In this document: piece by piece, positions 1 through 64,000 of the stretch
Layout: the number at the start of each line of letters is the position of its first letter
Position numbering within the stretch: the stretch's first letter is position 1
Assembly: GCF_014205165.1 (NCBI RefSeq)
Contig: NZ_JACHMZ010000001.1
Span: 1,586,001-1,650,000 of the forward strand
Length of the DNA: 64,000 bases
Source of the DNA: Micromonospora carbonacea
GTDB taxonomy: Bacteria; Actinomycetota; Actinomycetes; Mycobacteriales; Micromonosporaceae
Direction: 5' to 3'
Translations under genes and position numbers: made by a program
The notes under the pieces: generated by a model
Databases searched by the model: none
The model's input: only the letters and a program-made list of their open reading frames with translations
Told to the model about the DNA's origin: nothing

Positions 1-953
1 TGGCCCAGGCCAGCCACCCCACCTACAACGCGGCGAAGCCGCAGGAGAGCGAGCCGACCGACCGAGAGGACGCCGCCACCAGCTTCGTGGTCGACCCCGG
101 CTCCATCCACAAGGCGATCACGTTCGGCGCGGCGCTCCAGGAGGGTGTCGTCACCCCCGACACGGCGCTGCCGATCCCCGACACCATCGTCAAGGGCGAC
201 ACCACGTTCCGCGACACCCACCCGGCGAACGGGCAGCGGATGAGCCTGCCGGGGATGCTCGCGTACTCGTCGAACGTCGGCACCATCGAGATCGCCGACA
301 AGCTCGGCCCGGACCGGCTGATCGACTACCAGAAGCGCTTCGGGCTCGGCCAGCCCACCGGCGAGGGCATCCCGGGGGAGGCCAGCGGCCGGCTGCTGCC
401 CGTCCAGTCGTGGAGCGAGTCGTCGTACGGGTCGGTGCCGATCGGGCACAGCGTCGACGCCACCCCGTTGCAGATGGCGGCCGCGTACGCCGCGATCGCC
501 AACAACGGCACGTACGTCCAGCCGCACCTGATCAAGGAGGTGATCAGCGGCAGGGACGGCAGCCGGACGCCGGGCAAGGCGCCGGTCACCCGCTCGGTGC
601 TCAGCCCGGCCAACGCGGCGGCGCTGCGCACCATGCTGGAGGCGGTCACCACCGTCGACGGGGCCACCGGCCTCGCCGCGGCGGTCCCCGGCTACCGGGT
701 CGCCGGCAAGACCGGCACCGGCATCCGCTACGTCGACGGCAAGCAGCAGCCCGGCGAGGTCGGCTCGTTCATCGGGATGGCCCCGGCGGACAATCCGCGC
801 TTCGTGGTGGCGGTCTTCGTGTGGAGCCCCGGTGGCGGGGGCGGGGCGGTCGCCGCGCCGGCGTTCCGCGACATCATGGGCTTCACGCTCAGCCGCAACC
901 GCGTCCCCCCGTCCGGCGCGCCGGCGCCCAAGTTCGAGGTCTTTCCGCGCTGA
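1..953 (+). CDS. ftsI: Peptidoglycan transpeptidase (class B PBP, FtsI-type), 3' part
   Basis: C-terminal 316 codons of a class B penicillin-binding protein; the gene begins before the window and the first complete codon is at base 3. All three transpeptidase motifs are visible: the SxxK active-site motif as PGSIHK, the SxN motif as SSN in AYSSNVGTI, and KTGTG in VAGKTGTG. The family cross-links septal peptidoglycan outside the membrane, working with the SEDS polymerase FtsW encoded further down. Its position directly before murE is the standard dcw order and is why it is called FtsI rather than another PBP2. The N-terminal membrane anchor and dimerisation domain are off the window. Confidence 0.9.
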   Translation, partial: AQASHPTYNAAKPQESEPTDREDAATSFVVDPGSIHKAITFGAALQEGVVTPDTALPIPDTIVKGDTTFRDTHPANGQRMSLPGMLAYSSNVGTIEIADKLGPDRLIDYQKRFGLGQPTGEGIPGEASGRLLPVQSWSESSYGSVPIGHSVDATPLQMAAAYAAIANNGTYVQPHLIKEVISGRDGSRTPGKAPVTRSVLSPANAAALRTMLEAVTTVDGATGLAAAVPGYRVAGKTGTGIRYVDGKQQPGEVGSFIGMAPADNPRFVVAVFVWSPGGGGGAVAAPAFRDIMGFTLSRNRVPPSGAPAPKFEVFPR

Positions 954-1030
954 CCAGGCACGGCGGGACATCATCGGTTGGTGGGGACGAACCACCGGGG
1001 CGGCTGTACGGTCGGAACCGGACGACCGGG

Positions 1031-1045
1031 TAGGGTCTGACGCCG
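1031..1045 (+). promoter_or_regulatory. Leaderless-type promoter of murE
   Basis: TAGGGT at 1031-1036 is followed after 8 nt by GTG at 1045. This -10-to-start spacing places the transcript start at or next to the start codon, as in leaderless actinobacterial mRNAs. No good -35 is visible. It suggests murE starts its own transcript inside the dcw cluster. Confidence 0.5.
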
Positions 1046-2568
1046 TGCCCGGCAATCCACGCCCACGTACCGTGACCGGAATCCGGCTCGGCGAACTCGC
1101 CGACCGGCTCGCCGTCGAGGCCCCCGAGGGGGCCGCCGACCAGGCCGTCACCGGGGTGACCCACGCCAGCCAGGAGGTCCGCCCCGGCGACCTGTACGCG
1201 GCGCTGCCCGGCGCCCGCCGCCACGGCGCGGAGTTCGCCGCCGCCGCGGCCGCCGCCGGCGCGGTGGCCGCCCTCACCGACCCGGCCGGCGCGCCGGCCG
1301 TGGCCGCGGCGGGCCTGCCGGCGCTGGTGGTGCCCGACCCCCGCGCGGTGCTCGGCGCGCTCGCCTCCGCCGTCTACGGCGACCCCACCGCCGGCCTGAC
1401 CGTCATCGGGATCACCGGCACCGCCGGCAAGACCTCCACGGCCTACCTGGTGGAGTCGGGGCTGCGCGCCGCCGGCCACGTAACGGGCCTGATCGGCACC
1501 GTGGAGACCCGGCTGGGCGACCTGGTCGTCGACAGCGTGCGCACCACCCCGGAGGCCACCGACCTGCACGCCATGCTCGCCGCCGCCCGGGAGCGCGGGG
1601 TCACCGCGCTGGTCATGGAGGTCTCCAGTCACGCCCTGGCCATGGGGCGGGTCGGCGGGGTGCGGTTCACCGTCGGCGGCTACACCAACTTCGGCTCCGA
1701 CCACCTGGACTTCCACGCCGACTCGGCGGACTACTTCGCGGCGAAGGCGCAGCTGTTCGACGGGCGCTGCGCCGTCGAGGTGCTCAACCACGACGAGCCG
1801 GCGCTGCGTCCGCTGTTCACCCCCGCCACGGTCAGCTACTCGGCCGCCGGCGACCCCACCGCCACCTGGTACGCCACCGACGTCGACGGCGAGGGCTACG
1901 CGCAGCGGTTCACCGCGCACGGCCCCGGCGGGGTGACCGTGCCGGCCGGGGTGGCGCTGCCCGGGCGGCACAACGTCGCCAACGCCCTGCTGGCCATCGC
2001 CGCGCTGGTCGGCGCGGGGGTGGACGCGGCGACCGCCGCCGCCGGGGTGGCCGCCTGCGGCGGGGTGCCCGGCCGGCTGGAGCTGGTCTCGGCGGCCGGG
2101 CCGGTGCGCGGGGTGGTCGACTACGCGCACAAGACCGACGCGATCGTGGCGGCCCTGGCCGCGCTGCGCGAGCTGAGCGCCGGGCGGCTGATCTGCGTCC
2201 TCGGCGCCGGCGGCGACCGCGACCGCGGCAAGCGGCCGGAGATGGGCGCGGCCGCCGCCCGGGGCGCCGACGTGGTGCTGGTGACCGACGACAACCCGCG
2301 CACCGAGGAGCCGGCCGGGATCCGGGCGGAGGTGCTGGCCGGGGCGTACGCCGCCGGCACGCCGGCCCGGATCGTCGAGGTGGCCGGCCGGCGTGCGGCG
2401 ATCGACGAGGCGGTCCGGCTGGCCGCCCCGGGTGACGTGGTCGCCGTGCTCGGCAAGGGGCACGAGCGTGGGCAGGAGGTGGGCGGCGAGGTGCTGCCGT
2501 TCGACGACCGCACGGAGCTGGCCGACGCGCTGCGCGCCCGCTTCGGGGACCTGGCGGGCCGGCGATGA
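1045..2568 (+). CDS. murE: UDP-MurNAc-tripeptide synthetase MurE
   Basis: 507 aa. Cytoplasmic Mur ligase that adds the third residue, meso-diaminopimelate, to UDP-MurNAc-L-Ala-D-Glu. The ATP-binding loop TGTAGKTST is at about residues 124-132, and the DNPR motif that selects diaminopimelate over lysine is present in VTDDNPRTEEP. GTG 1045 is chosen because a TAGGGT -10 lies 8 nt upstream; the open frame extends further 5', but that part has no family similarity, and GTG 1072 is a later alternative. The stop overlaps the murF start by 4 nt, implying translational coupling. Confidence 0.93.
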   Translation: MPGNPRPRTVTGIRLGELADRLAVEAPEGAADQAVTGVTHASQEVRPGDLYAALPGARRHGAEFAAAAAAAGAVAALTDPAGAPAVAAAGLPALVVPDPRAVLGALASAVYGDPTAGLTVIGITGTAGKTSTAYLVESGLRAAGHVTGLIGTVETRLGDLVVDSVRTTPEATDLHAMLAAARERGVTALVMEVSSHALAMGRVGGVRFTVGGYTNFGSDHLDFHADSADYFAAKAQLFDGRCAVEVLNHDEPALRPLFTPATVSYSAAGDPTATWYATDVDGEGYAQRFTAHGPGGVTVPAGVALPGRHNVANALLAIAALVGAGVDAATAAAGVAACGGVPGRLELVSAAGPVRGVVDYAHKTDAIVAALAALRELSAGRLICVLGAGGDRDRGKRPEMGAAAARGADVVLVTDDNPRTEEPAGIRAEVLAGAYAAGTPARIVEVAGRRAAIDEAVRLAAPGDVVAVLGKGHERGQEVGGEVLPFDDRTELADALRARFGDLAGRR

Positions 2569-3965
2569 TCCCGCTGACGCTGGCCGAGGTGGCCGAGGCG
2601 GTCGGCGGCCGGCTGGTCGCCGCCGATCCCGCCGCGCGGGTGACGGGCCCGGTGGAGTTCGACTCGCGCAAGGCCGGGCCGGGCGCGCTGTTCGTCGCGT
2701 TCCCCGGCGAGAAGGTGGACGGCCACGACTACGCCGCCGGTGCCGTGGCCGCCGGCGCGGTGGCGGTGCTCGGCACCCGGGAGGTGCCCGGCGTGCCGAT
2801 GGTGCTCGTCGGCGACGCCCTCGACGCGATGGGCCGGCTGGCCCGCGCGGTGGTGGACCGGCTGCCCGCGCTGACCGTGATCGGGCTGACCGGCTCGTCG
2901 GGCAAGACCACCACCAAGGACCTGATCGCCCAGCTCACCGCGCGGCTCGGCCCCACGGTGGCCCCGCCGGGGTCGTTCAACAACGAGCTGGGCCACCCGT
3001 GGACGGCGTTGCAGGCCGACGCGGACACCCGCTTCCTCGTGCTGGAGAAGGGCGCCCGGGGGGTGGGGCACGTGCGCTACCTGTGCGAGGTGGTGCCGCC
3101 GCGCATCTCGGTGGTGCTCAACGTCGGCGTGGCGCACCTCGGCGAGTTCGGCTCGGTGGAGAACATCGCGCTGGCCAAGGGGGAGCTGGTCGAGTCGCTG
3201 CCCGCCGACGGGCTGGCGGTGCTCAACGCCGACGACCCCCTCGTCGACGCGATGGCCGCCCGCACCGCCGCCCGCGTGGTGCGCTACGGCGAGGCCGCGC
3301 ACGCCGACGTGCGGGCCGTGGACGTGACGCTGGACGGGCGGGGCCGCGCCGCGTACACCCTGGTGACGCCGGAGGGGAACGCGGCCGTGCGGCTCGGGCT
3401 CACCGGCCGGCACCAGGTGTCGAACTCGTTGGCCGCCGCCGCGGTGGCCCGGGAGGTGGGCATGCCGCTGGGCGAGCTGGCCGTCGCGCTGGGCGAGCTG
3501 GGCCTGGTCTCCACCCGCCGGATGGACGTCTTCGAGCGCCCCGACGGCGTGACGGTGATCGACGACTCGTACAACGCGAACCCGGCGTCCACGGCGGTGG
3601 CGCTGCGCGCGCTCGCCGGGATGCGCGGCGCGGGACGGGCGGTCGCGGTGCTGGGCTACATGGCCGAGCTGGGGGAGTACGAACGACAGGGGCACCTGGA
3701 GGTCGGCCGGCTCGCGGCCGAGCTGGGTGTGGACCGGCTGCTCGTGGTGGGCGAGCCGGCGGCGCCGATCCACGAGGGCGCGACAGCGGTAGAGGACTGG
3801 GGAGGAAAATCGGTGCTGCTCACCGATCAGGCGGCGGCCGTCGAGGTGCTGCGGAGTGAACTACGGGCGGGCGACGTCGTCCTGGTGAAGGGCTCCCGGT
3901 ACCGCACCTGGGAGGTGGCCGACGCGCTGCGCGCCGACGCCACGGACGGGGGTGCCGCCGCATGA
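2565..3965 (+). CDS. murF: UDP-MurNAc-tripeptide D-Ala-D-Ala ligase MurF
   Basis: 466 aa, normal length for MurF. Adds D-Ala-D-Ala to UDP-MurNAc-tripeptide, the last cytoplasmic step of precursor assembly. The P-loop TGSSGKTTT is at about residues 109-117, followed by the Mur-ligase central and C-terminal domains ([12 protein letters not shown] is the typical C-domain motif). ATG 2565 overlaps the murE stop in an ATGA arrangement, and the stop overlaps the mraY start in the same way, so murE-murF-mraY are translated as one coupled block. Confidence 0.94.
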
Positions 3966-5098
3966 GGGCGGTGATCGTCGCCATCGGCGTGGCGTTCCTC
4001 GTCTCGCTCTTCTGCACCCCGATCGCGATCAAGGTGTTCGCCCGGCTGAAGGCCGGCCAGCCGATCCGATCGAACCTCGGGCTCGCCAGCAACGAGGGCA
4101 AGAAGGGCACGCCGACGATGGGCGGCGTGGTCTTCATCCTGGCCACCGTCATCGCGTACGTCGCCGGGCACCTCGCCCTGACCACCCTGCCGGACGCGCA
4201 GATCGCCCAGGTCGAGCCGACGATCACCGCGCTGGTCCTGCTGGGCCTGATGGTGTTCTCCGGCGCGGTCGGCTTCATCGACGACTTCCTCAAGGTCCGC
4301 AAGCGGAACAGTGGCGGCCTCAACAAGCGGGGCAAGCTGGCCGGGCAGATCCTGGTCGGCGCGGCCTTCGGCGTCGTCGCGCTCTACTTCCCCAGCAGCA
4401 TGACCGACGCCAGCGGGGCGGCCACCAACACCGAGACCGTGGGCGCGACCACGCTGAGCTTCATTCGGGACATCCCCGCGCTGGACGTCACCAAGATCGG
4501 CGCGGTGGTCATCTTCATCTTCGTGGTGATGGCGGCCACCAACGGCGTGAACCTCACCGACGGCCTGGACGGCCTGGCCACCGGCGCGTCGGTGATGGTC
4601 CTCGCCGCGTACGCGCTGATCGCGTTCTGGCAGTACCGGCACTGGTGCGCCGACCCGTCGTACACGGCGAACCCCGACAACTACTGCTACACCGTGCGGG
4701 ACCCGCTGGAGATCGCGCTGATCGCCGGGGCGGCGGCCGGGGCCTGTGTGGGCTTCCTGTGGTGGAACACCTCGCCGGCCCGGATCTTCATGGGCGACAC
4801 CGGCGCGCTCGGCCTGGGCGGCCTGATCGCCGGCATGGCGATGTCCACCCGCACCATCCTGCTGCTGCCGATCATCGGCGGGCTCTTCGTGATCATCACG
4901 ATGTCGGTCGTCATCCAGATCATCTCGTTCCGCACCACCGGCAAGCGGGTGTTCCGCATGTCGCCGTTGCAGCACCACTTCGAGCTCGCGGGGTGGAGCG
5001 AGGTCAACATCGTGGTCCGGTTCTGGATCATCGCGGGGATCGGCGTGGCCATCGCGCTCGGCCTGTTCTACAGCGACTTCCTCGCCGCGATGGGCTGA
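3962..5098 (+). CDS. mraY: Phospho-MurNAc-pentapeptide translocase MraY
   Basis: 378 aa polytopic membrane enzyme that transfers phospho-MurNAc-pentapeptide to undecaprenyl phosphate, making lipid I. Family motifs are seen: FIDDFLK in the first third, [12 protein letters not shown] in the middle, and [14 protein letters not shown] and the LQHHFE motif towards the end; about ten hydrophobic segments. Start ATG 3962 overlaps the murF stop. Unlike the usual dcw order it is not followed by murD: a CCCG simple repeat and a 52-bp repeat element follow, then ftsW. Confidence 0.94.
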
Positions 5099-5100
5099 GC

Positions 5101-5126
5101 CGCCCGCCCGCCCGCCCGCCCGCCCG
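5101..5126. repeat. CCCG tetranucleotide tract
   Basis: About six uninterrupted CCCG units directly after the mraY stop codon. This is a slippage-prone simple repeat. It lies between mraY and the two-hairpin element at 5162, in the place where murD would normally be. Confidence 0.7.
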
Positions 5127-5161
5127 GCGCGGCCCGGCACCGTTCGCGCGGCGCGCCGGGC

Positions 5162-5214
5162 GTTAAGAAGGGGCCCCTGCTATGCAGAATGCGTTAACAG
5201 GGGGCCCCTCCTTT
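5162..5214 (+). repeat. Two-hairpin intergenic repeat, copy R1 (divergent)
   Basis: About 53 bp: GTTAAGAAGGGGCCCCT arm, a short linker ending AATGC, then GTTAACAGGGGGCCCCTCC. It is the most divergent of four related copies in the window (others at 31203, 44934, 54968). It sits between mraY and ftsW and can form two GC-rich hairpins. A terminator or a REP/MITE-like element is likely; which of the two cannot be decided here. Confidence 0.65.
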
Positions 5215-5281
5215 CGCCCGGCGACACGCCGACCACGGCGTTCGGCCGGAACGGGCCGCCCGCATTGGCGATGATGGGCGG

Positions 5282-6814
5282 GTGGGGGAGGACCGAGGCA
5301 CCAGCGCGACAACGACCGACACGGCCGGGCGACGCGGCCCGGGGGGCGGCCGGGGGGCCGACCCGCCGGCCGCCGCGCCGGGGTTCGGCCTGGACGCCGC
5401 CGGCGGGCTGGCCGCGCTGCGGGGCCTGCTGGCCCGCCCGCTGGCCTCCTACTATCTGCTGATCTCCAGTGCCGGCCTGCTGCTGGTCATCGGCCTGACC
5501 ATGGTCTTCTCGGCCACCAGCGTGAAGAACTACGCCGAGGAGGGCAACGCCTTCGCCGACGCCACCCAACAGGCGATCTTCGCGGTGATCGGGGTGGTGG
5601 CGTTCTGGGTGTGCCAGCGGCTGCCGGCGAGCACCTACCGGTCGGTGGCCGGCACGGCGCTCGGCATCGCCGTGGTGCTGCTGCTGGTGCTCAACCTGCT
5701 GCTCGCGCTCGACTCGTTCTTCGGGGTGAAGCGGGTGGGGCCGCTGGAGGCCAACCTGCTGTGGCTGTTCGTCGGCGGCGTCCAACTCCAACCCTCCGAG
5801 CTGGCGAAGTTCGCGCTGGTGCTGTGGGGCGCCGACGTGCTGGCCCGCAAGGGCGCCCGGCTCGGCTGGTGGAAGGAGCTGGCCACCCCGCTGTTCCCCG
5901 TGGTCGCGCTGCTGTTCGTGCTGGTCGGCTACAACGACGTCGGCACGATGCTCTGCCTGCTGGCCCTCGTCGTCGGCCTGCTCTGGGCGGCCGGGGTGCG
6001 CGCCAAGGTCTTCGCCGTGCTGTCGGTGATCGGGCTGGTCGGCATCGGGCTGCTCGTCGCCGCCGCCTCGCTCGGCGCGGGCTCGGGGGCGAAGGGCGAG
6101 GAGAACTACCGGCTGGCCCGGCTCACCATCTTCTTCAATCCGCCCGAGCCCAGGGACTGCTTCGAGACGTGGTGCTACCAGCTCGTCCAGGGCCGCAACG
6201 CCATCGAGCACGGCGGCTGGTTCGGCGTCGGGCTGGGCAAGAGCAGCTTCAAGTTCGGCTGGCTGCCGGAGGCGCACAACGACTTCATCTTCGCCGTCCT
6301 CGCCGAGGAGCTGGGCGTGGTCGGCTGCGTGGTGCTGATCACCCTGTTCGCGGTGCTCGGCTACACCGGGCTGCGCATCGCCCGGCGGGTCGAGGACCCG
6401 TTCCGCCGGCTCGCCGCCGCCGGCGCGACCACCTGGCTGGTCGGCCAGGCGATCATCAACATCGGTGGGGTCATCGGCCTGACGCCGATGACCGGCGTGC
6501 CGCTGCCGTTCATCTCCGACGGCGGAAGCGCCCTGGTGGTGACCATGGCGGCGGTGGGGATGCTCGCCTCGTTCGCCCGCTGCGAACCCGACGCGGCCCG
6601 AGCCCTGCATGCCCGTCCGCCCGCCCGATGGGTCCGACTACTCTGGGCCCCGTTGCCGCCGCTTCCCGGCCGGCGCCGTCGCCCGGCGTCGCCACCGGCG
6701 GACCGTGGGTCCGTGCCCCGGTCGCGGGCGCGGCGCGAGGACGACCAGGCCGCATCCCGTGGCGCCCGGCCGGACCGGGCCCGGGGCGGGACGGCGAGCG
6801 AGAGGAGACGCTGA
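5282..6814 (+). CDS. ftsW: Septal SEDS peptidoglycan polymerase FtsW
   Basis: 510 aa. SEDS family glycosyltransferase that polymerises lipid II at the division site with its cognate class B PBP. About ten membrane segments; the catalytic-loop region reads WFGVGLGKSSFKFGW then LPEAHNDFIF, containing the conserved aspartate, and PLPFISDGGSALV closes the fold. GTG 5282 has a GATGAT hexamer 6 nt upstream, so translation may be leaderless. The last 70 or so residues form an Arg/Pro-rich tail beyond the conserved core. The stop overlaps the murG ATG by 1 nt. Confidence 0.9.
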   Translation: MGEDRGTSATTTDTAGRRGPGGGRGADPPAAAPGFGLDAAGGLAALRGLLARPLASYYLLISSAGLLLVIGLTMVFSATSVKNYAEEGNAFADATQQAIFAVIGVVAFWVCQRLPASTYRSVAGTALGIAVVLLLVLNLLLALDSFFGVKRVGPLEANLLWLFVGGVQLQPSELAKFALVLWGADVLARKGARLGWWKELATPLFPVVALLFVLVGYNDVGTMLCLLALVVGLLWAAGVRAKVFAVLSVIGLVGIGLLVAAASLGAGSGAKGEENYRLARLTIFFNPPEPRDCFETWCYQLVQGRNAIEHGGWFGVGLGKSSFKFGWLPEAHNDFIFAVLAEELGVVGCVVLITLFAVLGYTGLRIARRVEDPFRRLAAAGATTWLVGQAIINIGGVIGLTPMTGVPLPFISDGGSALVVTMAAVGMLASFARCEPDAARALHARPPARWVRLLWAPLPPLPGRRRRPASPPADRGSVPRSRARREDDQAASRGARPDRARGGTASERRR

Positions 6815-7920
6815 TGGGTCCGCTGCGTTCGGTGGTGCTCTGCGGAGGGGGCACGGGTGGCCACATCTACCCGCTGCTCGCCTTCGCCGACTGCCTGCGC
6901 CGACACGACCCGGGCGTCCGGATCACCTGCCTCGGCACACCGAAGGGCCTGGAGAACGAGCTGATCCCGCCGGCCGGCTACGACCTGCGGCAGATCCCGG
7001 CCTACCAGCTGCCCCGGTCGGTGAACATGAGCCTGGTCCGCACCCCCGACCGGATGTGGAAGGCGGCCCGCGCGGCGGGCAAGGTGATCGACGAGGTCCG
7101 GGCCGACGTGGTCGTCGGCTTCGGCGGGTACGTCTCCGTGCCCGGCTACCTGGCCGCCTGGCGGCGCGAGCTGCCGATCGTCATCCACGAGGTGAACGTG
7201 CCGCCGGGGGTGGCCAACCGGCTCGGCATGAAGTTCACGAGCAACGTCGCGGTGGGCTTCCCGCACCAGCCGGCGCAGGCCGAGGCGCTGCGCGACGCCC
7301 GGGTGGTCGGGGTGCCGCTGCGCCGGGGCATCGCCGGGCTGGACCGGGCGGCCAACGCCGCCGCCGCGCGCGCCCACTTCGGACTCCGGCCGGACCTGCC
7401 GGTCCTCTTCGTCGCCGGCGGCTCGCAGGGCGCCCGGTCGATCAACCTCGCCGTCGCGGGCGCGGCCAAGGAGCTGGCCCGGCACGGCGTGCAGGTGCTG
7501 CACGTGATGGGCGCCCGCAACGAGCCGGTGCCGGTCCCCAGCGACCTGCCGGTGCCGTACGTGACGCTGCCCTACCTGTCCCAGATGGAGATCGGCTACG
7601 CCGCCGCCGACCTGATGCTCGGCCGGGGCGGGGCGATGACCTGCGCGGAGGTCGCCGCGATCGGGCTGCCCACCGTCTACGTGCCGTACCCGCACAGCAA
7701 CCAGGAGCAGAAGCGCAACGCGCTGCCCGTGGTGGAGGCCGGCGGCGGGCTGCTCGTGGACGACGCCGAGCTGACCCCGGACTGGGTGGAGCGCACCATC
7801 ATCCCGCTGATCCGCGACCCGCACCGGCTCGCCGCGATGGGCGCCGCCGCGGCGGCGTACGGGCGGCGCGACGGCGACGAGGCGCTGCTGAACTTCGTCT
7901 ACGAGGCGGTGGCCCGATGA
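6814..7920 (+). CDS. murG: Lipid II synthase MurG (GlcNAc transferase)
   Basis: 368 aa GT28 glycosyltransferase that adds GlcNAc from UDP-GlcNAc to lipid I on the inner membrane face. The N-terminal glycine loop GGTGGH is at residues 12-17, a second G-rich stretch is GFGGYVS, and the UDP-GlcNAc-binding part includes GGSQGARSIN and GRGGAMTCAE. ATG 6814 is preceded by GAGAGGAG and overlaps the ftsW stop (TGATG). The frame is open far upstream, but only inside ftsW. Confidence 0.94.
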   Translation: MGPLRSVVLCGGGTGGHIYPLLAFADCLRRHDPGVRITCLGTPKGLENELIPPAGYDLRQIPAYQLPRSVNMSLVRTPDRMWKAARAAGKVIDEVRADVVVGFGGYVSVPGYLAAWRRELPIVIHEVNVPPGVANRLGMKFTSNVAVGFPHQPAQAEALRDARVVGVPLRRGIAGLDRAANAAAARAHFGLRPDLPVLFVAGGSQGARSINLAVAGAAKELARHGVQVLHVMGARNEPVPVPSDLPVPYVTLPYLSQMEIGYAAADLMLGRGGAMTCAEVAAIGLPTVYVPYPHSNQEQKRNALPVVEAGGGLLVDDAELTPDWVERTIIPLIRDPHRLAAMGAAAAAYGRRDGDEALLNFVYEAVAR

Positions 7921-7954
7921 GGGGCGCGGCCGTCGCGACCGGAAGGTGCCCGTC

Positions 7955-9409
7955 ATGAACACCGCGCAGTTCACCCCGGCCGGGACGCTGACCGCCGAGG
8001 ACCTGGGCCGGATCCACCTGATCGGGGTCGGCGGCGTCGGCATGAGCGGGCTGGCCCGGCTCTTCCTCACCCGGGGCCTGCCGGTCTCCGGCAGCGAGCT
8101 GCGCGAGTGGCCGTCGCTGGCCGGGATGCGGGCGCTGGGCGGGACCGTCCACATGACCCACGAGCCGTCCAACCTCGACGGCGTCGACACGGTCGTCTAC
8201 TCCTCGGCGATCCCGCAGGACCACGTGGAGATGGTGGAGGCGCGGCGGCGCGGGCTGCGGGTGCTGCACCGCTCCGAGGCCCTCGCGGCGGCGATGACGG
8301 GCCGCCGCACGGTGGCGATCGCCGGCACCCATGGCAAGACCACCACCACCTCGATGGTGACGATGGTGCTCCAGCAGGCCGGCGCCGATCCGTCCTTCGT
8401 GATCGGTGGGGAGATCTCCGAGGTCGGCTCCGGGGCGCACCACGGCACCGGCGAGCACTTCGTGGTCGAGGCGGACGAGAGCGACCGCTCGTTCCTCATC
8501 TACCGCCCGTACGTATCGGTGATCACCAACATCGAGGCCGACCACCTCAACACGTACGGGGACCTGGCCACGCTGGAGGCGGCGTTCGCCGAGTTCGCCC
8601 GGCTCACCGACCCCGACGGGTTCATCGTCACCTGCGCCGACGACCCGGGCGGGCGGCGGCTGGCGCAGACGCTGCGGGCCGAGGGCCGCCGGGTGCACAC
8701 GTACGGCGAGGCGGCCGACGCCGACCTGCGGCTGAGCGAGGTCGTCTCCTCCGCGCAGGGGGTGCGCTACCTCGCCGAGATCGACGCGCGGTCGCTGGGC
8801 GAGTTCCGGCTGCCGGTGCCGGGTCGGCACATGGGGCTCAACAGCGCGTCGGCGGTGCTCACCGCGTACCTGCTGGGGTTGCCCGTCGAGGCGGCGGAGG
8901 CCGCGCTCGCGGCGTTTCCCGGGGTGCGGCGGCGCTTCGAGCGCAAGGGCGTCGCCGACGGCGTGCTGGTCTACGACGAGTACGCCTACCACCCGACCTC
9001 GATGACGCTGGCCATGCGGACGCTGCGCGAGGTGGCCGGCGAGGGGCGGCTGCTCGTGGTGTTCCAGCCCTACCGGCTCTACCGCACCCGCGACCTCCAG
9101 GCGGAGATCGCCGCCGCCCTCGGCCTCGCCGACGAGCTGGTGCTGCTGGAGGTCTTCGGCCCCGGCGAGCTGCGCCAGCCGGGGGAGGGCTCGGCGGCGC
9201 TGGTGGAGGCGGTGCCCCTGCCGGCCGACCGGAAGGTCTTCGTCGGCTCCTGGGAGGACGCGCCGGTCGAGGTGGCCCGCCGGGCCCGCCCGGGCGACGT
9301 GGTGGTGACGATGGGCGCCCCGCCGATCTCGCTGCTGGGCGACGAGCTGCTGGCGGCCCTGTCGGCCCGCGCCGGTGACGCGGGCGGCTCGGCGGCCACC
9401 GCCGGATGA
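7955..9409 (+). CDS. murC: UDP-MurNAc L-alanine ligase MurC
   Basis: 484 aa. First amino-acid ligase of the Mur pathway, joining L-Ala to UDP-MurNAc. Rossmann-like N-domain with GVGGVGMSGLA (about 24-34), ATP loop AGTHGKTTTT (about 123-132), and the C-domain motif DEYAYHPTS where most homologues have DDYxHHPT. ATG 7955 is preferred over GTG 7946 because GGAAGG at 7941-7946 is correctly spaced from it and would overlap the GTG. The stop overlaps ftsQ (ATGA). Confidence 0.93.
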   Translation: MNTAQFTPAGTLTAEDLGRIHLIGVGGVGMSGLARLFLTRGLPVSGSELREWPSLAGMRALGGTVHMTHEPSNLDGVDTVVYSSAIPQDHVEMVEARRRGLRVLHRSEALAAAMTGRRTVAIAGTHGKTTTTSMVTMVLQQAGADPSFVIGGEISEVGSGAHHGTGEHFVVEADESDRSFLIYRPYVSVITNIEADHLNTYGDLATLEAAFAEFARLTDPDGFIVTCADDPGGRRLAQTLRAEGRRVHTYGEAADADLRLSEVVSSAQGVRYLAEIDARSLGEFRLPVPGRHMGLNSASAVLTAYLLGLPVEAAEAALAAFPGVRRRFERKGVADGVLVYDEYAYHPTSMTLAMRTLREVAGEGRLLVVFQPYRLYRTRDLQAEIAAALGLADELVLLEVFGPGELRQPGEGSAALVEAVPLPADRKVFVGSWEDAPVEVARRARPGDVVVTMGAPPISLLGDELLAALSARAGDAGGSAATAG

Positions 9410-10224
9410 GCCCCGGTCCGGCGCGGGGCCGCACGGCCGGCGCGGACCCGGGCGGGGGCCGGCGGGGGCCGGTGCGGCGCTGGCAGCTGGTGCGGGCCGG
9501 CTCGGACGCGGTGCCGCCCTCGACCCGGCGGTTCATGGCCCGGGCCCGGCAGCGCCGGATGCGCGCGGCGCTGCCCTGGGCGGTGGCCGCGGGGGTGCTG
9601 GCCCTGGCCGCGCTGGTGGCCTGGACGGTGCTCGGCACCGGGCTGTTCGGCGTGCGCGAGGTGCGGGTGGAGGGCGCCGAGCTGGTCACCGCCGTGGAGG
9701 TCCGCGAGGCCGCCGCCGTGCCGGACGACCAGCCGCTGGCGCGGGTCGACCTGGCCGCCGTCGCCCGGCGGATCGGCGCGCTCGCCCCGGTGGAGCGGGC
9801 GACGGTCACCCGGGACTGGCCGGGGGCGCTGGTGGTGCGGGTGGTGGAGCGCACGCCGGTGGCGGCGGTGCCGCAGGGCGAGCGGTTCGCCGTGGTCGAC
9901 GGGTCCGGGGTGGTCTTCCGGTCGCTGCCCCGGCAGCCGGAGGGCCTGCCGGTGGTGCGGGTCGGCCAGCCGGGGCCGGCGGATCCGGGCACCCTGGCCG
10001 GGCTGGAGGTGCTGGGCGCGCTGACCCCGGAGCTGCGCGGGCAGCTGGTGGAGGTCGGCGTCGAGGGGCTGGCCCGGATCAGCCTGCGGCTGCGCGGCGA
10101 CCGGACCGTCGTCTGGGGCGACGCCACCCGGGGGGCGGACAAGGCCCGGGTCGCCACGGCCCTGCTCGGTCGGAAGGCCGACACGATCGACGTGAGCGCG
10201 CCGGACGTGGTCACCTTCCGGTGA
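9406..10224 (+). CDS. ftsQ: Cell-division protein FtsQ
   Basis: 272 aa bitopic divisome protein. Basic cytoplasmic N-terminus (1-55), one membrane segment at about 57-76, then an extracellular POTRA domain beginning GVREVRVEGAELV and the FtsQ beta domain. In the divisome it links early and late proteins and regulates FtsW/FtsI. ATG 9406 overlaps the murC stop. It is the last gene before the long ftsZ leader, so ftsZ probably has its own promoter. Confidence 0.9.
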   Translation: MSPGPARGRTAGADPGGGRRGPVRRWQLVRAGSDAVPPSTRRFMARARQRRMRAALPWAVAAGVLALAALVAWTVLGTGLFGVREVRVEGAELVTAVEVREAAAVPDDQPLARVDLAAVARRIGALAPVERATVTRDWPGALVVRVVERTPVAAVPQGERFAVVDGSGVVFRSLPRQPEGLPVVRVGQPGPADPGTLAGLEVLGALTPELRGQLVEVGVEGLARISLRLRGDRTVVWGDATRGADKARVATALLGRKADTIDVSAPDVVTFR

Positions 10225-10387
10225 CCGGCCGGTCAGCGGCCCACCCGGGGCGGGTCGCCCCGGGGCATGGGCCGGCCGGCGGCGCGGGCCGGAAGGTGAG
10301 GCGTGGCCCTCTCCGGCGGCGACACGCCGGGCGGGTCCTTGGCTCCGGGCGTGGGGCCGCTTACGTTGCCCCGAAGAGGATCAGTAG

Positions 10388-10429
10388 TTGACATAACAGT
10401 AAGCCTCTAGTAGAGGGTGAGGGTTCACC
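10388..10429 (+). promoter_or_regulatory. ftsZ promoter with overlapping palindromes
   Basis: TTGACA at 10388-10393, 17-bp spacer, TAGAGG at 10411-10416. The -10 lies inside a perfect palindrome CCTCTA-G-TAGAGG (10404-10416), followed by GGTGA-GGGT-TCACC (10416-10429). The leader to the ftsZ ATG is then about 100 nt. The rest of 10225-10387 shows no gene. A promoter at this place is expected from other actinobacteria; the operator role of the palindromes is inferred. Confidence 0.6.
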
Positions 10430-10523
10430 TCTCGGCCTCGTTGGGGGCCCGGCCGTGTCGGCGCTGGTCTGGCCAAGCCGTGTGGGGTCGGCCCATGCCA
10501 ATCTCGAAGGGAAAGGACCGGAG

Positions 10524-11636
10524 ATGACACCTCCGCACAACTACCTGGCGGTCATCAAGGTCGTCGGCATCGGGGGCGGCGGCGTCAACGCCGTCAACCG
10601 GATGATCGAGGTTGGGCTCAAGGGCGTCGAGTTCATCGCGATCAACACCGACGCGCAGGCGCTGCTGATGAGCGACGCCGACGTCAAGCTGGACGTGGGG
10701 CGCGAGCTGACCCGGGGGCTCGGCGCGGGCGCCAACCCCGACGTCGGCAAGAACGCCGCCGAGGACCACCGCGACGAGATCGAGGAGGTGCTCAAGGGCG
10801 CCGACATGGTCTTCGTGACCTGCGGCGAGGGCGGCGGCACCGGCACCGGCGGCGCGCCGGTGGTGGCGAACATCGCCCGCAAGCTCGGCGCGCTGACCAT
10901 CGGCGTGGTCACCCGGCCGTTCTCCTTCGAGGGCAAGCGCCGCCAGGTGCAGGCCGAGGCGGGGATAGACGAGCTGCGCAACCAGTGCGACACGCTGATC
11001 GTCATCCCCAACGACCGGCTGCTCGCGCTCGGCGACCGCAACATCAGCATGATGGACGCCTTCCGCACCGCCGACCAGGTGCTGCTCTCCGGCGTCCAGG
11101 GCATCACCGACCTGATCACCACCCCGGGTCTGATCAACCTGGACTTCGCCGACGTCAAGAGCGTGATGAGCGGCGCGGGCAGCGCCCTCATGGGCATCGG
11201 CAGCGCCCGGGGCGAGAACCGCGCGGTCGAGGCGGCGGAGGCGGCCATCTCCAGCCCGCTGCTGGAGCAGAGCATGGACGGCGCGCGCGGCGTGCTGCTC
11301 TCCATCGCCGGCGGCTCCGACCTCGGCCTGTTCGAGATCAACGACGCGGCCCAGCTCGTCACCGATGCGGCCCACCCGGACGCCAACATCATCTTCGGCG
11401 CGGTCATCGACGACGCCCTCGGCGACGAGGTGCGGGTCACGGTGATCGCCGCCGGGTTCGACGGCGGGACGCCGGCGTACAAGCCCGAGCCGAGCCGCAA
11501 GAGCAACCAGAACCAGCCCGCCCAGCCGACCACGCCGACGCCGCCCCCCGCCACGATGCCGGCGCCGTCCCAGTCGCCGCGGCGGGTGCTCTTCGACGAC
11601 GTGGACGTGCCGGACTTCCTCAAGAACGGATCCTGA
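10524..11636 (+). CDS. ftsZ: Cell-division GTPase FtsZ
   Basis: 370 aa tubulin homologue that forms the Z ring. GTP-binding signature GGGTGTG at residues 103-109, T7 catalytic loop NLDFAD at 205-210, a Pro/Gln/Thr-rich variable linker, and the C-terminal conserved peptide DVDVPDFLK that binds partners such as SepF, encoded two genes downstream. ATG 10524 fits the family N-terminus and has AAAGGA and GGAG upstream; the frame is open to 10455 without similarity. The next gene begins 9 nt after its stop, with no room for the laccase-domain gene often found here. Confidence 0.96.
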
Positions 11637-11645
11637 CCGCCCGAG

Positions 11646-12407
11646 ATGACCGACGTGAACCCGACGGCGCGCCCCGGGCCCGGGCGCACCGACCGCCGGG
11701 CCGAGCTGGCGGCCGGGCTGGCCCGGGTCCGGTCCCGCATCGCCGCCGCCTGCGCGGCGGCGGGGCGGGCCGACTCCGAGGTCACCATGGTCGCGGTGAC
11801 CAAGACCTATCCGGCCTCCGACGTGCTGGCGCTGGCCGGGCTGGGCGTGGTCGACATGGGCGAGAACCGGGACCAGGAGGCCGCCGGCAAGGCCGCCGAG
11901 GTGGCCGCCGCCGGGGCGACGCCCCGCTGGCACTTCATCGGGCAGTTGCAGCGCAACAAGTGCCGGTCGGTGGTCCGCTACGCCGACGTCGTCCAGTCGG
12001 TCGACAGCGTCCGGCTGGCCCGGGCGCTCGACGTCGCGGCCCTGGCGGGCCGGGACCGCCCCGTCGACGTGTTGGTGCAGGTCAGCATCGACGCCGACCC
12101 GTCCCGGGGTGGGGCGTTGCCGGGCTCGGCCGACCCGGACGCCGGGCTCGGCCCGGTGGCCGGCGCGGTGGCCGGCGCGGCGGGGCTGCGGCTGGCGGGG
12201 CTGATGGCGGTGGCGCCGCTGGGCTGGGAGCCGCAGCGGGCGTTCGCCCGGCTCGCGGAGGTGGCGGAGGCGTTCCGCGCGGCCCATCCGGAGGCGGTCG
12301 CGCTCTCCGCCGGGATGAGCGGGGACCTGGAGGCGGCTATCCGACACGGCGCGACACATGTCCGCGTCGGCAGCGCGTTGCTCGGAATGCGTTCCACGCT
12401 GCGGTAG
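11646..12407 (+). CDS. PLP homeostasis protein, YggS/PLPBP family
   Basis: 253 aa, slightly longer than the usual 230. Single-domain PLP-binding TIM-barrel protein related to the N-domain of alanine racemase; the family buffers pyridoxal phosphate and has no known enzyme activity. The PLP lysine is K53 in VAVTKTYP, and [10 protein letters not shown] is the strongly conserved segment. ATG 11646 is the second codon choice after only 9 nt from ftsZ. A location between ftsZ and sepF is typical of actinobacteria and Firmicutes (ylmE). Confidence 0.88.
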
Positions 12408-12476
12408 CCTGACCCGCGAGAGAAGCAAATTACATCAGTGTTGTTTCAGGAGCGGCGTCCCGTCGTCAGGGGGCGC

Positions 12477-12501
12477 GGCCCACGACCGCGAATCGTGGGC
12501 C
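12477..12501 (+). terminator. Strong hairpin between yggS and sepF
   Basis: Perfect 9-bp stem GGCCCACGA / TCGTGGGCC with a 7-nt loop. There is no T-run, as is common for actinobacterial terminators. It could terminate the ftsZ-yggS transcript or act in the sepF leader, since sepF starts 97 nt downstream. Confidence 0.5.
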
Positions 12502-12597
12502 GGGGATTGCTGTTCCGGTCCGGTGGGCAGGTTGTCCACTCGCGAGAAGCGACACGGCACGGGGGCGCGTGCCGCACGGCGGACGGAAGGGCGCGGG

Positions 12598-13320
12598 ATG
12601 GGTGCACTGCGCAAGGCGGGGGTCTGGCTCGGTCTGGTCGAGGAGGACGACGAGCGGGCGTACGACGACGGTGGCTACGACAAGGGTGGCTACCGTGAGT
12701 CGTCGCGCTACCGGCAGGGCCGGTACGCCGAGGAGTTCGCCGACGACGACGATGACGACGAGCCACCGGCGCCGCGGCCCCGGGCCGGTGAGCGGGGCCG
12801 GCTGACCGAGCGTTCCGCGACCCGTCCGCTGGACTCCGACCGGGACCGGGACCGGGCCGACTCCGACCGGCCGGAGCGCGCCGAGCGGGTCGAGCGCCCC
12901 GACCGGTCCAGCGTCCGGTCGATCACCCGCAGCTCCGGCGGGGAGGGCTCCGGCGCGCTGACCTACCACACCCGGGACAACCTCGCCCTGGCCCCGCAGG
13001 CCCAGCCGAGGGAGCGGGTGGCCCCGGTGGAGGAGGAGCAGCGTTACCAGATCACCACGCTGCACCCCACCACCTACCGCGAGGCCCGCACGATCGGGGA
13101 GCACTTCCGCGACGGCGTCCCGGTGATCATCAATCTCACCGAGATGGACGAGGCCGATGCCCGCCGACTGGTCGACTTCGCCGCCGGGTTGGCGTTCGGG
13201 CTGCGCGGTACGATCGAGCGCGTGACCAACCGGGTGTTCCTGCTCTCACCGGCCAACGTCCAGGTCACCGCGGAGGACAAGGCCAAGATCGCTGAGGGTG
13301 GGTTCTTCAGCCTGAGTTAG
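12598..13320 (+). CDS. sepF: Cell-division protein SepF
   Basis: 240 aa. FtsZ membrane anchor of bacteria lacking FtsA/ZipA. The N-terminal [13 protein letters not shown] is the amphipathic membrane-binding helix; a charged, disordered linker rich in Asp and Arg follows (about 20-150), then the DUF552/SepF core, with [14 protein letters not shown] and the dimer-forming region [21 protein letters not shown] 12598 has GGAAGG 7 nt upstream and gives the exact family N-terminus. It is followed at short distance by yggT and divIVA, the standard arrangement. Confidence 0.94.
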
Positions 13321-13349
13321 CCCCGCCCGACCGAGGGACGTCGCCTGCT

Positions 13350-13649
13350 GTGTTGTCGATCCTGCTCCAAGTGCTGTACCTGATTCTGTATGTCTTCCTG
13401 ATCATTCTTCTGGCCCGGTTTGTCCTCAGCGCGGTCCTCGCCTACGGGCGTCGCTGGCAGCCGGGCCGGGGGGCCACGGTCGGACTGGAATCCGTGTGGA
13501 GCGTCACTGATCCGCCTCTCAAGGCGTTGAGGCGTGTGATCCCTCCGCTGCGAATTGGTACCGTGAGCATCGACCTGGCCTCCCTTGTGCTCCTGGTTAT
13601 CCTGTTCGTGCTGATGGAGTTCGTGTTGAAGCGGCTGATCCTCGGGTGA
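13350..13649 (+). CDS. YggT family membrane protein
   Basis: 99 aa with two hydrophobic stretches (about 3-27 and 70-97), matching the YggT/YlmG family that is encoded next to sepF in many Gram-positives. The role is not settled; links to division-site or envelope organisation are suggested for the family. GTG 13350 follows the sepF stop by 29 nt. Unlike its neighbours it uses several TTG/CTT codons, but the frame is clear. Confidence 0.85.
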
Positions 13650-13704
13650 CGAAGACCCGCAGGTCCAGCCCGCTACGCGGCCGCAACTGACCCGAGGAGT
13701 TTCG

Positions 13705-14508
13705 ATGCCGCTGACCCCGGCCGACGTTCACAACGTCGCCTTCAAAAAGCCGCCGATCGGCAAGCGGGGGTACGACGAGGAGGAGGTCGACGCCTTCCTG
13801 GACGAGGTCGAGCGCGAGCTCGCCCGTCTGATCGAGGAGAACAACGAGCTGCGCGCCCAGGTGGAGCGCGGCGGTCGCGGCGGCGCCCCCGCCGGTCCGG
13901 GCGGCGACGCCCGGCTCGCCGCGGAGCTCAACGACGTCAAGGCCCAGCTCGACCGGGTGCAGCGCGACAAGGTGGCCGCCGAGCAGGCCGCCCGGGCGAT
14001 GCAGGCCGAGCTGGAGCAGGTCCGCGCCCAGGGCGGCCCGGCCGTGGCCGGTGACGGCGAGCAGCAGGCGCTGCGGGTGCTGATGATGGCCCAGCGCACC
14101 GCCGACGACCACGTCTCCGACGCCCGGCGCGAGGCCGACCAGCTGCTCTCCGAGGCCCGGTCCAAGGCCGAGGAGGTCACCCGCGAGGCGCGCGCCAAGG
14201 CCGACGCCCTGGAGCGCGACGCCCGCCAGCGGCACCAGGAGGCCATGGGCGGCCTCGACGCCAAGCGCACCGCGTTGCAGAAGCACATCGAGGAGCTCAA
14301 GCAGTTCGAGCGGGAGTACCGCACCCGGCTCAAGGCCTACCTGGAGAGCCAGCTGCGCGACCTCGACGGCCGTGGTCAGGGCCTGGAGGCCGAGATGACC
14401 CGGGCCGAGGGCGGCCGGGCCGTCGGCGGCAGCAACGGCCTCGCGGCCGCCGGCCTCGCCGGCTCGTACGGCGGCGGGCGCTCCGGCGCGCTGGAGTCCG
14501 GCCGCTGA
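13705..14508 (+). CDS. divIVA: Polar growth protein DivIVA (Wag31)
   Basis: 267 aa. Starts with the DivIVA membrane-binding domain ([19 protein letters not shown], then [16 protein letters not shown]) and continues as long coiled coils at about 30-70 and 85-210; the gap between them is a Gly-rich linker. The protein self-assembles at curved membrane and organises tip growth in actinomycetes. ATG 13705 has GAGGAG upstream. It ends the sepF-yggT-divIVA block. Confidence 0.94.
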
Positions 14509-14581
14509 TCTTCGGTGTGGCGGCCGTCGTGGGGACGGCCGCCGACCGTGCCACCTGAATCCGACGCGGCGGGGGTGAGCC

Positions 14582-15199
14582 GTGCTAGTCGCAAGCCTGT
14601 TGCTCATCCTCGTCGCGGTCGTGCTCCTGGTGGTCGGCCTCACCGGTGGCTCCAGCGTGCTGCTGGCCGCGTCCATCGCGGCCAGCCTGCTGGCCGCCGT
14701 CGCGTTGGTGGTGGGTGCCCGCCAGGCGGCCGCCGCCCGGGCGGCAGCCGCGCGGGTCGACCCCGGCCCGTCCGACCAGGGCCGGCCCCCTGCCGGCCGG
14801 GCCCCGTGGGACGCGGCCGAACCTCCGGCCGGGCCGGACGTTCCGGCCCAGCGTGTCCCGTCCACGATCGGCGCCGACGACCCCGGGTGGCGGCAACCGC
14901 CCGGGTCGCCGGCCGCCGGGGCGGACCCGTCCGCCGACGGGGCGGGCGAGGCCGCCACGCCCCTCGACGAGCCGCCGCCGCTGCCGGTGTCCCCGGCCGA
15001 CGCGGCGCTGGTCGCCGAGCTCGACGCGGAGGTCCAGGTCGTGGACGGCCGGCCCCGCTACCACCTGTCCGACTGCCCCCACCTCTACGGCCGCGGGGCC
15101 GAGCCGCTGCCGGTGGCCGAGGCGGTGCGGCTGGGGTTCACCCCGTGTTCGCGCTGCGCGCCGGACGACGCCCTGCTCGCCGACGCCCGGCTGCTCTGA
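14582..15199 (+). CDS. Two-TM membrane protein with a C-terminal His/Cys motif
   Basis: 205 aa, function unknown. Two hydrophobic helices at about 1-22 and 25-46 form a hairpin, then a Pro/Ala/Asp-rich spacer to about 145, then a compact domain containing YHLSDCPHL and GFTPCSRCAPD. The one-plus-two cysteines and histidines (H, C, H, then CSRC) look like a metal-binding knuckle. GTG 14582 has a GGGGGTGAG stretch upstream. It follows divIVA closely and may be co-transcribed. I know no experimentally characterised homologue. Confidence 0.7.
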   Translation: MLVASLLLILVAVVLLVVGLTGGSSVLLAASIAASLLAAVALVVGARQAAAARAAAARVDPGPSDQGRPPAGRAPWDAAEPPAGPDVPAQRVPSTIGADDPGWRQPPGSPAAGADPSADGAGEAATPLDEPPPLPVSPADAALVAELDAEVQVVDGRPRYHLSDCPHLYGRGAEPLPVAEAVRLGFTPCSRCAPDDALLADARLL

Positions 15200-15205
15200 C
15201 GGCCG

Positions 15206-15505
15206 ATGGACGACACGCTCACCGTCGCCGTACGGGTCAGGCCGGGTGCCTCCCGCGCCCGCGTCGGCGGCCGGCACGACGGCCCGCACGGGCCGGCGCT
15301 GGTGATCGCCGTGAACGCCCCGCCGGTCGACGGCCGGGCCACCGAGGCGGCCCGCCGGGCCCTCGCCGACGCGCTCGGCGTCCGGCCGGCGGCCGTCGCG
15401 CTGCGGGCCGGCGCGGCGAGCCGGGACAAGCTCTTCGCGGTCGAGCGCCCGACGCCGGAGCTGACGCAGACGCTGCGCCGGCTGCGCGACGGGGCCGGCC
15501 GGTGA
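15206..15505 (+). CDS. DUF167 (YggU) family protein
   Basis: 99 aa. Small alpha/beta domain of the DUF167 family, recognised by RVRPGASR at the N-terminus, VNAPPVDGRATEAA in the middle and the RDKLFAVE strand. The function is unknown; the family often sits beside yggT and sepF, consistent with the position here. ATG 15206 is 6 nt after the preceding stop, and the next gene starts 22 nt after it, so these are probably one transcript. Confidence 0.82.
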   Translation: MDDTLTVAVRVRPGASRARVGGRHDGPHGPALVIAVNAPPVDGRATEAARRALADALGVRPAAVALRAGAASRDKLFAVERPTPELTQTLRRLRDGAGR

Positions 15506-15527
15506 CGGCTGGCCGCACCGGGCCGGC

Positions 15528-17033
15528 ATGACCCCCGGGTTCGATCTCGCACTGCTGCTCGGCGCCGGGGTGTTGCTGGTGGCGGTCGGCGCGGTCCGCT
15601 TCTCGACCCGCCTCGGCGTGCCCAGCCTCCTGGTCTACCTGGCCCTCGGGGTGGCCATCGGCGAGTCCGGGCTGGGCATCCGCTTCGACGACGTCGACCT
15701 GACCCGCACCCTCGGTTTCTGCGCCCTGATCGTGATCATCGCCGAGGGCGGGCTGACCGCCCGGTGGAGCACCCTGCGCCCGGTGCTCGGCCTGGCCTCG
15801 GCGCTGTCCACCGTCGGCGTGGTGGTGAGCATCCTGGTGGTCGGCCTGGCGGTGCACCTGCTGCTCGGGCTGGACTGGCGGCTGGCGATGCTCTACGGCG
15901 CGGTGCTCTCGTCCACCGACGCCGCCGCCGTCTTCGCCACGCTGCGCCGGCTGCGCCTGCCGCCCCGGCTGGTCGCCACGCTGGAGGCCGAGTCGGGCAT
16001 GAACGACGCCCCGGTGGTGCTGCTGGTGGTGCTGCTGTCCCGCTCGGCCACCGAGGCCGGCCACCCCTGGTGGTACGAGGTGCTGCTGCTCGGCTACGAG
16101 CTGGGCGTGGGCGCGGCCGTCGGGGTGGGCGCGGGGCTGGCCGGTCGGGCGGCGCTGCGCCGGGCGGCGCTGCCGTCGGCGGGGCTGTACCCGATCGCGG
16201 TGGTCGGCTTCACCGTGCTCGCGTACGCCGCCGGCGCGGTGCTGCACGCCTCGGGCTTCCTCGCCGTCTACGTGGCGGGGGTGCTGCTGGGCAACGCCCG
16301 GCTGCCGCACCGGCAGGCGATCCTCGGCTTCGCCGACGGGCTGGCCTGGCTGGCCCAGATCGGCCTGTTCGTGCTGCTCGGGCTGCTGGTCTCGCCGGGC
16401 CGGCTGGAGTCGGCGGTGCTGCCGGCGGTGGTCGCCGGGCTGGCGCTGCTGCTGCTGGCCCGGCCGCTGTCGGTGGCGGTGTCGGCCACCCCGTTCCGGG
16501 TCGGCCCGCGCGAGCAGGCGTTCCTGTCCTGGGCGGGGTTGCGCGGGGCGGTGCCGATCGTGCTGGCGACCATCCCGCTGTCGCAGCGGGTCCCGGGGGC
16601 GGAGCAGCTCTTCGACGCGGTCTTCGTGCTGGTGGTGATCTTCACGGTGCTCCAGGCGGGCACCCTCGCCCCGGCCGCGCGCCGGCTGCGGGTCACCGCG
16701 CCCGCCGAGCCGGCGGAGATCCGGGTCGAGACCGCGCCGCTGGAGCGGATGCGGGCCGACTTGCTCCAGTTGGAGGTGCCGCCGGGCTCGCGGCTGGGTG
16801 GGGTGCACGTGGACGAGCTGCGGCTGCCGGTGGGCGCGTCGGTGACGCTGGTGCTGCGCGACGGGGTGGGCTTCGTGCCCGGCCCGGACACCCGGCTGAA
16901 GGCGGGCGACAGCCTGTTGATCGTGGCCACCGCCGGGGTGCGGGACGCCGCCGAGCGGCGGCTGCGGGCGGTCAGCCGCCGGGGCCGTCTGGCGCGGTGG
17001 TTTGGCGAGTACGGCGACGACCGCGACGACTGA
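15528..17033 (+). CDS. K+/H+ antiporter, CPA1/NhaP2 type with TrkA-C domain
   Basis: 501 aa. About 12-13 membrane segments of a Na+/H+-exchanger fold up to about residue 390, with SSTDAAAVFATLRR and ESGMNDAPVVLL as the conserved ion-binding region. The cytoplasmic tail (about 410-490) is a TrkA-C/RCK-C domain (GSRLGGVHVDELRLP, then TRLKAGDSLLIVA) that in relatives senses a ligand to gate transport. The family is NhaP2/CvrA-like; selectivity for K+ over Na+ is inferred from the family only. ATG 15528. Confidence 0.85.
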   Translation: MTPGFDLALLLGAGVLLVAVGAVRFSTRLGVPSLLVYLALGVAIGESGLGIRFDDVDLTRTLGFCALIVIIAEGGLTARWSTLRPVLGLASALSTVGVVVSILVVGLAVHLLLGLDWRLAMLYGAVLSSTDAAAVFATLRRLRLPPRLVATLEAESGMNDAPVVLLVVLLSRSATEAGHPWWYEVLLLGYELGVGAAVGVGAGLAGRAALRRAALPSAGLYPIAVVGFTVLAYAAGAVLHASGFLAVYVAGVLLGNARLPHRQAILGFADGLAWLAQIGLFVLLGLLVSPGRLESAVLPAVVAGLALLLLARPLSVAVSATPFRVGPREQAFLSWAGLRGAVPIVLATIPLSQRVPGAEQLFDAVFVLVVIFTVLQAGTLAPAARRLRVTAPAEPAEIRVETAPLERMRADLLQLEVPPGSRLGGVHVDELRLPVGASVTLVLRDGVGFVPGPDTRLKAGDSLLIVATAGVRDAAERRLRAVSRRGRLARWFGEYGDDRDD

Positions 17034-17102
17034 TCTGCTAGCGTTCGTTTTGCCCATTTGAGGGCTTTTCGAGGCGGATTAGCGGTGCGGCGGTGCGGCA
17101 CG

Positions 17103-17131
17103 TTGTCGGACGCCTGTACGTTCCGTATTCT
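17103..17131 (+). promoter_or_regulatory. Promoter of the TraR/DksA gene
   Basis: TTGTCG at 17103-17108, exactly 17 bp, TATTCT at 17126-17131: one of the best housekeeping-type promoters in the window. The predicted start near 17138 leaves about 118 nt of leader containing a GGGGGC/GCCCCC hairpin (17185-17207). The remainder of the 17034-17256 gap holds no gene. Confidence 0.6.
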
Positions 17132-17256
17132 TGCCAACCTCCGGAGTGCGCGGCGGTCCTCGCTGCGCGCCCGTTTTGTTACCTGGGGGCGCCAGGCCGG
17201 TGCCCCCTGTCCAGAGGCCGTGGCATGCCGCGGTCCCGTGGCGCGAGGGAGTGACG

Positions 17257-17676
17257 ATGGTGAAGCCAGCCGACACCAGGACCGCCGGGCGCAAGCCGGT
17301 GGCCAGGACCACCCGCAGCGCGGCGGAGACCGAGAAGATCCGGGCGGCGCTGGCGGCCCGCCGCGACGAGCTGAGCGCCGAGTACGATCAGACGCTGAGC
17401 GAGATCACCGAGCTGCAGCGCGACCGGCTGACCGACTCGGCCGGGGACGACCAGGCCGACACCGGCACCAAGACGTTCGAGCGGGAGCAGGAGATCTCAC
17501 TCGCCAACAGCATCCGGGAACGGATCACGCAGGTCGAGCGGGCCCTGGAGCGGCTCGACGAGGGTGGCTACGGCTGGTGCGAGAAGTGCGGCGACCCGAT
17601 CCCGGTGGAGCGGCTCGCGGCCTTCCCGTCGGCGACCCTCTGCGTGAAGTGCAAGCAGCTGGAGGAGCGGCGCTGA
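17257..17676 (+). CDS. TraR/DksA family zinc-finger protein
   Basis: 139 aa. Coiled-coil N-terminal half (about 20-95) and a C4 zinc finger WCEKCGDP...LCVKC at about 107-131. The family binds the secondary channel of RNA polymerase. This size and finger spacing match the actinobacterial TraR/DksA protein encoded next to lspA. ATG 17257 is preferred (GAGGGA 6 nt upstream); GTG 17251 is in frame as well. An acidic tip at the coiled-coil end is not obvious, so DksA-like activity is not assured. Confidence 0.85.
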
Positions 17677-17738
17677 CCCCGCTCCCCGGCCGGTCAGGGC
17701 GGTGAGCGATCACCGCCGGGAGCGTCGATGGGGAGCAG

Positions 17739-18347
17739 ATGACGGCTACACCGCCCGCCGGAACCGAGACCGGCACCGCCGAGCCGGGCGGGGGCAGGGC
17801 CCGACGCCGGGCGATCGTGCTCCTCGCCGGCGTCGGCCTGTTCGCCTTCCTGGCCGACCTGCTCACCAAGCACCTCGCGTTGCAGGCGCTCAGCGACCGG
17901 GAGCCGGTGAAGCTGCTCGGCGGCGCGGTCTACCTCAGCCTCACCCGCAACAGCGGGGCGGCGTGGAGCATCGGCAGCGACCACACCTGGGTGTTCCCGC
18001 TGATCACCATCGCGGTGATCGGCTGGATCGGCTGGATGGCGCTGCGGCTGCGTTCGGTGCCGTGGGCGGTCTCGCTCGGCCTGGTGCTGGGCGGGGCGCT
18101 GGGCAACCTGGCCGACCGGATCTTCCGTGCCCCCGGCCACTTCGTCGGGCACGTGGTCGACATGATCAGCCTGTTCGACCCGTACGGGCAGGTCTGGCCG
18201 GTGTTCAACCTGGCCGACAGCGCGCTGGTCTGCGGCGTGGTGCTCGCCGTGTTCCTGGAGCTGACCGGCCGCCAGCGCGACGGTTCCCGGCTCGGCCGGG
18301 ACAAGCCCGCCGCCGACGCCCCCGTCGAGCAGCGGGAGCGGGCGTGA
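17739..18347 (+). CDS. lspA: Lipoprotein signal peptidase LspA
   Basis: 202 aa. Four membrane segments; aspartyl peptidase that removes signal peptides from diacylated prolipoproteins, acting after Lgt (encoded at 55 kb). The catalytic pair is D141 in GHVVDMI and D160 in [16 protein letters not shown] and GNLADRI are the other signatures. ATG 17739 has GGGAGC upstream. The stop overlaps the rluD GTG (GTGA), so the two are coupled. The N-terminal 25 residues are hydrophilic. Confidence 0.93.
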
Positions 18348-19288
18348 CGGCCGCGTTCGCCGCCGGCGGCGACCATCGTTCCCTGCCCGTCCCCGACGGC
18401 CTGGACGGGATGCGGCTCGACCAGGCCGTGGCCCGGCTGTTCGGGCTCTCCCGCACCGCCGCCGCGAACCTCGTCGACGGCGGGGACGCGCTGGTCGACG
18501 GCGTCGTCCGGCCGAACTCGCACAAGGTCAAGGCCGGCTCCTGGCTGGAGGTGACGCTGCCCGCCCCGGTCGCCCCGCCGACCGTGGTGCCGCAGGCGGT
18601 GCCCGGCCTGCGGGTCGTGTACGCCGACGACGACATCGTGGTGGTGGACAAGCCGGTCGGCGTCGCCGCCCACCCCAGCCCCGGCTGGACCGGGCCGACC
18701 GTGATCGGCGGGCTGGCCGGGATCGGGCACCGCATCTCCACCAGCGGCGCGGCCGAGCGGCAGGGCGTGGTGCACCGGCTCGACGTGGGCACCACCGGGA
18801 TCATGGTGGTGGCCAAGAGCGAGCAGGCTTACACGGCGCTGAAGCGGGCCTTCAAGTACCGCGAGGTGGAGAAGCGTTACCACGCCGTGGTGCAGGGGCA
18901 TCCGGACCCGTCGCGCGGCACCATCGACGCCCCGATCGACCGGCACCCGCACCACGACTACCGGTGGGCGGTGGTCTCCGGCGGCAAGCCGAGCATCACC
19001 CACTACGACACGCTGGAGGCGTTCCCGGCGGCGAGCCTGCTCGACGTCCGGCTGGAGACGGGGCGCACCCACCAGATCCGGGTGCACTTCTCCTCGCTGC
19101 GCCACCCCTGCGTGGGCGACGTCACCTACGGCGCGGACCCGACCCTGTCGGCCCGGCTGGGGCTGGCCCGGCAGTGGCTGCACGCCCGGTCGCTGAGCTT
19201 CCTGCACCCCCGCACGGGCGACGAGGTGACCTTCGTGAGCGACTATCCCGACGACCTGGACCGGGCGCTGCGGGTCCTCCGCGACTGA
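18344..19288 (+). CDS. rluD: Pseudouridine synthase, RluA/RluD family
   Basis: 314 aa. N-terminal S4 RNA-binding domain (about 20-70, [16 protein letters not shown]) and an RluA-type catalytic domain with the nucleophile D147 in HRLDVGTTG. It isomerises uridines, probably in 23S rRNA helix 69 if it is a true RluD; the exact target is inferred. GTG 18344 overlaps the lspA stop. The lspA-rluD pairing is common across bacteria. Confidence 0.9.
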
Positions 19289-19292
19289 CCCG

Positions 19293-20201
19293 GTGACCAG
19301 CCGAGACGCCGGGCGGCCGGACAGCCGCGCGCCGGGCCCGCGCCGGCCCCGCGCGCTCGCCGTCGCCGCGCTGCTGTCGGTGGCGGCGGTGCTGGCGGCG
19401 GCCGGCTGGGTCGGCCGCCACGACCGGCCGGCGGGCGACCGCACGGTGGGCGAGGTGACCCGGGTCGGCGTGCCGGCCGGCGCGTCGATCCCGGCGTATC
19501 TGCGCGCCGCCGCCGCCGAGCTCGCGGCCCTGCCGGCGGGCGGGTCGCCGGCCGGCACGTACGCGCTGGTGTCGTTCGGGGACTACCTCGCGCCGGACCG
19601 GCTGGCCGACGTCCTCGCCGGGGCGGAGGTCGTCGAGGTGGTGGCGCGGGCGCCGCTGCCCGGCCGGCAGACCGAGATCGTCCGGCTGCGGGCCCAGCGG
19701 CTCCCGCAGGACGTGGTGGCGGGGATGGCCGGCGTGGCGGGCCGCAAGGACCGCGAGGCCGCCGACCAGCGGGCCCGGGCCGCCGCCGCCGACGACGCCG
19801 AGCTGCGCCGGGCGTACGAGACCGGCGCGCTGGTCGCGGCGGGCGAGGCGGCGGCGTACCGGGCGGGGTGCGGGTGCGCCTACGCCGCCGTCGTGCGGGC
19901 CGCGCCCGACGCGCTGCGCGCCCTGGCCGCCCGGCCCGGGGTCCGCGCCGTCGACCCCGCCCCGGAGCTGAGCCGGCTGGACCGGACGGTGGTGACCCCG
20001 CCGCTGCCCGAGCAGCGCGACGTGGCCCGCCCGCCGGCCGACGCCGGCCCGACGCCGCTGGTGGGCGAAACGTCGGAAGCGGCACCGACGGCGACGGATT
20101 CCTCACCGAACGTCGATCGGGGTCGACCCGCCGTGGCCCCGTCCGGCGTCACGAGCTCCCCGGACGCGCCTGCGGGCAGCCGAACGGCGCCGGAGAAGTG
20201 A
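19293..20201 (+). CDS. Secreted or membrane-anchored protein of unknown function
   Basis: 302 aa, not recognised. One hydrophobic segment at about 20-41 after an Arg/Pro-rich start looks like a signal anchor; the rest is an Ala/Val/Arg-rich exported domain (about 55-225) with a single CGC pair in YRAGCGCAYAA, and then a Pro/Ser/Thr-rich low-complexity tail. GTG 19293 is 4 nt after the rluD stop, so it is probably the last gene of that operon. The folded part shows repeated V/A-rich strands, perhaps two similar halves. Confidence 0.65.
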   Translation: MTSRDAGRPDSRAPGPRRPRALAVAALLSVAAVLAAAGWVGRHDRPAGDRTVGEVTRVGVPAGASIPAYLRAAAAELAALPAGGSPAGTYALVSFGDYLAPDRLADVLAGAEVVEVVARAPLPGRQTEIVRLRAQRLPQDVVAGMAGVAGRKDREAADQRARAAAADDAELRRAYETGALVAAGEAAAYRAGCGCAYAAVVRAAPDALRALAARPGVRAVDPAPELSRLDRTVVTPPLPEQRDVARPPADAGPTPLVGETSEAAPTATDSSPNVDRGRPAVAPSGVTSSPDAPAGSRTAPEK

Positions 20202-20223
20202 CAAAGCCGAATCAGGATGTGCG

Positions 20224-20248
20224 CGGACCGGTGTGGTCCGAATAGGGT
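20224..20248 (+). promoter_or_regulatory. Inverted repeat and -10-like box before the ParA-like gene
   Basis: CGGACC-GGTGT-GGTCCG (20224-20240), a perfect 6-bp inverted repeat, lies next to TAGGGT (20243-20248), about 30 nt before the ATG. A second hexamer TAGCCT is at 20257-20262. No clear -35 is seen. The repeat would overlap a promoter and could bind a regulator; this is inference. Confidence 0.35.
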
Positions 20249-20277
20249 TTCGTTCGTAGCCTGTCAGGCGGAGATCG

Positions 20278-22017
20278 ATGGCGCTGGGAGGGCGAGCCTT
20301 GGACGGCACGGAGACCAGCTGGGGTCGGCCGGCCGAACCAGCACCGCGGTGGCGGGCGCTGCTCGACCGGGCCCGGCTCGGTGGTCGCACCGCGGAGCAG
20401 GCCGAGGCAGACCGCCACGCCGAGGAGGCGGCCCGCGCGGCGCCGGAGCCGCTGCCCCGGCGCGGGTCCGGCAACGGCTATGCCGGGCGGGCGGCGATCG
20501 GCCCGCCGGGGGAGCAGCCGTACGCCGCGGAGCCCGGCTATCCGGCCGAGCCGGCGCGCGGCGGCTACCGGGCCGGGGCGAGCTACCGGGTGGACCCGGC
20601 CTACCGGATCGACCCGTCCTACCAGCCGGAGCAGGCGGGCTACCCGGCCGATCCGCTGGGCTACCAGCCGGAGCCCCCTGGCTACCAGCCGGAGGCCCCG
20701 TCCTACCAGCCGGAGCAGGCGGGCTACCCGGCCGATCCGCTGGGCTACCAGCCCGAGCCCCCCGGCTACCAGCCCGAGCCGACCTATCCGGCCGAGCCGT
20801 CGTGGCGGTCCGGCCCCGGGCGACCCGACCCGGAGCCGCCGCGCCGCGCCGACCCGCCGCCGCCCGCCCAGTCGCGCTACTCGCTGCTCGACGGCGGCGG
20901 CTACCGCCCCGAGCCCGCGCCGGTCGAGTCCCGCTACTCGCTGCTCGACGGCGGCGGCTACCGCCCCGAGCCCGCCTACCCGCCGCCCCTGGCCGAGCCG
21001 GTCTACCAGCCGCCCATGGTGGAGCCCGCCTACCCGCCGCCCCCGGCGGAGCCGGTCTACCATCCGCCGCCGGCCGAGCCGGTCTACCGGGCCGAGGCCG
21101 CCTACCAGCCCGTCGCCGATCCGGTCTACCAGCCGCCGCCCGGGCCGCCCGCCGTGGTCGAGCGGGGCTACCCGGCCCGCATCGAGTGGCGGGCGCAGAG
21201 CGCCGAGAGCGAGCTGGAACGCGCCGCCGGGGTGCTCCGCCGTGACCTGGGCACGCCCCGGGTGCTCGCCTTCGCCAACCCCAAGGGCGGGGTGCACAAG
21301 ACCACCGCCACGGTGCTGGCCGCCGCCACCGTCGGCAGCGTACGCGGCCGGGGCGTGCTCGCCTGGGACGACAACGAGCTGCGCGGCACCCTCGGGCTGC
21401 GGGCCGGCAGCGCCCGGCACGCCCGGACGATCCGGCACCTGATCCACGACCTCGCCCAGATCGAGATCCTGGAGGGCTCCACCCTGCTGGGCAGCCTCGA
21501 CGACTACCTGCGGCACGCCGCCGACGGCTCGTACGACGTGCTGGCCGGGGAGGAGAGCCCCCGGTTCGCCCAGCGGCTCGACCAGTTCACCGTCAAGCGG
21601 GTGCTGGAGCTGCTGCGGCGCACGCACGACGTGGTCTGCGTGGACACCGGCAACAACGTGGAGAGCCCCAACTGGCGCACGGTGATGCAGGCCGCCGACC
21701 AGCTCGTGGTGACCACCGTGCCCCGGGAGGACGCCGCGTTCAGCGCCGACTGGATGCTCGACCTGCTGCACGAGGTCGGCATGGGCGAGCTGGCCGACAA
21801 CGCCGTCACCCTGATCTCCTGCCCGACGCCGGGCCGCTCGCCGTTGCAGACCGACCTGGAGCGGCACTTCGCCACCCGCACCCGGGCGGTGGCCGTGGTG
21901 CCGTACGACCCGGCGCTGGAGACCGGCTCGTCGATCGAATACCACCAGCTCCAGCCGGAGACCCGGCAGGCGTGGCTGCGCGCGGCGTCGGTCATGCTGG
22001 AGCCCTTCGCCCGCTGA
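20278..22017 (+). CDS. ParA/MinD-like ATPase with a Tyr/Pro-repeat N-terminus
   Basis: 579 aa in two parts. Residues 1-310 are a disordered region rich in Tyr, Pro and Glu, with a 28-residue tandem duplication (GYQPEPPGYQPE units) and a 19-residue one (SRYSLLDGGGYRPEP). Residues 320-579 are a ParA/MinD ATPase fold: P-loop NPKGGVHKTT (334-343), VDTGNNVESPNW as the Walker B-like region, and VPYDPALETG near the end. The deviant Walker A has His340 where KGGxGKT has Gly. Partition or localisation proteins belong to this fold, but no ParB or parS-like site is nearby, so the cargo is unknown. ATG 20278 is used; TTG 20299 with GGGAGG upstream is an alternative. Confidence 0.8.
   Translation: MALGGRALDGTETSWGRPAEPAPRWRALLDRARLGGRTAEQAEADRHAEEAARAAPEPLPRRGSGNGYAGRAAIGPPGEQPYAAEPGYPAEPARGGYRAGASYRVDPAYRIDPSYQPEQAGYPADPLGYQPEPPGYQPEAPSYQPEQAGYPADPLGYQPEPPGYQPEPTYPAEPSWRSGPGRPDPEPPRRADPPPPAQSRYSLLDGGGYRPEPAPVESRYSLLDGGGYRPEPAYPPPLAEPVYQPPMVEPAYPPPPAEPVYHPPPAEPVYRAEAAYQPVADPVYQPPPGPPAVVERGYPARIEWRAQSAESELERAAGVLRRDLGTPRVLAFANPKGGVHKTTATVLAAATVGSVRGRGVLAWDDNELRGTLGLRAGSARHARTIRHLIHDLAQIEILEGSTLLGSLDDYLRHAADGSYDVLAGEESPRFAQRLDQFTVKRVLELLRRTHDVVCVDTGNNVESPNWRTVMQAADQLVVTTVPREDAAFSADWMLDLLHEVGMGELADNAVTLISCPTPGRSPLQTDLERHFATRTRAVAVVPYDPALETGSSIEYHQLQPETRQAWLRAASVMLEPFAR
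20617..20784 (+). repeat. 84-bp in-frame tandem duplication
   Basis: Two near-identical 84-bp units (20617-20700 and 20701-20784) encode 28 residues each inside the N-terminus of the ParA-like protein. A second 57-bp duplication follows at 20872-20928/20929-20985, encoding SRYSLLDGGGYRPEP. Both keep the frame, so length variation between strains is likely. Confidence 0.8.
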
Positions 22018-22107
22018 GCCCTTCGCCCGCCGCGCCCGCCGGGCCCCCGCGCCTGCTGCGGCGGCACCGACGCCCCGGGGACGCCGCCGGTCTGTAAGGA
22101 TCATCGG

Positions 22108-22974
22108 GTGAGCCCGGACACCTCCGACGCCGACCGTCCCGCGCCCCGTCCCGACCCGACCGCCGGGCCGGTCCCCGAGCCGTCGGCCGTCCCGCCCCCC
22201 GACCCGTTCGCCGGGCCCCCGGCCCACCAGCCGCCCCCCGGCCCGTTCGGCGCGCCGCCGGCCGGTCCGGTTCCCGCCGACCCGGCCCCGCCCGAGCGCC
22301 GGCCGGGCCGGGTGGCCGGGGTGGCGCTGGGCGCGGCGGCCCTGGTGACCGCGCTGGGCGTCCCGCTGGGGCTGCTCTGGGCGGCCGTCGCCCCCGACAC
22401 CCCGGTGGTCAAGACCGCCGAGGGGGCCGTCTACGCCCAGCCGCAGCCGGAGCAGCCGATCGCCGCCGACGGCTGGTTCAGCCTGCTCGGGCTCGGCTTC
22501 GGCGTGCTCGCCGCGCTGGGCCTGTGGGTGCTGCTGCGGCGGCGGCGCGGCCCCGTCGGGCTGCTCGCCGGTGCGGCCGGTGGCCTCGGCGCGGCCCTGG
22601 TGGCCTGGCAGGTCGGCCGGCGGGTGGGCCTGTCGGCGTACGAGCGGCTGCTGGCGACCGCGCCGGACGGGGAGGCGTTCACCAAGCCCGCCGACCTGCG
22701 CGCCGGTGGCCTGCACCGGCTGTTCGACGTGCTGCCCCTGCCGTACGGCAACCTGCTGCTGCCGGCGTTCGGCGCGGCCGTGACGTACACCCTGCTGGCC
22801 GGCTGGTCGCGGTGGCCGTCACTGCGCCCGGAGCCCGAGCCGGACCTGTCCTGGGCCTACGCCGTGCCGGCCGGCGCCGGGCCGCAGGTCAGTTCGGGGC
22901 CGGTGGACTCGCCAGCTCCGACAGCGGCACCGGAACCGCCCGCACCTGGCGCAGCAGGGTCGCCTCGCGGTTGA
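22108..22974 (+). CDS. DUF2567-like membrane protein
   Basis: 288 aa. The N-terminal 70 residues are Pro/Asp/Ala-rich and cytoplasmic, then four hydrophobic segments (about 71-94, 125-148, 153-173, 215-232) with a loop containing [21 protein letters not shown]. The pattern [18 protein letters not shown] resembles the actinobacterial DUF2567 family, function unknown. GTG 22108 has a TAAGGA box 7 nt upstream. Its last 86 bp overlap the end of the convergent LON-domain gene. Confidence 0.65.
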
Positions 22975-23590
22975 GCAGCCGCAGCTCGGCGCGGAGCCGG
23001 GCGGCGGTGTCGTCGACCGCGAGCAGCCGCTGCCGGTCGTCGACGGTCAGCATGGCGGTCGCGGCGACCAGGTGGGACAGCACCGTCGGGTCCTCCGGAA
23101 GCTGCTCGGAGATGTCCTCCGGGTCGGGGCGGATCAGCCCGAGATATTGCCGGAACACCGCGATCACCCGGGCCGCGAGCAGGTCGGCGGCCTCGTCGGG
23201 GCCGCCCGGCTCGGGCAGCCACTCCACCTCGGCCGTCAGGTAGGGCTCGGTGGTCTCGTCGAGCCGCACGACGCGGAACCGCCGCCGCCCCACGGTGACG
23301 ATGTCGAAGCCGCCGTCGGCCAGCTCGGTCACCTGCCGCAGCTCGGCGGTGCAGCCGACCTCGTGCAGCGTGACCCCGCCGACCCCGGGCACGGGCCGCC
23401 CCGGCGTGCCGGGGGCGACCTCCCAGCCGGCCCGGATGGCCACCACGCCGAACTCCCGGGGCGCGCCCTCGGGCAGGCCCGTGAGGTGGCGCACGAGGGC
23501 CCGGTAGCGCTCCTCGAAGATGTGCAGCGGCAGCACCAGGCCGGGGAAGAGCACCGTCCCGAGGGGGAAGATCGGCAACCGCGCAGTCAC
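22889..23590 (-). CDS. LON substrate-binding domain protein
   Basis: 233 aa made almost entirely of the LON N-terminal (substrate-binding) domain: [26 protein letters not shown] at the start (shown in part: [13 protein letters not shown]), then FGVVAI and the C-terminal helices. There is no AAA+ or protease domain, so it is a stand-alone family member of unknown role, often annotated peptidase S16. GTG 23590 has TAGGCT 7 nt upstream, fitting a leaderless mRNA. It diverges from hisD. Confidence 0.85.
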
Positions 23591-23603
23591 GGGATCGAGC
23601 CTA
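23590..23603 (-). promoter_or_regulatory. Leaderless-type promoter of the LON-domain gene
   Basis: On the minus strand TAGGCT (23603-23598) is followed after 7 nt by the GTG start. No -35 consensus. With the hisD box it makes a divergent promoter region of 186 bp that is otherwise very GC-rich and featureless. Confidence 0.5.
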
Positions 23604-23763
23604 GCCCGCCCGCGCCGTCCCGGCGGGGCCCGTCCCGCCCCGCGGCGCCCGCCGGCCCCCGGCGGGGCCGCCCCGGCGGGTCTCCCGGCCGCCCGGCGGC
23701 CGGCGTGGCTCGGCTCACCGTCCCGGCGTGCGGGCGGCGCGGGCCGCCGCCGGCCCGGCCGCC

Positions 23764-23776
23764 TAGACTCGCAGGC

Positions 23777-23777
<1 letters not shown>
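23764..23777 (+). promoter_or_regulatory. Leaderless-type promoter of hisD
   Basis: TAGACT at 23764-23769, then 7 nt, then GTG at 23777. It is the only promoter-like signal before the hisDCBHA block, so the operon mRNA probably starts at the hisD start codon. There is thus no leader for a His attenuator or T-box. Confidence 0.55.
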
Positions 23778-26165
<2,388 letters not shown>

Positions 26166-26166
<1 letters not shown>

Positions 26167-26777
26167 TGAGCCGCACCGCCCGGGTCGAGCGGATCACCAA
26201 GGAGACCAAGGTGCTCGTCGAGATCGACCTCGACGGCGCCGGCCGGGCCGAGATCGGCACCGGCGTCGGCTTCTACGACCACATGCTGCACCAGATCGCC
26301 CGGCACGGCGGCTTCGACCTGACCGTGCGCACCGTCGGCGACCTGGAGATCGACGCCCACCACACGATGGAGGACACGGCGCTCGCCCTGGGCGCCGCGT
26401 TCGACCAGGCGCTGGGCGACAAGGCCGGCATCCGGCGGTACGGCTCGGCGACCGTCCCGATGGACGAGGTCCTCGTCCGGGCCGCCGTCGACCTGTCGGG
26501 CCGCCCGTACGTGGTGCACGACGAGCCGGCGCTGGCCCCGTACATCGGGCCGGTCTACCCGACCAGCATGACCCGGCACATCTGGGAGTCCTTCGGCCAG
26601 GCGGCCCGCATCACCCTGCACGTGGACGTGCTGCGCGCGGCCCGCCCCGGCGGCCACCCCGACGCCCACCACGTCGTGGAGGCCCAGTTCAAGGCGGTCT
26701 CCCGCGCCCTGCGGGAGGCCACGGCGCTCGACCCCCGGTCGGCCGGCGCGATCCCCAGCACGAAGGGCGCGCTGTAG
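26166..26777 (+). CDS. hisB: Imidazoleglycerol-phosphate dehydratase HisB
   Basis: 203 aa monofunctional dehydratase, as in actinobacteria (no fused phosphatase). Metal-binding His/Glu motifs: FYDHMLHQIARHGGFDL, DAHHTMEDTA and DAHHVVEAQFKA. ATG 26166 overlaps the hisC stop by one base. It is followed after 2 nt by a tiny membrane-protein gene. Confidence 0.95.
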
Positions 26778-26779
26778 CC

Positions 26780-26950
26780 GTGGGCGGGGTGCTGCCGACC
26801 CTGCTGCTGATCCTCGCCGGGGTGCTGGTCGGCGGGGCATTCTCGCTGCACCGCCAGGGCGCGACGCGCGGCGCGGTGGTGGTCACCGCGGTGCTGGCGG
26901 TGCTGGCCACGGCCGGCGGGGTGCTCTGGCTGCTGCCCGGGGAGGGCTGA
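26780..26950 (+). CDS. 56-aa membrane protein inside the his operon
   Basis: Short frame from GTG 26780 to a TGA at 26948-26950, filling exactly the space between hisB and hisH and overlapping the hisH ATG by one base. It encodes two hydrophobic helices (about 3-21 and 32-51) joined by a short loop SLHRQGATRG, with no known domain. The tight packing and the coding-type third-position GC argue that it is real. Similar very small membrane proteins are found at this place in other actinobacterial his operons, as far as I recall. Function unknown. Confidence 0.7.
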   Translation: MGGVLPTLLLILAGVLVGGAFSLHRQGATRGAVVVTAVLAVLATAGGVLWLLPGEG

Positions 26951-27594
26951 TGGGTGATCTGGTCAAGCGGGTCGTGGTGCTCGACTACGGCTCGGGCAAC
27001 CTGCGTTCGGCCGAGCGGGCCCTGGCGCGGGCCGGCGCCGACGTCACCGTCACCGCCGACCTGGCCGCCGCCGCCGGGGCCGACGGGCTGGTGGTGCCGG
27101 GCGTGGGCGCGTACGCCGCCTGCATGGCCGGGATCGAGGCGCTCGGCGCGGGCCCGGTCATCGCCGAGCGGGTCGCCGCCGGCCTGCCGGTGCTGGGCAT
27201 CTGCGTGGGCATGCAGGTGCTCTTCGAGCACGGCGACGAGCACGGCGTGGTCACCAAGGGGCTCGGGCTGCTGCCGGGCGGGGTGACCCGGCTGCCCGCC
27301 GCCCGGCTGCCGCACATGGGCTGGAACACGGTGCGGCCCCCGGCGTCGTCGGTGCTCTTCGCGGGCCTGCCCGCCGACAGCCGCTTCTACTTCGTCCACT
27401 CCTACGGGGTGGTCGACGCGGGCGCGCTGGCGGCGTCGGGCGCGGCGGTGACCACCGCCCACCACGAGGCGGACTTCGTGGCAGCGGTGGAGCGGGGCGC
27501 GCTCTCGGCCGCCCAGTTCCACCCGGAGAAGTCGGCCGACACCGGCGCGGCGCTGCTGCGCAACTGGCTCGGCACCGTGCCCGCCGGTGGCTGA
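26950..27594 (+). CDS. hisH: Imidazole glycerol phosphate synthase glutaminase subunit HisH
   Basis: 214 aa class I glutamine amidotransferase that feeds ammonia to HisF, encoded separately at 31.4 kb. Catalytic triad C85 (LGICVGMQ), H191 and E193 (FHPEKS); the oxyanion region is VPGVGAY. The ATG start overlaps the preceding small gene. MVV-type hydrophobic starts vary, but DYGSGNLRS at 12-20 fixes the frame. Confidence 0.94.
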
Positions 27595-27636
27595 GCGGGG
27601 CCCGCGTGGCCGGGGCACCGGGCCGGGGGGAGCGGC

Positions 27637-27960
27637 GTGAGCAAGGAGCGGGCCCGCCGCCGGGAGGCCCGCGAGGCCCAGTTGGAGCGGGAGCGGGCGG
27701 TGCGCCGCCGCCGGGTGGCGCGCCGGGAGCGCCGCCGCGCGGTGGTACGCCGGCTGACGCCCCGCTGGCCGCGCCGCCGCAGCGGCCGGCTGGCCCGGCA
27801 CTCCCGGGGCGAGCGGGCGGCGATCGTCGGCCTGACCGGCGTGGCGCTGGTCGCCATCTGGAGTTTCGTCGACGACCTGGCGCTGCGGGTGGTGCTTGTC
27901 GTGTTGTTGCTGCTGGTGCTGCCGGCGGCCGTGGTGATCGCACTGGGCCGCCGGTCCTGA
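27637..27960 (+). CDS. Basic two-TM membrane protein in the his operon
   Basis: 107 aa. The first 60 residues are extremely Arg-rich (about half Arg/Lys/Glu), then two hydrophobic helices at about 63-78 and 84-103. No recognised domain. It lies between hisH and hisA with short gaps (42 and 32 nt) and is therefore probably co-transcribed. GTG 27637 is the only reasonable start. The basic tail may bind RNA or lipid head groups; this is only a guess from composition. Confidence 0.65.
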
Positions 27961-27992
27961 CGCGCACGTTATCGATTTCGAGGAGAAGAGCG

Positions 27993-28718
27993 TTGAGCCT
28001 CACCCTGTTGCCCGCCGTGGACGTCGCCGACGGCCAGGCCGTCCGGCTCGTGCAGGGCGCCGCCGGCAGCGAGACCGCCTACGGCGACCCCCTGGAGGCG
28101 GCGCTGGCCTGGCAGCGCGACGGCGCGGAGTGGATCCACCTGGTCGACCTGGACGCGGCGTTCGGCCGGGGCTCCAACGCCGCGCTGCTGGCCGACGTGG
28201 TGGGCCGGCTGGACGTGCAGGTGGAGCTGTCCGGCGGGATCCGCGACGACGCGTCGCTACGGGCCGCCCTGGGCACCGGCGCGGCGCGGGTCAACATCGG
28301 CACCGCCGCGCTGGAGGACCCCGAGTGGTGCGACCGGATCTGCGGCGAGTACGGCGACCGCGTCGCCATCGGGCTGGACGTGCGCGGCCGTACCCTGGCG
28401 GCGCGGGGCTGGACCCGCGACGGCGGCGACCTCTACGAGGTGCTGGAGCGGCTCGACAAGGCGGGCGCCTCCCGCTACGTGGTGACCGACATCACCAAGG
28501 ACGGCACGATGCGCGGGCCGAACCTGGACCTGCTGCGCGAGGTCTGCTCCCGCACCGACGCCCCGGTGATCGCCTCGGGCGGCGTCTCGACGCTGGACGA
28601 CCTGCGCGCCCTGGCCACCCTGGAGCCGGTCGGCGTGGAGGGCGTGATCGCCGGCAAGGCGCTGTACGCGGGCGCGTTCACCGTGCGAGAGGCCCTCGAC
28701 GTGCTCGCCGCCGCGTGA
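27993..28718 (+). CDS. priA: ProFAR isomerase HisA, probably bifunctional PriA (HisA/TrpF)
   Basis: 241 aa (beta-alpha)8 barrel. Isomerises ProFAR in histidine synthesis; in actinomycetes the same protein usually also acts as phosphoribosylanthranilate isomerase. Catalytic aspartates: D10 in [10 protein letters not shown] and the TKDG aspartate near 170. No trpF occurs in the trp region of this window, which supports the dual role. TTG 27993 is chosen: it has AGGAGAAG just upstream and gives the family N-terminus. The stop overlaps the RidA-like gene. Confidence 0.92.
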
Positions 28719-29104
28719 CGGTCACCCGGCTGGGCTCGGGCGGCCCCTGGGAGGCGCTCTACGGCTACTCCCGGGTCGTCCGGGCCGGCGACCGGGCCGT
28801 CACGGCCGGCTGCACGGCGACCGTCGACGGCCGGGTGGTGCACGTGGGGGACGCCGCCGCGCAGACCGCGCAGGCGCTGCGGATCGGCCTGGCGGCCCTC
28901 GCCGAGGTCGGCGCGGGGCCCGGCGACGTGGTGCGCACCCGGATGTACGTGACGGACCGCGCGCACGCCGACGAGGTGGGCCGGGCCCACAACGCGGTGT
29001 TCGGGGCGGTCCGGCCGGCGGCGACCCTGGTCGTGGTGGCCGCCCTGCTCGACCCCGAGCACCTGGTCGAGGTGGAGCTGGAGGCGTACCTCGGCGACCG
29101 CTGA
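28715..29104 (+). CDS. RidA (YjgF/YER057c) family protein
   Basis: 129 aa. Small trimeric fold family; RidA itself hydrolyses reactive enamines and imines made by PLP enzymes. Family features: VRTRMYVTD and the C-terminal [20 protein letters not shown], where the RidA catalytic Arg is represented in AVRPAAT. True imine-deaminase activity is not certain because some subfamilies lack key residues. GTG 28715 overlaps the hisA stop, so it is the last gene of the his block. Confidence 0.82.
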
Positions 29105-29192
29105 CCCGGCGCGCCCCGCCCGCCCGGGCGTCGGGTGGGCGGGCGGGCGTCGGCCGGTGGCGGTGAGCCGGGGCACAGTGCGGGCCATTAGG

Positions 29193-29228
29193 TTGTGCAC
29201 AACTCAATTGCACACTATGTTTTTCCCG
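29193..29228 (+). promoter_or_regulatory. ohrR promoter with overlapping inverted repeat
   Basis: TTGTGC (-35, 29193-29198), 17-bp spacer, TATGTT (-10, 29216-29221), then 6 nt and GTG 29228. A perfect inverted repeat TGTGCA-N9-TGCACA (29194-29214) fills the -35/-10 spacer. Regulator binding there would block RNA polymerase. OhrR autoregulation is known for the family; this exact site is inferred. Confidence 0.65.
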
Positions 29229-29674
29229 TGACCGACGATCTGGTGCTGGGACGGCAGGTGTGCTTCGCGCTCTACGCCGCGTCGCGCGCCCTCACCGACG
29301 TCTACCGGCCGATCCTCGACGAGTTCGGGCTCACCTACCCGCAGTACCTGGTGCTGCTGGTGCTCTGGGAGCGCGGCGACGACGCGCCCACCGTCTCCGA
29401 GCTGGGCGCCGCCCTGCGGCTGGACTCCGGCACGCTCTCCCCGCTGCTCAAGCGGCTGGAGGCCGCCGGGGTGCTGGTCCGGTCGCGGTCCGCGGCCGAC
29501 GAACGGCGGGTGGAGGTGCGCCTCACCGACGCGGGCCGCGCGCTGCGCGAGCGGATGTGCGGCGTGCCGCTGCGGGTGGCGCTGGCCACCGGGCTCACCG
29601 AGGCCGAGCTGATCGGGCTGCGCGACACCCTCAACCGGGTCACCGAGACGATCCACCGACAGAAGGAGAAGTGA
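29228..29674 (+). CDS. ohrR: Organic-hydroperoxide sensing MarR regulator OhrR
   Basis: 148 aa MarR-family winged helix. The redox cysteine is C12 in RQVCFALYAASR, the OhrR signature; a second cysteine C111 lies near the dimer region, so a disulphide-type (2-Cys) switch is possible. The wing and recognition helix are in LDSGTLSPLLKRLE and RSRSAADERRVEV. GTG 29228 is used because the promoter and operator end 6 nt before it; the GTG at 29195 lies inside the operator. It is coupled to ohr. Confidence 0.92.
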   Translation: MTDDLVLGRQVCFALYAASRALTDVYRPILDEFGLTYPQYLVLLVLWERGDDAPTVSELGAALRLDSGTLSPLLKRLEAAGVLVRSRSAADERRVEVRLTDAGRALRERMCGVPLRVALATGLTEAELIGLRDTLNRVTETIHRQKEK

Positions 29675-29679
29675 TCGCC

Positions 29680-30111
29680 ATGCAGGTCCTCTACACCGCC
29701 AACGCCCGGGCCACCGGCGACGGCCGCGACGGCCACGTCCGCACCTCCGACGGCACCTTCGACCTCGACCTCGCGGTCCCGAAGGAGATGGGCGGCGCGG
29801 GCGGCGCGGCGAACCCGGAGCAGCTCTTCGCCGCCGGCTACGCCGCCTGCTTCCACTCCGCGCTGCGCCTGGTGGCGCGGCGGGCCAAGGCCGACGTCAC
29901 CGGCTCCGTCGTCGGCGCCGAGGTGGGCATCGGCGCCAACGGCAGCGGCGGCTTCGGCCTGGCCGTCACCCTCGTGGTGGACCTGCCGGCCGTCCCCCGG
30001 CCCGCCGCCGAGCAGCTCGTCGAGCAGGCCCACCAGGTCTGCCCCTACTCGAACGCGACCCGGGGCAACGTCGAGGTCGCCCTCACCGTCCGCGAGGCCC
30101 TCGCCGCCTGA
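29680..30111 (+). CDS. ohr: Organic hydroperoxide reductase Ohr
   Basis: 143 aa OsmC-fold thiol peroxidase that reduces organic hydroperoxides. Active-site cysteines C57 (GYAACFHSAL) and C121 (HQVCPYSNATRGN), R16 in GRDGHV and E47 in NPEQLF match the family. ATG 29680 is preferred; GTG 29671, which overlaps the ohrR stop, is in frame but too close to the GGAG at 29665. Controlled by OhrR. This module interrupts the usual hisA-ridA-hisF order. Confidence 0.94.
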   Translation: MQVLYTANARATGDGRDGHVRTSDGTFDLDLAVPKEMGGAGGAANPEQLFAAGYAACFHSALRLVARRAKADVTGSVVGAEVGIGANGSGGFGLAVTLVVDLPAVPRPAAEQLVEQAHQVCPYSNATRGNVEVALTVREALAA

Positions 30112-30206
30112 GCCGTGGCGCGCGGCGTCGGCGCACCCTTCTGCCGCCGCGCGCCGCGCCCCGCCTGACACAGCCCCGACCAGCGACCGAGAGGACGACC
30201 GACACC

Positions 30207-31205
30207 GTGACCGTCAACCGTGAGATCCACCTCGCCTCCCGCCCCGAGGGGTGGCCGACCGCCGACAACTTCCGGCTCGTCGAGACCGAGGTGCCCACCC
30301 CGGGTCCCGGGCAGCTCGTGGTCCGCAACCAGTTCATGTCCGTCGACCCGTACATGCGGGGCCGGATGAACGACGTCAAGTCGTACGTGCCGCCGTTCGC
30401 CCTCGACGCCCCGCTCGACGGCGGCGCGGTCGGCGAGGTGGTGGCCGGCGAGGGCAACGGGATCGGCCCCGGCGACACCGTCCTGCACGGCCTCGGCTGG
30501 CGGGAGTACGCCCTGGTCGACGCCCGGGGAGCCCGCAGGGTCGACCCGACGATCGCCCCGGTGAGCGCCTACCTGGGCGTGCTCGGCATGACCGGGCTGA
30601 CCGCGTACGCCGGCCTGCTCGACGTGGCCGCCATGCAGCCCGGGGAGAGCGTCTTCGTCTCCGGCGCGGCCGGGGCGGTGGGCAGCATGGTCGGCCAGAT
30701 CGCCAAGCTGAAGGGCGCCGCCCTGGTGGTCGGCAGCGCCGGCTCGCCGGCCAAGGTCGAGCGGCTGCGGGCGCTCGGCTTCGACGCCGCGTTCGACTAC
30801 CACGACGGCCCCGTCGCCGACCAGCTCAGGGCCGCCGCCCCGAAGGGGATCGACGTGTACTTCGACAACGTCGGCGGCGAGCACCTGGAGGCCGCGATCG
30901 GCGCGCTGCGCCTGCACGGGCGGGCCGCGATCTGCGGCATGATCGCCCAGTACAACGCCACCGAGCCGCCGGCCGCCCCGCGCAACCTGGCGCAGCTCAT
31001 CGGCAAGCGGCTCACCCTGCGCGGCTTCCTCGTCGGCGACCACGGCCACCTGCGCGACCAGTTCGTCCAGGAGGTCGCCGGCTGGCTGCGCGAGGGCAGG
31101 CTCTCGTACGACGAGACGGTCGTCGACGGCATCGCCGCCGCCCCGGACGCCTTCCTCGGCCTGCTGCGCGGCGAGAACCTCGGCAAGATGCTGGTGCGCC
31201 TGTAA
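30207..31205 (+). CDS. NADP-dependent oxidoreductase (zinc-free MDR, alkenal reductase type)
   Basis: 332 aa medium-chain reductase without zinc ligands. N-terminal GroES-like part with VDPYMRGRM, nucleotide-binding [12 protein letters not shown] at about 152-163 and [13 protein letters not shown], all typical of the prostaglandin/2-alkenal/curcumin reductase subfamily that saturates conjugated carbonyls with NADPH. Such activity would suit the adjoining ohr module, since peroxidised lipids yield alkenals; this link is inferred. GTG 30207. Its TAA stop is the first three bases of repeat R2. Confidence 0.85.
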
Positions 31206-31254
31206 GGAAGGGCCCCTTGTTAACGCTTCCGGTAGAGAAGGGTCCCCTTCTCAC
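31203..31254 (-). repeat. Two-hairpin intergenic repeat, copy R2
   Basis: 52 bp, inverted relative to the other copies. Reading the minus strand: GTGAGAAGGGGACCCTTCTC (hairpin 1), a linker TACCGGAAGC, then GTTAACAAGGGGCCCTT and CCTTA. Its last bases form the stop codon of the upstream oxidoreductase. A terminator role is likely. Confidence 0.75.
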
Positions 31255-31268
31255 CCCGCCCCGGAGCC

Positions 31269-31320
31269 GGAGCCGCGTCGCGGAGCCGCGTCGCGGAGCC
31301 GCGTCGCGGAGCCGCGTCGT
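31269..31320. repeat. 13-bp tandem repeat before hisF
   Basis: Four copies of GGAGCCGCGTCGC (the last with one change) in direct tandem, flanked by partial units on both sides, about 80 bp before the hisF promoter. Each unit contains a short palindromic GCGTCGCG. No protein is encoded. Unequal copy number between strains is likely. Confidence 0.8.
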
Positions 31321-31398
31321 GGAGCCGGGTGCGGAGCCGGGCCTGCCCGTCGCCGGTGGTCGGCCTCACGTCGGCGGCCGCCGGGGCGGGCGGGGCGA

Positions 31399-31412
31399 TA
31401 GGCTTCCCGGCA
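31399..31412 (+). promoter_or_regulatory. Leaderless-type promoter of hisF
   Basis: TAGGCT at 31399-31404, 7 nt, ATG at 31412. It gives hisF its own transcript, separate from the hisDCBHA operon from which it is parted by the ohr module. Confidence 0.55.
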
Positions 31413-32179
31413 TGACGGTGGCGGTGCGGGTGATCCCGTGTCTCGACGTGGACGCCGGGCGGGTGGTCAAGGGGGTCAACTTCCTCGACCTGCGCGACGC
31501 CGGCGACCCGGTGGAGCTGGCGGCGGCGTACGACCGGGCGGGCGCGGACGAGCTGACCTTCCTGGACGTGACCGCCTCCTCCAGCGACCGGGGCACCATG
31601 CTCGACGTGGTGCGGCGCACCGCCGAGTCGGTCTTCATCCCGCTCACCGTGGGCGGCGGCGTGCGGCAGGTCGCCGACGTCGACACGCTGCTGCGGGCCG
31701 GGGCCGACAAGGTCGGGGTGAACACCGCGGCCATCGCCCGGCCCGAGCTGATCGCCGAGATCGCCGACCGATTCGGCCGGCAGGTGCTGGTGCTCTCCCT
31801 CGACGTGCGCCGCGCCCCGGCCGGCACCACCACGAGCGGCTTCGAGGTCACCACCCACGGCGGCCGCCGGGGCACCGGGCTCGACGCCGTCGAGTGGGCG
31901 CGGCGCGGCGCCGAGCTGGGCGCGGGGGAGATCCTGCTCAACTCGATGGACGCCGACGGCACGAAGGCCGGCTTCGACCTGGAGCTGATCGGCGCGGTCC
32001 GCGCCGTCGTCGACGTGCCGGTGGTGGCCAGCGGCGGGGCGGGCGAGGTGGCCCACTTCCCGCCGGCCATCGCCGCCGGGGCCGACGCGGTGCTCGCCGC
32101 CAGCGTCTTCCACTTCGGCGAGCTCACCGTCGCCGAGGTCAAGGACGCCCTGCGCGGCTCGGGCCACCCCGTGCGCTGA
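31412..32179 (+). CDS. hisF: Imidazole glycerol phosphate synthase cyclase subunit HisF
   Basis: 255 aa (beta-alpha)8 barrel, the exact usual length. With HisH it closes the imidazole ring and releases AICAR. Catalytic D12 in [14 protein letters not shown]; the second aspartate is in LSLDVRRAP; phosphate-binding loops TVGGGVRQ and [14 protein letters not shown] 31412 follows its -10 box. Separated from hisH by about 3.8 kb and from hisI by about 16 kb. Confidence 0.95.
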
Positions 32180-32299
32180 CCCGCCCCGGCGGCGCCGGGC
32201 GATCCGGTCCCGCCCGTCGTGCGGTGCCGGGCCGACGTGGTGGCGCGGCCCCGTGGCGGCCGCCGGGTCGGTCGACGTCCGATGGCACGCCCTCGCCCG

Positions 32300-32761
32300 T
32301 CAGGGCCGCCCGGAGTGGCCCTCCGGCGAGCGGCGCGGGGCCGGGATCGAGCGGACGGCGTATTCCTGCACGGCGGCGGCGTGCTCGTCCTCGGGGAGGG
32401 TCCACTCGGCGCTGCCCGGGGCGTGCCGGCGGCTCAGCACGCCCTGCACGGTGTCGACGGCGGTGGCCAGGCCGGCGCTCGGCCGGGAGCGCCAGAGCCG
32501 CTCGCCGTCGGGGGTGAGCCGGAACCAGCCGTCGGTCACGCTCACCAGGCCGGCCCCGACGAGCCGGCGGACCGCGGTCTCCACCTCGTGCCGCTCGGGG
32601 ATGGCGTGGTTGAGGTGGTCGGCTGTGGAGAGCACGTCAGTGAGCCGGACGCCCTCGGGGCGTCGGGTGGACGCCGACCTGCGGTGCCGGCCGGCACCGT
32701 TGGCGATCACCAGCGAAACGAAGATCCAGGCATCGGTCCAGCGCCATCCGCTCTCCCCCAT
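32300..32761 (-). CDS. Small winged-helix-like protein, function unknown
   Basis: 153 aa, convergent with hisF. The middle part (about 38-85: LTDVLSTADHLNHAIP, then VETAVRRLVGAGLVSVTDGWFRLTPDGERLW) has the helix-helix-strand pattern of a winged helix with a C-terminal wing, as in PadR- or MarR-like and some enzyme-associated domains. The N-terminus GWRWTDAWIFVSLVIANGAG is hydrophobic. There is no catalytic motif. ATG 32761 was chosen as the first Met. Both the compositional pattern and the domain argue for a real gene. Confidence 0.6.
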   Translation of the reverse strand: MGESGWRWTDAWIFVSLVIANGAGRHRRSASTRRPEGVRLTDVLSTADHLNHAIPERHEVETAVRRLVGAGLVSVTDGWFRLTPDGERLWRSRPSAGLATAVDTVQGVLSRRHAPGSAEWTLPEDEHAAAVQEYAVRSIPAPRRSPEGHSGRP

Positions 32762-32846
32762 GCAGGAATGATGCCGTGCGTCGCCCCCGGAGGAAACACC
32801 TGTTTTTCCGGTACGGGCGTCGCCGCAGCTCAGCGCGGTGACGTGG

Positions 32847-33515
32847 TCACGGTCCGGCGGGGCGTGGCCCGGCGGCCCCCACCTCGACCGGTCCCGCCCC
32901 CGCCGGGTGCGCGTCGACGGTGAACGGGGGCAGGAACAGTTGGGTCAGCGGCCCGATGGCGAGGGCGTACGCGACGGTGCCGACGCCGACGGTGCCGCCG
33001 AGCAGCCAGCCGAGGGCCAGCACGGTGACCTCGATGACGGTGCGGACCAGCCGGACCGACCGGCCGGGGCGGCGCGCCACGTAGCCGGTCATCAGGCCGT
33101 CGCGGGGGCCGGGGCCGAGCCGCGCGCCCAGGTAGAGGGCGGTGGCGGCACCGTTGGCGACGATCCCGACGACCAGCAGCGCCGCCCGTGCCGCCAGCGG
33201 GGCGTCGCCGGGCAGCAGGGCCAGGGTGGCGTCGACCACGAGCCCGATGACCAGCACGTTGCTGACCGTGCCGAGGCCCGGTCGTTGCCGCAGCGGGATC
33301 CACAGCAGCAGCACGAGCGCGCCGACGGCGATGGTGACGGTGCCGAACGACAGCCCGGTCCGCCGGGCGACGCCCTGGTGGAAGACGTCCCACGGGTCGA
33401 GGCCGAGGCCGGAGCGGATCATCAGCGCCATGCTGACGCCGTAGAGGGTCAGCCCCGCGTAGAGCTGGACCAGCCGCCGGGCGGGCCGGTGCCGCAGATT
33501 GCCAATTGCCACCAT
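32847..33515 (-). CDS. YczE-like membrane protein
   Basis: 222 aa with five to six hydrophobic helices. GLTLYGVSMALMIRSGLGLDPWDVFHQG is the typical start of YczE/YitT-like proteins (motif GLGLDPWDVFHQG), and GPRDGLMTGY is another family segment. The function is unknown; homologues are often encoded next to MocR-type regulators, as here. ATG 33515 has TAGGGT 7 nt upstream; the frame extends to 33575, but then it would overlap the regulator's promoter. Divergent from the following gene. Confidence 0.78.
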   Translation of the reverse strand: MVAIGNLRHRPARRLVQLYAGLTLYGVSMALMIRSGLGLDPWDVFHQGVARRTGLSFGTVTIAVGALVLLLWIPLRQRPGLGTVSNVLVIGLVVDATLALLPGDAPLAARAALLVVGIVANGAATALYLGARLGPGPRDGLMTGYVARRPGRSVRLVRTVIEVTVLALGWLLGGTVGVGTVAYALAIGPLTQLFLPPFTVDAHPAGAGPVEVGAAGPRPAGP

Positions 33516-33558
33516 GCATGCCACCCTAGGTGCCAATCCGGCGGTGGGGAGAGCCAAT
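33501..33558. promoter_or_regulatory. yczE/MocR intergenic region with phased GCCAAT repeats
   Basis: Three direct GCCAAT copies at 33501, 33532 and 33553, spaced 31 and 21 bp (whole helical turns), and an inverted ATTGGC at 33600 inside the MocR gene start. The yczE -10 (TAGGGT, 33528-33523 on the minus strand) lies between copies one and two. MocR regulators often bind direct repeats, so this is the likely operator; that assignment is inferred. Confidence 0.55.
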
Positions 33559-33573
33559 ATCGGGAGGGTGGCC

Positions 33574-35031
33574 ATGACGAGCCAGGTGCGTGGGACCCAA
33601 TTGGCTCGGCTCCTCGGGCAGTGGCACGCGCTGCCCGGCCGCCGCCGCAGCCCGGACTACGCCGCGCTCGCCGGCGCCGTCCGGGGGCTGCTCGCCGACG
33701 GCCGGCTGCCCCTGGGGGTGCGCCTGCCGGCCGAGCGGGAGCTGGCCGAGGCGCTGCGGATCAGCCGGACCACGGTGACCGCCGCGTACCGGCAGTTGCG
33801 GGAGAGCGGTCACCTGGCCAGCCGCCGGGGGGCGGGCAGCTGGACGATGCTCCCGGGCACCCACCGGGTGGCCAGCACCGGCCTGTGGACCCCGCTGGAC
33901 GACCGCGACATGATCGACCTCGGGGTGGCCGCGCTGGCCGCGCCGCCCGAGCTGCTGCCCGCCGCCCGGGCCGCCGCCGAGGACCTGCCCCGCTACCTGG
34001 GCGGGGCCGGCTACCACCCGACCGGCGTCATCGAGCTGCGCGAGGCGGTCGCCGCCGGCTACACGGCGCGGGGCCTGCCCACCTCGCCCGACCAGATCAT
34101 GGTCACCAGCGGCACCCAGCACGCGCTGGACCTGGTGCTGCGGCTGGCCCTGGCACCCGGGGGCAACGTGCTGGTCGAGTCGCCGACGTACCCGAACGCC
34201 CTCGCCGCCCTCGCCGCCCGCCGGGCCCGGATCACCACGCACGGCCTGGCCACCGACGCCGCCGGCTGGGACGCCGACCTGCTGCTGGGCAGCCTGCGCC
34301 AGGGGCGGCCGAAGCTGGCCTACCTGATCCCCGACTTCCAGAACCCGACCGGGCACCTGATGCCGGCCGAGCTGCGCGAGCGGGTGGTCGCCGCGGGCCA
34401 CGCCGCCGGCACCGACCTGGTGATCGACGAGTCGTTCGTGGACCTGCCGCTGGACGGCACCGAGCTGCCCCCGCCCGTCGCCACGTTCGACCGGCACTCC
34501 CGGGTGATCTCCATCGGCGGGATGAGCAAGCCCTACTGGGGCGGCCTGCGCATCGGCTGGGTCCGCGCGTCCGCCCCGCAGGTGCAGCGGCTCGCCGCCG
34601 CCCGGGTCGGGGTGGACATGGCCAGCCCGGTGCTCGACCAGCTCGTCGCGGTCCACCTGCTCGCCGACGCGCCGGCCATCGTGGCCGCCCGCCGCACCCA
34701 GCTCGCCGCCCAGCGCGACGCCCTGACCGACGCGCTCGCGCGCCGCCTGCCCGACTGGCGGGTCACCGCGCCGCGCGGCGGGGTGACGCTCTGGGTGGAG
34801 CTGGACGGGCCGATCTCCAGCGCGCTGGCCCGCGCCGCCGAGGAGGTCGGCGTACGGCTGGCCCCCGGTCCCCGGTTCGGCCTGGACGGCACCCTCGAAC
34901 GCTTCCTGCGGCTGCCGTTCACGCTGCCCGCCGCGGACCTCGCGGAGGCCGTCGGGCGGCTCGCGGCGGTCCGCTACGACCTGGACCGCGCCGGCCGCCC
35001 GCGCTGGCAGGAGCCGGCCGTCATCGCCTGA
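33574..35031 (+). CDS. MocR family regulator (GntR wHTH plus aminotransferase-like domain), YczR-like
   Basis: 485 aa. N-terminal GntR winged helix (about 20-90: LPLGVRLPAERELAEALRIS, with RTTVTAAYRQL as the recognition helix), a linker, then a fold-type I aminotransferase-like domain that binds PLP: SPTYPNALAALA, DFQNPTGHLMP, and the PLP lysine in GGMSKPYWGGLRIGW. MocR proteins sense PLP or amino-compounds. The divergent yczE-like gene suggests membership of the YczE-linked subgroup. ATG 33574 has GGGAGG 6 nt upstream. Its target is most likely yczE and itself. Confidence 0.88.
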   Translation: MTSQVRGTQLARLLGQWHALPGRRRSPDYAALAGAVRGLLADGRLPLGVRLPAERELAEALRISRTTVTAAYRQLRESGHLASRRGAGSWTMLPGTHRVASTGLWTPLDDRDMIDLGVAALAAPPELLPAARAAAEDLPRYLGGAGYHPTGVIELREAVAAGYTARGLPTSPDQIMVTSGTQHALDLVLRLALAPGGNVLVESPTYPNALAALAARRARITTHGLATDAAGWDADLLLGSLRQGRPKLAYLIPDFQNPTGHLMPAELRERVVAAGHAAGTDLVIDESFVDLPLDGTELPPPVATFDRHSRVISIGGMSKPYWGGLRIGWVRASAPQVQRLAAARVGVDMASPVLDQLVAVHLLADAPAIVAARRTQLAAQRDALTDALARRLPDWRVTAPRGGVTLWVELDGPISSALARAAEEVGVRLAPGPRFGLDGTLERFLRLPFTLPAADLAEAVGRLAAVRYDLDRAGRPRWQEPAVIA

Positions 35032-35105
35032 CCGCCCGCGCCCGCGCGGTCCACCGATCCGGCCGAACCCGGCCGCCCGGGCCCCGGGGTTGGGAGACTG
35101 CGGGG

Positions 35106-36410
35106 GTGCGCAGCGGGGGATGGTCGCTCGGCGTGCGACCCGGCGCGCCCGGCTCGCGCACCACCCGGCTGGAGCTCTTCTACGACCTGGTCTTCGTGTA
35201 CGCGTTCCTCAACGTCACCACGCTGACCGTGCACGACCCGAGCCCCGTCAACCTGTGCCGCTGCCTGCTCGTGCTGGGGCTGCTGTGGTGGTGCTGGACG
35301 GGCTTCGCCGGGCTCGGCAACGCCGTCCGCGCCGACCAGGGGATCCTGCCGCTGGTCGGCTTCGTGACGGTCGCCGCGACCTTCCTGCTGGCCCTGAGCA
35401 TGCCGGGCGCGTTCACGGACCGGCCCGGCGGGCTGAACGGCCCGCTGGTCTTCGCGGGCTGCTACTTCCTGGTCCGCGCCGCGCAGCTCGCGGTCCTCGG
35501 CTGGGTGGCCCGGGGCGACCCGGTCCGGCTGCGCCGCTGGGCGTGGCTCGCCGGGCTGCCGGTGGTCGCGGCGGCCCTGCTCGTCGCGGCCGCGCTGGTG
35601 CCGCCGTGGATCGCCCACGACGGCACGGCGACGGCCCTGCAACTGGCCCTCTGGGCCGCCGCGCTGACCCTGGAGTACGTGGCCGGGACGAGCCTCGGCG
35701 GCGCGTACTGGGTGGTGGTGTCGGCGGGGCACTGGGCGGAGCGGCACGCCCTGATGGTGCTGATCGCGCTCGGCGAGTCGATCATCGCGTTGGGGCTGGG
35801 CTCGAAGTTCGTCACCGGGCTGCCGCTGACCTGGCCGGTGGTGGTGGCCGCGGTGAGCGGCATCGCGATCGCCGCGACGCTGTGGTGGGCGTACTTCGAC
35901 GTCCTGGCGCTCGCCGTCGAGCAGGCGCTGCACCGGGCCCGCGACCCGGTCGCGCGGGCCCGGCTGGCCCGCGACGTGTACACGTACCTGCACCTGCCGA
36001 TCATCGCCGGGGTGATCTTCTTCGCCCTCGGGATCAAGGACCTGCTCGTCGAGGCGGCGGATCCGACCTCGCCGGCCTGGGGCGAGCCGCTGGGGGCGTT
36101 CTGGATCCTCGTCCTCTACGGCGGGGTCGGCCTCTACCTGCTCAGCCTCGTCGCCTGCGGGGTGCGGGCGCTGCGGGTGCTGCGCTGGCCGCCGGTGGTC
36201 GCGGTGGCGGTGCTGGCCGGGCTGTCGCCGGTGGCCGCCCGGATCGGGGCCCTGCACGCGCTGCTGCTGCTGGGGGCGGTCTGCGTGGTGCTGACGGTGG
36301 TGGAGACCCGGGGGGAGGGACGTCGCCGGCACCGGGTCCGCCAGTTGGCGCTGGCGGAGCAGGCCGAGGCCGAGGCCGAGGCGAGCCGGTGGCGCGCCGG
36401 GCACCTGTGA
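35106..36410 (+). CDS. Low-temperature-requirement A (LtrA) family membrane protein
   Basis: 434 aa with about 11-12 hydrophobic helices. Begins with RTTRLELFYDLVFVYAF, the LtrA signature, and continues with ALGESIIALGLG and HLPIIAGVIFFALG. The name comes from a Listeria low-temperature mutant; the molecular function is unknown. GTG 35106 has GAGACT 6 nt upstream, weakly like a leaderless promoter. The C-terminal 40 residues are charged (Glu/Arg) and cytoplasmic. The open frame runs far upstream, but that is GC-driven. Confidence 0.82.
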   Translation: MRSGGWSLGVRPGAPGSRTTRLELFYDLVFVYAFLNVTTLTVHDPSPVNLCRCLLVLGLLWWCWTGFAGLGNAVRADQGILPLVGFVTVAATFLLALSMPGAFTDRPGGLNGPLVFAGCYFLVRAAQLAVLGWVARGDPVRLRRWAWLAGLPVVAAALLVAAALVPPWIAHDGTATALQLALWAAALTLEYVAGTSLGGAYWVVVSAGHWAERHALMVLIALGESIIALGLGSKFVTGLPLTWPVVVAAVSGIAIAATLWWAYFDVLALAVEQALHRARDPVARARLARDVYTYLHLPIIAGVIFFALGIKDLLVEAADPTSPAWGEPLGAFWILVLYGGVGLYLLSLVACGVRALRVLRWPPVVAVAVLAGLSPVAARIGALHALLLLGAVCVVLTVVETRGEGRRRHRVRQLALAEQAEAEAEASRWRAGHL

Positions 36411-36559
36411 GCCGGGCCGCTGCCGTCGCGTGCCGACCGGGCGGCCAGGCGACGGATCGACGGGGCGACGGAGTGACCGGCGGCCGGGCGAGGGAGCGGC
36501 CGGGCGACCGGCGGCCGTGCCCCGGGACGGTGGGGCACGGCCGCCGGCGGGTCGCCGGC

Positions 36560-38386
<1,827 letters not shown>

Positions 38387-38414
38387 CGCTGTAGCCGCCT
38401 TCGGGGGGTGGAGG

Positions 38415-38430
38415 CGTGACGGGGGTCACG
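38415..38430. promoter_or_regulatory. CRP-like palindrome before the acyl-CoA synthetase gene
   Basis: CGTGAC-GGGG-GTCACG, perfect 6-bp arms, containing GTGA-N6-TCAC, which fits the core of CRP/FNR-family sites. It lies between the divergent-free upstream region and the ATG at 38386. cAMP-receptor control of fatty-acid genes is known in actinobacteria; this site is a prediction. Confidence 0.45.
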
Positions 38431-38509
38431 TCGTTTGCGGTTACCGAAGGGTATTGCCTGCACCGCGCATCGGCTAGTCCTCGCGCCGGCCCGCCGGGCC
38501 CGACGCCGG

Positions 38510-39451
38510 TCAGGCGTACCGGGCGGCCCGCAGCGACCAGTCGTAGGTGGCCCGGACCCAGTTGCGGCGGGCCGCCAGGAACGAGCGCAGCGCCGGGTCG
38601 TCGTCGCGCAGGGCCGCCTCCCGCTCGGCGTAGCGCGCCAGGGCCCGGTTGAACCGGTCGGCCGCCGCCCGCAGCGCCGCCGGCTCGCCCCGGCCGGTCT
38701 CCGCCGCGATCGCGCTGACCAGGTTGTGCGCGTCCGGCCCCGCCCGGTTCTCCTTCCCGTACGAGAACAGGTCGTTGCACCAGCAGACCAGGTCCGCCGC
38801 CAGGGTCTCGACGTCGACGAGCGCCGGCTCGGCGCGGCGGTCCGCCTCCGGCGGCGCGTCGTACGCGAGGTCGGTCAGGGTGAACGCGGGATGCACCGCC
38901 CCGGTGTGCCGGCGCAGCGCGACGTACTCGGCCACGCCGGGCACCCGGCCGTGCTCCCGGTTCGCCGCCTCCCACAGCAGGGCCAGCAGGTAGTCGCGCA
39001 GCTGGCCGACGAAGCGCAGCAGCAGCGGCGCACGCCCGTGGGCCCGGATCCGGCGGCAGAGGTCGTCCAGCGCGGCGCCCAGCGGGCAGCCGGCCGGGGC
39101 GACGCCCGGGGCGCCGTGCCGGTCCAGCACCGCGAGCAGGTCGGCCACGACCGGGGCGAGCCGGGTGGGCGCGTCGCCGAGCCCGTCGTCGTCGCAGGCG
39201 TCGTCGACGACGAAGAGCCAGGTGATCAGGTCGGTGAGCAGCCGCAGCCGGTCGTCGGGCGCGTCCGGGCAGGTGCGCCCGGCCAGCTCGGCGGCGCCGG
39301 CGTGCCGCAGCCGGTGCATCCGGCGTCCGTTGGTGATCAGGCCGAACGCCTGCGCCCAGCCCAGGCTCTGCGCGGCGGCCAGATCGGTGCCGGCGTGCCG
39401 GCACGGAGGAAACGGTGGCTCGTCCAGGGCAGAGACCGCGAAGCTCCGCAC
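38510..39451 (-). CDS. Class I terpene synthase (sesquiterpene cyclase type)
   Basis: 313 aa alpha-domain terpene cyclase. The aspartate-rich metal motif is DDACD at 83-87 (FVVDDACDDDG), the NSE triad is NDLFSYGKE at 226-234, the pyrophosphate-sensor Arg is about R180 (VALRRHTG), and the C-terminal RY pair is at 311-312. This set predicts a Mg-dependent cyclase of a linear prenyl diphosphate, probably farnesyl-PP by size; the product cannot be told from sequence. GTG 39451 has AGGGGG upstream. There is no P450, prenyl transferase or other terpenoid gene adjacent. Confidence 0.88.
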   Translation of the reverse strand: MRSFAVSALDEPPFPPCRHAGTDLAAAQSLGWAQAFGLITNGRRMHRLRHAGAAELAGRTCPDAPDDRLRLLTDLITWLFVVDDACDDDGLGDAPTRLAPVVADLLAVLDRHGAPGVAPAGCPLGAALDDLCRRIRAHGRAPLLLRFVGQLRDYLLALLWEAANREHGRVPGVAEYVALRRHTGAVHPAFTLTDLAYDAPPEADRRAEPALVDVETLAADLVCWCNDLFSYGKENRAGPDAHNLVSAIAAETGRGEPAALRAAADRFNRALARYAEREAALRDDDPALRSFLAARRNWVRATYDWSLRAARYA

Positions 39452-39509
39452 GTCACCCCCTGCCGGGTTGGGCCACCCCGAGTGGGGCGACCGGCCGAGG
39501 GTACGCCAG

Positions 39510-39525
39510 ATGAATAGATATTCAT
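39510..39525. promoter_or_regulatory. AT-rich palindrome upstream of the terpene synthase
   Basis: ATGAATA-GA-TATTCAT, perfect 7-bp arms with a 2-bp centre, 60 bp before the terpene synthase start. An AT-rich island of this kind stands out in a very GC-rich region and is typical of a repressor operator near a promoter. The cognate regulator is not identifiable. Confidence 0.55.
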
Positions 39526-39578
39526 AGCTCGACCGAACGGTTGGCCAGCTCTCCTGGCGACCGTTCCCGCACAGCGGG

Positions 39579-40208
39579 TCAGATGCCGAGCTGGGCGGCC
39601 CGGAGCCGGTCCACCACCGCCGCCGGCCCCTCCACCTGCACCCGCGAGACCCGCTGCCGGCCGGTGAGGAAGAGCGTCAGCTCGCCCGGCGCGCCGACCA
39701 CCCGCACCCGTGGCCCGCCCCGCCCCGCCGACAGCGCGCCGTGCCCGGGCGCCTGCACCAGCAGGTCGGCCGGGAAGCGGCGCAGCGCCAGCCGGCCGAG
39801 CACCGAGGCCCGCCGCCACAGCACCGCGTCCAGCCCGGCCGGCAGGTCGCGCGGGCCCCACCCCGCCCGGGCCCGCCGGACGTCCTCGTGGTGGATGTAG
39901 AACTCCATGGCGTTGACCAGCTCGTCGGTGAGGGGATTGCTCAGCGGGCTCCACAGCGGCGGCCGGCGCACCTGCGCCACCAGCTCGTCGAAGGGCCGCG
40001 CCGCGACCCGCAGGCGCACCCGTTCGGCGTACCCGCGCAGCGGTGGCAGCGCGATCCCCCCGGCGGCGTCCGGCCGCCGCTCCCGCACGACGAGGTGGGC
40101 GGCGAGGTCCCGGACCGACCAGCCCTCGTTGACGGTCGGCGCATCAGGACCCAGGGTCTGCATGAGGTCGGCGAGCGCCTCGCGCTCCGACCGGGCGTAC
40201 CGCGGCAT
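39579..40208 (-). CDS. TIGR03085 family protein (mycothiol-dependent isomerase/DinB-like fold)
   Basis: 209 aa. N-terminal four-helix DinB-like domain with NEGWSVRDLAAHLVVRERRPDA and the conserved EFYIHHEDVRRA, whose histidines (H41-type, then HHED) fit the metal-site pattern of the maleylpyruvate-isomerase-like family. TIGR03085 proteins are actinobacterial, substrate unknown, and perhaps use mycothiol. ATG 40208 has TACGAT 6 nt upstream. Lies convergently placed behind the terpene synthase with a 127-bp gap. Confidence 0.82.
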   Translation of the reverse strand: MPRYARSEREALADLMQTLGPDAPTVNEGWSVRDLAAHLVVRERRPDAAGGIALPPLRGYAERVRLRVAARPFDELVAQVRRPPLWSPLSNPLTDELVNAMEFYIHHEDVRRARAGWGPRDLPAGLDAVLWRRASVLGRLALRRFPADLLVQAPGHGALSAGRGGPRVRVVGAPGELTLFLTGRQRVSRVQVEGPAAVVDRLRAAQLGI

Positions 40209-40220
40209 GGCCCGATCGTA
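40208..40220 (-). promoter_or_regulatory. Leaderless-type promoter of the TIGR03085 gene
   Basis: On the minus strand TACGAT (40220-40215), 6 nt, ATG at 40208. Clean example of the window's leaderless pattern. The divergent ABC exporter gene has GATAAT at 40330-40335. Confidence 0.5.
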
Positions 40221-40359
40221 GGCCGGCGCGCCGCCGTCGGCCCGTCGTCGCGGGGACGGCCCCCGACGTGACCGCCGACATACCCGTTCCGGGACAGCGT
40301 GGCTGGACCCGTCCGGTAAGGATGAGGGGGATAATGTGCAACTTACGGCGGGGGAGAGC

Positions 40360-42237
40360 GTGACCAGCAGGACAAGTCGGGACGTGCTCCGCAGGGGGCT
40401 GTCCGTGCTCGGCCGGGCGATCCGGGAGCAGCCCCGGATCTTCGCGGTGGCGGTCAGCGGCAGCGTGCTGTTCGGCGGGCTGGTGATCGCCAGCGCGTAC
40501 GTCGTCGGCGCGGTGGTCGGCGACGTCGTGGTGCCGGCGATCGCGCGCGGGTCGGTGGGCGTCGCCGCCCTCGCCCTCGCCGCCGGGGCGCTGTTCGGCA
40601 TCAGCGTGCTGCGGGTGGTCGGCATCTTCGGCCGCCGGCTCGGCGCGGGCTACATGCAGTTCCGGCTCCAGGCCGCCTACCGCCGGCAGGTCACCCGCCG
40701 CTACCTGGACCTGCCGCTGTCCTGGCACCAGCGCAACGCCACCGGCACCCTGCTGTCCAACGCCAACTCCGACGTCGAGGCGGCCTGGTACCCGATCGCC
40801 CCGCTGCCCTTCGCCGTCGGCACCGTGGTCATGCTGGTCGGCGCGATCGCCTCCCTGTTCGTCACCGACTGGGCGCTGGCCCTCGTCGGGCTCGCGGTCT
40901 TCCCCGCCCTGTTCGCCCTCAACGTGGTCTACTCCCGCCGGATGGCCCCGCGCCAGGCCCGCGCCCAGCGGCTGCGCGCCGAGGTCAGCGGCATCGCCCA
41001 CGAGAGCTTCGACGGCGCCCTGGTGGTCAAGACCATGGGCCGCGAGGCGCAGGAGACCGCCCGGTTCGCCGCCCGCGCCGGCGAGCTGCGCGACGCGCTG
41101 ATCTCCGTCGGCCGGCTGCGCGGCGTCTTCGACCCGATGCTGGAGACCCTGCCCAGCCTCGGCACCCTCGCCGTGCTGGTCGTCGGCGCATTCCGTCTCC
41201 GGCAGGGCGCCATCTCCGTCACCGACCTGGTCAGCGTGGCCTTCCTGTTCACCGTGCTCGCCTTCCCCGTGCGGGCCATCGGCTGGGTGCTGGCCGAGCT
41301 GCCGCGCAGCGTCGCCGGCTGGGACCGGGTGCGCCGGGTGCTCGACGCCACCGGCGAGATGCCGTACGGCGACGTCGCCCTCGACCCGGCCGACCCGACG
41401 CCGGCCACGCTCGCCTTCGCCGACGTCGGCTTCGCCTACGAGCCCGCCGAGGCGCACCTGCCCGGTGCCGAGGTGCTCGGCGAGGTCACCTTCACCGTGC
41501 CCGCCGGGAAGACCGTGGCCCTGGTCGGGCCCACCGGCTCGGGCAAGTCCACCATCGCCGCGCTGGCCGTGCGGCTGGTCGACCCGCACACCGGCACGGT
41601 CAGCCTCGACGGCGTCGACGTCCGCCGGCTCACCGCCGCCTCGCTGGCCGGCACCGCCGCCCTGGTCGCCCAGGTGCCGTTCGTCTTCGACGACACCGTG
41701 CGGGCGAACATCGCGCTGGACCGGCCCGGCGTCACCGACGACGACGTCTGGGCCGCGCTGCGGCTCGCCGAGGCCGACGGCTTCGTCGCCGCGCTCCCCG
41801 AGGGGCTCGACACGATGGTCGGCGAGCGGGGCACCTCGCTCTCCGGCGGGCAGCGGCAGCGGCTCACCCTGGCCCGGGCCCTCGCCGGGCGGCCCCGGCT
41901 GCTGGTCCTCGACGACGCCACCAGCGCGGTCGACCCGAGGGTGGAGGCGGCCATCCTCGCCGGGCTGCGCGCCCCGGCCGCCGGCGGCCCCGCCGCCTCG
42001 ATCCTCGTGGTGGCCTACCGGCGGGCCACCATCGCCCTCGCCGACGAGGTGATCTACCTGGAACAGGGCCGGGTGGTCGCCCGGGGCACCCACGCCGAGC
42101 TGCTCGCCACCGTCTCCGGCTACGCCGACCTGGTCACCGCCTACGAGCAGGCCGAGGCCGAGAGCGAGCAGCAGCCCCGCCCGTACGACGAGGTCACCCC
42201 GCTGACCTCCGGCCTGGAAGTCGAGGTGGACCGGTGA
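40360..42237 (+). CDS. ABC exporter half-transporter A (degenerate site)
   Basis: 625 aa: six membrane helices (about 20-310), then a nucleotide-binding domain with Walker A GPTGSGKST (about 390) and signature LSGGQRQR. Walker B ends LDDATSA, with Asp in place of the catalytic Glu, and the switch loop reads VVAYRRAT, lacking the His. These are hallmarks of the partner that carries the non-hydrolysing site in heterodimeric exporters; it pairs with the next gene. GTG 40360 has GGGGGAG upstream; GTG 40336 is in frame further 5'. The substrate is unknown (drug, lipid or peptide). Confidence 0.87.
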   Translation: MTSRTSRDVLRRGLSVLGRAIREQPRIFAVAVSGSVLFGGLVIASAYVVGAVVGDVVVPAIARGSVGVAALALAAGALFGISVLRVVGIFGRRLGAGYMQFRLQAAYRRQVTRRYLDLPLSWHQRNATGTLLSNANSDVEAAWYPIAPLPFAVGTVVMLVGAIASLFVTDWALALVGLAVFPALFALNVVYSRRMAPRQARAQRLRAEVSGIAHESFDGALVVKTMGREAQETARFAARAGELRDALISVGRLRGVFDPMLETLPSLGTLAVLVVGAFRLRQGAISVTDLVSVAFLFTVLAFPVRAIGWVLAELPRSVAGWDRVRRVLDATGEMPYGDVALDPADPTPATLAFADVGFAYEPAEAHLPGAEVLGEVTFTVPAGKTVALVGPTGSGKSTIAALAVRLVDPHTGTVSLDGVDVRRLTAASLAGTAALVAQVPFVFDDTVRANIALDRPGVTDDDVWAALRLAEADGFVAALPEGLDTMVGERGTSLSGGQRQRLTLARALAGRPRLLVLDDATSAVDPRVEAAILAGLRAPAAGGPAASILVVAYRRATIALADEVIYLEQGRVVARGTHAELLATVSGYADLVTAYEQAEAESEQQPRPYDEVTPLTSGLEVEVDR

Positions 42238-44009
42238 GTGTGGTGGAGGCCGAGCAACCGGCGGAGAACACCTGGCGCACGCTGCGGCGGGGCCTGGCCC
42301 TCTCGCCCGAGCTGCGCACCGGCCTGGCCGGCACCCTCGCGCTGGCGCTGGTCTACATGGTGGGCCGGGTCGCCGTGCCGGTGGCCGTGCAGCAGGGCAT
42401 CGACGAGGGCATCGTCGGCGGGCTCGACCTGGGCGTGGTGTGGACCGTCGTCGCGGCGACCGCCGCCGTGCTGGTGGTGACCACCACCTGCGGCTACCTG
42501 ATGATGCGCCGGCTGTTCACGGTCAGCGAGACGGCCCTGGCCAACGTGCGCACCCGGGCGTTCCGGCACGTGCACGACCTGTCGATGCTGCACCAGCAGT
42601 CCGAGCGGCGCGGCTCGCTGGTCTCCCGCGTCACCAGCGACGTCGACCAGATCACCCAGTTCCTCCAGTGGGGCGGGGTGATCCTCATCGTCAACCTCGG
42701 TCAGCTCGCGGTGACGACGGCCGTCATGCTCGCGTACTCCTGGCAGTTGACCCTCGTGGTGCTCGCCGCGTTCGCGCCGGCGGTGCTGGTGATCCGGCAG
42801 CTCCAGCGCCGCCTCGGCGGGGCCTACGGGGTGGTCCGGCAGCGGATGGGCACCCTGCTCGGCACGATCGGCGAGAGCGTGGTCGGGGCGCCGGTGATCC
42901 GGGCGTACGGGATCTCCGGGCGGACCGCCCGGCGGCTCGACGCGGCGATCGAGGGGCAGCAGCGGGCCCAGCAGCGGGCCATCCGGATCAGCATCATGGG
43001 CAGCTCGGTGGGGGAGCTGGCCGCCGGGCTGGCGCTGGCCGGCGTCGTGGTGCTCGGGGTGCTGCTCGGCGCGGACGGCACCCTGTCGATCGGGCAGCTC
43101 ACCGCGTTCCTGTTCCTGGTGACCCTGTTCATCCAGCCGGTGCAGATCGCCACCGAGGTGCTCAACGAGGCGCAGAACGCGATCGCCGGCTGGCGGCGGG
43201 TGCTCGACGTGCTCGACGTCGCCCCGGACGTGGCCGACCCCGGCGAGCAGGGGCGGGACCTGCCGTCGGGGCCTCTGGACATCCGCTTCGCCGGGGTCGG
43301 TTTCGCCTACCCGGGCGGGCCGCCGGTGCTGCACGACGTGACCCTGGACATCGCGGCGAAGAGCCGGGTCGCCGTGGTGGGCGAGACCGGCAGCGGCAAG
43401 ACCACGTTCGCGAAGCTGCTCACCCGCCTGATGGACCCGACCGACGGGGCGGTGCTGCTCTCCGGTGTGCCGCTGACCGAGGTCCGGTTCGCCTCGCTGC
43501 GTTCCCGGGTGGTGATGGTGCCGCAGGACGGCTTCCTGTTCGACGCCACCGTCGGGCACAACGTCCGCTTCGCCCGGCCGGAACTGACCGACGCGGAGCT
43601 GACGGCCGCGTTCACCGAGCTGGGGCTGGCCGACTGGCTGGCCGGGCTGCCGGCGGGGCTGGACACCCCGGTCGGCGAGCGGGGCGAGGCGCTGAGCGTG
43701 GGGGAGCGGCAGCTCGTGGCGCTGGCGCGGGCGTACGTGGCGGATCCCGACCTGCTGGTGCTCGACGAGGCGACCAGCGCGGTGGACCCGGCGACCGAGG
43801 TGCGCCTCCAGCGCACCCTGGACGCGGTGACCCGGGGCCGGACCACCCTCGCGATCGCCCACCGGCTCTCCACCGCCGAGGCCGCCGACGAGGTGATCGT
43901 GGTGGACCGGGGCCGGATCGTGCAGCGCGGGCCGCACGAGGAGCTGATCCGCGACCCGGACTCGGTCTACGGCCTGCTGCACGCCTCCTGGCTGGAGCAG
44001 ACCCGCTGA
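42234..44009 (+). CDS. ABC exporter half-transporter B (canonical ATP site)
   Basis: 591 aa with the same layout: six helices, Walker A GETGSGKTT (about 382), Walker B LVLDEATSAVD with the catalytic Glu, and switch His in IAHRLST. Its signature is LSVGERQ, not LSGGQ, which complements the altered Walker B of the partner so that one composite site is normal and the other degenerate. GTG 42234 overlaps the upstream stop (GTGA). Clearly a heterodimer of the Rv1272c/Rv1273c or BmrCD type. Confidence 0.88.
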   Translation: MSVVEAEQPAENTWRTLRRGLALSPELRTGLAGTLALALVYMVGRVAVPVAVQQGIDEGIVGGLDLGVVWTVVAATAAVLVVTTTCGYLMMRRLFTVSETALANVRTRAFRHVHDLSMLHQQSERRGSLVSRVTSDVDQITQFLQWGGVILIVNLGQLAVTTAVMLAYSWQLTLVVLAAFAPAVLVIRQLQRRLGGAYGVVRQRMGTLLGTIGESVVGAPVIRAYGISGRTARRLDAAIEGQQRAQQRAIRISIMGSSVGELAAGLALAGVVVLGVLLGADGTLSIGQLTAFLFLVTLFIQPVQIATEVLNEAQNAIAGWRRVLDVLDVAPDVADPGEQGRDLPSGPLDIRFAGVGFAYPGGPPVLHDVTLDIAAKSRVAVVGETGSGKTTFAKLLTRLMDPTDGAVLLSGVPLTEVRFASLRSRVVMVPQDGFLFDATVGHNVRFARPELTDAELTAAFTELGLADWLAGLPAGLDTPVGERGEALSVGERQLVALARAYVADPDLLVLDEATSAVDPATEVRLQRTLDAVTRGRTTLAIAHRLSTAEAADEVIVVDRGRIVQRGPHEELIRDPDSVYGLLHASWLEQTR

Positions 44010-44072
44010 CGGTCCGAGCGGGCGGATCGGCGGTGCGGTGGACGCGGAGGAGCGCATGGTCTACGGTGCTGA

Positions 44073-44091
44073 TTAGGTAAGCCTAACCTTC
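44073..44091 (+). promoter_or_regulatory. Iron box (DtxR/IdeR/DmdR-type operator)
   Basis: TTAGGTAAGCCTAACCTTC matches 16 of 19 positions of the classic iron-box palindrome TTAGGTTAGSCTAACCTAA. It lies 12 bp before the ATG of the DUF2470 gene and right before its GGAGG. Fe-loaded DtxR-type repressors bind such sites, so the gene should be induced under iron starvation. Confidence 0.75.
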
Positions 44092-44102
44092 GGAGGTGGG
44101 TC

Positions 44103-44873
44103 ATGCGCCCCAGTCCCGCCCTGCGCCCCACGCCCGCCGAGACCGTCCGGACGCTGGTCGCCGGCCGGCTCCCGGCCCTGGTGCACCTGGCCCAGCGGCC
44201 CGGCCCGTTCCACGTCCGGCACGCCACCGACGCCGACGGGCGGGTGCTGCTCCTCGTCGGCGTGCACAGCGACCTGGCGGCGGCGCTGCCCCGGGGCGAG
44301 GGCTCCGACGTCGCCGTGGCGCTGGACGTGCTCGACCTGCCGCCGGCCGCCGGCGCCCCGTCGCTCGGCCGCGCCTGGGTCTCCGGGTGGGCCGCCCCGC
44401 TGCACGGCGACGCGGCCCGCCAGGCCACGCTGGACTTCGCCGAGGTGGACCCGACCGGCGACCTGCTCGACGTGGGCACCCGCTTCCGGCTCTACCGCTT
44501 CGAGGTGGCCGAGGCCCGGCTGGAGCGCCCCGACGGGCTGCTGCGGATCGACCCCGTGGCGTACGCCGAGGCGGAGCCGGACCCGCTGCACCCGGTGGAG
44601 CCGGAGCTGCTCACCGAGCTGGCCGTGCACCACGGCCGGGAGATGGCCGCGTACGTCCGGCGGCAGCTCGGCCTGGTCGAGTCCGGCCCCGACGGCCCGC
44701 CCCGCGTGGTCCGCGTCGACCGGTACGGGCTGCTGGTCTCCCTCGGCCGGCCCGGCGCCCGGCGGCGGGCCCGGCTGGCCTTCCCGCGCCCGGTGGCCGA
44801 CCACCGGGAGCTCGCCCGGCTGCTGCACCCGATGCTCTGCCAGCACCCGCACTCCGCCGCGCCCCGCGGCTGA
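44103..44873 (+). CDS. DUF2470-containing protein, probable heme/iron-utilisation type
   Basis: 256 aa. N-terminal region looks like a flavin-reductase/PNPOx split-barrel (about 35-160: VHLAQRPGPFHVRHATD, then GRAWVSGWAAPL), followed by the DUF2470 domain (about 175-250: LLTELAVHHGREMAAYVRRQ). HugZ-like heme-degrading proteins share this arrangement; enzyme activity is inferred. GGAGG at 44092-44096 is well spaced to ATG 44103. The iron box just upstream gives strong independent support for iron control. The stop lies 60 bp before repeat R3. Confidence 0.78.
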   Translation: MRPSPALRPTPAETVRTLVAGRLPALVHLAQRPGPFHVRHATDADGRVLLLVGVHSDLAAALPRGEGSDVAVALDVLDLPPAAGAPSLGRAWVSGWAAPLHGDAARQATLDFAEVDPTGDLLDVGTRFRLYRFEVAEARLERPDGLLRIDPVAYAEAEPDPLHPVEPELLTELAVHHGREMAAYVRRQLGLVESGPDGPPRVVRVDRYGLLVSLGRPGARRRARLAFPRPVADHRELARLLHPMLCQHPHSAAPRG

Positions 44874-44933
44874 GCGCCGCGCCGCTCGCTGGGGCGCGGG
44901 CTGTGCCGGTGGGCGCGGGCCGTGCTCCGGGAG

Positions 44934-44985
44934 GTGAGCGGGGTACCCCGCTCTACCGAATGCGTTAACAAGGGGCCCTTCCTTA
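44934..44985 (+). repeat. Two-hairpin intergenic repeat, copy R3
   Basis: 52 bp: GTGAGCGGGGTACCCCGCTC, linker TACCGAATGC, then GTTAACAAGGGGCCCTTCC and TTA. Hairpin 1 differs from R2/R4 in sequence but still pairs perfectly (GAGCGGGG/CCCCGCTC), i.e. compensatory change. It lies between the convergent DUF2470 and TetR genes, so it could terminate both. Confidence 0.75.
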
Positions 44986-45582
44986 CCCCAGCCCCCCGCG
45001 CAGGTAGCGCTGGACGGTGGGGCCCACCGCCGCGACCAGGGTCTCCGCCGGGGCGGAGGCGACCGGCTCCAGCCGCACGACGTGCCGCATGAGGGCCAGC
45101 CCGACCAGCTGGCTGGCCACCAGCGACCCGCGCAGCGGCAGCTCGGCCGGGTCGACGTCGAGGTGCTGGAGGATCCGGCGCAGCACCTGGGTGACCAGGA
45201 ACTCCCGCAGCAGCCGGGCCGTCCACTCGTTGCTCACGGCCGAGCGCAGCAGGGCCACCGCGGCGACGCCGGCCGGGGAGTCCCAGACGCCGAGGAAGGT
45301 GCGCACCAGCCGCTCGCCGACGCCGTCGGGGTCGCCGGCCAGCACCCGGGGCAGCAGCTCGCCCGGGTCGAGCGGGGCGCCCATCGCGGCCAGGAAGAGC
45401 TGGTCCTTGCCGCCGAAGTAGTGGTGCACCAGCGCCGGGTCGACCCCGGCCGCGGCGGCGATCGACCGGATCGAGGACGCGTCGAAGCCCCGCTCGGCGA
45501 ACGCGGCGCGCGCCGCGTCGAGGATCGCCTCGCGGGTGCCCGGGTTGCCGGGCCGCCGGCCGGTGCGTCGCGGCGTCGCCAT
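44983..45582 (-). CDS. TetR family transcriptional regulator
   Basis: 199 aa. TetR helix-turn-helix at about 15-55 (TREAILDAARAAFAERGFDA, with GVDPALVHHYFGGKDQLF as the recognition helix part), then a TetR-C-type ligand domain. Similar to TetR_C_17 regulators that control ABC-2 exporters. ATG 45582 is preferred over GTG 45591. It is the last gene of the minus-strand ABC operon and probably represses it via the palindrome at 47147. Confidence 0.86.
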   Translation of the reverse strand: MATPRRTGRRPGNPGTREAILDAARAAFAERGFDASSIRSIAAAAGVDPALVHHYFGGKDQLFLAAMGAPLDPGELLPRVLAGDPDGVGERLVRTFLGVWDSPAGVAAVALLRSAVSNEWTARLLREFLVTQVLRRILQHLDVDPAELPLRGSLVASQLVGLALMRHVVRLEPVASAPAETLVAAVGPTVQRYLRGGLG

Positions 45583-45603
45583 CGTCCCCACCCCGCCCGC
45601 GCG

Positions 45604-46359
45604 TCAGCCGCTGCGGCGGCGCAGGGTGGCCGCGGCCAGCGCCAGCGCCAGCACCGCCGCCCCGGCCACCACCCCGAGGTCGCGCCACATGGTGGCCGTC
45701 GGCTCGGCGTGCGCGCCGACCTCCTGCAACGCCTCGACGGCGTACGACAGGGGGAGCGCGTCGCTGACCGCCTGCAACCAGCCGGCCATCTCGTCGCGGG
45801 CGACGAACAGCCCGCACAGCAGCAGCTGGGGGATCACCACGACGGGCATGAACTGCACGGCCTGGAACTCGGTGCGCGCGAAGGCGCTGCAGAGCAGGCC
45901 GAGGGCGACGCCGAGGACCGCGTTGACCACGGCGATCGCGATCACCAGGGCGCTGCTGCCGGCGGTGGTCAGCCCGAACACCCGGTAGGCCACCCCGGCG
46001 GCGATCGCGGCCTGGCCGGCGGCGGCGAGGCCGAACGCGATGCCGTAGCCGAAGAGCAGGTCGAGCCGGCCCAGCGGGGTGGTGAGCAGCCGCTCCAGGG
46101 TGCCGGAGGTGCGCTCGCGCAGCATCGCGATGCTGGTCACCAGGAACATGATCACGAAGGGGAAGACGCCGAGCATCACCAGGGCCACCCGGTCGAACAT
46201 GCTCGGCTGGCCGGGCGGGGTGGGCTGGTCGGCGTACATGTAGTAGACGAGGGTGAGCAGCAGGGCCGGCACCAGCACGAGCAGGGCGACGGTGCGCCGG
46301 TCGTGCCGCAGCTGGCGCAGGACGCGGCCGGTGGTGGCGGCCAGGATGCGCGCGTTCAC
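45604..46359 (-). CDS. ABC-2 type exporter permease
   Basis: 251 aa with six hydrophobic helices of the ABC2 membrane family (VMLGVFPFVIMFLVTSIAML, RERTSGTLERLLTTPL and VVIPQLLLCGLFV). Membrane partner of the ATPase encoded upstream; such pairs export drugs, lipids or polymers. GTG 46359 overlaps the ATPase stop. The RERTSGTLERL loop is the conserved coupling-helix region. Confidence 0.88.
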   Translation of the reverse strand: MNARILAATTGRVLRQLRHDRRTVALLVLVPALLLTLVYYMYADQPTPPGQPSMFDRVALVMLGVFPFVIMFLVTSIAMLRERTSGTLERLLTTPLGRLDLLFGYGIAFGLAAAGQAAIAAGVAYRVFGLTTAGSSALVIAIAVVNAVLGVALGLLCSAFARTEFQAVQFMPVVVIPQLLLCGLFVARDEMAGWLQAVSDALPLSYAVEALQEVGAHAEPTATMWRDLGVVAGAAVLALALAAATLRRRSG

Positions 46360-47126
46360 GCCGCCGCCCCCTCGCCGGCCGCCCGCCCGGTGCCGCCGGC
46401 CGGTCCGTCGCCGGCCGCCTCGCTGGCCCGGATCAGGCGCAGGAACGCCTCGTCGAGGTCGTCGACCCCGGCGGCGGCGCGGACGGCGTCGGGGGTGTCG
46501 TCGGCGACGAGCCGACCCTCGCGGATCAGCAGCAGCCGGTCGCAGCGGGCCGCCTCGTCCATCACGTGACTGGACACCAGCAGGGTCGTCCCGGCGGCGG
46601 CGAGGGCGTGGAACCGGGCCCACAGGTCGGCCCGCAGCACCGGGTCCTGCCCGACCGTCGGCTCGTCGAGCACGACCAGCTCCGGCTCGCCGACGAGGGC
46701 GCAGGCCAGCGACGCCCGGCTGCGCTGCCCGCCGGAGAGGGCGCCGACGAGCTGGCCGGCGGCCCCGGCCAGCCCGACGTCGGCCACGGCCCGGTCCGCC
46801 TCGGCCCGGCCCCGGCCGTGCAGGGCGGCGAAGTAACGGGCGTTCTCGGCGACGGTGAGGTCGGCGTAGACGCTGGGCGCCTGGGTCAGGTAGCCGACCC
46901 GGCTGCGCAGCGCGGGGGAACCCGCCGGCCGGCCGAGGACGGTCACCGAGCCCGAGCGGACCGTCTGCACGCCGACCACGGCCCGCATGAGGGTGGTCTT
47001 GCCGCTGCCGCTGGGCCCGAGCAGGCCGGTGACGGCCCCGCGCGGCACCGCGCAGGTCACGCCGTGCAGCACCCGGCGTCGGCCCCGGTCCACGACCAGG
47101 TCGCGGACCGCGATCGCATGGTCCAT
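46356..47126 (-). CDS. ABC-2 type exporter ATP-binding protein
   Basis: 256 aa ATPase: Walker A GPSGSGKTT (about 42-50), signature LSGGQRSR, Walker B LVVLDEPTVGQD, switch His in SSHVMDEA. ATG 47126 has AGGGAG upstream with suitable spacing; GTG 47132 is in frame. The last 25 residues are Gly/Ala-rich. Forms an operon with the permease and the TetR gene (overlap of 4 nt, then 21 nt). The substrate is unknown. Confidence 0.9.
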   Translation of the reverse strand: MDHAIAVRDLVVDRGRRRVLHGVTCAVPRGAVTGLLGPSGSGKTTLMRAVVGVQTVRSGSVTVLGRPAGSPALRSRVGYLTQAPSVYADLTVAENARYFAALHGRGRAEADRAVADVGLAGAAGQLVGALSGGQRSRASLACALVGEPELVVLDEPTVGQDPVLRADLWARFHALAAAGTTLLVSSHVMDEAARCDRLLLIREGRLVADDTPDAVRAAAGVDDLDEAFLRLIRASEAAGDGPAGGTGRAAGEGAAA

Positions 47127-47146
47127 CGCCACTCCCTGAGAAAGAA

Positions 47147-47162
47147 TTCATCACCCGATGAA
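47147..47162. promoter_or_regulatory. TetR-type operator before the ABC-2 operon
   Basis: TTCATC-ACCC-GATGAA, perfect inverted repeat, 21-36 bp upstream of the ATPase ATG. The size and position fit a TetR dimer site. It would let the TetR protein of the same operon repress the operon. Confidence 0.55.
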
Positions 47163-47445
47163 CTCCACGGTAGGCGAGGGAGGGCACCGTCCGCAACGGG
47201 CCGCCGCCGGAGCGTCCGCGACGGCTGCCGCCGGGTCGGGCGGGGACCGGGCGGGCAGGGCTGCCGTCGGGGCGGGCGGGGGCCGCCGGCCGGAGCCGGG
47301 GGCGACGGCGGCGGCGAAAGGTACCCCGGGGCAGGAAAGAGAACCCTCGGGCACTAGCCTTCGGACCGGGCGTCAGCCTTCTGACCGGACAGCCCGTCCG
47401 GCATCGGGCATTGCGCCCCGATCGGGCGTACGGCACGATGGCGCG
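47163..47445. other. Divergent intergenic region with a phased direct repeat
   Basis: About 280 bp between the ABC-2 operon and the NTase-HisI gene, with no coding signal except GC-rich open frames. It contains a direct repeat AGCCTTC(G/T)GACCGG at 47356-47369 and 47375-47388, start to start 19 bp, and CACGAT at 47434-47439, 6 nt before the GTG at 47446 (a weak leaderless promoter). Confidence 0.5.
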
Positions 47446-48807
47446 GTGGGTCACGCTGCGTCACCGGAAAGTGGATTCTTCGACGACTGGGCCGCCCGGT
47501 TGCGGCAGGCGGCCGAGCGCCCCGTCGTCGGCATCCTGCTGCGGGGCAGCCACGCCCGCCGGGCCGCCACGGCGCACAGCGACGTCGACCTCGACGTGCT
47601 GGTCACCGACGCGCCGCCGCCCCGCCCGGCCGGGCCGCCGATCAACGCCCCGTACGCCGCCCGCCGCGCCTACCTGGCCGAGAACGGCGGCCGGCTCACC
47701 CACGTCTCGGTGGCGGTCCGCGACGTCCGCTCCTGGCTGGAGCGGCTCGCCCAGCCGGCCGAGTGGGCGTTCGGGCTGCCGGTCACCGCGCCGATCCGGC
47801 TGCTCTGGGCCGACGAGCGGTGGCGGGCCCGCATCGACCTGCCGGTGCTCTGTCAGCCCGCCGACGAGCCGCGGCTGGAGGAGCTGATCGCCACGCTCGG
47901 TAAGGTCGCCGGGGCCCGGGCCCGGGGCGACCACCTCGGCGTCCGGCTGGCCGCCGCCGACCTGGCCCGGCTCTGCCCGTCCGTGCTGCGGCTGGCCAAC
48001 CCGTCGGTGCGGGTGGTGTCCCGCCGGGCGGCGTTCGCCGCCGCCCTCGACCTGCCGGTCGCCCCGCCCGGATACCGCGACGACATGCTGCTCTGCCTCG
48101 GCGTGCGCCCCGGCTCCGTCGGCCAGCTCTGGGCCGCCGCCGGGCGGCTGGTCACCGGCACCGTCCCGCTGGTCCGCCCGTACGCCGAGGAGATCGCCGC
48201 CGGCGCCGGCGCGGACCTCGCCGAGGCGCTGTCCGACGGGCGGCTGGACCGCTACCTCGCGCAGCTCACGGGCGGGCCCGGGCCGGCGCGGGCCTGCGTG
48301 CCGGGCCCGACCCCCCTCGCCCGGCGGGAGCCGTCGCCGGTGCCCGCGCCGCGTGCGGGAGAATGGGTGACTGTGCCCGTACCTGACGCGCCGGTGACCG
48401 GCGCCAACGCCCGCAAGACCCCGGCGGCGACCCCCGGCCCGGCCCGCCCGTCCCGGCTTGACCCGGCCGTCGCCGCGCGGCTGCGCCGCACCCCCGACGG
48501 CCTGGTGGCCGCCGTGGTGCGCCAGCACGACACGGGCGAGGTGCTGATGGTCGCCTGGATGGACGACGAGGCGCTGCACCGCACCCTCACCACCGGGCTG
48601 GCGACCTACTGGTCGCGCAGCCGGCAGGAATACTGGGTCAAGGGGGCCACCTCCGGCCACCTCCAGCACGTCCGCTCGGTCGCGCTGGACTGCGACGGCG
48701 ACGCGCTGCTGGTCAGCGTCGACCAGGTCGGCGCGGCCTGCCACACCGGCGAGCGCACCTGCTTCTTCACCGAGCTGCCGGTCACCACCAGCGGGGGGCC
48801 CGCATGA
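47446..48807 (+). CDS. Nucleotidyltransferase domain fused in frame to HisI
   Basis: 453 aa open frame without a stop between two domains. Residues 1-270: a Pol-beta-type nucleotidyltransferase ([17 protein letters not shown], with the catalytic DxD as D46/D48 and a Gly-to-Arg change in the usual GSxAxG pattern). Residues 271-315: Pro/Ala linker. Residues 316-453: a complete HisI domain. The role of the N-part is unknown. Either one bifunctional protein is made, or HisI is also translated from the internal GTG 48373. GTG 47446 has CACGAT 6 nt upstream. The stop overlaps trpE. Confidence 0.72.
48373..48807 (+). CDS. hisI: Phosphoribosyl-AMP cyclohydrolase HisI (C-terminal domain, possible separate start)
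   Basis: 144 aa if started at GTG 48373; it is in the same frame as the fused gene above. GAGAAT at 48359-48364 lies 8 nt before this GTG, so a leaderless internal start is plausible (GTG 48367 is another). HisI opens the adenine ring of PR-AMP. Conserved segments: [50 protein letters not shown] and [11 protein letters not shown] with the Zn/Mg cysteines. The family usually has about 110-140 residues alone, so the domain is complete. Confidence 0.85.
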
Positions 48808-50357
48808 CCGACGGCGTCGTCAGCCCCGACCAGGCCACCTTCGCCGACCTGGCGGCCCGCTGGCGGGTCGTCCCGGTCACCCGGCGGCTGCTCGCCGACG
48901 CGGAGACCCCGGTGGGCGTCTACCGCAAGCTGGCCGGCGGCCCGGGCACGTTCCTGCTGGAGTCCGCCGAGCAGGGGGCCGGCTCGGCGGGGATGGCCTG
49001 GTCGCGGTACTCGTTCATCGGGGTGCGCAGCAGCGCCACCCTCACCGAGCGCGACGGCGCGGCGTGCTGGACCGGCCAGCCGCCGGCCGGGCTGCCCGCC
49101 GGCGGCGACCCGGTGCGGGTGCTGCGCGAGACCGTCGAGGCCCTCGCCGGCCCGGCCTGGGACCCGGACAGCGGCATGCCGCCGCTGACCGGCGGCATGG
49201 TCGGCTACCTGGGATACGACCTGGTCCGCCGCTTCGAGCGGCTGCCGGAGCTGACCGAGGACGACCTCGGCCTGCCCGAGCTGGGCATGATGCTCGCCAC
49301 CGACCTGGTGGTCCTCGACCACTACGACGGCTCGGCGATCCTGATCGCCAACGCGGTGCTGCCCCCGGCCGACGAGCCGGGCCGGGACGCCCTGGTCGCC
49401 GCGGCCTACCACCACGCGGTGGGGCGGCTGGACGCGATGACCACGGCGCTGTCCCGGCCCATCCCGCCGATGATCTCCACGGTCGACCGGCCGGCCGTCG
49501 CCGATGTGGTCAGCCGCACCGACCCGGGCGGCTACCCGAAGGCCGTCGAGGCGGCCAAGGAGGCGATCCGGGCCGGGGAGTGCTTCCAGATCGTGCTGGC
49601 CCAGCGCTTCGAGCGGCCCACCGACGCCGACCCGCTGGACGTCTACCGGGTGCTGCGCACCACCAACCCGAGCCCGTACATGTACCTGCTGCGCTTCGAC
49701 GGCTTCGACGTCGTCGGCTCGTCGCCGGAGGCGCACCTGAAGGTCAACGCCGGCCCCGACGGTCGACGCCGCGCGCTGCTGCACCCGATCGCCGGCACCC
49801 GCCCGCGCGGCGGCACGCCGGACGCCGACGCCCGGCTCGCCGCCGAGCTGCTCGCCGACCCGAAGGAGCGCTCCGAGCACGTCATGCTTGTCGACCTGGG
49901 TCGCAACGACCTGGGCCGGGTCTGCCGGCCGGGCACGGTGGAGGTGCCGGAGTTCGCCACCATCGAGCGCTACAGCCACGTCATGCACATCGTCTCGACC
50001 GTGGTCGGCGAGCTGCGTCCGGAGCAGACGGCGTTCGACGCGCTGGCCGCGACCTTCCCCGCCGGAACCCTGTCCGGCGCGCCGAAGGTCCGGGCCATGG
50101 AGATCATCGAGGAGCTGGAGCCGGTCCGGCGCGGCCTCTACGGCGGCACGGTCGGCTACTTCGGCTTCGGCGGGGACCTGGACATGGCGATCGCCATCCG
50201 CACCGCGCTGATCCGCGACGGCCGCGCGTACGTGCAGGCCGGCGCGGGGGTGGTGGCCGACTCCGACCCGGCCGCCGAGGACCGGGAGACCCGCGACAAG
50301 GCCGCCGCCGTGCTCGCCGCCATCGCCGCCGCCGAGACGCTGCGGCCCGCCCGGTGA
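48804..50357 (+). CDS. trpE: Anthranilate synthase component I TrpE
   Basis: 517 aa. Chorismate to anthranilate with TrpG glutaminase (not in the window). The feedback-binding motif LLESAEQG is at about residues 49-56; the catalytic chorismate-binding part includes [39 protein letters not shown] and [20 protein letters not shown] 48804 overlaps the hisI stop, so expression is coupled to histidine synthesis. trpG and trpD are not next to it. Confidence 0.95.
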
Positions 50358-50394
50358 GCGCGGCGGGGCGGCCCGTCGCGGCACCGGGCGGCGG

Positions 50395-51015
50395 GTGGCC
50401 GCGGTGACCGGGCCGGCGACCGGCGGGGAGACCTCCGGGGCCGGCGCGCCGGCCGCGCGGGCGCGCCGCGAGCTGACGTACGCCGTGCTGCTCTGCCTGG
50501 CCGGCGCGGGCCTGGCGCTGTGGGCCTCGACCCGGACCTGGGCGGTGGAGTTGGCCGCCCGGCCGGCGCCGCTGCCCCCGGTGCGGGCGGCCCGCACCGG
50601 GGCGGGCCTGCTGCCCTGGCTGCCCGCGCTCGCGGTGGTCGGGCTGGCCGGGGGCGGGGCAGTGCTGGCCACCCGGGGGGTGCCGCGCCGGCTGGTCGGC
50701 GTCCTGCTGCTGGCGCTCGGCGCGGCCGTGGCTGCCGGCGGCGGCTACGGCCTGGTGGCCGCGTTCGACGGCACGGTGAGCCGGCAGTGGCCGGCGTTCT
50801 GCCTGGTCGGTGGCCTGCTCGCCGCCCTCGGCGGCGGCCTCGTCGCGCTGCGCGGCGGGGGCTGGCCGGCGATGGGGGCGCGCTACGAGCGCCCGGCCCG
50901 GCCCGGCGTCGGCCCCGCCGCGGCGGAGGCCGCCGTGGCGGGCCCGGTGGCCGGGCGGCGGACCACCGAGGCGTGGGACGCGCTGGACCGGGGCGAGGAC
51001 CCGACGGCCGATTGA
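50395..51015 (+). CDS. Trp-associated membrane protein (TIGR02234 type)
   Basis: 206 aa with four hydrophobic segments (about 28-45, 76-95, 99-121, 134-155) and the LALWASTRTWAVE motif (a Trp-containing loop) typical of the actinobacterial trp-region membrane family. The role is unknown; a part in tryptophan uptake or sensing is only an idea. GTG 50395 is used, GTG 50404 is equally possible. Its stop codon lies in a 15-bp triplicated repeat. Confidence 0.75.
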   Translation: MAAVTGPATGGETSGAGAPAARARRELTYAVLLCLAGAGLALWASTRTWAVELAARPAPLPPVRAARTGAGLLPWLPALAVVGLAGGGAVLATRGVPRRLVGVLLLALGAAVAAGGGYGLVAAFDGTVSRQWPAFCLVGGLLAALGGGLVALRGGGWPAMGARYERPARPGVGPAAAEAAVAGPVAGRRTTEAWDALDRGEDPTAD

Positions 51016-51054
51016 CCGACGGCCGACTGACCGGCGGGCGATTGACCGGGGGAC
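51010..51054. repeat. 15-bp triplicated repeat over the stop codon
   Basis: Three imperfect copies of GATTGACCGRCGGSC (51010-51024, 51025-51039, 51040-51054) overlap the TGA stop of the Trp-associated membrane protein. Each copy carries another in-register TGA. Confidence 0.55.
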
Positions 51055-51059
51055 GCGTG

Positions 51060-51076
51060 CCCGGCCGGCGGCCGGG
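51060..51076. terminator. Hairpin between convergent genes
   Basis: CCCGGCC-GGC-GGCCGGG, 7-bp perfect stem with a 3-nt loop, between the end of the Trp-associated gene and the end of the minus-strand 85-aa gene. No T-run. A bidirectional terminator is likely. Confidence 0.5.
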
Positions 51077-51102
51077 CCGCCTGGCGGCGCGGGCGGCCGG
51101 GG

Positions 51103-51360
51103 TCAGCCGACCGGCTGGCGGTCCGGCGTCGCGGCGCGGGCGGCGGCCAGCTCGGCCACCAGCCGGTTCAGCTCGGCGCGCTGGTCGGCGCGGGCCCGGT
51201 CGGCGCAGACGGCCTCCCAGGCGTTGCCGCGCGCGGTGCGCACCCGGGCGTCGCCCACGACGGCCCGCTCCAGGGTGTGCACCACCCCGACGGCCAGCGA
51301 CGCCACGGTGCGGGAGATGGTGGTCAGTCCGATGGTCGGGTTGGGCCCGGCAGTGCTCAT
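51103..51360 (-). CDS. Small conserved-looking protein, function unknown
   Basis: 85 aa from ATG 51360 (GGGGTGA upstream). Residues 10-35 (TIGLTTISRTVASLAVGVVHT) are mildly hydrophobic, the rest is an Ala/Arg-rich amphipathic helix ending LNRLVAELAAARA. No recognised domain. It runs against the trp genes. The start of 51375 (GTG) would add five residues. Coding-like third-position bias supports it, but confidence is limited. Confidence 0.5.
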   Translation of the reverse strand: MSTAGPNPTIGLTTISRTVASLAVGVVHTLERAVVGDARVRTARGNAWEAVCADRARADQRAELNRLVAELAAARAATPDRQPVG

Positions 51361-51375
51361 CTGGTCACCCCACAC

Positions 51376-51842
51376 GAGATCGTTCCGACGGCGCGGGCGG
51401 CGGCTCGCCGCGACCGCCCGATGGGCCGTGGGCAGGCCCCTTGTCGAGTCTGCCCGAGTCCCACGGTGCCCGGCTCACGTTTCGCCGTGGTCACCGCCAC
51501 GTCAACTGTCCGCCGGGTCCGGCCACCTGGGCAGGGCCGTTCAGCCTTGAGCTTCGTCACAACATCGACCGGCGTGCGCGCGGTCGCGCCGCCGGTGGGC
51601 GCGGGGGCCGCCGGCCGGTCGCGCCGGTGCCGACGGGCGGCGTGCGCCCGGCGCGCCGCGGACGGACAATGATCCGATGAAGATGGGCGATCATCGATGG
51701 ATTGGCGGGCGGCGGCGTCACCGCGATCGATGCGGGAGATCGCGCTCGGTGATCTACCGTTCACCGGAAGTCGGCCATTATGCCGCAGCCCATCTCGTGA
51801 GGCGCGCCATACCCCCGGCACGTGCTGCCAGGTGGCGCCCCC
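51376..51842. other. Long intergenic region before trpC
   Basis: About 470 bp with no supportable gene. It is less GC-rich near 51670-51790 (ATGATCCGATGAAGATGGGCG). An open frame from ATG 51677 has only one Trp codon, so a Trp attenuator peptide is not visible. Only the trpC -10 box at the end is a clear signal. Confidence 0.5.
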
Positions 51843-51855
51843 TAGCATCGGCCCA
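51843..51855 (+). promoter_or_regulatory. Leaderless-type promoter of trpC
   Basis: TAGCAT at 51843-51848, 6 nt, ATG at 51855. This makes trpCBA a separate transcript from hisI-trpE. Confidence 0.55.
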
Positions 51856-52745
51856 TGACACCCGGAGAGGGGAGTCCGTTGGTGACTGCTGAGCATGCGC
51901 ACGCGGAGGGGGACGGGGCCGGTCCGGCGGCGTCCGGAAGCGTCCTCGACGAGATCCTGGCCGGCGTCCGCGAGGACGTCGCCCGACGGCAGGAGCAGGT
52001 TCCGCTGGAGCGGATCCGTGAGCTCGCCGCCGCCGCGCCGCCACCGCTGGACGCGTACGCGGCCCTGCGCCGACCCGGCGTGGCGGTGATCGCCGAGGTG
52101 AAGCGCTCGTCGCCGTCCAAGGGCCAGATCGCCGAGATCGCCGACCCGGCCGTCCTCGCCGCCGACTACGCCGCCGGGGGCGCGCGGGTCATCAGCGTGC
52201 TCACCGAGGGGCGCTGGTTCGGCGGCTCGCTGGACGACCTGGCCGCCGTCCGGGCCGCGGTCAGGGTGCCCGTGCTGCGCAAGGACTTCGTCGTCTCCAG
52301 CTACCAGGTGCACGAGGCCCGTGCGCACGGCGCGGACCTGGTCCTGCTGATCGTGGCCGCGCTGGAGCAGAACGCGCTGGTCGGGCTGCTGGAGCGGATC
52401 GAGTCCCTCGGCATGTGCGCGCTGGTCGAGGTGCACACCGAGGAGGAGGCCGACCGGGCCATGGAGGCCGGCGCGCAGGTGATCGGGGTCAACGCCCGCG
52501 ACCTGCGTACCCTGGAGGTCGACCGGTCGGTGTTCGAGCGGATCGCCCCCGGCCTGCCCAGCAACGTCGTCAAGATCGCCGAGTCCGGCGTGCGCGGCCC
52601 GCACGACCTGATCCGGTACGCCTCGGCCGGTGCCGACGCCGTGCTGGTCGGCGAGGGCCTGGTCACCCAGTCCAGCCCCCGCGAGGCGGTGGCCGCCCTG
52701 GTCAACGCCGGCAACCACCCGGCGACGCCCCGCCCGGCGCGCTGA
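51855..52745 (+). CDS. trpC: Indole-3-glycerol phosphate synthase TrpC
   Basis: 296 aa; the first 30 residues are an acidic/Ala-rich extension before the usual start [17 protein letters not shown]. (beta-alpha)8 barrel converting CdRP to indole-3-glycerol phosphate. Active-site parts: [52 protein letters not shown] and [12 protein letters not shown] 51855 follows the TAGCAT box; a GTG at 51882 would shorten it. No trpF or trpD is linked. Confidence 0.94.
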
Positions 52746-52815
52746 GCCGCGCCGGGCTCCCGCCCGGCGCGCCGAGCAACCCGGGGCGAGAAGTCAGCAG
52801 CGAGAGGACACCGCC

Positions 52816-54051
<1,236 letters not shown>

Positions 54052-54054
54052 CTC

Positions 54055-54858
54055 GTGAGCCGCATCGGGGTCGCGTTCGACAAGGCCCGGGCCGACGGGC
54101 GGGCCGTGCTGGTGGGCTGCATGCCGGCCGGCTTCCCGACCGTCGAGGGCAGCATCGCGGCCATGAAGGCGATGGTCTCCGCCGGCGTGGACGTCATCGA
54201 GCTGGAGATCCCCTACTCCGACCCCGTGATGGACGGCCCGGTCATCCAGAAGGCCAGCGACATCGCCCTGGCCGGCGGCGTGCGCACCGCCGACGCGCTG
54301 CGCATCGTCGAGGCGGTCGCGGCCACCGGCGCGCCGGTGGTCACCATGACCTACTGGAACCCCATCGAGCAGTACGGCGTCGACGCGTTCGCCCGGGACC
54401 TCGCGGCGGCCGGCGGCACGGGCCTGATCACCCCCGACCTGATCCCCGACGAGGCCGACGAGTGGCTGGCCGCCTCGGACGCGCACGGCCTGGACCGCAC
54501 CTTCCTGGTCTCCCCGTCGTCGACGGACGCGCGGCTGCGGATGACCGCGGAGCACTGCCGGGGCTTCGTCTACGCCACCGCCATCATGGGCGTCACCGGC
54601 GCCCGGTCGCAGACCTCGGAGGCCGCGCCGATCCTGGTCTCCCGGCTGCGCGAGGTGACCGACCTGCCGGTCGGCGTCGGGCTCGGCGTCGGCACGGGCG
54701 CGCAGGCCGGCACCGTCGCCGGGTACGCCGACGGCGTGATCGTCGGCAGCGCCCTGATCCGCTGCCTGCTCGACGCGCCCGACCCGGCCGCCGGCCTGAC
54801 CGCCCTGCGGGCGCTGAGCGCCGAGCTGGCCGAGGGCGTCCGCCACCCGCAGCGCTGA
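54055..54858 (+). CDS. trpA: Tryptophan synthase alpha subunit TrpA
   Basis: 267 aa barrel that cleaves indole-3-glycerol phosphate to indole for TrpB. Catalytic residues E49 and D60 in VIELEIPYSDPVMDGP; phosphate loop GLGVGTGAQAG. GTG 54055 is 3 nt after the trpB stop. The C-terminus ends with RHPQR. Followed by a low-complexity CG tract and repeat R4. Confidence 0.95.
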   Translation: MSRIGVAFDKARADGRAVLVGCMPAGFPTVEGSIAAMKAMVSAGVDVIELEIPYSDPVMDGPVIQKASDIALAGGVRTADALRIVEAVAATGAPVVTMTYWNPIEQYGVDAFARDLAAAGGTGLITPDLIPDEADEWLAASDAHGLDRTFLVSPSSTDARLRMTAEHCRGFVYATAIMGVTGARSQTSEAAPILVSRLREVTDLPVGVGLGVGTGAQAGTVAGYADGVIVGSALIRCLLDAPDPAAGLTALRALSAELAEGVRHPQR

Positions 54859-54967
54859 CCCGCCCCGCGCCGCCCCGCCCAGCGCCGCCCCGCCCCCTCC
54901 GCCGCCCAGCCCCGCCCCGCCCCCTCCGCCCCGCCCCGCCCGGCACCGCTCGCGCGCGCCGTGCGGG
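54859..54967. repeat. CCCCGCC-rich low-complexity tract
   Basis: About 100 bp of degenerate CCGCCCC/CCCCTCCGCC units between trpA and repeat R4. No coding or regulatory feature is visible in it. Confidence 0.6.
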
Positions 54968-55019
54968 GTGAGAAGGGGACCCTTCTCGACCCCAGGCGTT
55001 AACAAGGGGCCCTTCCTTG
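54968..55019 (+). repeat. Two-hairpin intergenic repeat, copy R4
   Basis: 52 bp: GTGAGAAGGGGACCCTTCTC, linker GACCCCAGGC, then GTTAACAAGGGGCCCTTCC and TTG. Nearly identical to R2 reversed. It stands between trpA and lgt, whose promoter begins 38 bp later. Confidence 0.75.
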
Positions 55020-55057
55020 CACCCGGCCCGGGGTGCCGCCGGGGCGGTGGGCGGCGG

Positions 55058-55072
55058 TAGCGTGTGCAACCG
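55058..55072 (+). promoter_or_regulatory. Leaderless-type promoter of lgt
   Basis: TAGCGT at 55058-55063, 8 nt, GTG at 55072. No -35 consensus. Confidence 0.5.
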
Positions 55073-56193
55073 TGACCCTCGTCTCCACGATCCCCCAGGC
55101 GGCCCTGCCGAGCCCCAGCACGGCCGTCTGGCAGCTCGGCCCGCTGCCGCTGCGGGCGTACGCGCTCTGCATCATCGCCGGCATCGCGGTGGCCTGCGTG
55201 GTGACCGAGCGCCGGCTGCGCCAGCGCGGCGTCGCCCCCGGCGCGGTGCTCGACATCGCCGTCTGGGCGGTGCCGACCGGCATCATCGGCGCCCGGATCT
55301 ACCACGTGATCACCTCGCCGGAGAAATACTTCGGCGCGGGCGGCGAGCCGCTCAAGGCGTTCGCCATCTGGGAGGGCGGTCTCGGCATCTGGGGCGCGGT
55401 GGCGGGTGGGGCGCTCGGCGCGTGGCTCGCGGCCCGCCAGCTCGGCATCCCGTTCGCGGTGGTGGCCGACGCGCTCGCCCCGGGGCTGCCGCTCGCGCAG
55501 GCCGTCGGCCGGGTGGGCAACTGGTTCAACAACGAGCTCTACGGCGGCCTGACGACCCTGCCGTGGGGGTTGCAGGTGCACGACATGGATCCCCGCAACC
55601 CGGGCCACGCCAAGGTCGTCGACGGCGAGCCGGTGCTGCTGCCGGGGCTCTACCATCCGGCGTTCCTCTACGAGGCGCTGTGGAACGTCGGCGTCGCCGC
55701 GCTGGTCCTCGTCCTCGACCGGCGGCTGCGCCTGGGCCGGGGGCGGGCGTTCGCGCTCTACGTCATGGGCTACACGGCCGGCCGGTTCTGGATCGAGCTG
55801 ATGCGCACCGACGAGGCCAACCACATCCTCGGCCTCCGGCTCAACGTCTGGACGGCCGCGCTGGTCTTCGTCGGGGCGCTGGTCTACTTCCTGCGCGTGC
55901 GCGGGCCCCGGGAATACCTCGTCCCGCTGGGCGGCCCCGCCCCGGCCCCGGCGACCGGGGGCGACGTGTCCCAGCTCGACCTGTCCGAGCGGGAGGCCGG
56001 CGCGCGGGCCGCCGCCCCGGCGGGCTACCGGGTGGTGAGCGAGGAGCAGTTCCGCGCGTACGAGGAGACCGGGGCCGTCCCCGACGACCCCACCGCGACC
56101 GGCGACGCCGACGGCGGGGCAGCCGGGCCCGACGGGGCGGGCGACGAGGCGGCCGGGGCCACCGGCTCCCGCGCCGCCGACCGCGAGAGCTGA
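55072..56193 (+). CDS. lgt: Prolipoprotein diacylglyceryl transferase Lgt
   Basis: 373 aa, seven membrane helices. Transfers diacylglycerol from phosphatidylglycerol to the lipobox cysteine, before LspA (encoded at 17.7 kb). Signature GRVGNWFNNELYGG at 146-159, and RIYHVIT early. GTG 55072 follows the -10 box and starts at the family N-terminus; upstream frame to 55033 lies in the promoter. The last 85 residues are an acidic, Ala/Asp/Gly-rich cytoplasmic tail, common in actinobacterial Lgt. Confidence 0.93.
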   Translation: MTLVSTIPQAALPSPSTAVWQLGPLPLRAYALCIIAGIAVACVVTERRLRQRGVAPGAVLDIAVWAVPTGIIGARIYHVITSPEKYFGAGGEPLKAFAIWEGGLGIWGAVAGGALGAWLAARQLGIPFAVVADALAPGLPLAQAVGRVGNWFNNELYGGLTTLPWGLQVHDMDPRNPGHAKVVDGEPVLLPGLYHPAFLYEALWNVGVAALVLVLDRRLRLGRGRAFALYVMGYTAGRFWIELMRTDEANHILGLRLNVWTAALVFVGALVYFLRVRGPREYLVPLGGPAPAPATGGDVSQLDLSEREAGARAAAPAGYRVVSEEQFRAYEETGAVPDDPTATGDADGGAAGPDGAGDEAAGATGSRAADRES

Positions 56194-56207
56194 GCGGGAG
56201 GGCCGGC

Positions 56208-57395
56208 ATGCGTACCGCGGTGGTGGTCGGCGCCGGCATCGGCGGCCTGGCGGTCGCCGGCGCGCTGGCCCGGTCCGGCTGGCAGGTCACCCTCCTGGAG
56301 CGCGCCGACCGGGTCCGCCCGGACCCGACGGCCGTCGTGCTCTGGCCCAACGGGGTACGCGCGCTGCGCGCCCTCGACCTCGGCGCGGGGCTCGACGCGA
56401 TCGCCACGCCGCTGCCCGACGGCGGCGTACGCCGCCCCGACGGGCAGTGGCTGGTGCAGCCCCGCCCCACCCCGGCCGACCGGATGCCCGTCGTGGTGCA
56501 CCGGGAGGACCTGCACGACGCCCTGATCGCCGGCCTCGGCGAGCGGGTGGAGCTGCGCACCGGCGTGTCGGTGCGCACGGTGCGGGCCGAGCCGGGCCAG
56601 CGCCCGTCGGTCGGCGACGGCCGGCAGCGCTTCGAGGCCGACCTGGTCGTCGCGGCCGACGGCACCGACAGCGAGATCCGCCGGCAGCTGGCCCCCGAGT
56701 CCCGGGTGGTCAGCTCCGGCTGCGCCGCCTGGCGGGCGGTGATCCCCTGGTACCGCGCGCCCCGGCTGCCGGCCGACGCGCCGGTGGGCGGGGAGACGCT
56801 GGGGGCCGGGTACCGCTTCGTGGCCGCCTCGCTGGGCGAGCGCGGCTCGTCGGGCGCGTCGAGCCGGGGCGGCATCTACTGGGTGGCCACCGCCGCGGGC
56901 GCGTCCCGCCCGGAGCCGCCGGAGACCCAGCTCACCCTGCTGCGCCGCTGGTACGCCGGCTGGCCCGCGCCGGTCGGCGAGCTGCTCGACGCCACCGACC
57001 CGGCCGACCTGGTGCAGCAGGAGATCCGCGAGCTGCGCCCGCTGCCCCGCTCGTACGGCTTCCCGGCCGGGCCGGGCGGGGTGGTGCTGCTCGGCGACGC
57101 CGCGCACGCCATGCCCCCGCACCTCGGCCAGGGCGCGTGCCTCGCCTTCGAGGACGCCGCCACCCTCGCCTCGCTGCTGCGCGAGTCGCGCCTGCCGGAC
57201 GCGGTCGCCGCGTACGACCGGCTGCGCCGGCCCCGCGCGGCGACGGTGGTGCGGCAGACCCGCCGGATGTCGGCGGTGCTCCAGGCGCGGGGCCGGCTCG
57301 CCCTGCGGGCGCGCGACGCCGCCCTCGGCGCGATCAGTCCCCGCCTGCTCTCCGGCGCGGCGGCCTCCGCCGCGCAGTGGCGTCCCCCGTCCTGA
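56208..57395 (+). CDS. FAD-dependent monooxygenase (PHBH/UbiH-like)
   Basis: 395 aa flavoprotein hydroxylase. FAD-binding GAGIGGLAVAGALA (8-21), the DG motif VVAADGTDSEIRR, and GD motif VLLGDAAHAMPPHLGQGA (about 296-313). Substrate unknown; similar enzymes hydroxylate aromatics, zeaxanthin-like lipids or antibiotics. ATG 56208 has GGGAGGG upstream and lies 14 nt after the lgt stop, so it may be co-transcribed with lgt. The C-terminal 40 residues are Arg-rich. Confidence 0.87.
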   Translation: MRTAVVVGAGIGGLAVAGALARSGWQVTLLERADRVRPDPTAVVLWPNGVRALRALDLGAGLDAIATPLPDGGVRRPDGQWLVQPRPTPADRMPVVVHREDLHDALIAGLGERVELRTGVSVRTVRAEPGQRPSVGDGRQRFEADLVVAADGTDSEIRRQLAPESRVVSSGCAAWRAVIPWYRAPRLPADAPVGGETLGAGYRFVAASLGERGSSGASSRGGIYWVATAAGASRPEPPETQLTLLRRWYAGWPAPVGELLDATDPADLVQQEIRELRPLPRSYGFPAGPGGVVLLGDAAHAMPPHLGQGACLAFEDAATLASLLRESRLPDAVAAYDRLRRPRAATVVRQTRRMSAVLQARGRLALRARDAALGAISPRLLSGAAASAAQWRPPS

Positions 57396-57550
57396 CCGCC
57401 CCGGGCAGGGCCGGGGCCCGCTGCCCGCGAGCGGCGGGCCGGGGTCCGGGCCGGGGACGGGGCTGGGCTCGGGCCGGGCGTGGGCCGGGTCCGGGGCCGA
57501 GCCGGGTCCGGGCGCGGGCCGGGTCCGGGCGCGGGCCGGGTCCGGGCGTC

Positions 57551-57605
57551 ATGTCGGCGACATGGCGGTATCCCCGCGCCCCTGATACCGCGATGTCGCC
57601 GACAT
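57551..57605. repeat. 22-bp inverted repeat between convergent genes
   Basis: Arms ATGTCGGCGACATGGCGGTATC (57551-57572; first part ATGTCGGCGACAT is itself a palindrome) and its complement at 57584-57605, 21 of 22 pairs, 11-nt loop. Then a 22-bp unit ending GCGCGTCCCCG is directly repeated (57599-57620 and 57621-57642). Lies between the FAD monooxygenase and the GNAT gene. Terminator or REP-like element. The rest of 57396-57688 is GGGCCGGGTCC-type low complexity. Confidence 0.65.
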
Positions 57606-57688
57606 CGCCGCGCGTCCCCGCCGACATCGCCGCGCGTCCCCGCCGGCAGGCGGCGGCGCGTCCCCGCCGGGCCGCCGGGGCGGCGGCG

Positions 57689-58540
57689 TCAGATGATCGC
57701 GGCGGGCTCGGCGATGCAGGCGGTGCCGATCCGGCGGAAGCCGACCCGGACGTAGACGCGGGCGATGTCCTCGCTGCCGGCGGAGAGGAAGACCAGGTCG
57801 GTGCCGGCGGCGCGCAGCGCGTGGGCGAGGGCGGCGGTGACCGCCGCGCCGAGCCCCCGGCGGCGGGCGGCCGGCAGGGTCGCCACCCCGGCGATCTCGG
57901 CGGTGTCGCCGACCCGCATCGCCATTCCGCTGGCCAGCGCCCCCTCGCCGGGGGCCTCGGCGAGCGCGGACAGCCGCCGGCCGTCGGCGATGCGCGCCCG
58001 CTCCTCCTCCAGCGCGGCCACGTCCAGCTCGGTGATCGCCGCGTCCCGCTGCGCCGGGCCGGCGTCGCCCCGGGCGGTGCCGGCGGCGGCGAAGCCCACG
58101 GCGGCGACCGCCCGGCGGGCGGCCACGTCGGCGGCGAGGCCGGGGGAGGCCGCGTCGAGCAGGCGCACCGGCACGTCGGCGAAGCCGCCCGGGTCGGCCA
58201 GGGCGGCCGGGTCGAGGACCATCAGCGGGGCCTCCAGGACGGTCAGCCCGGCCGCGCGGGCCACCGCGAGCAGGGCCGGGTTGCGCTCGTGCACCCACTC
58301 GAACGCCTCCGGCAGGCCGAGTTCCCGCTGCCGCTGGCGCACTGCGGTAATGTCGGCCACGGAGGGCGGCCCGGCGGCGTCGAGGCGGGGCCGCGCGTAG
58401 AACGGCCATCCCTCCCCTTCCCGGACGAACAGGACGAGGGGGCCGTGTTCCTCCGCGCGGGCCACGTCGCGGGGCACGGCGTCGTAGAACCGCTCCAGCC
58501 GGTCGAACGTCACGGTCGTCTCAGCGCGTACGTGATCCAC
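57689..58540 (-). CDS. GNAT family N-acetyltransferase
   Basis: 283 aa. The acetyl-CoA-binding motif is in the C-terminal half: GVATLPAARRRGLGAAVTAAL (about 213-233; core RRRGLGAAV), and RVYVRVGFRRIGTA at the end is the typical last strand. The N-terminal half (LERFYDAVPRDVARAEEHGP) is a degenerate second GNAT-like domain, giving a two-domain layout. The substrate is unknown. GTG 58540 has TAGTCT 6 nt upstream. Confidence 0.84.
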   Translation of the reverse strand: MDHVRAETTVTFDRLERFYDAVPRDVARAEEHGPLVLFVREGEGWPFYARPRLDAAGPPSVADITAVRQRQRELGLPEAFEWVHERNPALLAVARAAGLTVLEAPLMVLDPAALADPGGFADVPVRLLDAASPGLAADVAARRAVAAVGFAAAGTARGDAGPAQRDAAITELDVAALEEERARIADGRRLSALAEAPGEGALASGMAMRVGDTAEIAGVATLPAARRRGLGAAVTAALAHALRAAGTDLVFLSAGSEDIARVYVRVGFRRIGTACIAEPAAII

Positions 58541-58552
58541 CGCGCGAGACTA
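58540..58552 (-). promoter_or_regulatory. Leaderless-type promoter of the GNAT gene
   Basis: On the minus strand TAGTCT (58552-58547), 6 nt, GTG at 58540. The gap to gltB (58541-58685) also holds gltB signals: TAGACT at 58614-58619 and TAGACC at 58623-58628. Confidence 0.5.
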
Positions 58553-58685
58553 CCCTTCCCAGAATCTGGAAGTGTGATCAATCTGAACTGGCCTTGCGCG
58601 CCTACCCCTAACGTAGACTCAATAGACCCATAAGGGCCGACGTCGTCCCGACCATGATCCAACCTGAGTGACGACAGGAGGCCCG

Positions 58686-61600
58686 GTGGCCTTTCCGTAC
58701 CCTCTCAGCCAGCAGTCGGCCCCGCCCGCGGCCGGGCTGTACGACCCCGCGCACGAGCACGACGCGTGCGGGGTGGCGTTCGTGGCGGACCTGTACGGCC
58801 GGCGCTCCCACTCGGTCGTCGCCAACGGTCTCGGCGCGCTGCTCCGGCTGGACCACCGGGGCGCCCGGGGCGCGGAGCACAACACCGGCGACGGCGCGGG
58901 CATCATGATCCAGGTGCCGGACGCGTTCCTGCGCGAGGTCGTCGACTTCCCGCTGCCGCCCGCCGGCGAGTACGCCACCGGCCTGGTCTTCCTGCCGACC
59001 GACGACGACGCGGAGGCGCGCGCCCGCCGGGTGCTGGAGAAGTACGCCCTGGTCGAGGGCGCCGAGGTCCTCGGCTGGCGGGATGTGCCCACCGACCCGA
59101 GCGGCCTCGGCGAGACCGCCCTGGCGGCGATGCCCCGGGTGCGGCAGGTCTTCCTGGCCGCCAGCCGGCTCACCGACACCCCCGCCGGCCCGGCCGGCTC
59201 GCCGCTGTCCGGCCTCGACCTGGACCGGGTGGCGTTCTGCGTCCGCAAGCAGGCCGAGCGGGAGACCGCCGAGCGGGGCGTGCCGGCCTACTTCCCGTCG
59301 CTGTCCTGCCGGACGATGGTGTTCAAGGGGATGCTCACCCCCGACCAGCTCCCCGAGTTCTTCCCCGACCTGACCGACGGGCGGGTCGACAGCGCCATCG
59401 CGCTGGTGCACTCCCGGTTCTCCACCAACACGTTCCCGTCGTGGCCGCTGGCCCACCCGTACCGGATCATCGCCCACAACGGTGAGATCAACACGATCCG
59501 CGGCAACCGCAACTGGATGCAGGCCCGCGAGGCGCTGCTGCGCAGCCCGAACCTCCCCGGCAACATCCGCCGGGTCTTCCCGGTGTGCACCCCGGCGGCC
59601 TCCGACTCGGCGAACTTCGACGAGGTCCTGGAGCTGCTGCACCTGGCCGGGCGCAGCCTGCCGCACGCCGTGCTCATGATGATCCCCGAGGCGTGGGAGA
59701 ACGACCCCGACATGCGCGCCGACAAGCGCGCCTTCTACCGGTTCCACGCGAGCCTGATGGAGCCGTGGGACGGGCCGGCGTCGGTCGCGTTCACCGACGG
59801 CGAGGTCGTCGGCGCGGTGCTGGACCGCAACGGGCTGCGCCCGGGGCGCTGGTGGCGCACCGCCGACGGCCTGGTGGTGCTCGGCAGCGAGGCGGGCGTG
59901 CTCGACCTCGACCCGGCCACCGTGGTCGCCAAGGGCCGGCTCCAGCCGGGCCGGATGTTCCTGGTCGACACCGTCGCCGGCCGGATCGTCTCCGACGACG
60001 AGATCAAGACCGAGCTGGCCGCCGCCCAGCCGTACGCGGAGTGGCTGCACGCCGGGCTGATCGACCTGGGCGACCTGCCGCCGCGCGAGCACATCGTCTA
60101 CACCCACGACTCGGTGCGCCGCCGCCAGCAGACCTTCGGCTACACCGAGGAGGAGCTGAAGATCCTGCTCGCCCCGATGGCCCGCACCGGGGCCGAGCCG
60201 CTCGGCTCGATGGGCACCGACACCCCGATCGCCCCGCTGTCGACCCGGCCGCGGCTGCTCTACGACTACTTCCACCAGCTCTTCGCCCAGGTCACCAACC
60301 CGCCGCTGGACGCCATCCGCGAGGAGCTGGTGACCAGCCTCCAGCACACCATCGGCGCGGAGGGCAACCTGCTCGACCCGGGCCCGGCGAGCTGCCGGCA
60401 GATCGTGCTGCCCTATCCGGTGATCGACAACGACGAGCTGGCCAAGATCCTCTCCATCGACGAGGACGGCGACCTGCCCGGCTTCAAGGCCGTGCGGGTC
60501 TCCGGGCTCTACCGGGCCCGCGACGGCGGGGCCGGGATCAAGGCCCGGCTCACCGAGATCTGCCGGCACGTCTCCGAGGCGATCGAGGACGGCGTGCGCA
60601 TCCTGGTGCTGTCCGACCGTGACTCCAACGCCGACCTCGCCCCGATCCCGTCGCTGCTGCTCACCGCCGCCGTGCACCAGCACCTCGTCCGCGAGCAGAC
60701 CCGCACCCAGGTGGCGCTGATCGTCGAGTCCGGCGACTGCCGCGAGGTGCACCACGCGGCCGTGCTGATCGGCTACGGCGCGGCGGCCGTCAACCCCTAC
60801 CTGGCCTTCGAGTCGGTCGAGGACATGATCGCCACCGGCGCGCTGACCGGCGTCGAGCCGGCGAAGGCGGTGCGCAACTACGTCAAGGGGCTCGGCAAGG
60901 GCGTCCTGAAGATCATGTCCAAGATGGGCATCTCGACCGTGTCGTCGTACTGCGGGGCGCAGGTGTTCGAGGCCGTCGGCCTGGACGCCCGCCTCGTCGA
61001 GCGCTACTTCCGGGGCACCCCCAGCACGATCGGCGGGGTCGACCTGCACGGCGTCCACGCCGAGGTGGCCGCCCGGCACTCGCTGGCCTGGCCGGCGCCG
61101 GGCGCGGCGGCGACCGACCGGCTGGAGGTCGGCGGCGAATACCAGTGGCGGCGCGAGGGCGAGCTGCACCTGTTCAACCCGGAGACCGTCTTCCTGCTCC
61201 AGCACGCCACCCGCAGCCGCCAGTACGACGTCTTCCGGCAGTACACGGCCAAGGTCGACGAGCTGGCCGCGAAGGCCGGTTCACTGCGCGGGCTGTTCAC
61301 CCTGCGCACCGGCGTCCGCCCGCCCGTGCCGCTGGACGAGGTCGAGCCGGCCAGCGAGATCGTCAAGCGGTTCGCCACCGGCGCGATGTCGTACGGGTCG
61401 ATCTCCGCCGAGGCGCACGAGACCCTCGCCATCGCCATGAACCGCCTCGGCGGCAAGTCCAACACCGGCGAGGGCGGCGAGGACGTCGACCGGCTGCACG
61501 ACCCGGCCCGCCGCTCGTCGGTCAAGCAGATCGCCAGCGGCCGGTTCGGCGTCACCAGCGAATACCTGGTCAACGCCGACGACCTCCAGATCAAGATGGC

Positions 61601-63342
61601 GCAGGGCGCGAAGCCCGGCGAGGGCGGGCAGCTGCCCGGCAACAAGGTGTGGCCGTGGATCGCCCGCACCCGCCACGCCACCCCCGGCGTCGGCCTGATC
61701 TCCCCGCCGCCGCACCACGACATCTACTCGATCGAGGACCTGGCGCAGCTCGTCCACGACCTCAAGTGCGTCAACCCGGCCGCCCGGGTGCACGTCAAGC
61801 TGGTCAGCGAGACCGGCGTCGGCACCGTCGCGGCCGGCGTGGCCAAGCTCAAGGCCGACGTCATCCTCATCTCCGGCCACGACGGCGGCACCGGCGCGTC
61901 CCCGCTCAACTCGCTCAAGCACGCCGGCACCCCGTGGGAGCTGGGCCTGGCCGAGGCGCAGCAGACCCTGCTGCTCAACAAGCTGCGCGACCGGGTCACC
62001 GTGCAGGTCGACGGCCAGCTCAAGACGGGCCGGGACGTGCTGGTCGCGGCGCTGCTCGGCGCGGAGGAGTTCGGCTTCGCCACCGCCCCGCTCATCGTCG
62101 AGGGCTGCGTGATGATGCGCGTCTGCCACCTCGACACCTGCCCGGTCGGCATCGCCACCCAGAACCCGGTGCTGCGCGAGCGGTTCACCGGCCGGCCGGA
62201 GTTCGTGGAGAACTTCTTCCTCTTCCTCGCCGAGGAGGTCCGGGGCTACCTCGCCGAGCTGGGCCTGCGCTCGATCGAGGAGGCGATCGGGCAGACCGAG
62301 CTGCTCGACGTCGTGCCGGCCATCGACCACTGGAAGGCCCACGGCCTCGACCTCGGCCGGGTCCTGCACTCCCCGGAGCTGCCGGCCGGCGCCGCCCGGC
62401 GCGGCGTGCGGGCCCAGGAGCACGGCCTGGAGCTGGCGCTGGACAACGAGCTGATCGCCCTCGCCCAGCCGGCGCTGACCGACGGCACGCCCGTGCGGGT
62501 CGAGGTGGCGGTGCGCAACGAGCACCGCAGCGTCGGCGCGATGCTCGGCGGCGAGGTCACCCGCCGCCGCGGCGGGGCCGGCCTGCCCGCCGACACCATC
62601 GAGTTCCTGCTGCGCGGCACCGCCGGGCAGTCCTTCGGCGCGTTCCTGCCCAGCGGGGTCACCCTGCGGCTGCACGGCGACGCCAACGACTACGTCGGCA
62701 AGGGGCTCTCCGGCGGCCGGCTCGTCGTCCGCCCGGACGCCGCCGCGCCGTTCGTCGACGGCGAGGCCGCGCCGGGGGAGCGGGCCGAGGACCAGATCAT
62801 CGCCGGCAACACCATCCTGTACGGGGCCACGGCCGGCGAGGTCTTCCTGCGCGGCCGGGTCGGCGAGCGGTTCGCCGTGCGCAACTCGGGCGCGGTGGCG
62901 GTCGTCGAGGGCGTCGGCGACCACGGCTGCGAGTACATGACCGGCGGCACGGTGGTGGTGCTCGGCGAGACCGGGCGCAACTTCGCCGCCGGCATGTCCG
63001 GCGGCACCGCGTACGTGTGGCGGCTCGACGAGCAGCGGGTCAACACCGAGCTGGTCGACCTGTCCCCGCTCAGTGACGAGGAGTCCGACCGGCTGCACGA
63101 GCTGGTGCACCGGCACTTCGCCGAGACCGGCTCGGCGGTCGCCGAGGCGCTGCTGAAGCGCTGGCCGGAGGCGGTGGAGGAGTTCACCGCGGTGGTGCCC
63201 CGGGACTACCGCCGGGTGCTGGAGATCATGCGGGCCGCCGAAGCCGCCGGCCACGACGTCGACGACGCGGTGATGAGCGCGCTGAGCGCGCCGGCCGCGC
63301 CGGTGCCGCCCGCCACGCGGGTGGTCGCCCAGGAGGTGGCTC

Positions 63343-63350
<8 letters not shown>
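58686..63350 (+). CDS. gltB: Glutamate synthase (NADPH) large subunit GltB
   Basis: 1554 aa. With GltD makes glutamate from glutamine and 2-oxoglutarate. Class II glutaminase whose nucleophile C28 ([10 protein letters not shown]) becomes the N-terminus after cleavage, so the first 27 residues are a propeptide; then the central domain, the FMN-binding synthase domain ([19 protein letters not shown]), the [3Fe-4S] cysteines in [16 protein letters not shown], and the C-terminal beta-helix. GTG 58686 has AGGAGG 4 nt upstream; GTG 58668 is in frame. The stop overlaps gltD. Confidence 0.95.

Positions 63351-64000
<650 letters not shown>

Follow-up and report, generated by a model that had tools for sequence, protein, structure and literature searches.

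The repeat described here is closest to the REP-like sequences, which in the literature cited below, as far as its relevant passages go, are mainly proteobacterial and usually accompanied by RAYT transposases. REPINs and BIMEs, as characterized in Bertels and Rainey 2011 (PMC3116915) and in PMC8049555, combine two inverted palindromes and a spacer, form a hairpin in single-stranded DNA or RNA, are intergenic and present in high copy number, and decay to single halves. The present repeat shares these features, being built of two palindromic units in inverted orientation around a spacer, but it is not accompanied by a RAYT, is limited to one actinobacterial family among the genomes searched, and has a fixed polarity toward stop codons. 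The GTAG and CGTC REPs of Di Nocera et al. 2013 (PMC3733652) are, like our repeat, found for the most part 3' of genes, in gaps whose flanking genes converge or point the same way; further resemblances are that the ends of GTAG REPs often provide a stop codon and that CGTC REPs have no dedicated transposase either. Unlike in GTAG REPs, the GTAG motif is found only in the L half, at its inner base, in 20 of 53 of our own copies, and unlike in CGTC REPs, CGTC is missing from the consensus of 52 copies. Micromonospora, Salinispora, and Actinobacteria do not occur in the main text of that paper. MITEs are likewise short, non-coding, intergenic, and of high copy number, and have inverted termini, as the present repeat does; no target duplication was seen in the diverged flanks compared, and no partner transposon was found in the stretches read between neighbouring copies. 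The G-rich heptamer repeats of Xanthomonas (PMC4692102) show a similar preference for stop codons, lying on the sense strand no more than 50 bp from them, but they are tandem G-quadruplex repeats, whereas ours are palindromes.

The window analysed is a 64,000-nucleotide stretch of the Micromonospora carbonacea genome (G000; other G numbers denote genomes of relatives, and L numbers denote loci). The 7.53-Mb genome contained 293 matches to the repeat motif at up to three mismatches (146 forward and 147 reverse), while a reversed-pattern control gave none in the same genome and none in the scan of relatives, which excludes chance for the repeat family. The further copies that the preliminary description had called for are thus present, and an assembly artefact is ruled out too, since the same copies occur in other genomes. 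The 293 are motif matches rather than copies, since a copy whose inverted repeat is nearly perfect may be counted once for each arm; 53 copies were present in ca. 1.78 Mb sampled by position, which extrapolates to ca. 225 in the genome, with all copies located through the R core, so that those with a decayed R half escape detection. An apparent regional orientation bias among the listed matches was an artefact, as the exactly matching copy R2 is absent from that listing.

Copies are ca. 60 bp long. A linker separates the R half (GCGTTAACARGGGGCCCYTCCTT), which is invariant, from the L half, which is palindromic and variable. The ends are inverted (GGTG...); the outer ends of the element read GGTG(C/T)AAGG and GGTGTTAGG or GGTGAGAAGG, and thus constitute terminal inverted repeats. 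Among 231 copies, themselves picked by the R core, GTTAA was conserved at 98–99% per base and the next C at 91%. Conservation of the R half concerns its sequence, not its pairing.

All four copies reported earlier in the window were found at their places and share one plan, although the 52 bp first assigned to them fall within whole elements of 60–64 bp. R1 (5155..5218, forward strand; L half 5163–5184, linker, R core 5191–5213) begins 59 bp past the stop codon of mraY (3971–5098), inside a mur/fts gene cluster, and is flanked on the other side by an FtsW-like gene (5282–6814) that scores below the curated cut-off. Its left half has another form (GTTAAGAAGGGGCCCCTGCTATGCAG), and its R end points toward a gene start, which is the minority polarity. 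R2 (31199..31262, reversed; R core 31204–31226, L half 31233–31254) contains a TAA (31203–31205) with which the gene at 30207–31205 ends, and hisF (31412–32179) comes next; G275, G322, G320, and G245 have the copy at this stop as well, and the sites in G288 and G150 were classed by eye as diverged copies. R3 (44926..44989, forward; L half 44934–44955, R core 44962–44984) lies in a convergent gap, and its R end contributes the TAA with which the gene 44983–45582, on the reverse strand, terminates. Its L-half arms are GAGCGGGG/CCCCGCTC, compared to GAGAAGGG/CCCTTCTC in two other copies, so the paired arm change noted previously is real. R4 (54960..55023, forward; L half 54968–54989, R core 54996–55018), also present in G275, G335, and G276, is located between trpA (54055–54858) and lgt (55072–56193), 104 bp past the trpA stop and 51 bp ahead of lgt, and has the polarity opposite to that of most copies. 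The statement that all copies directly follow gene ends therefore holds for R2 and R3, which touch a stop codon made by the element itself, but not for R1 and R4.

The element is polarised, with its R end against stop codons; this is a new observation. With gene ends taken from a home-made codon-usage finder, 31 of the 48 sampled copies that could be used had the R end at −5 to +15 nt relative to a stop codon, and four had the L end there, while 3.3% would be expected within this distance under a random intergenic placement model (five of the 53 copies were dropped, three being inside predicted genes and two having no neighbour). In convergent gaps of the same sample, the end nearer the stop was R in 21 cases and L in two. 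Among the named relatives, where 23 of 156 copies were dropped (eight inside predicted genes, 15 without a neighbour), 84 R ends and 22 L ends of the remaining 133 copies were stop-adjacent, and in convergent gaps R was nearer in 53 cases and L in seven. The stop codon is often furnished by the element as TAA, which accounts for nine of the 31 stops beside R ends, as against 41 of all 1350 sampled stops. Convergent gaps contained 23 of the 48 copies (18.3% under random placement) and divergent gaps four (27.5%), and a gene 3' end was present on at least one side in 44, a downstream location of the REP type that supports the gene-end placement proposed at the outset.

The family was carried by 81 of 300 genomes of its own taxonomic family, in a patchy manner; none of 171 genomes from the other families of the order contained it. 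Of 106 genomes of the genus, 32 had at least 40 matches, 25 had 1–39, and 49 had none; in other genera, the cores were lineage-shifted. Copies are mostly inherited and sometimes lost. Carriers cluster on the R2-locus tree, eight of nine copies are common to G000 and G275 across 164 kb, and orthologous copies are common to genomes whose flanks are 80–98% identical, with the sharing and the R-core substitution rate (33/1058) among named relatives biased by the choice of all their loci through an exact R core. Between G000 and G275, substitutions were found at 17 of 465 element positions, compared to 52 of 418 positions of noncoding DNA within 60 bp (Fisher p 1e-6) and 2037 of 30,744 four-fold sites (p 0.008); the difference from intergenic DNA at large was mild (3.7% vs. 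5.9%, p 0.04). A candidate new insertion in G000 at 1531567 was rejected, since G335 has the same copy with both neighbours 96% alike. A copy is also present beside the same downstream gene in G352, so that loss in G275 is most likely; loss leaves a short remnant. Thus, the idea of a mobile or spread element stands as far as spread and structure are concerned, but no new insertion was seen, and the one case in which close relatives clearly differ is a loss.

We tentatively favour the view that the repeat is a REPIN/BIME-like palindrome, formerly mobile, that is retained today as a 3'-UTR hairpin next to stop codons, with post-transcriptional work. Two head-to-head palindromes, an invariant R and a variable L, would once have spread among the genomes of Micromonosporaceae, as suggested by the dispersed near-identical copies and the patchy orthologous sites; today, they would mainly be inherited, with loss by deletion or decay, and be retained chiefly at sites where a stop codon adjoins the R end. 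In the transcript, the stop codon would be followed by the R arm, the linker, and the L arm, so that a strong hairpin would begin where the ribosome stops, and its likeliest work would be protection of the mRNA 3' end and/or limited read-through at the gene end. A putative protein may read the invariant GTTAAC-AAGGGG. Counted against the 3'-UTR hairpin are equal folding on both strands, the lack of a U-tract at the window copies, the mild constraint relative to intergenic DNA, the reversed R1 and R4, the 17 of 48 copies (about a third) whose R end is not stop-adjacent, and the failure to find either a mobilising enzyme or a new insertion.

The high copy number, inverted ends, patchy copy numbers within the genus, lineage-shifted cores elsewhere, and the short remnant after loss would also fit a purely selfish MITE- or REPIN-like miniature element that has no host function, inserts with a stop-codon target preference through a putative transposase, and owes its position to insertion chemistry and purging from genes and promoters. 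We consider this unlikely, if still worth weighing, as orthologous copies are shared and have accumulated fewer changes than the DNA next to them, and neither a target duplication nor a transposase alongside was seen. Filled and empty flanks were too diverged for a duplication to be seen, the only close pair being a loss. PF01797 (RAYT, Y1 transposase) was present in 44 of 151 genus genomes; five of the 32 high-copy genomes were among these, ten were searched and empty, and the remaining 17 were not among the matches listed. In G000, the match belongs to an IS605-type pair (Y1_Tnp, OrfB_IS605), and the 2.5 kb read there contained no R core, so a RAYT/IS200 driver is unsupported. No autonomous transposon was found in the stretches read between neighbouring copies.

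Folding was examined with respect to both structure and termination. The two hairpins initially proposed are real as palindromes, but predicted folding prefers a single long hairpin, the whole element folding better than its halves apart in 216 of 231 copies. Mean predicted hairpin energy was −26.3 kcal/mol, compared to −16.9 for single-letter shuffles (20 per copy) of the 53-copy set. The two strands gave −26.5 and −26.0, and stronger gene-sense folding was not borne out (28 of 53 copies). Covariation is genuine, but few changes stand behind it, and across all copies it is weak: the consensus fold, a single R–L hairpin, had a covariation term of −0.34, almost nil. In 24 distinct own sequences of one subtype's left half, pair 10–21 was A-T in 21 and C-G in three, and pair 11–20 was A-T in 19, G-C in three, and unpaired in two. 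The same double arm change occurred at one orthologous locus (G000 L194 vs. L184 of M. haikouensis and L178 of Micromonospora sp. ATCC 39149). Among 22 usable of 46 ortholog pairs, with one locus counted twice, four stem cells were compensatory (all at this locus), ten had one-side changes, and 21 were broken. Kept pairing is thus seen in the left half of one subtype and at one ortholog locus. The covariance-model search scored up to 35 candidates per genome.

The strong predicted hairpin and the location at gene ends and in convergent gaps are what a family of uni- or bidirectional transcription terminators spread by copying and lacking a U-tract would display. Such terminators, as originally suggested for this element, are a rather improbable explanation: no terminator-like site was found in any of the four copy regions of the window, where the G+C-rich hairpin is not followed by the T run of Rho-independent terminators, R1 would cut the mur/fts cluster, the G320 R2 site has a further hairpin-like stretch after the element (read by eye), and the R half is kept by sequence rather than by pairing. 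Rfam gave no match in the window at the gathering score, and one sub-threshold match, away from the copy, at five loci with copies.

In the sister genomes G264 and G301, the R core was missing at every orthologous site read (six and three, respectively), and other palindromic repeats were present instead. This would be explained if the R half were the recognition site of a dedicated putative protein acting at or just after translation termination in a stop-linked control of ca. 150 genes (extrapolated), with loss of the protein followed by decay of the whole repeat set, a scheme that we regard as doubtful. Recognition of the repeat by a protein that binds DNA or organises the chromosome, with RNA irrelevant, would accord with the conserved R-half sequence and the even strand balance but does not predict stop-codon polarity, and is very unlikely.

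A large actinobacterial family that has measurable polarity and no evident RAYT makes the old choice between parasite and working 3'-end element directly testable, since some related species have the family and others lack it, and copies next to stops can be deleted one at a time. No description of this repeat was found in the open-licence literature, so annotators of Micromonospora genomes would gain a label for it.

The genes on either side of the gap at L080 are on the same strand. This gap contains two copies, separated by 42 bp, and a stop codon adjoins the R end of one of them only, so the two do not face both stops of a convergent pair. At L076, a 1.2-kb insert corresponds to a DDE_3 transposase gene lodged in the GTTAAC of a copy.

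Re-reading of the window sequence recovered all four copies that had been described as sharing a common plan (R1, 5155..5218, forward; R2, 31199..31262, reverse; R3, 44926..44989, forward; R4, 54960..55023, forward), and the double change in R3, which alters both arms, was confirmed in the sequence. The occurrence of further copies, set beforehand as a test, was studied by searching the M. carbonacea genome (G000, a single contig of 7.53 Mb in which the window occupies positions 1586001-1650000) with the conserved half of the element, GCGTTAACARGGGGCCCYTCCTT, allowing up to 3 mismatches. The search returned 146 forward and 147 reverse matches, and a reversed-pattern control with the same tolerance returned none. 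A scan of named genomes yielded at least 120 loci; among the matches listed, all belonged to Micromonospora, Asanoa, or 'Micromonosporaceae bacterium KJ-029', and the flanks of some M. haikouensis loci were 95-98% identical to G000.

The anatomy of the element was derived from 231 distinct copies together with 52 aligned copies out of the 53 sampled in G000. In gene-sense order, GGTG(C/T)AAGGAAGGGCCCCTTGTTAACGC is followed, after a short linker, by the L half, a palindrome of variable sequence ending in ...CACC or ...AACACC. Conservation of the R core, the GTTAAC-containing core of the invariant half, was 90-100% at most bases (the clearest exception is one A/G position, 73/26%), which is partly a selection effect, the R core having served to find the copies. 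Several forms of the L half occur, each centring the palindrome differently; among 81 G000 copies, 34 were in register 30, 24 in register 31, 22 in register 32, and one in register 33. The whole element is a near inverted repeat, and a single long hairpin is predicted as the optimal fold, with a mean of -26.3 kcal/mol vs -13.3 for halves folded apart. By predicted energies, whole-element folding beat separate halves in 216 of the 231 copies, leaving the two-hairpin plan of the preliminary description as a possible alternative fold rather than the predicted optimum. The mean for G000 copies was -26.5, compared with -16.9 for single-letter shuffles, and predicted folding was equal on both strands.

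The proposal that compensatory changes keep the pairing was borne out in one subtype. In 24 distinct G000 sequences of register 31, pair 10-21 was A-T in 21 and C-G in 3, while pair 11-20 was A-T in 19, G-C in 3, and unpaired in 2. One orthologous locus has GAGCGGGG/CCCCGCTC in G000 but the A-T form in two relatives, M. haikouensis (96/95% identity in the flanks) and Micromonospora sp. ATCC 39149 (92/90%), implying that both pairs changed together there. Counting against the proposal, the 22 usable of 46 ortholog pairs gave 4 compensatory stem cells, all from this one locus, against 10 one-sided and 21 broken (141 were unchanged), and the covariation term of a consensus fold of all copies was almost nil. 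Judged from these comparisons, covariation offers thin evidence for a fold selected family-wide.

The orientation of copies relative to genes was studied in a G000 sample selected on position, made up of the window, a further 120 kb in its vicinity, and 80 spaced stretches of 20 kb each. Of its 53 copies, 48 were usable, lying outside predicted genes and flanked by one on each side. A stop codon lay within -5..15 nt of the R end, the outer end of the invariant half, in 31 of 48 copies; for the opposite L end the number was 4 of 48. If copies were placed and oriented at random within these gaps, 3.3% of R ends would be expected in that range. Where the flanking genes converge, the R end was closer to its stop in 21 cases and the L end in 2. 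Among loci of named relatives, chosen by exact R core, stop-adjacent ends numbered 84 of 133 (R) and 22 of 133 (L), with convergent gaps split 53 to 7; in the stretch from the related genome G275 they numbered 5 of 7 and 0 of 7. R end-stop distances peaked at -2, where the stop is the element's own TAA, at 0, and at 4-6, where TGA directly precedes GGTG. TAA made up 9 of the 31 stops beside R ends vs 41 of 1350 among the sample's stops. Convergent gaps held 23 of 48 copies (18.3% under random placement) and divergent gaps 4 of 48 (27.5%). No stop codon adjoined 17 of the 48 R ends, and window copies R1 and R4 have opposite polarity.

Across G000 1526001-1690000, eight of nine copies were common to G275 (96% identical), in the same orientation, and no G275-specific copy was found in this comparison. 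The ninth is absent from G275, which has TGA-AGGAGGG at its place; since it is present in G335 (96% identical on both sides), loss in G275 is the likelier event. The sites of 16 copies from named relatives could be aligned within the G000 stretches selected on position; read by eye, G000 has a copy at or near the site in 9 cases and none in 7. Between G000 and G275, elements carried 17 substitutions in 465 positions, compared with 52/418 in noncoding DNA up to 60 bp away (Fisher p = 1e-6), 2037/30744 at four-fold sites (p = 0.008), and 1029/17458 in other intergenic DNA (p = 0.04). The element is thus distinct from neighbouring DNA, whereas its difference from intergenic DNA overall is mild.

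At the R2 site, the element begins at the stop codon in 4 of 30 loci (G000, G322, G320, and G245), G288 and G150 have apparent diverged copies (by eye), and 24 loci have no element. A tree of these loci that also included G275 placed {G000, G275} and {G320, G322, G245}, all of them carriers, in one clade, which also holds the non-carriers G264 and G301. Copies were found in 2 of 30 loci at the R3 site (G000, G245) and in 4 of 30 at the R4 site (G000, G275, G335, G276). G264 had no pattern matches genome-wide, and at the sites read in G264 (six) and G301 (three) no R core with up to 6 mismatches was left.

In the taxonomic family, pattern matches occurred in 81 of 300 genomes, spread over 7 of 44 genera. 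The covariance-model search proposed in the preliminary description extended this range, with positives in 50 of 150 genomes, spread over 14 of 44 genera; G018 and G038 had 33 and 31 such matches (at most 35 candidates scored per genome) and none by pattern. A shifted core, e.g. GCGTTAAGAAGGTGCCCTTCCTT, is used in another genus. Order-wide, 13 of 200 genomes were positive, all in the window's genus, and 171 genomes from other families of the order had no match. Within the genus, a hand count of the pattern table gave at least 40 matches in 32 of 106 genomes, 1-39 in 25, and none in 49.

PMC3116915 and PMC8049555 describe REPINs as hairpin-forming inverted REP doublets duplicated by RAYT transposases. 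Passages of PMC3733652 place REPs mostly downstream of genes, state that the stop codon is often provided by GTAG REP ends, and report CGTC REPs without a dedicated transposase. The Micromonospora element works like a REPIN but differs from REPINs and REPs in the RAYT and general GTAG tests, and is therefore not classed as a REPIN member. PF01797, the domain of RAYTs and IS200-type transposases, was present in 44 of 151 genus genomes. Just 5 of the 32 high-copy genomes (hand count) were positive, and none of ten listed as searched had it, the other 17 not being among those listed. The sole match in G000 was an IS605-type pair (Y1_Tnp, OrfB_IS605), and the R core was not found in the 2.5 kb read there. 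In the stretches read, genes between neighbouring copies were ordinary, save for a passenger in Micromonospora sp. ATCC 39149 (L076 4150-5475), where a transposase gene with a DDE_3 domain, carried on an insert of 1.2 kb, interrupts the GTTAAC of a copy. Past mobility is something we infer from the dispersed near-identical copies. Contact between REPs and stop codons is already published; as far as searches of open-licence literature show, the repeat family itself, its actinobacterial host range, fixed polarity, and lineage-wide presence/absence are new.

We tentatively read the element as a REPIN/BIME-like palindrome, once mobile, that is now a stop-adjacent 3'-UTR hairpin. In the transcript, the stop codon would be followed by the R arm, linker, and L arm, and the element may be a structured 3'-UTR feature sited where the ribosome ends. 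Polarity, avoidance of divergent gaps, and slower change than in adjoining DNA favour such an mRNA 3'-end role over pure parasitism. A terminator search of four regions found no U-tract at the window copies, both strands fold equally, and R1 sits within a mur/fts cluster, so that termination is at most a putative activity. A purely selfish element is rather unlikely, a terminator family is quite improbable, and a DNA-protein site is the least probable of these readings.

Other palindromic repeats were observed. A second intergenic one (~60 bp, TGATCAAGAGGTTT..GTCA arms) was seen in a G003 sample (L348-L367) and in the R2 gaps of G003 (L251), G183 (L265), G285 (L269), and G241 (L260), mostly away from stops in the few copies read. 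Its arm matches per strand were 126/113 in G003, 101/103 in G285, 109/106 in G183, and 94/92 in G241, all with no pattern matches to the window's family, and 5/8 in G000. A third, with TTCACGGAAAGAGTGGC arms, had 16/16 matches in G264, 36/35 in G301, and none in G000, G275, and G335; this unrelated palindrome occupies places of G000 copies in the G301 R2 gap (L245) and the G264 1579173 site (L399). Intergenic DNA of G003 (L364, L367) also contains a fourth type of inverted repeat, GTCGATCATGGAGTTGTGG..CCACAACTCCATGATCGAC or similar, which recurs in G285, G183, and G003 at the 1531567 gap (L377-L379). At the R1 site, G264 (L398) has GAAAGGAGATCC..GGATCTCCTTTC, with similar ends and a core changed yet still palindromic. 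In L080 (541-698), a single gap between two genes on the same strand contains two copies of the window's family, separated by 42 bp and with their R ends pointing away from each other; only one of these R ends meets a stop. The gene murD is usual between mraY and an ftsW-type gene. In the window (3971-6814), the gene directly after mraY is FtsW-like, though it scores below the curated cut-off; R1 lies in the gap between the two, and no murD was seen there. The predicted gene at 20299-22017 contains proline/tyrosine-rich tandem coding repeats (20613-21153) with 21- and 27-nt periods.
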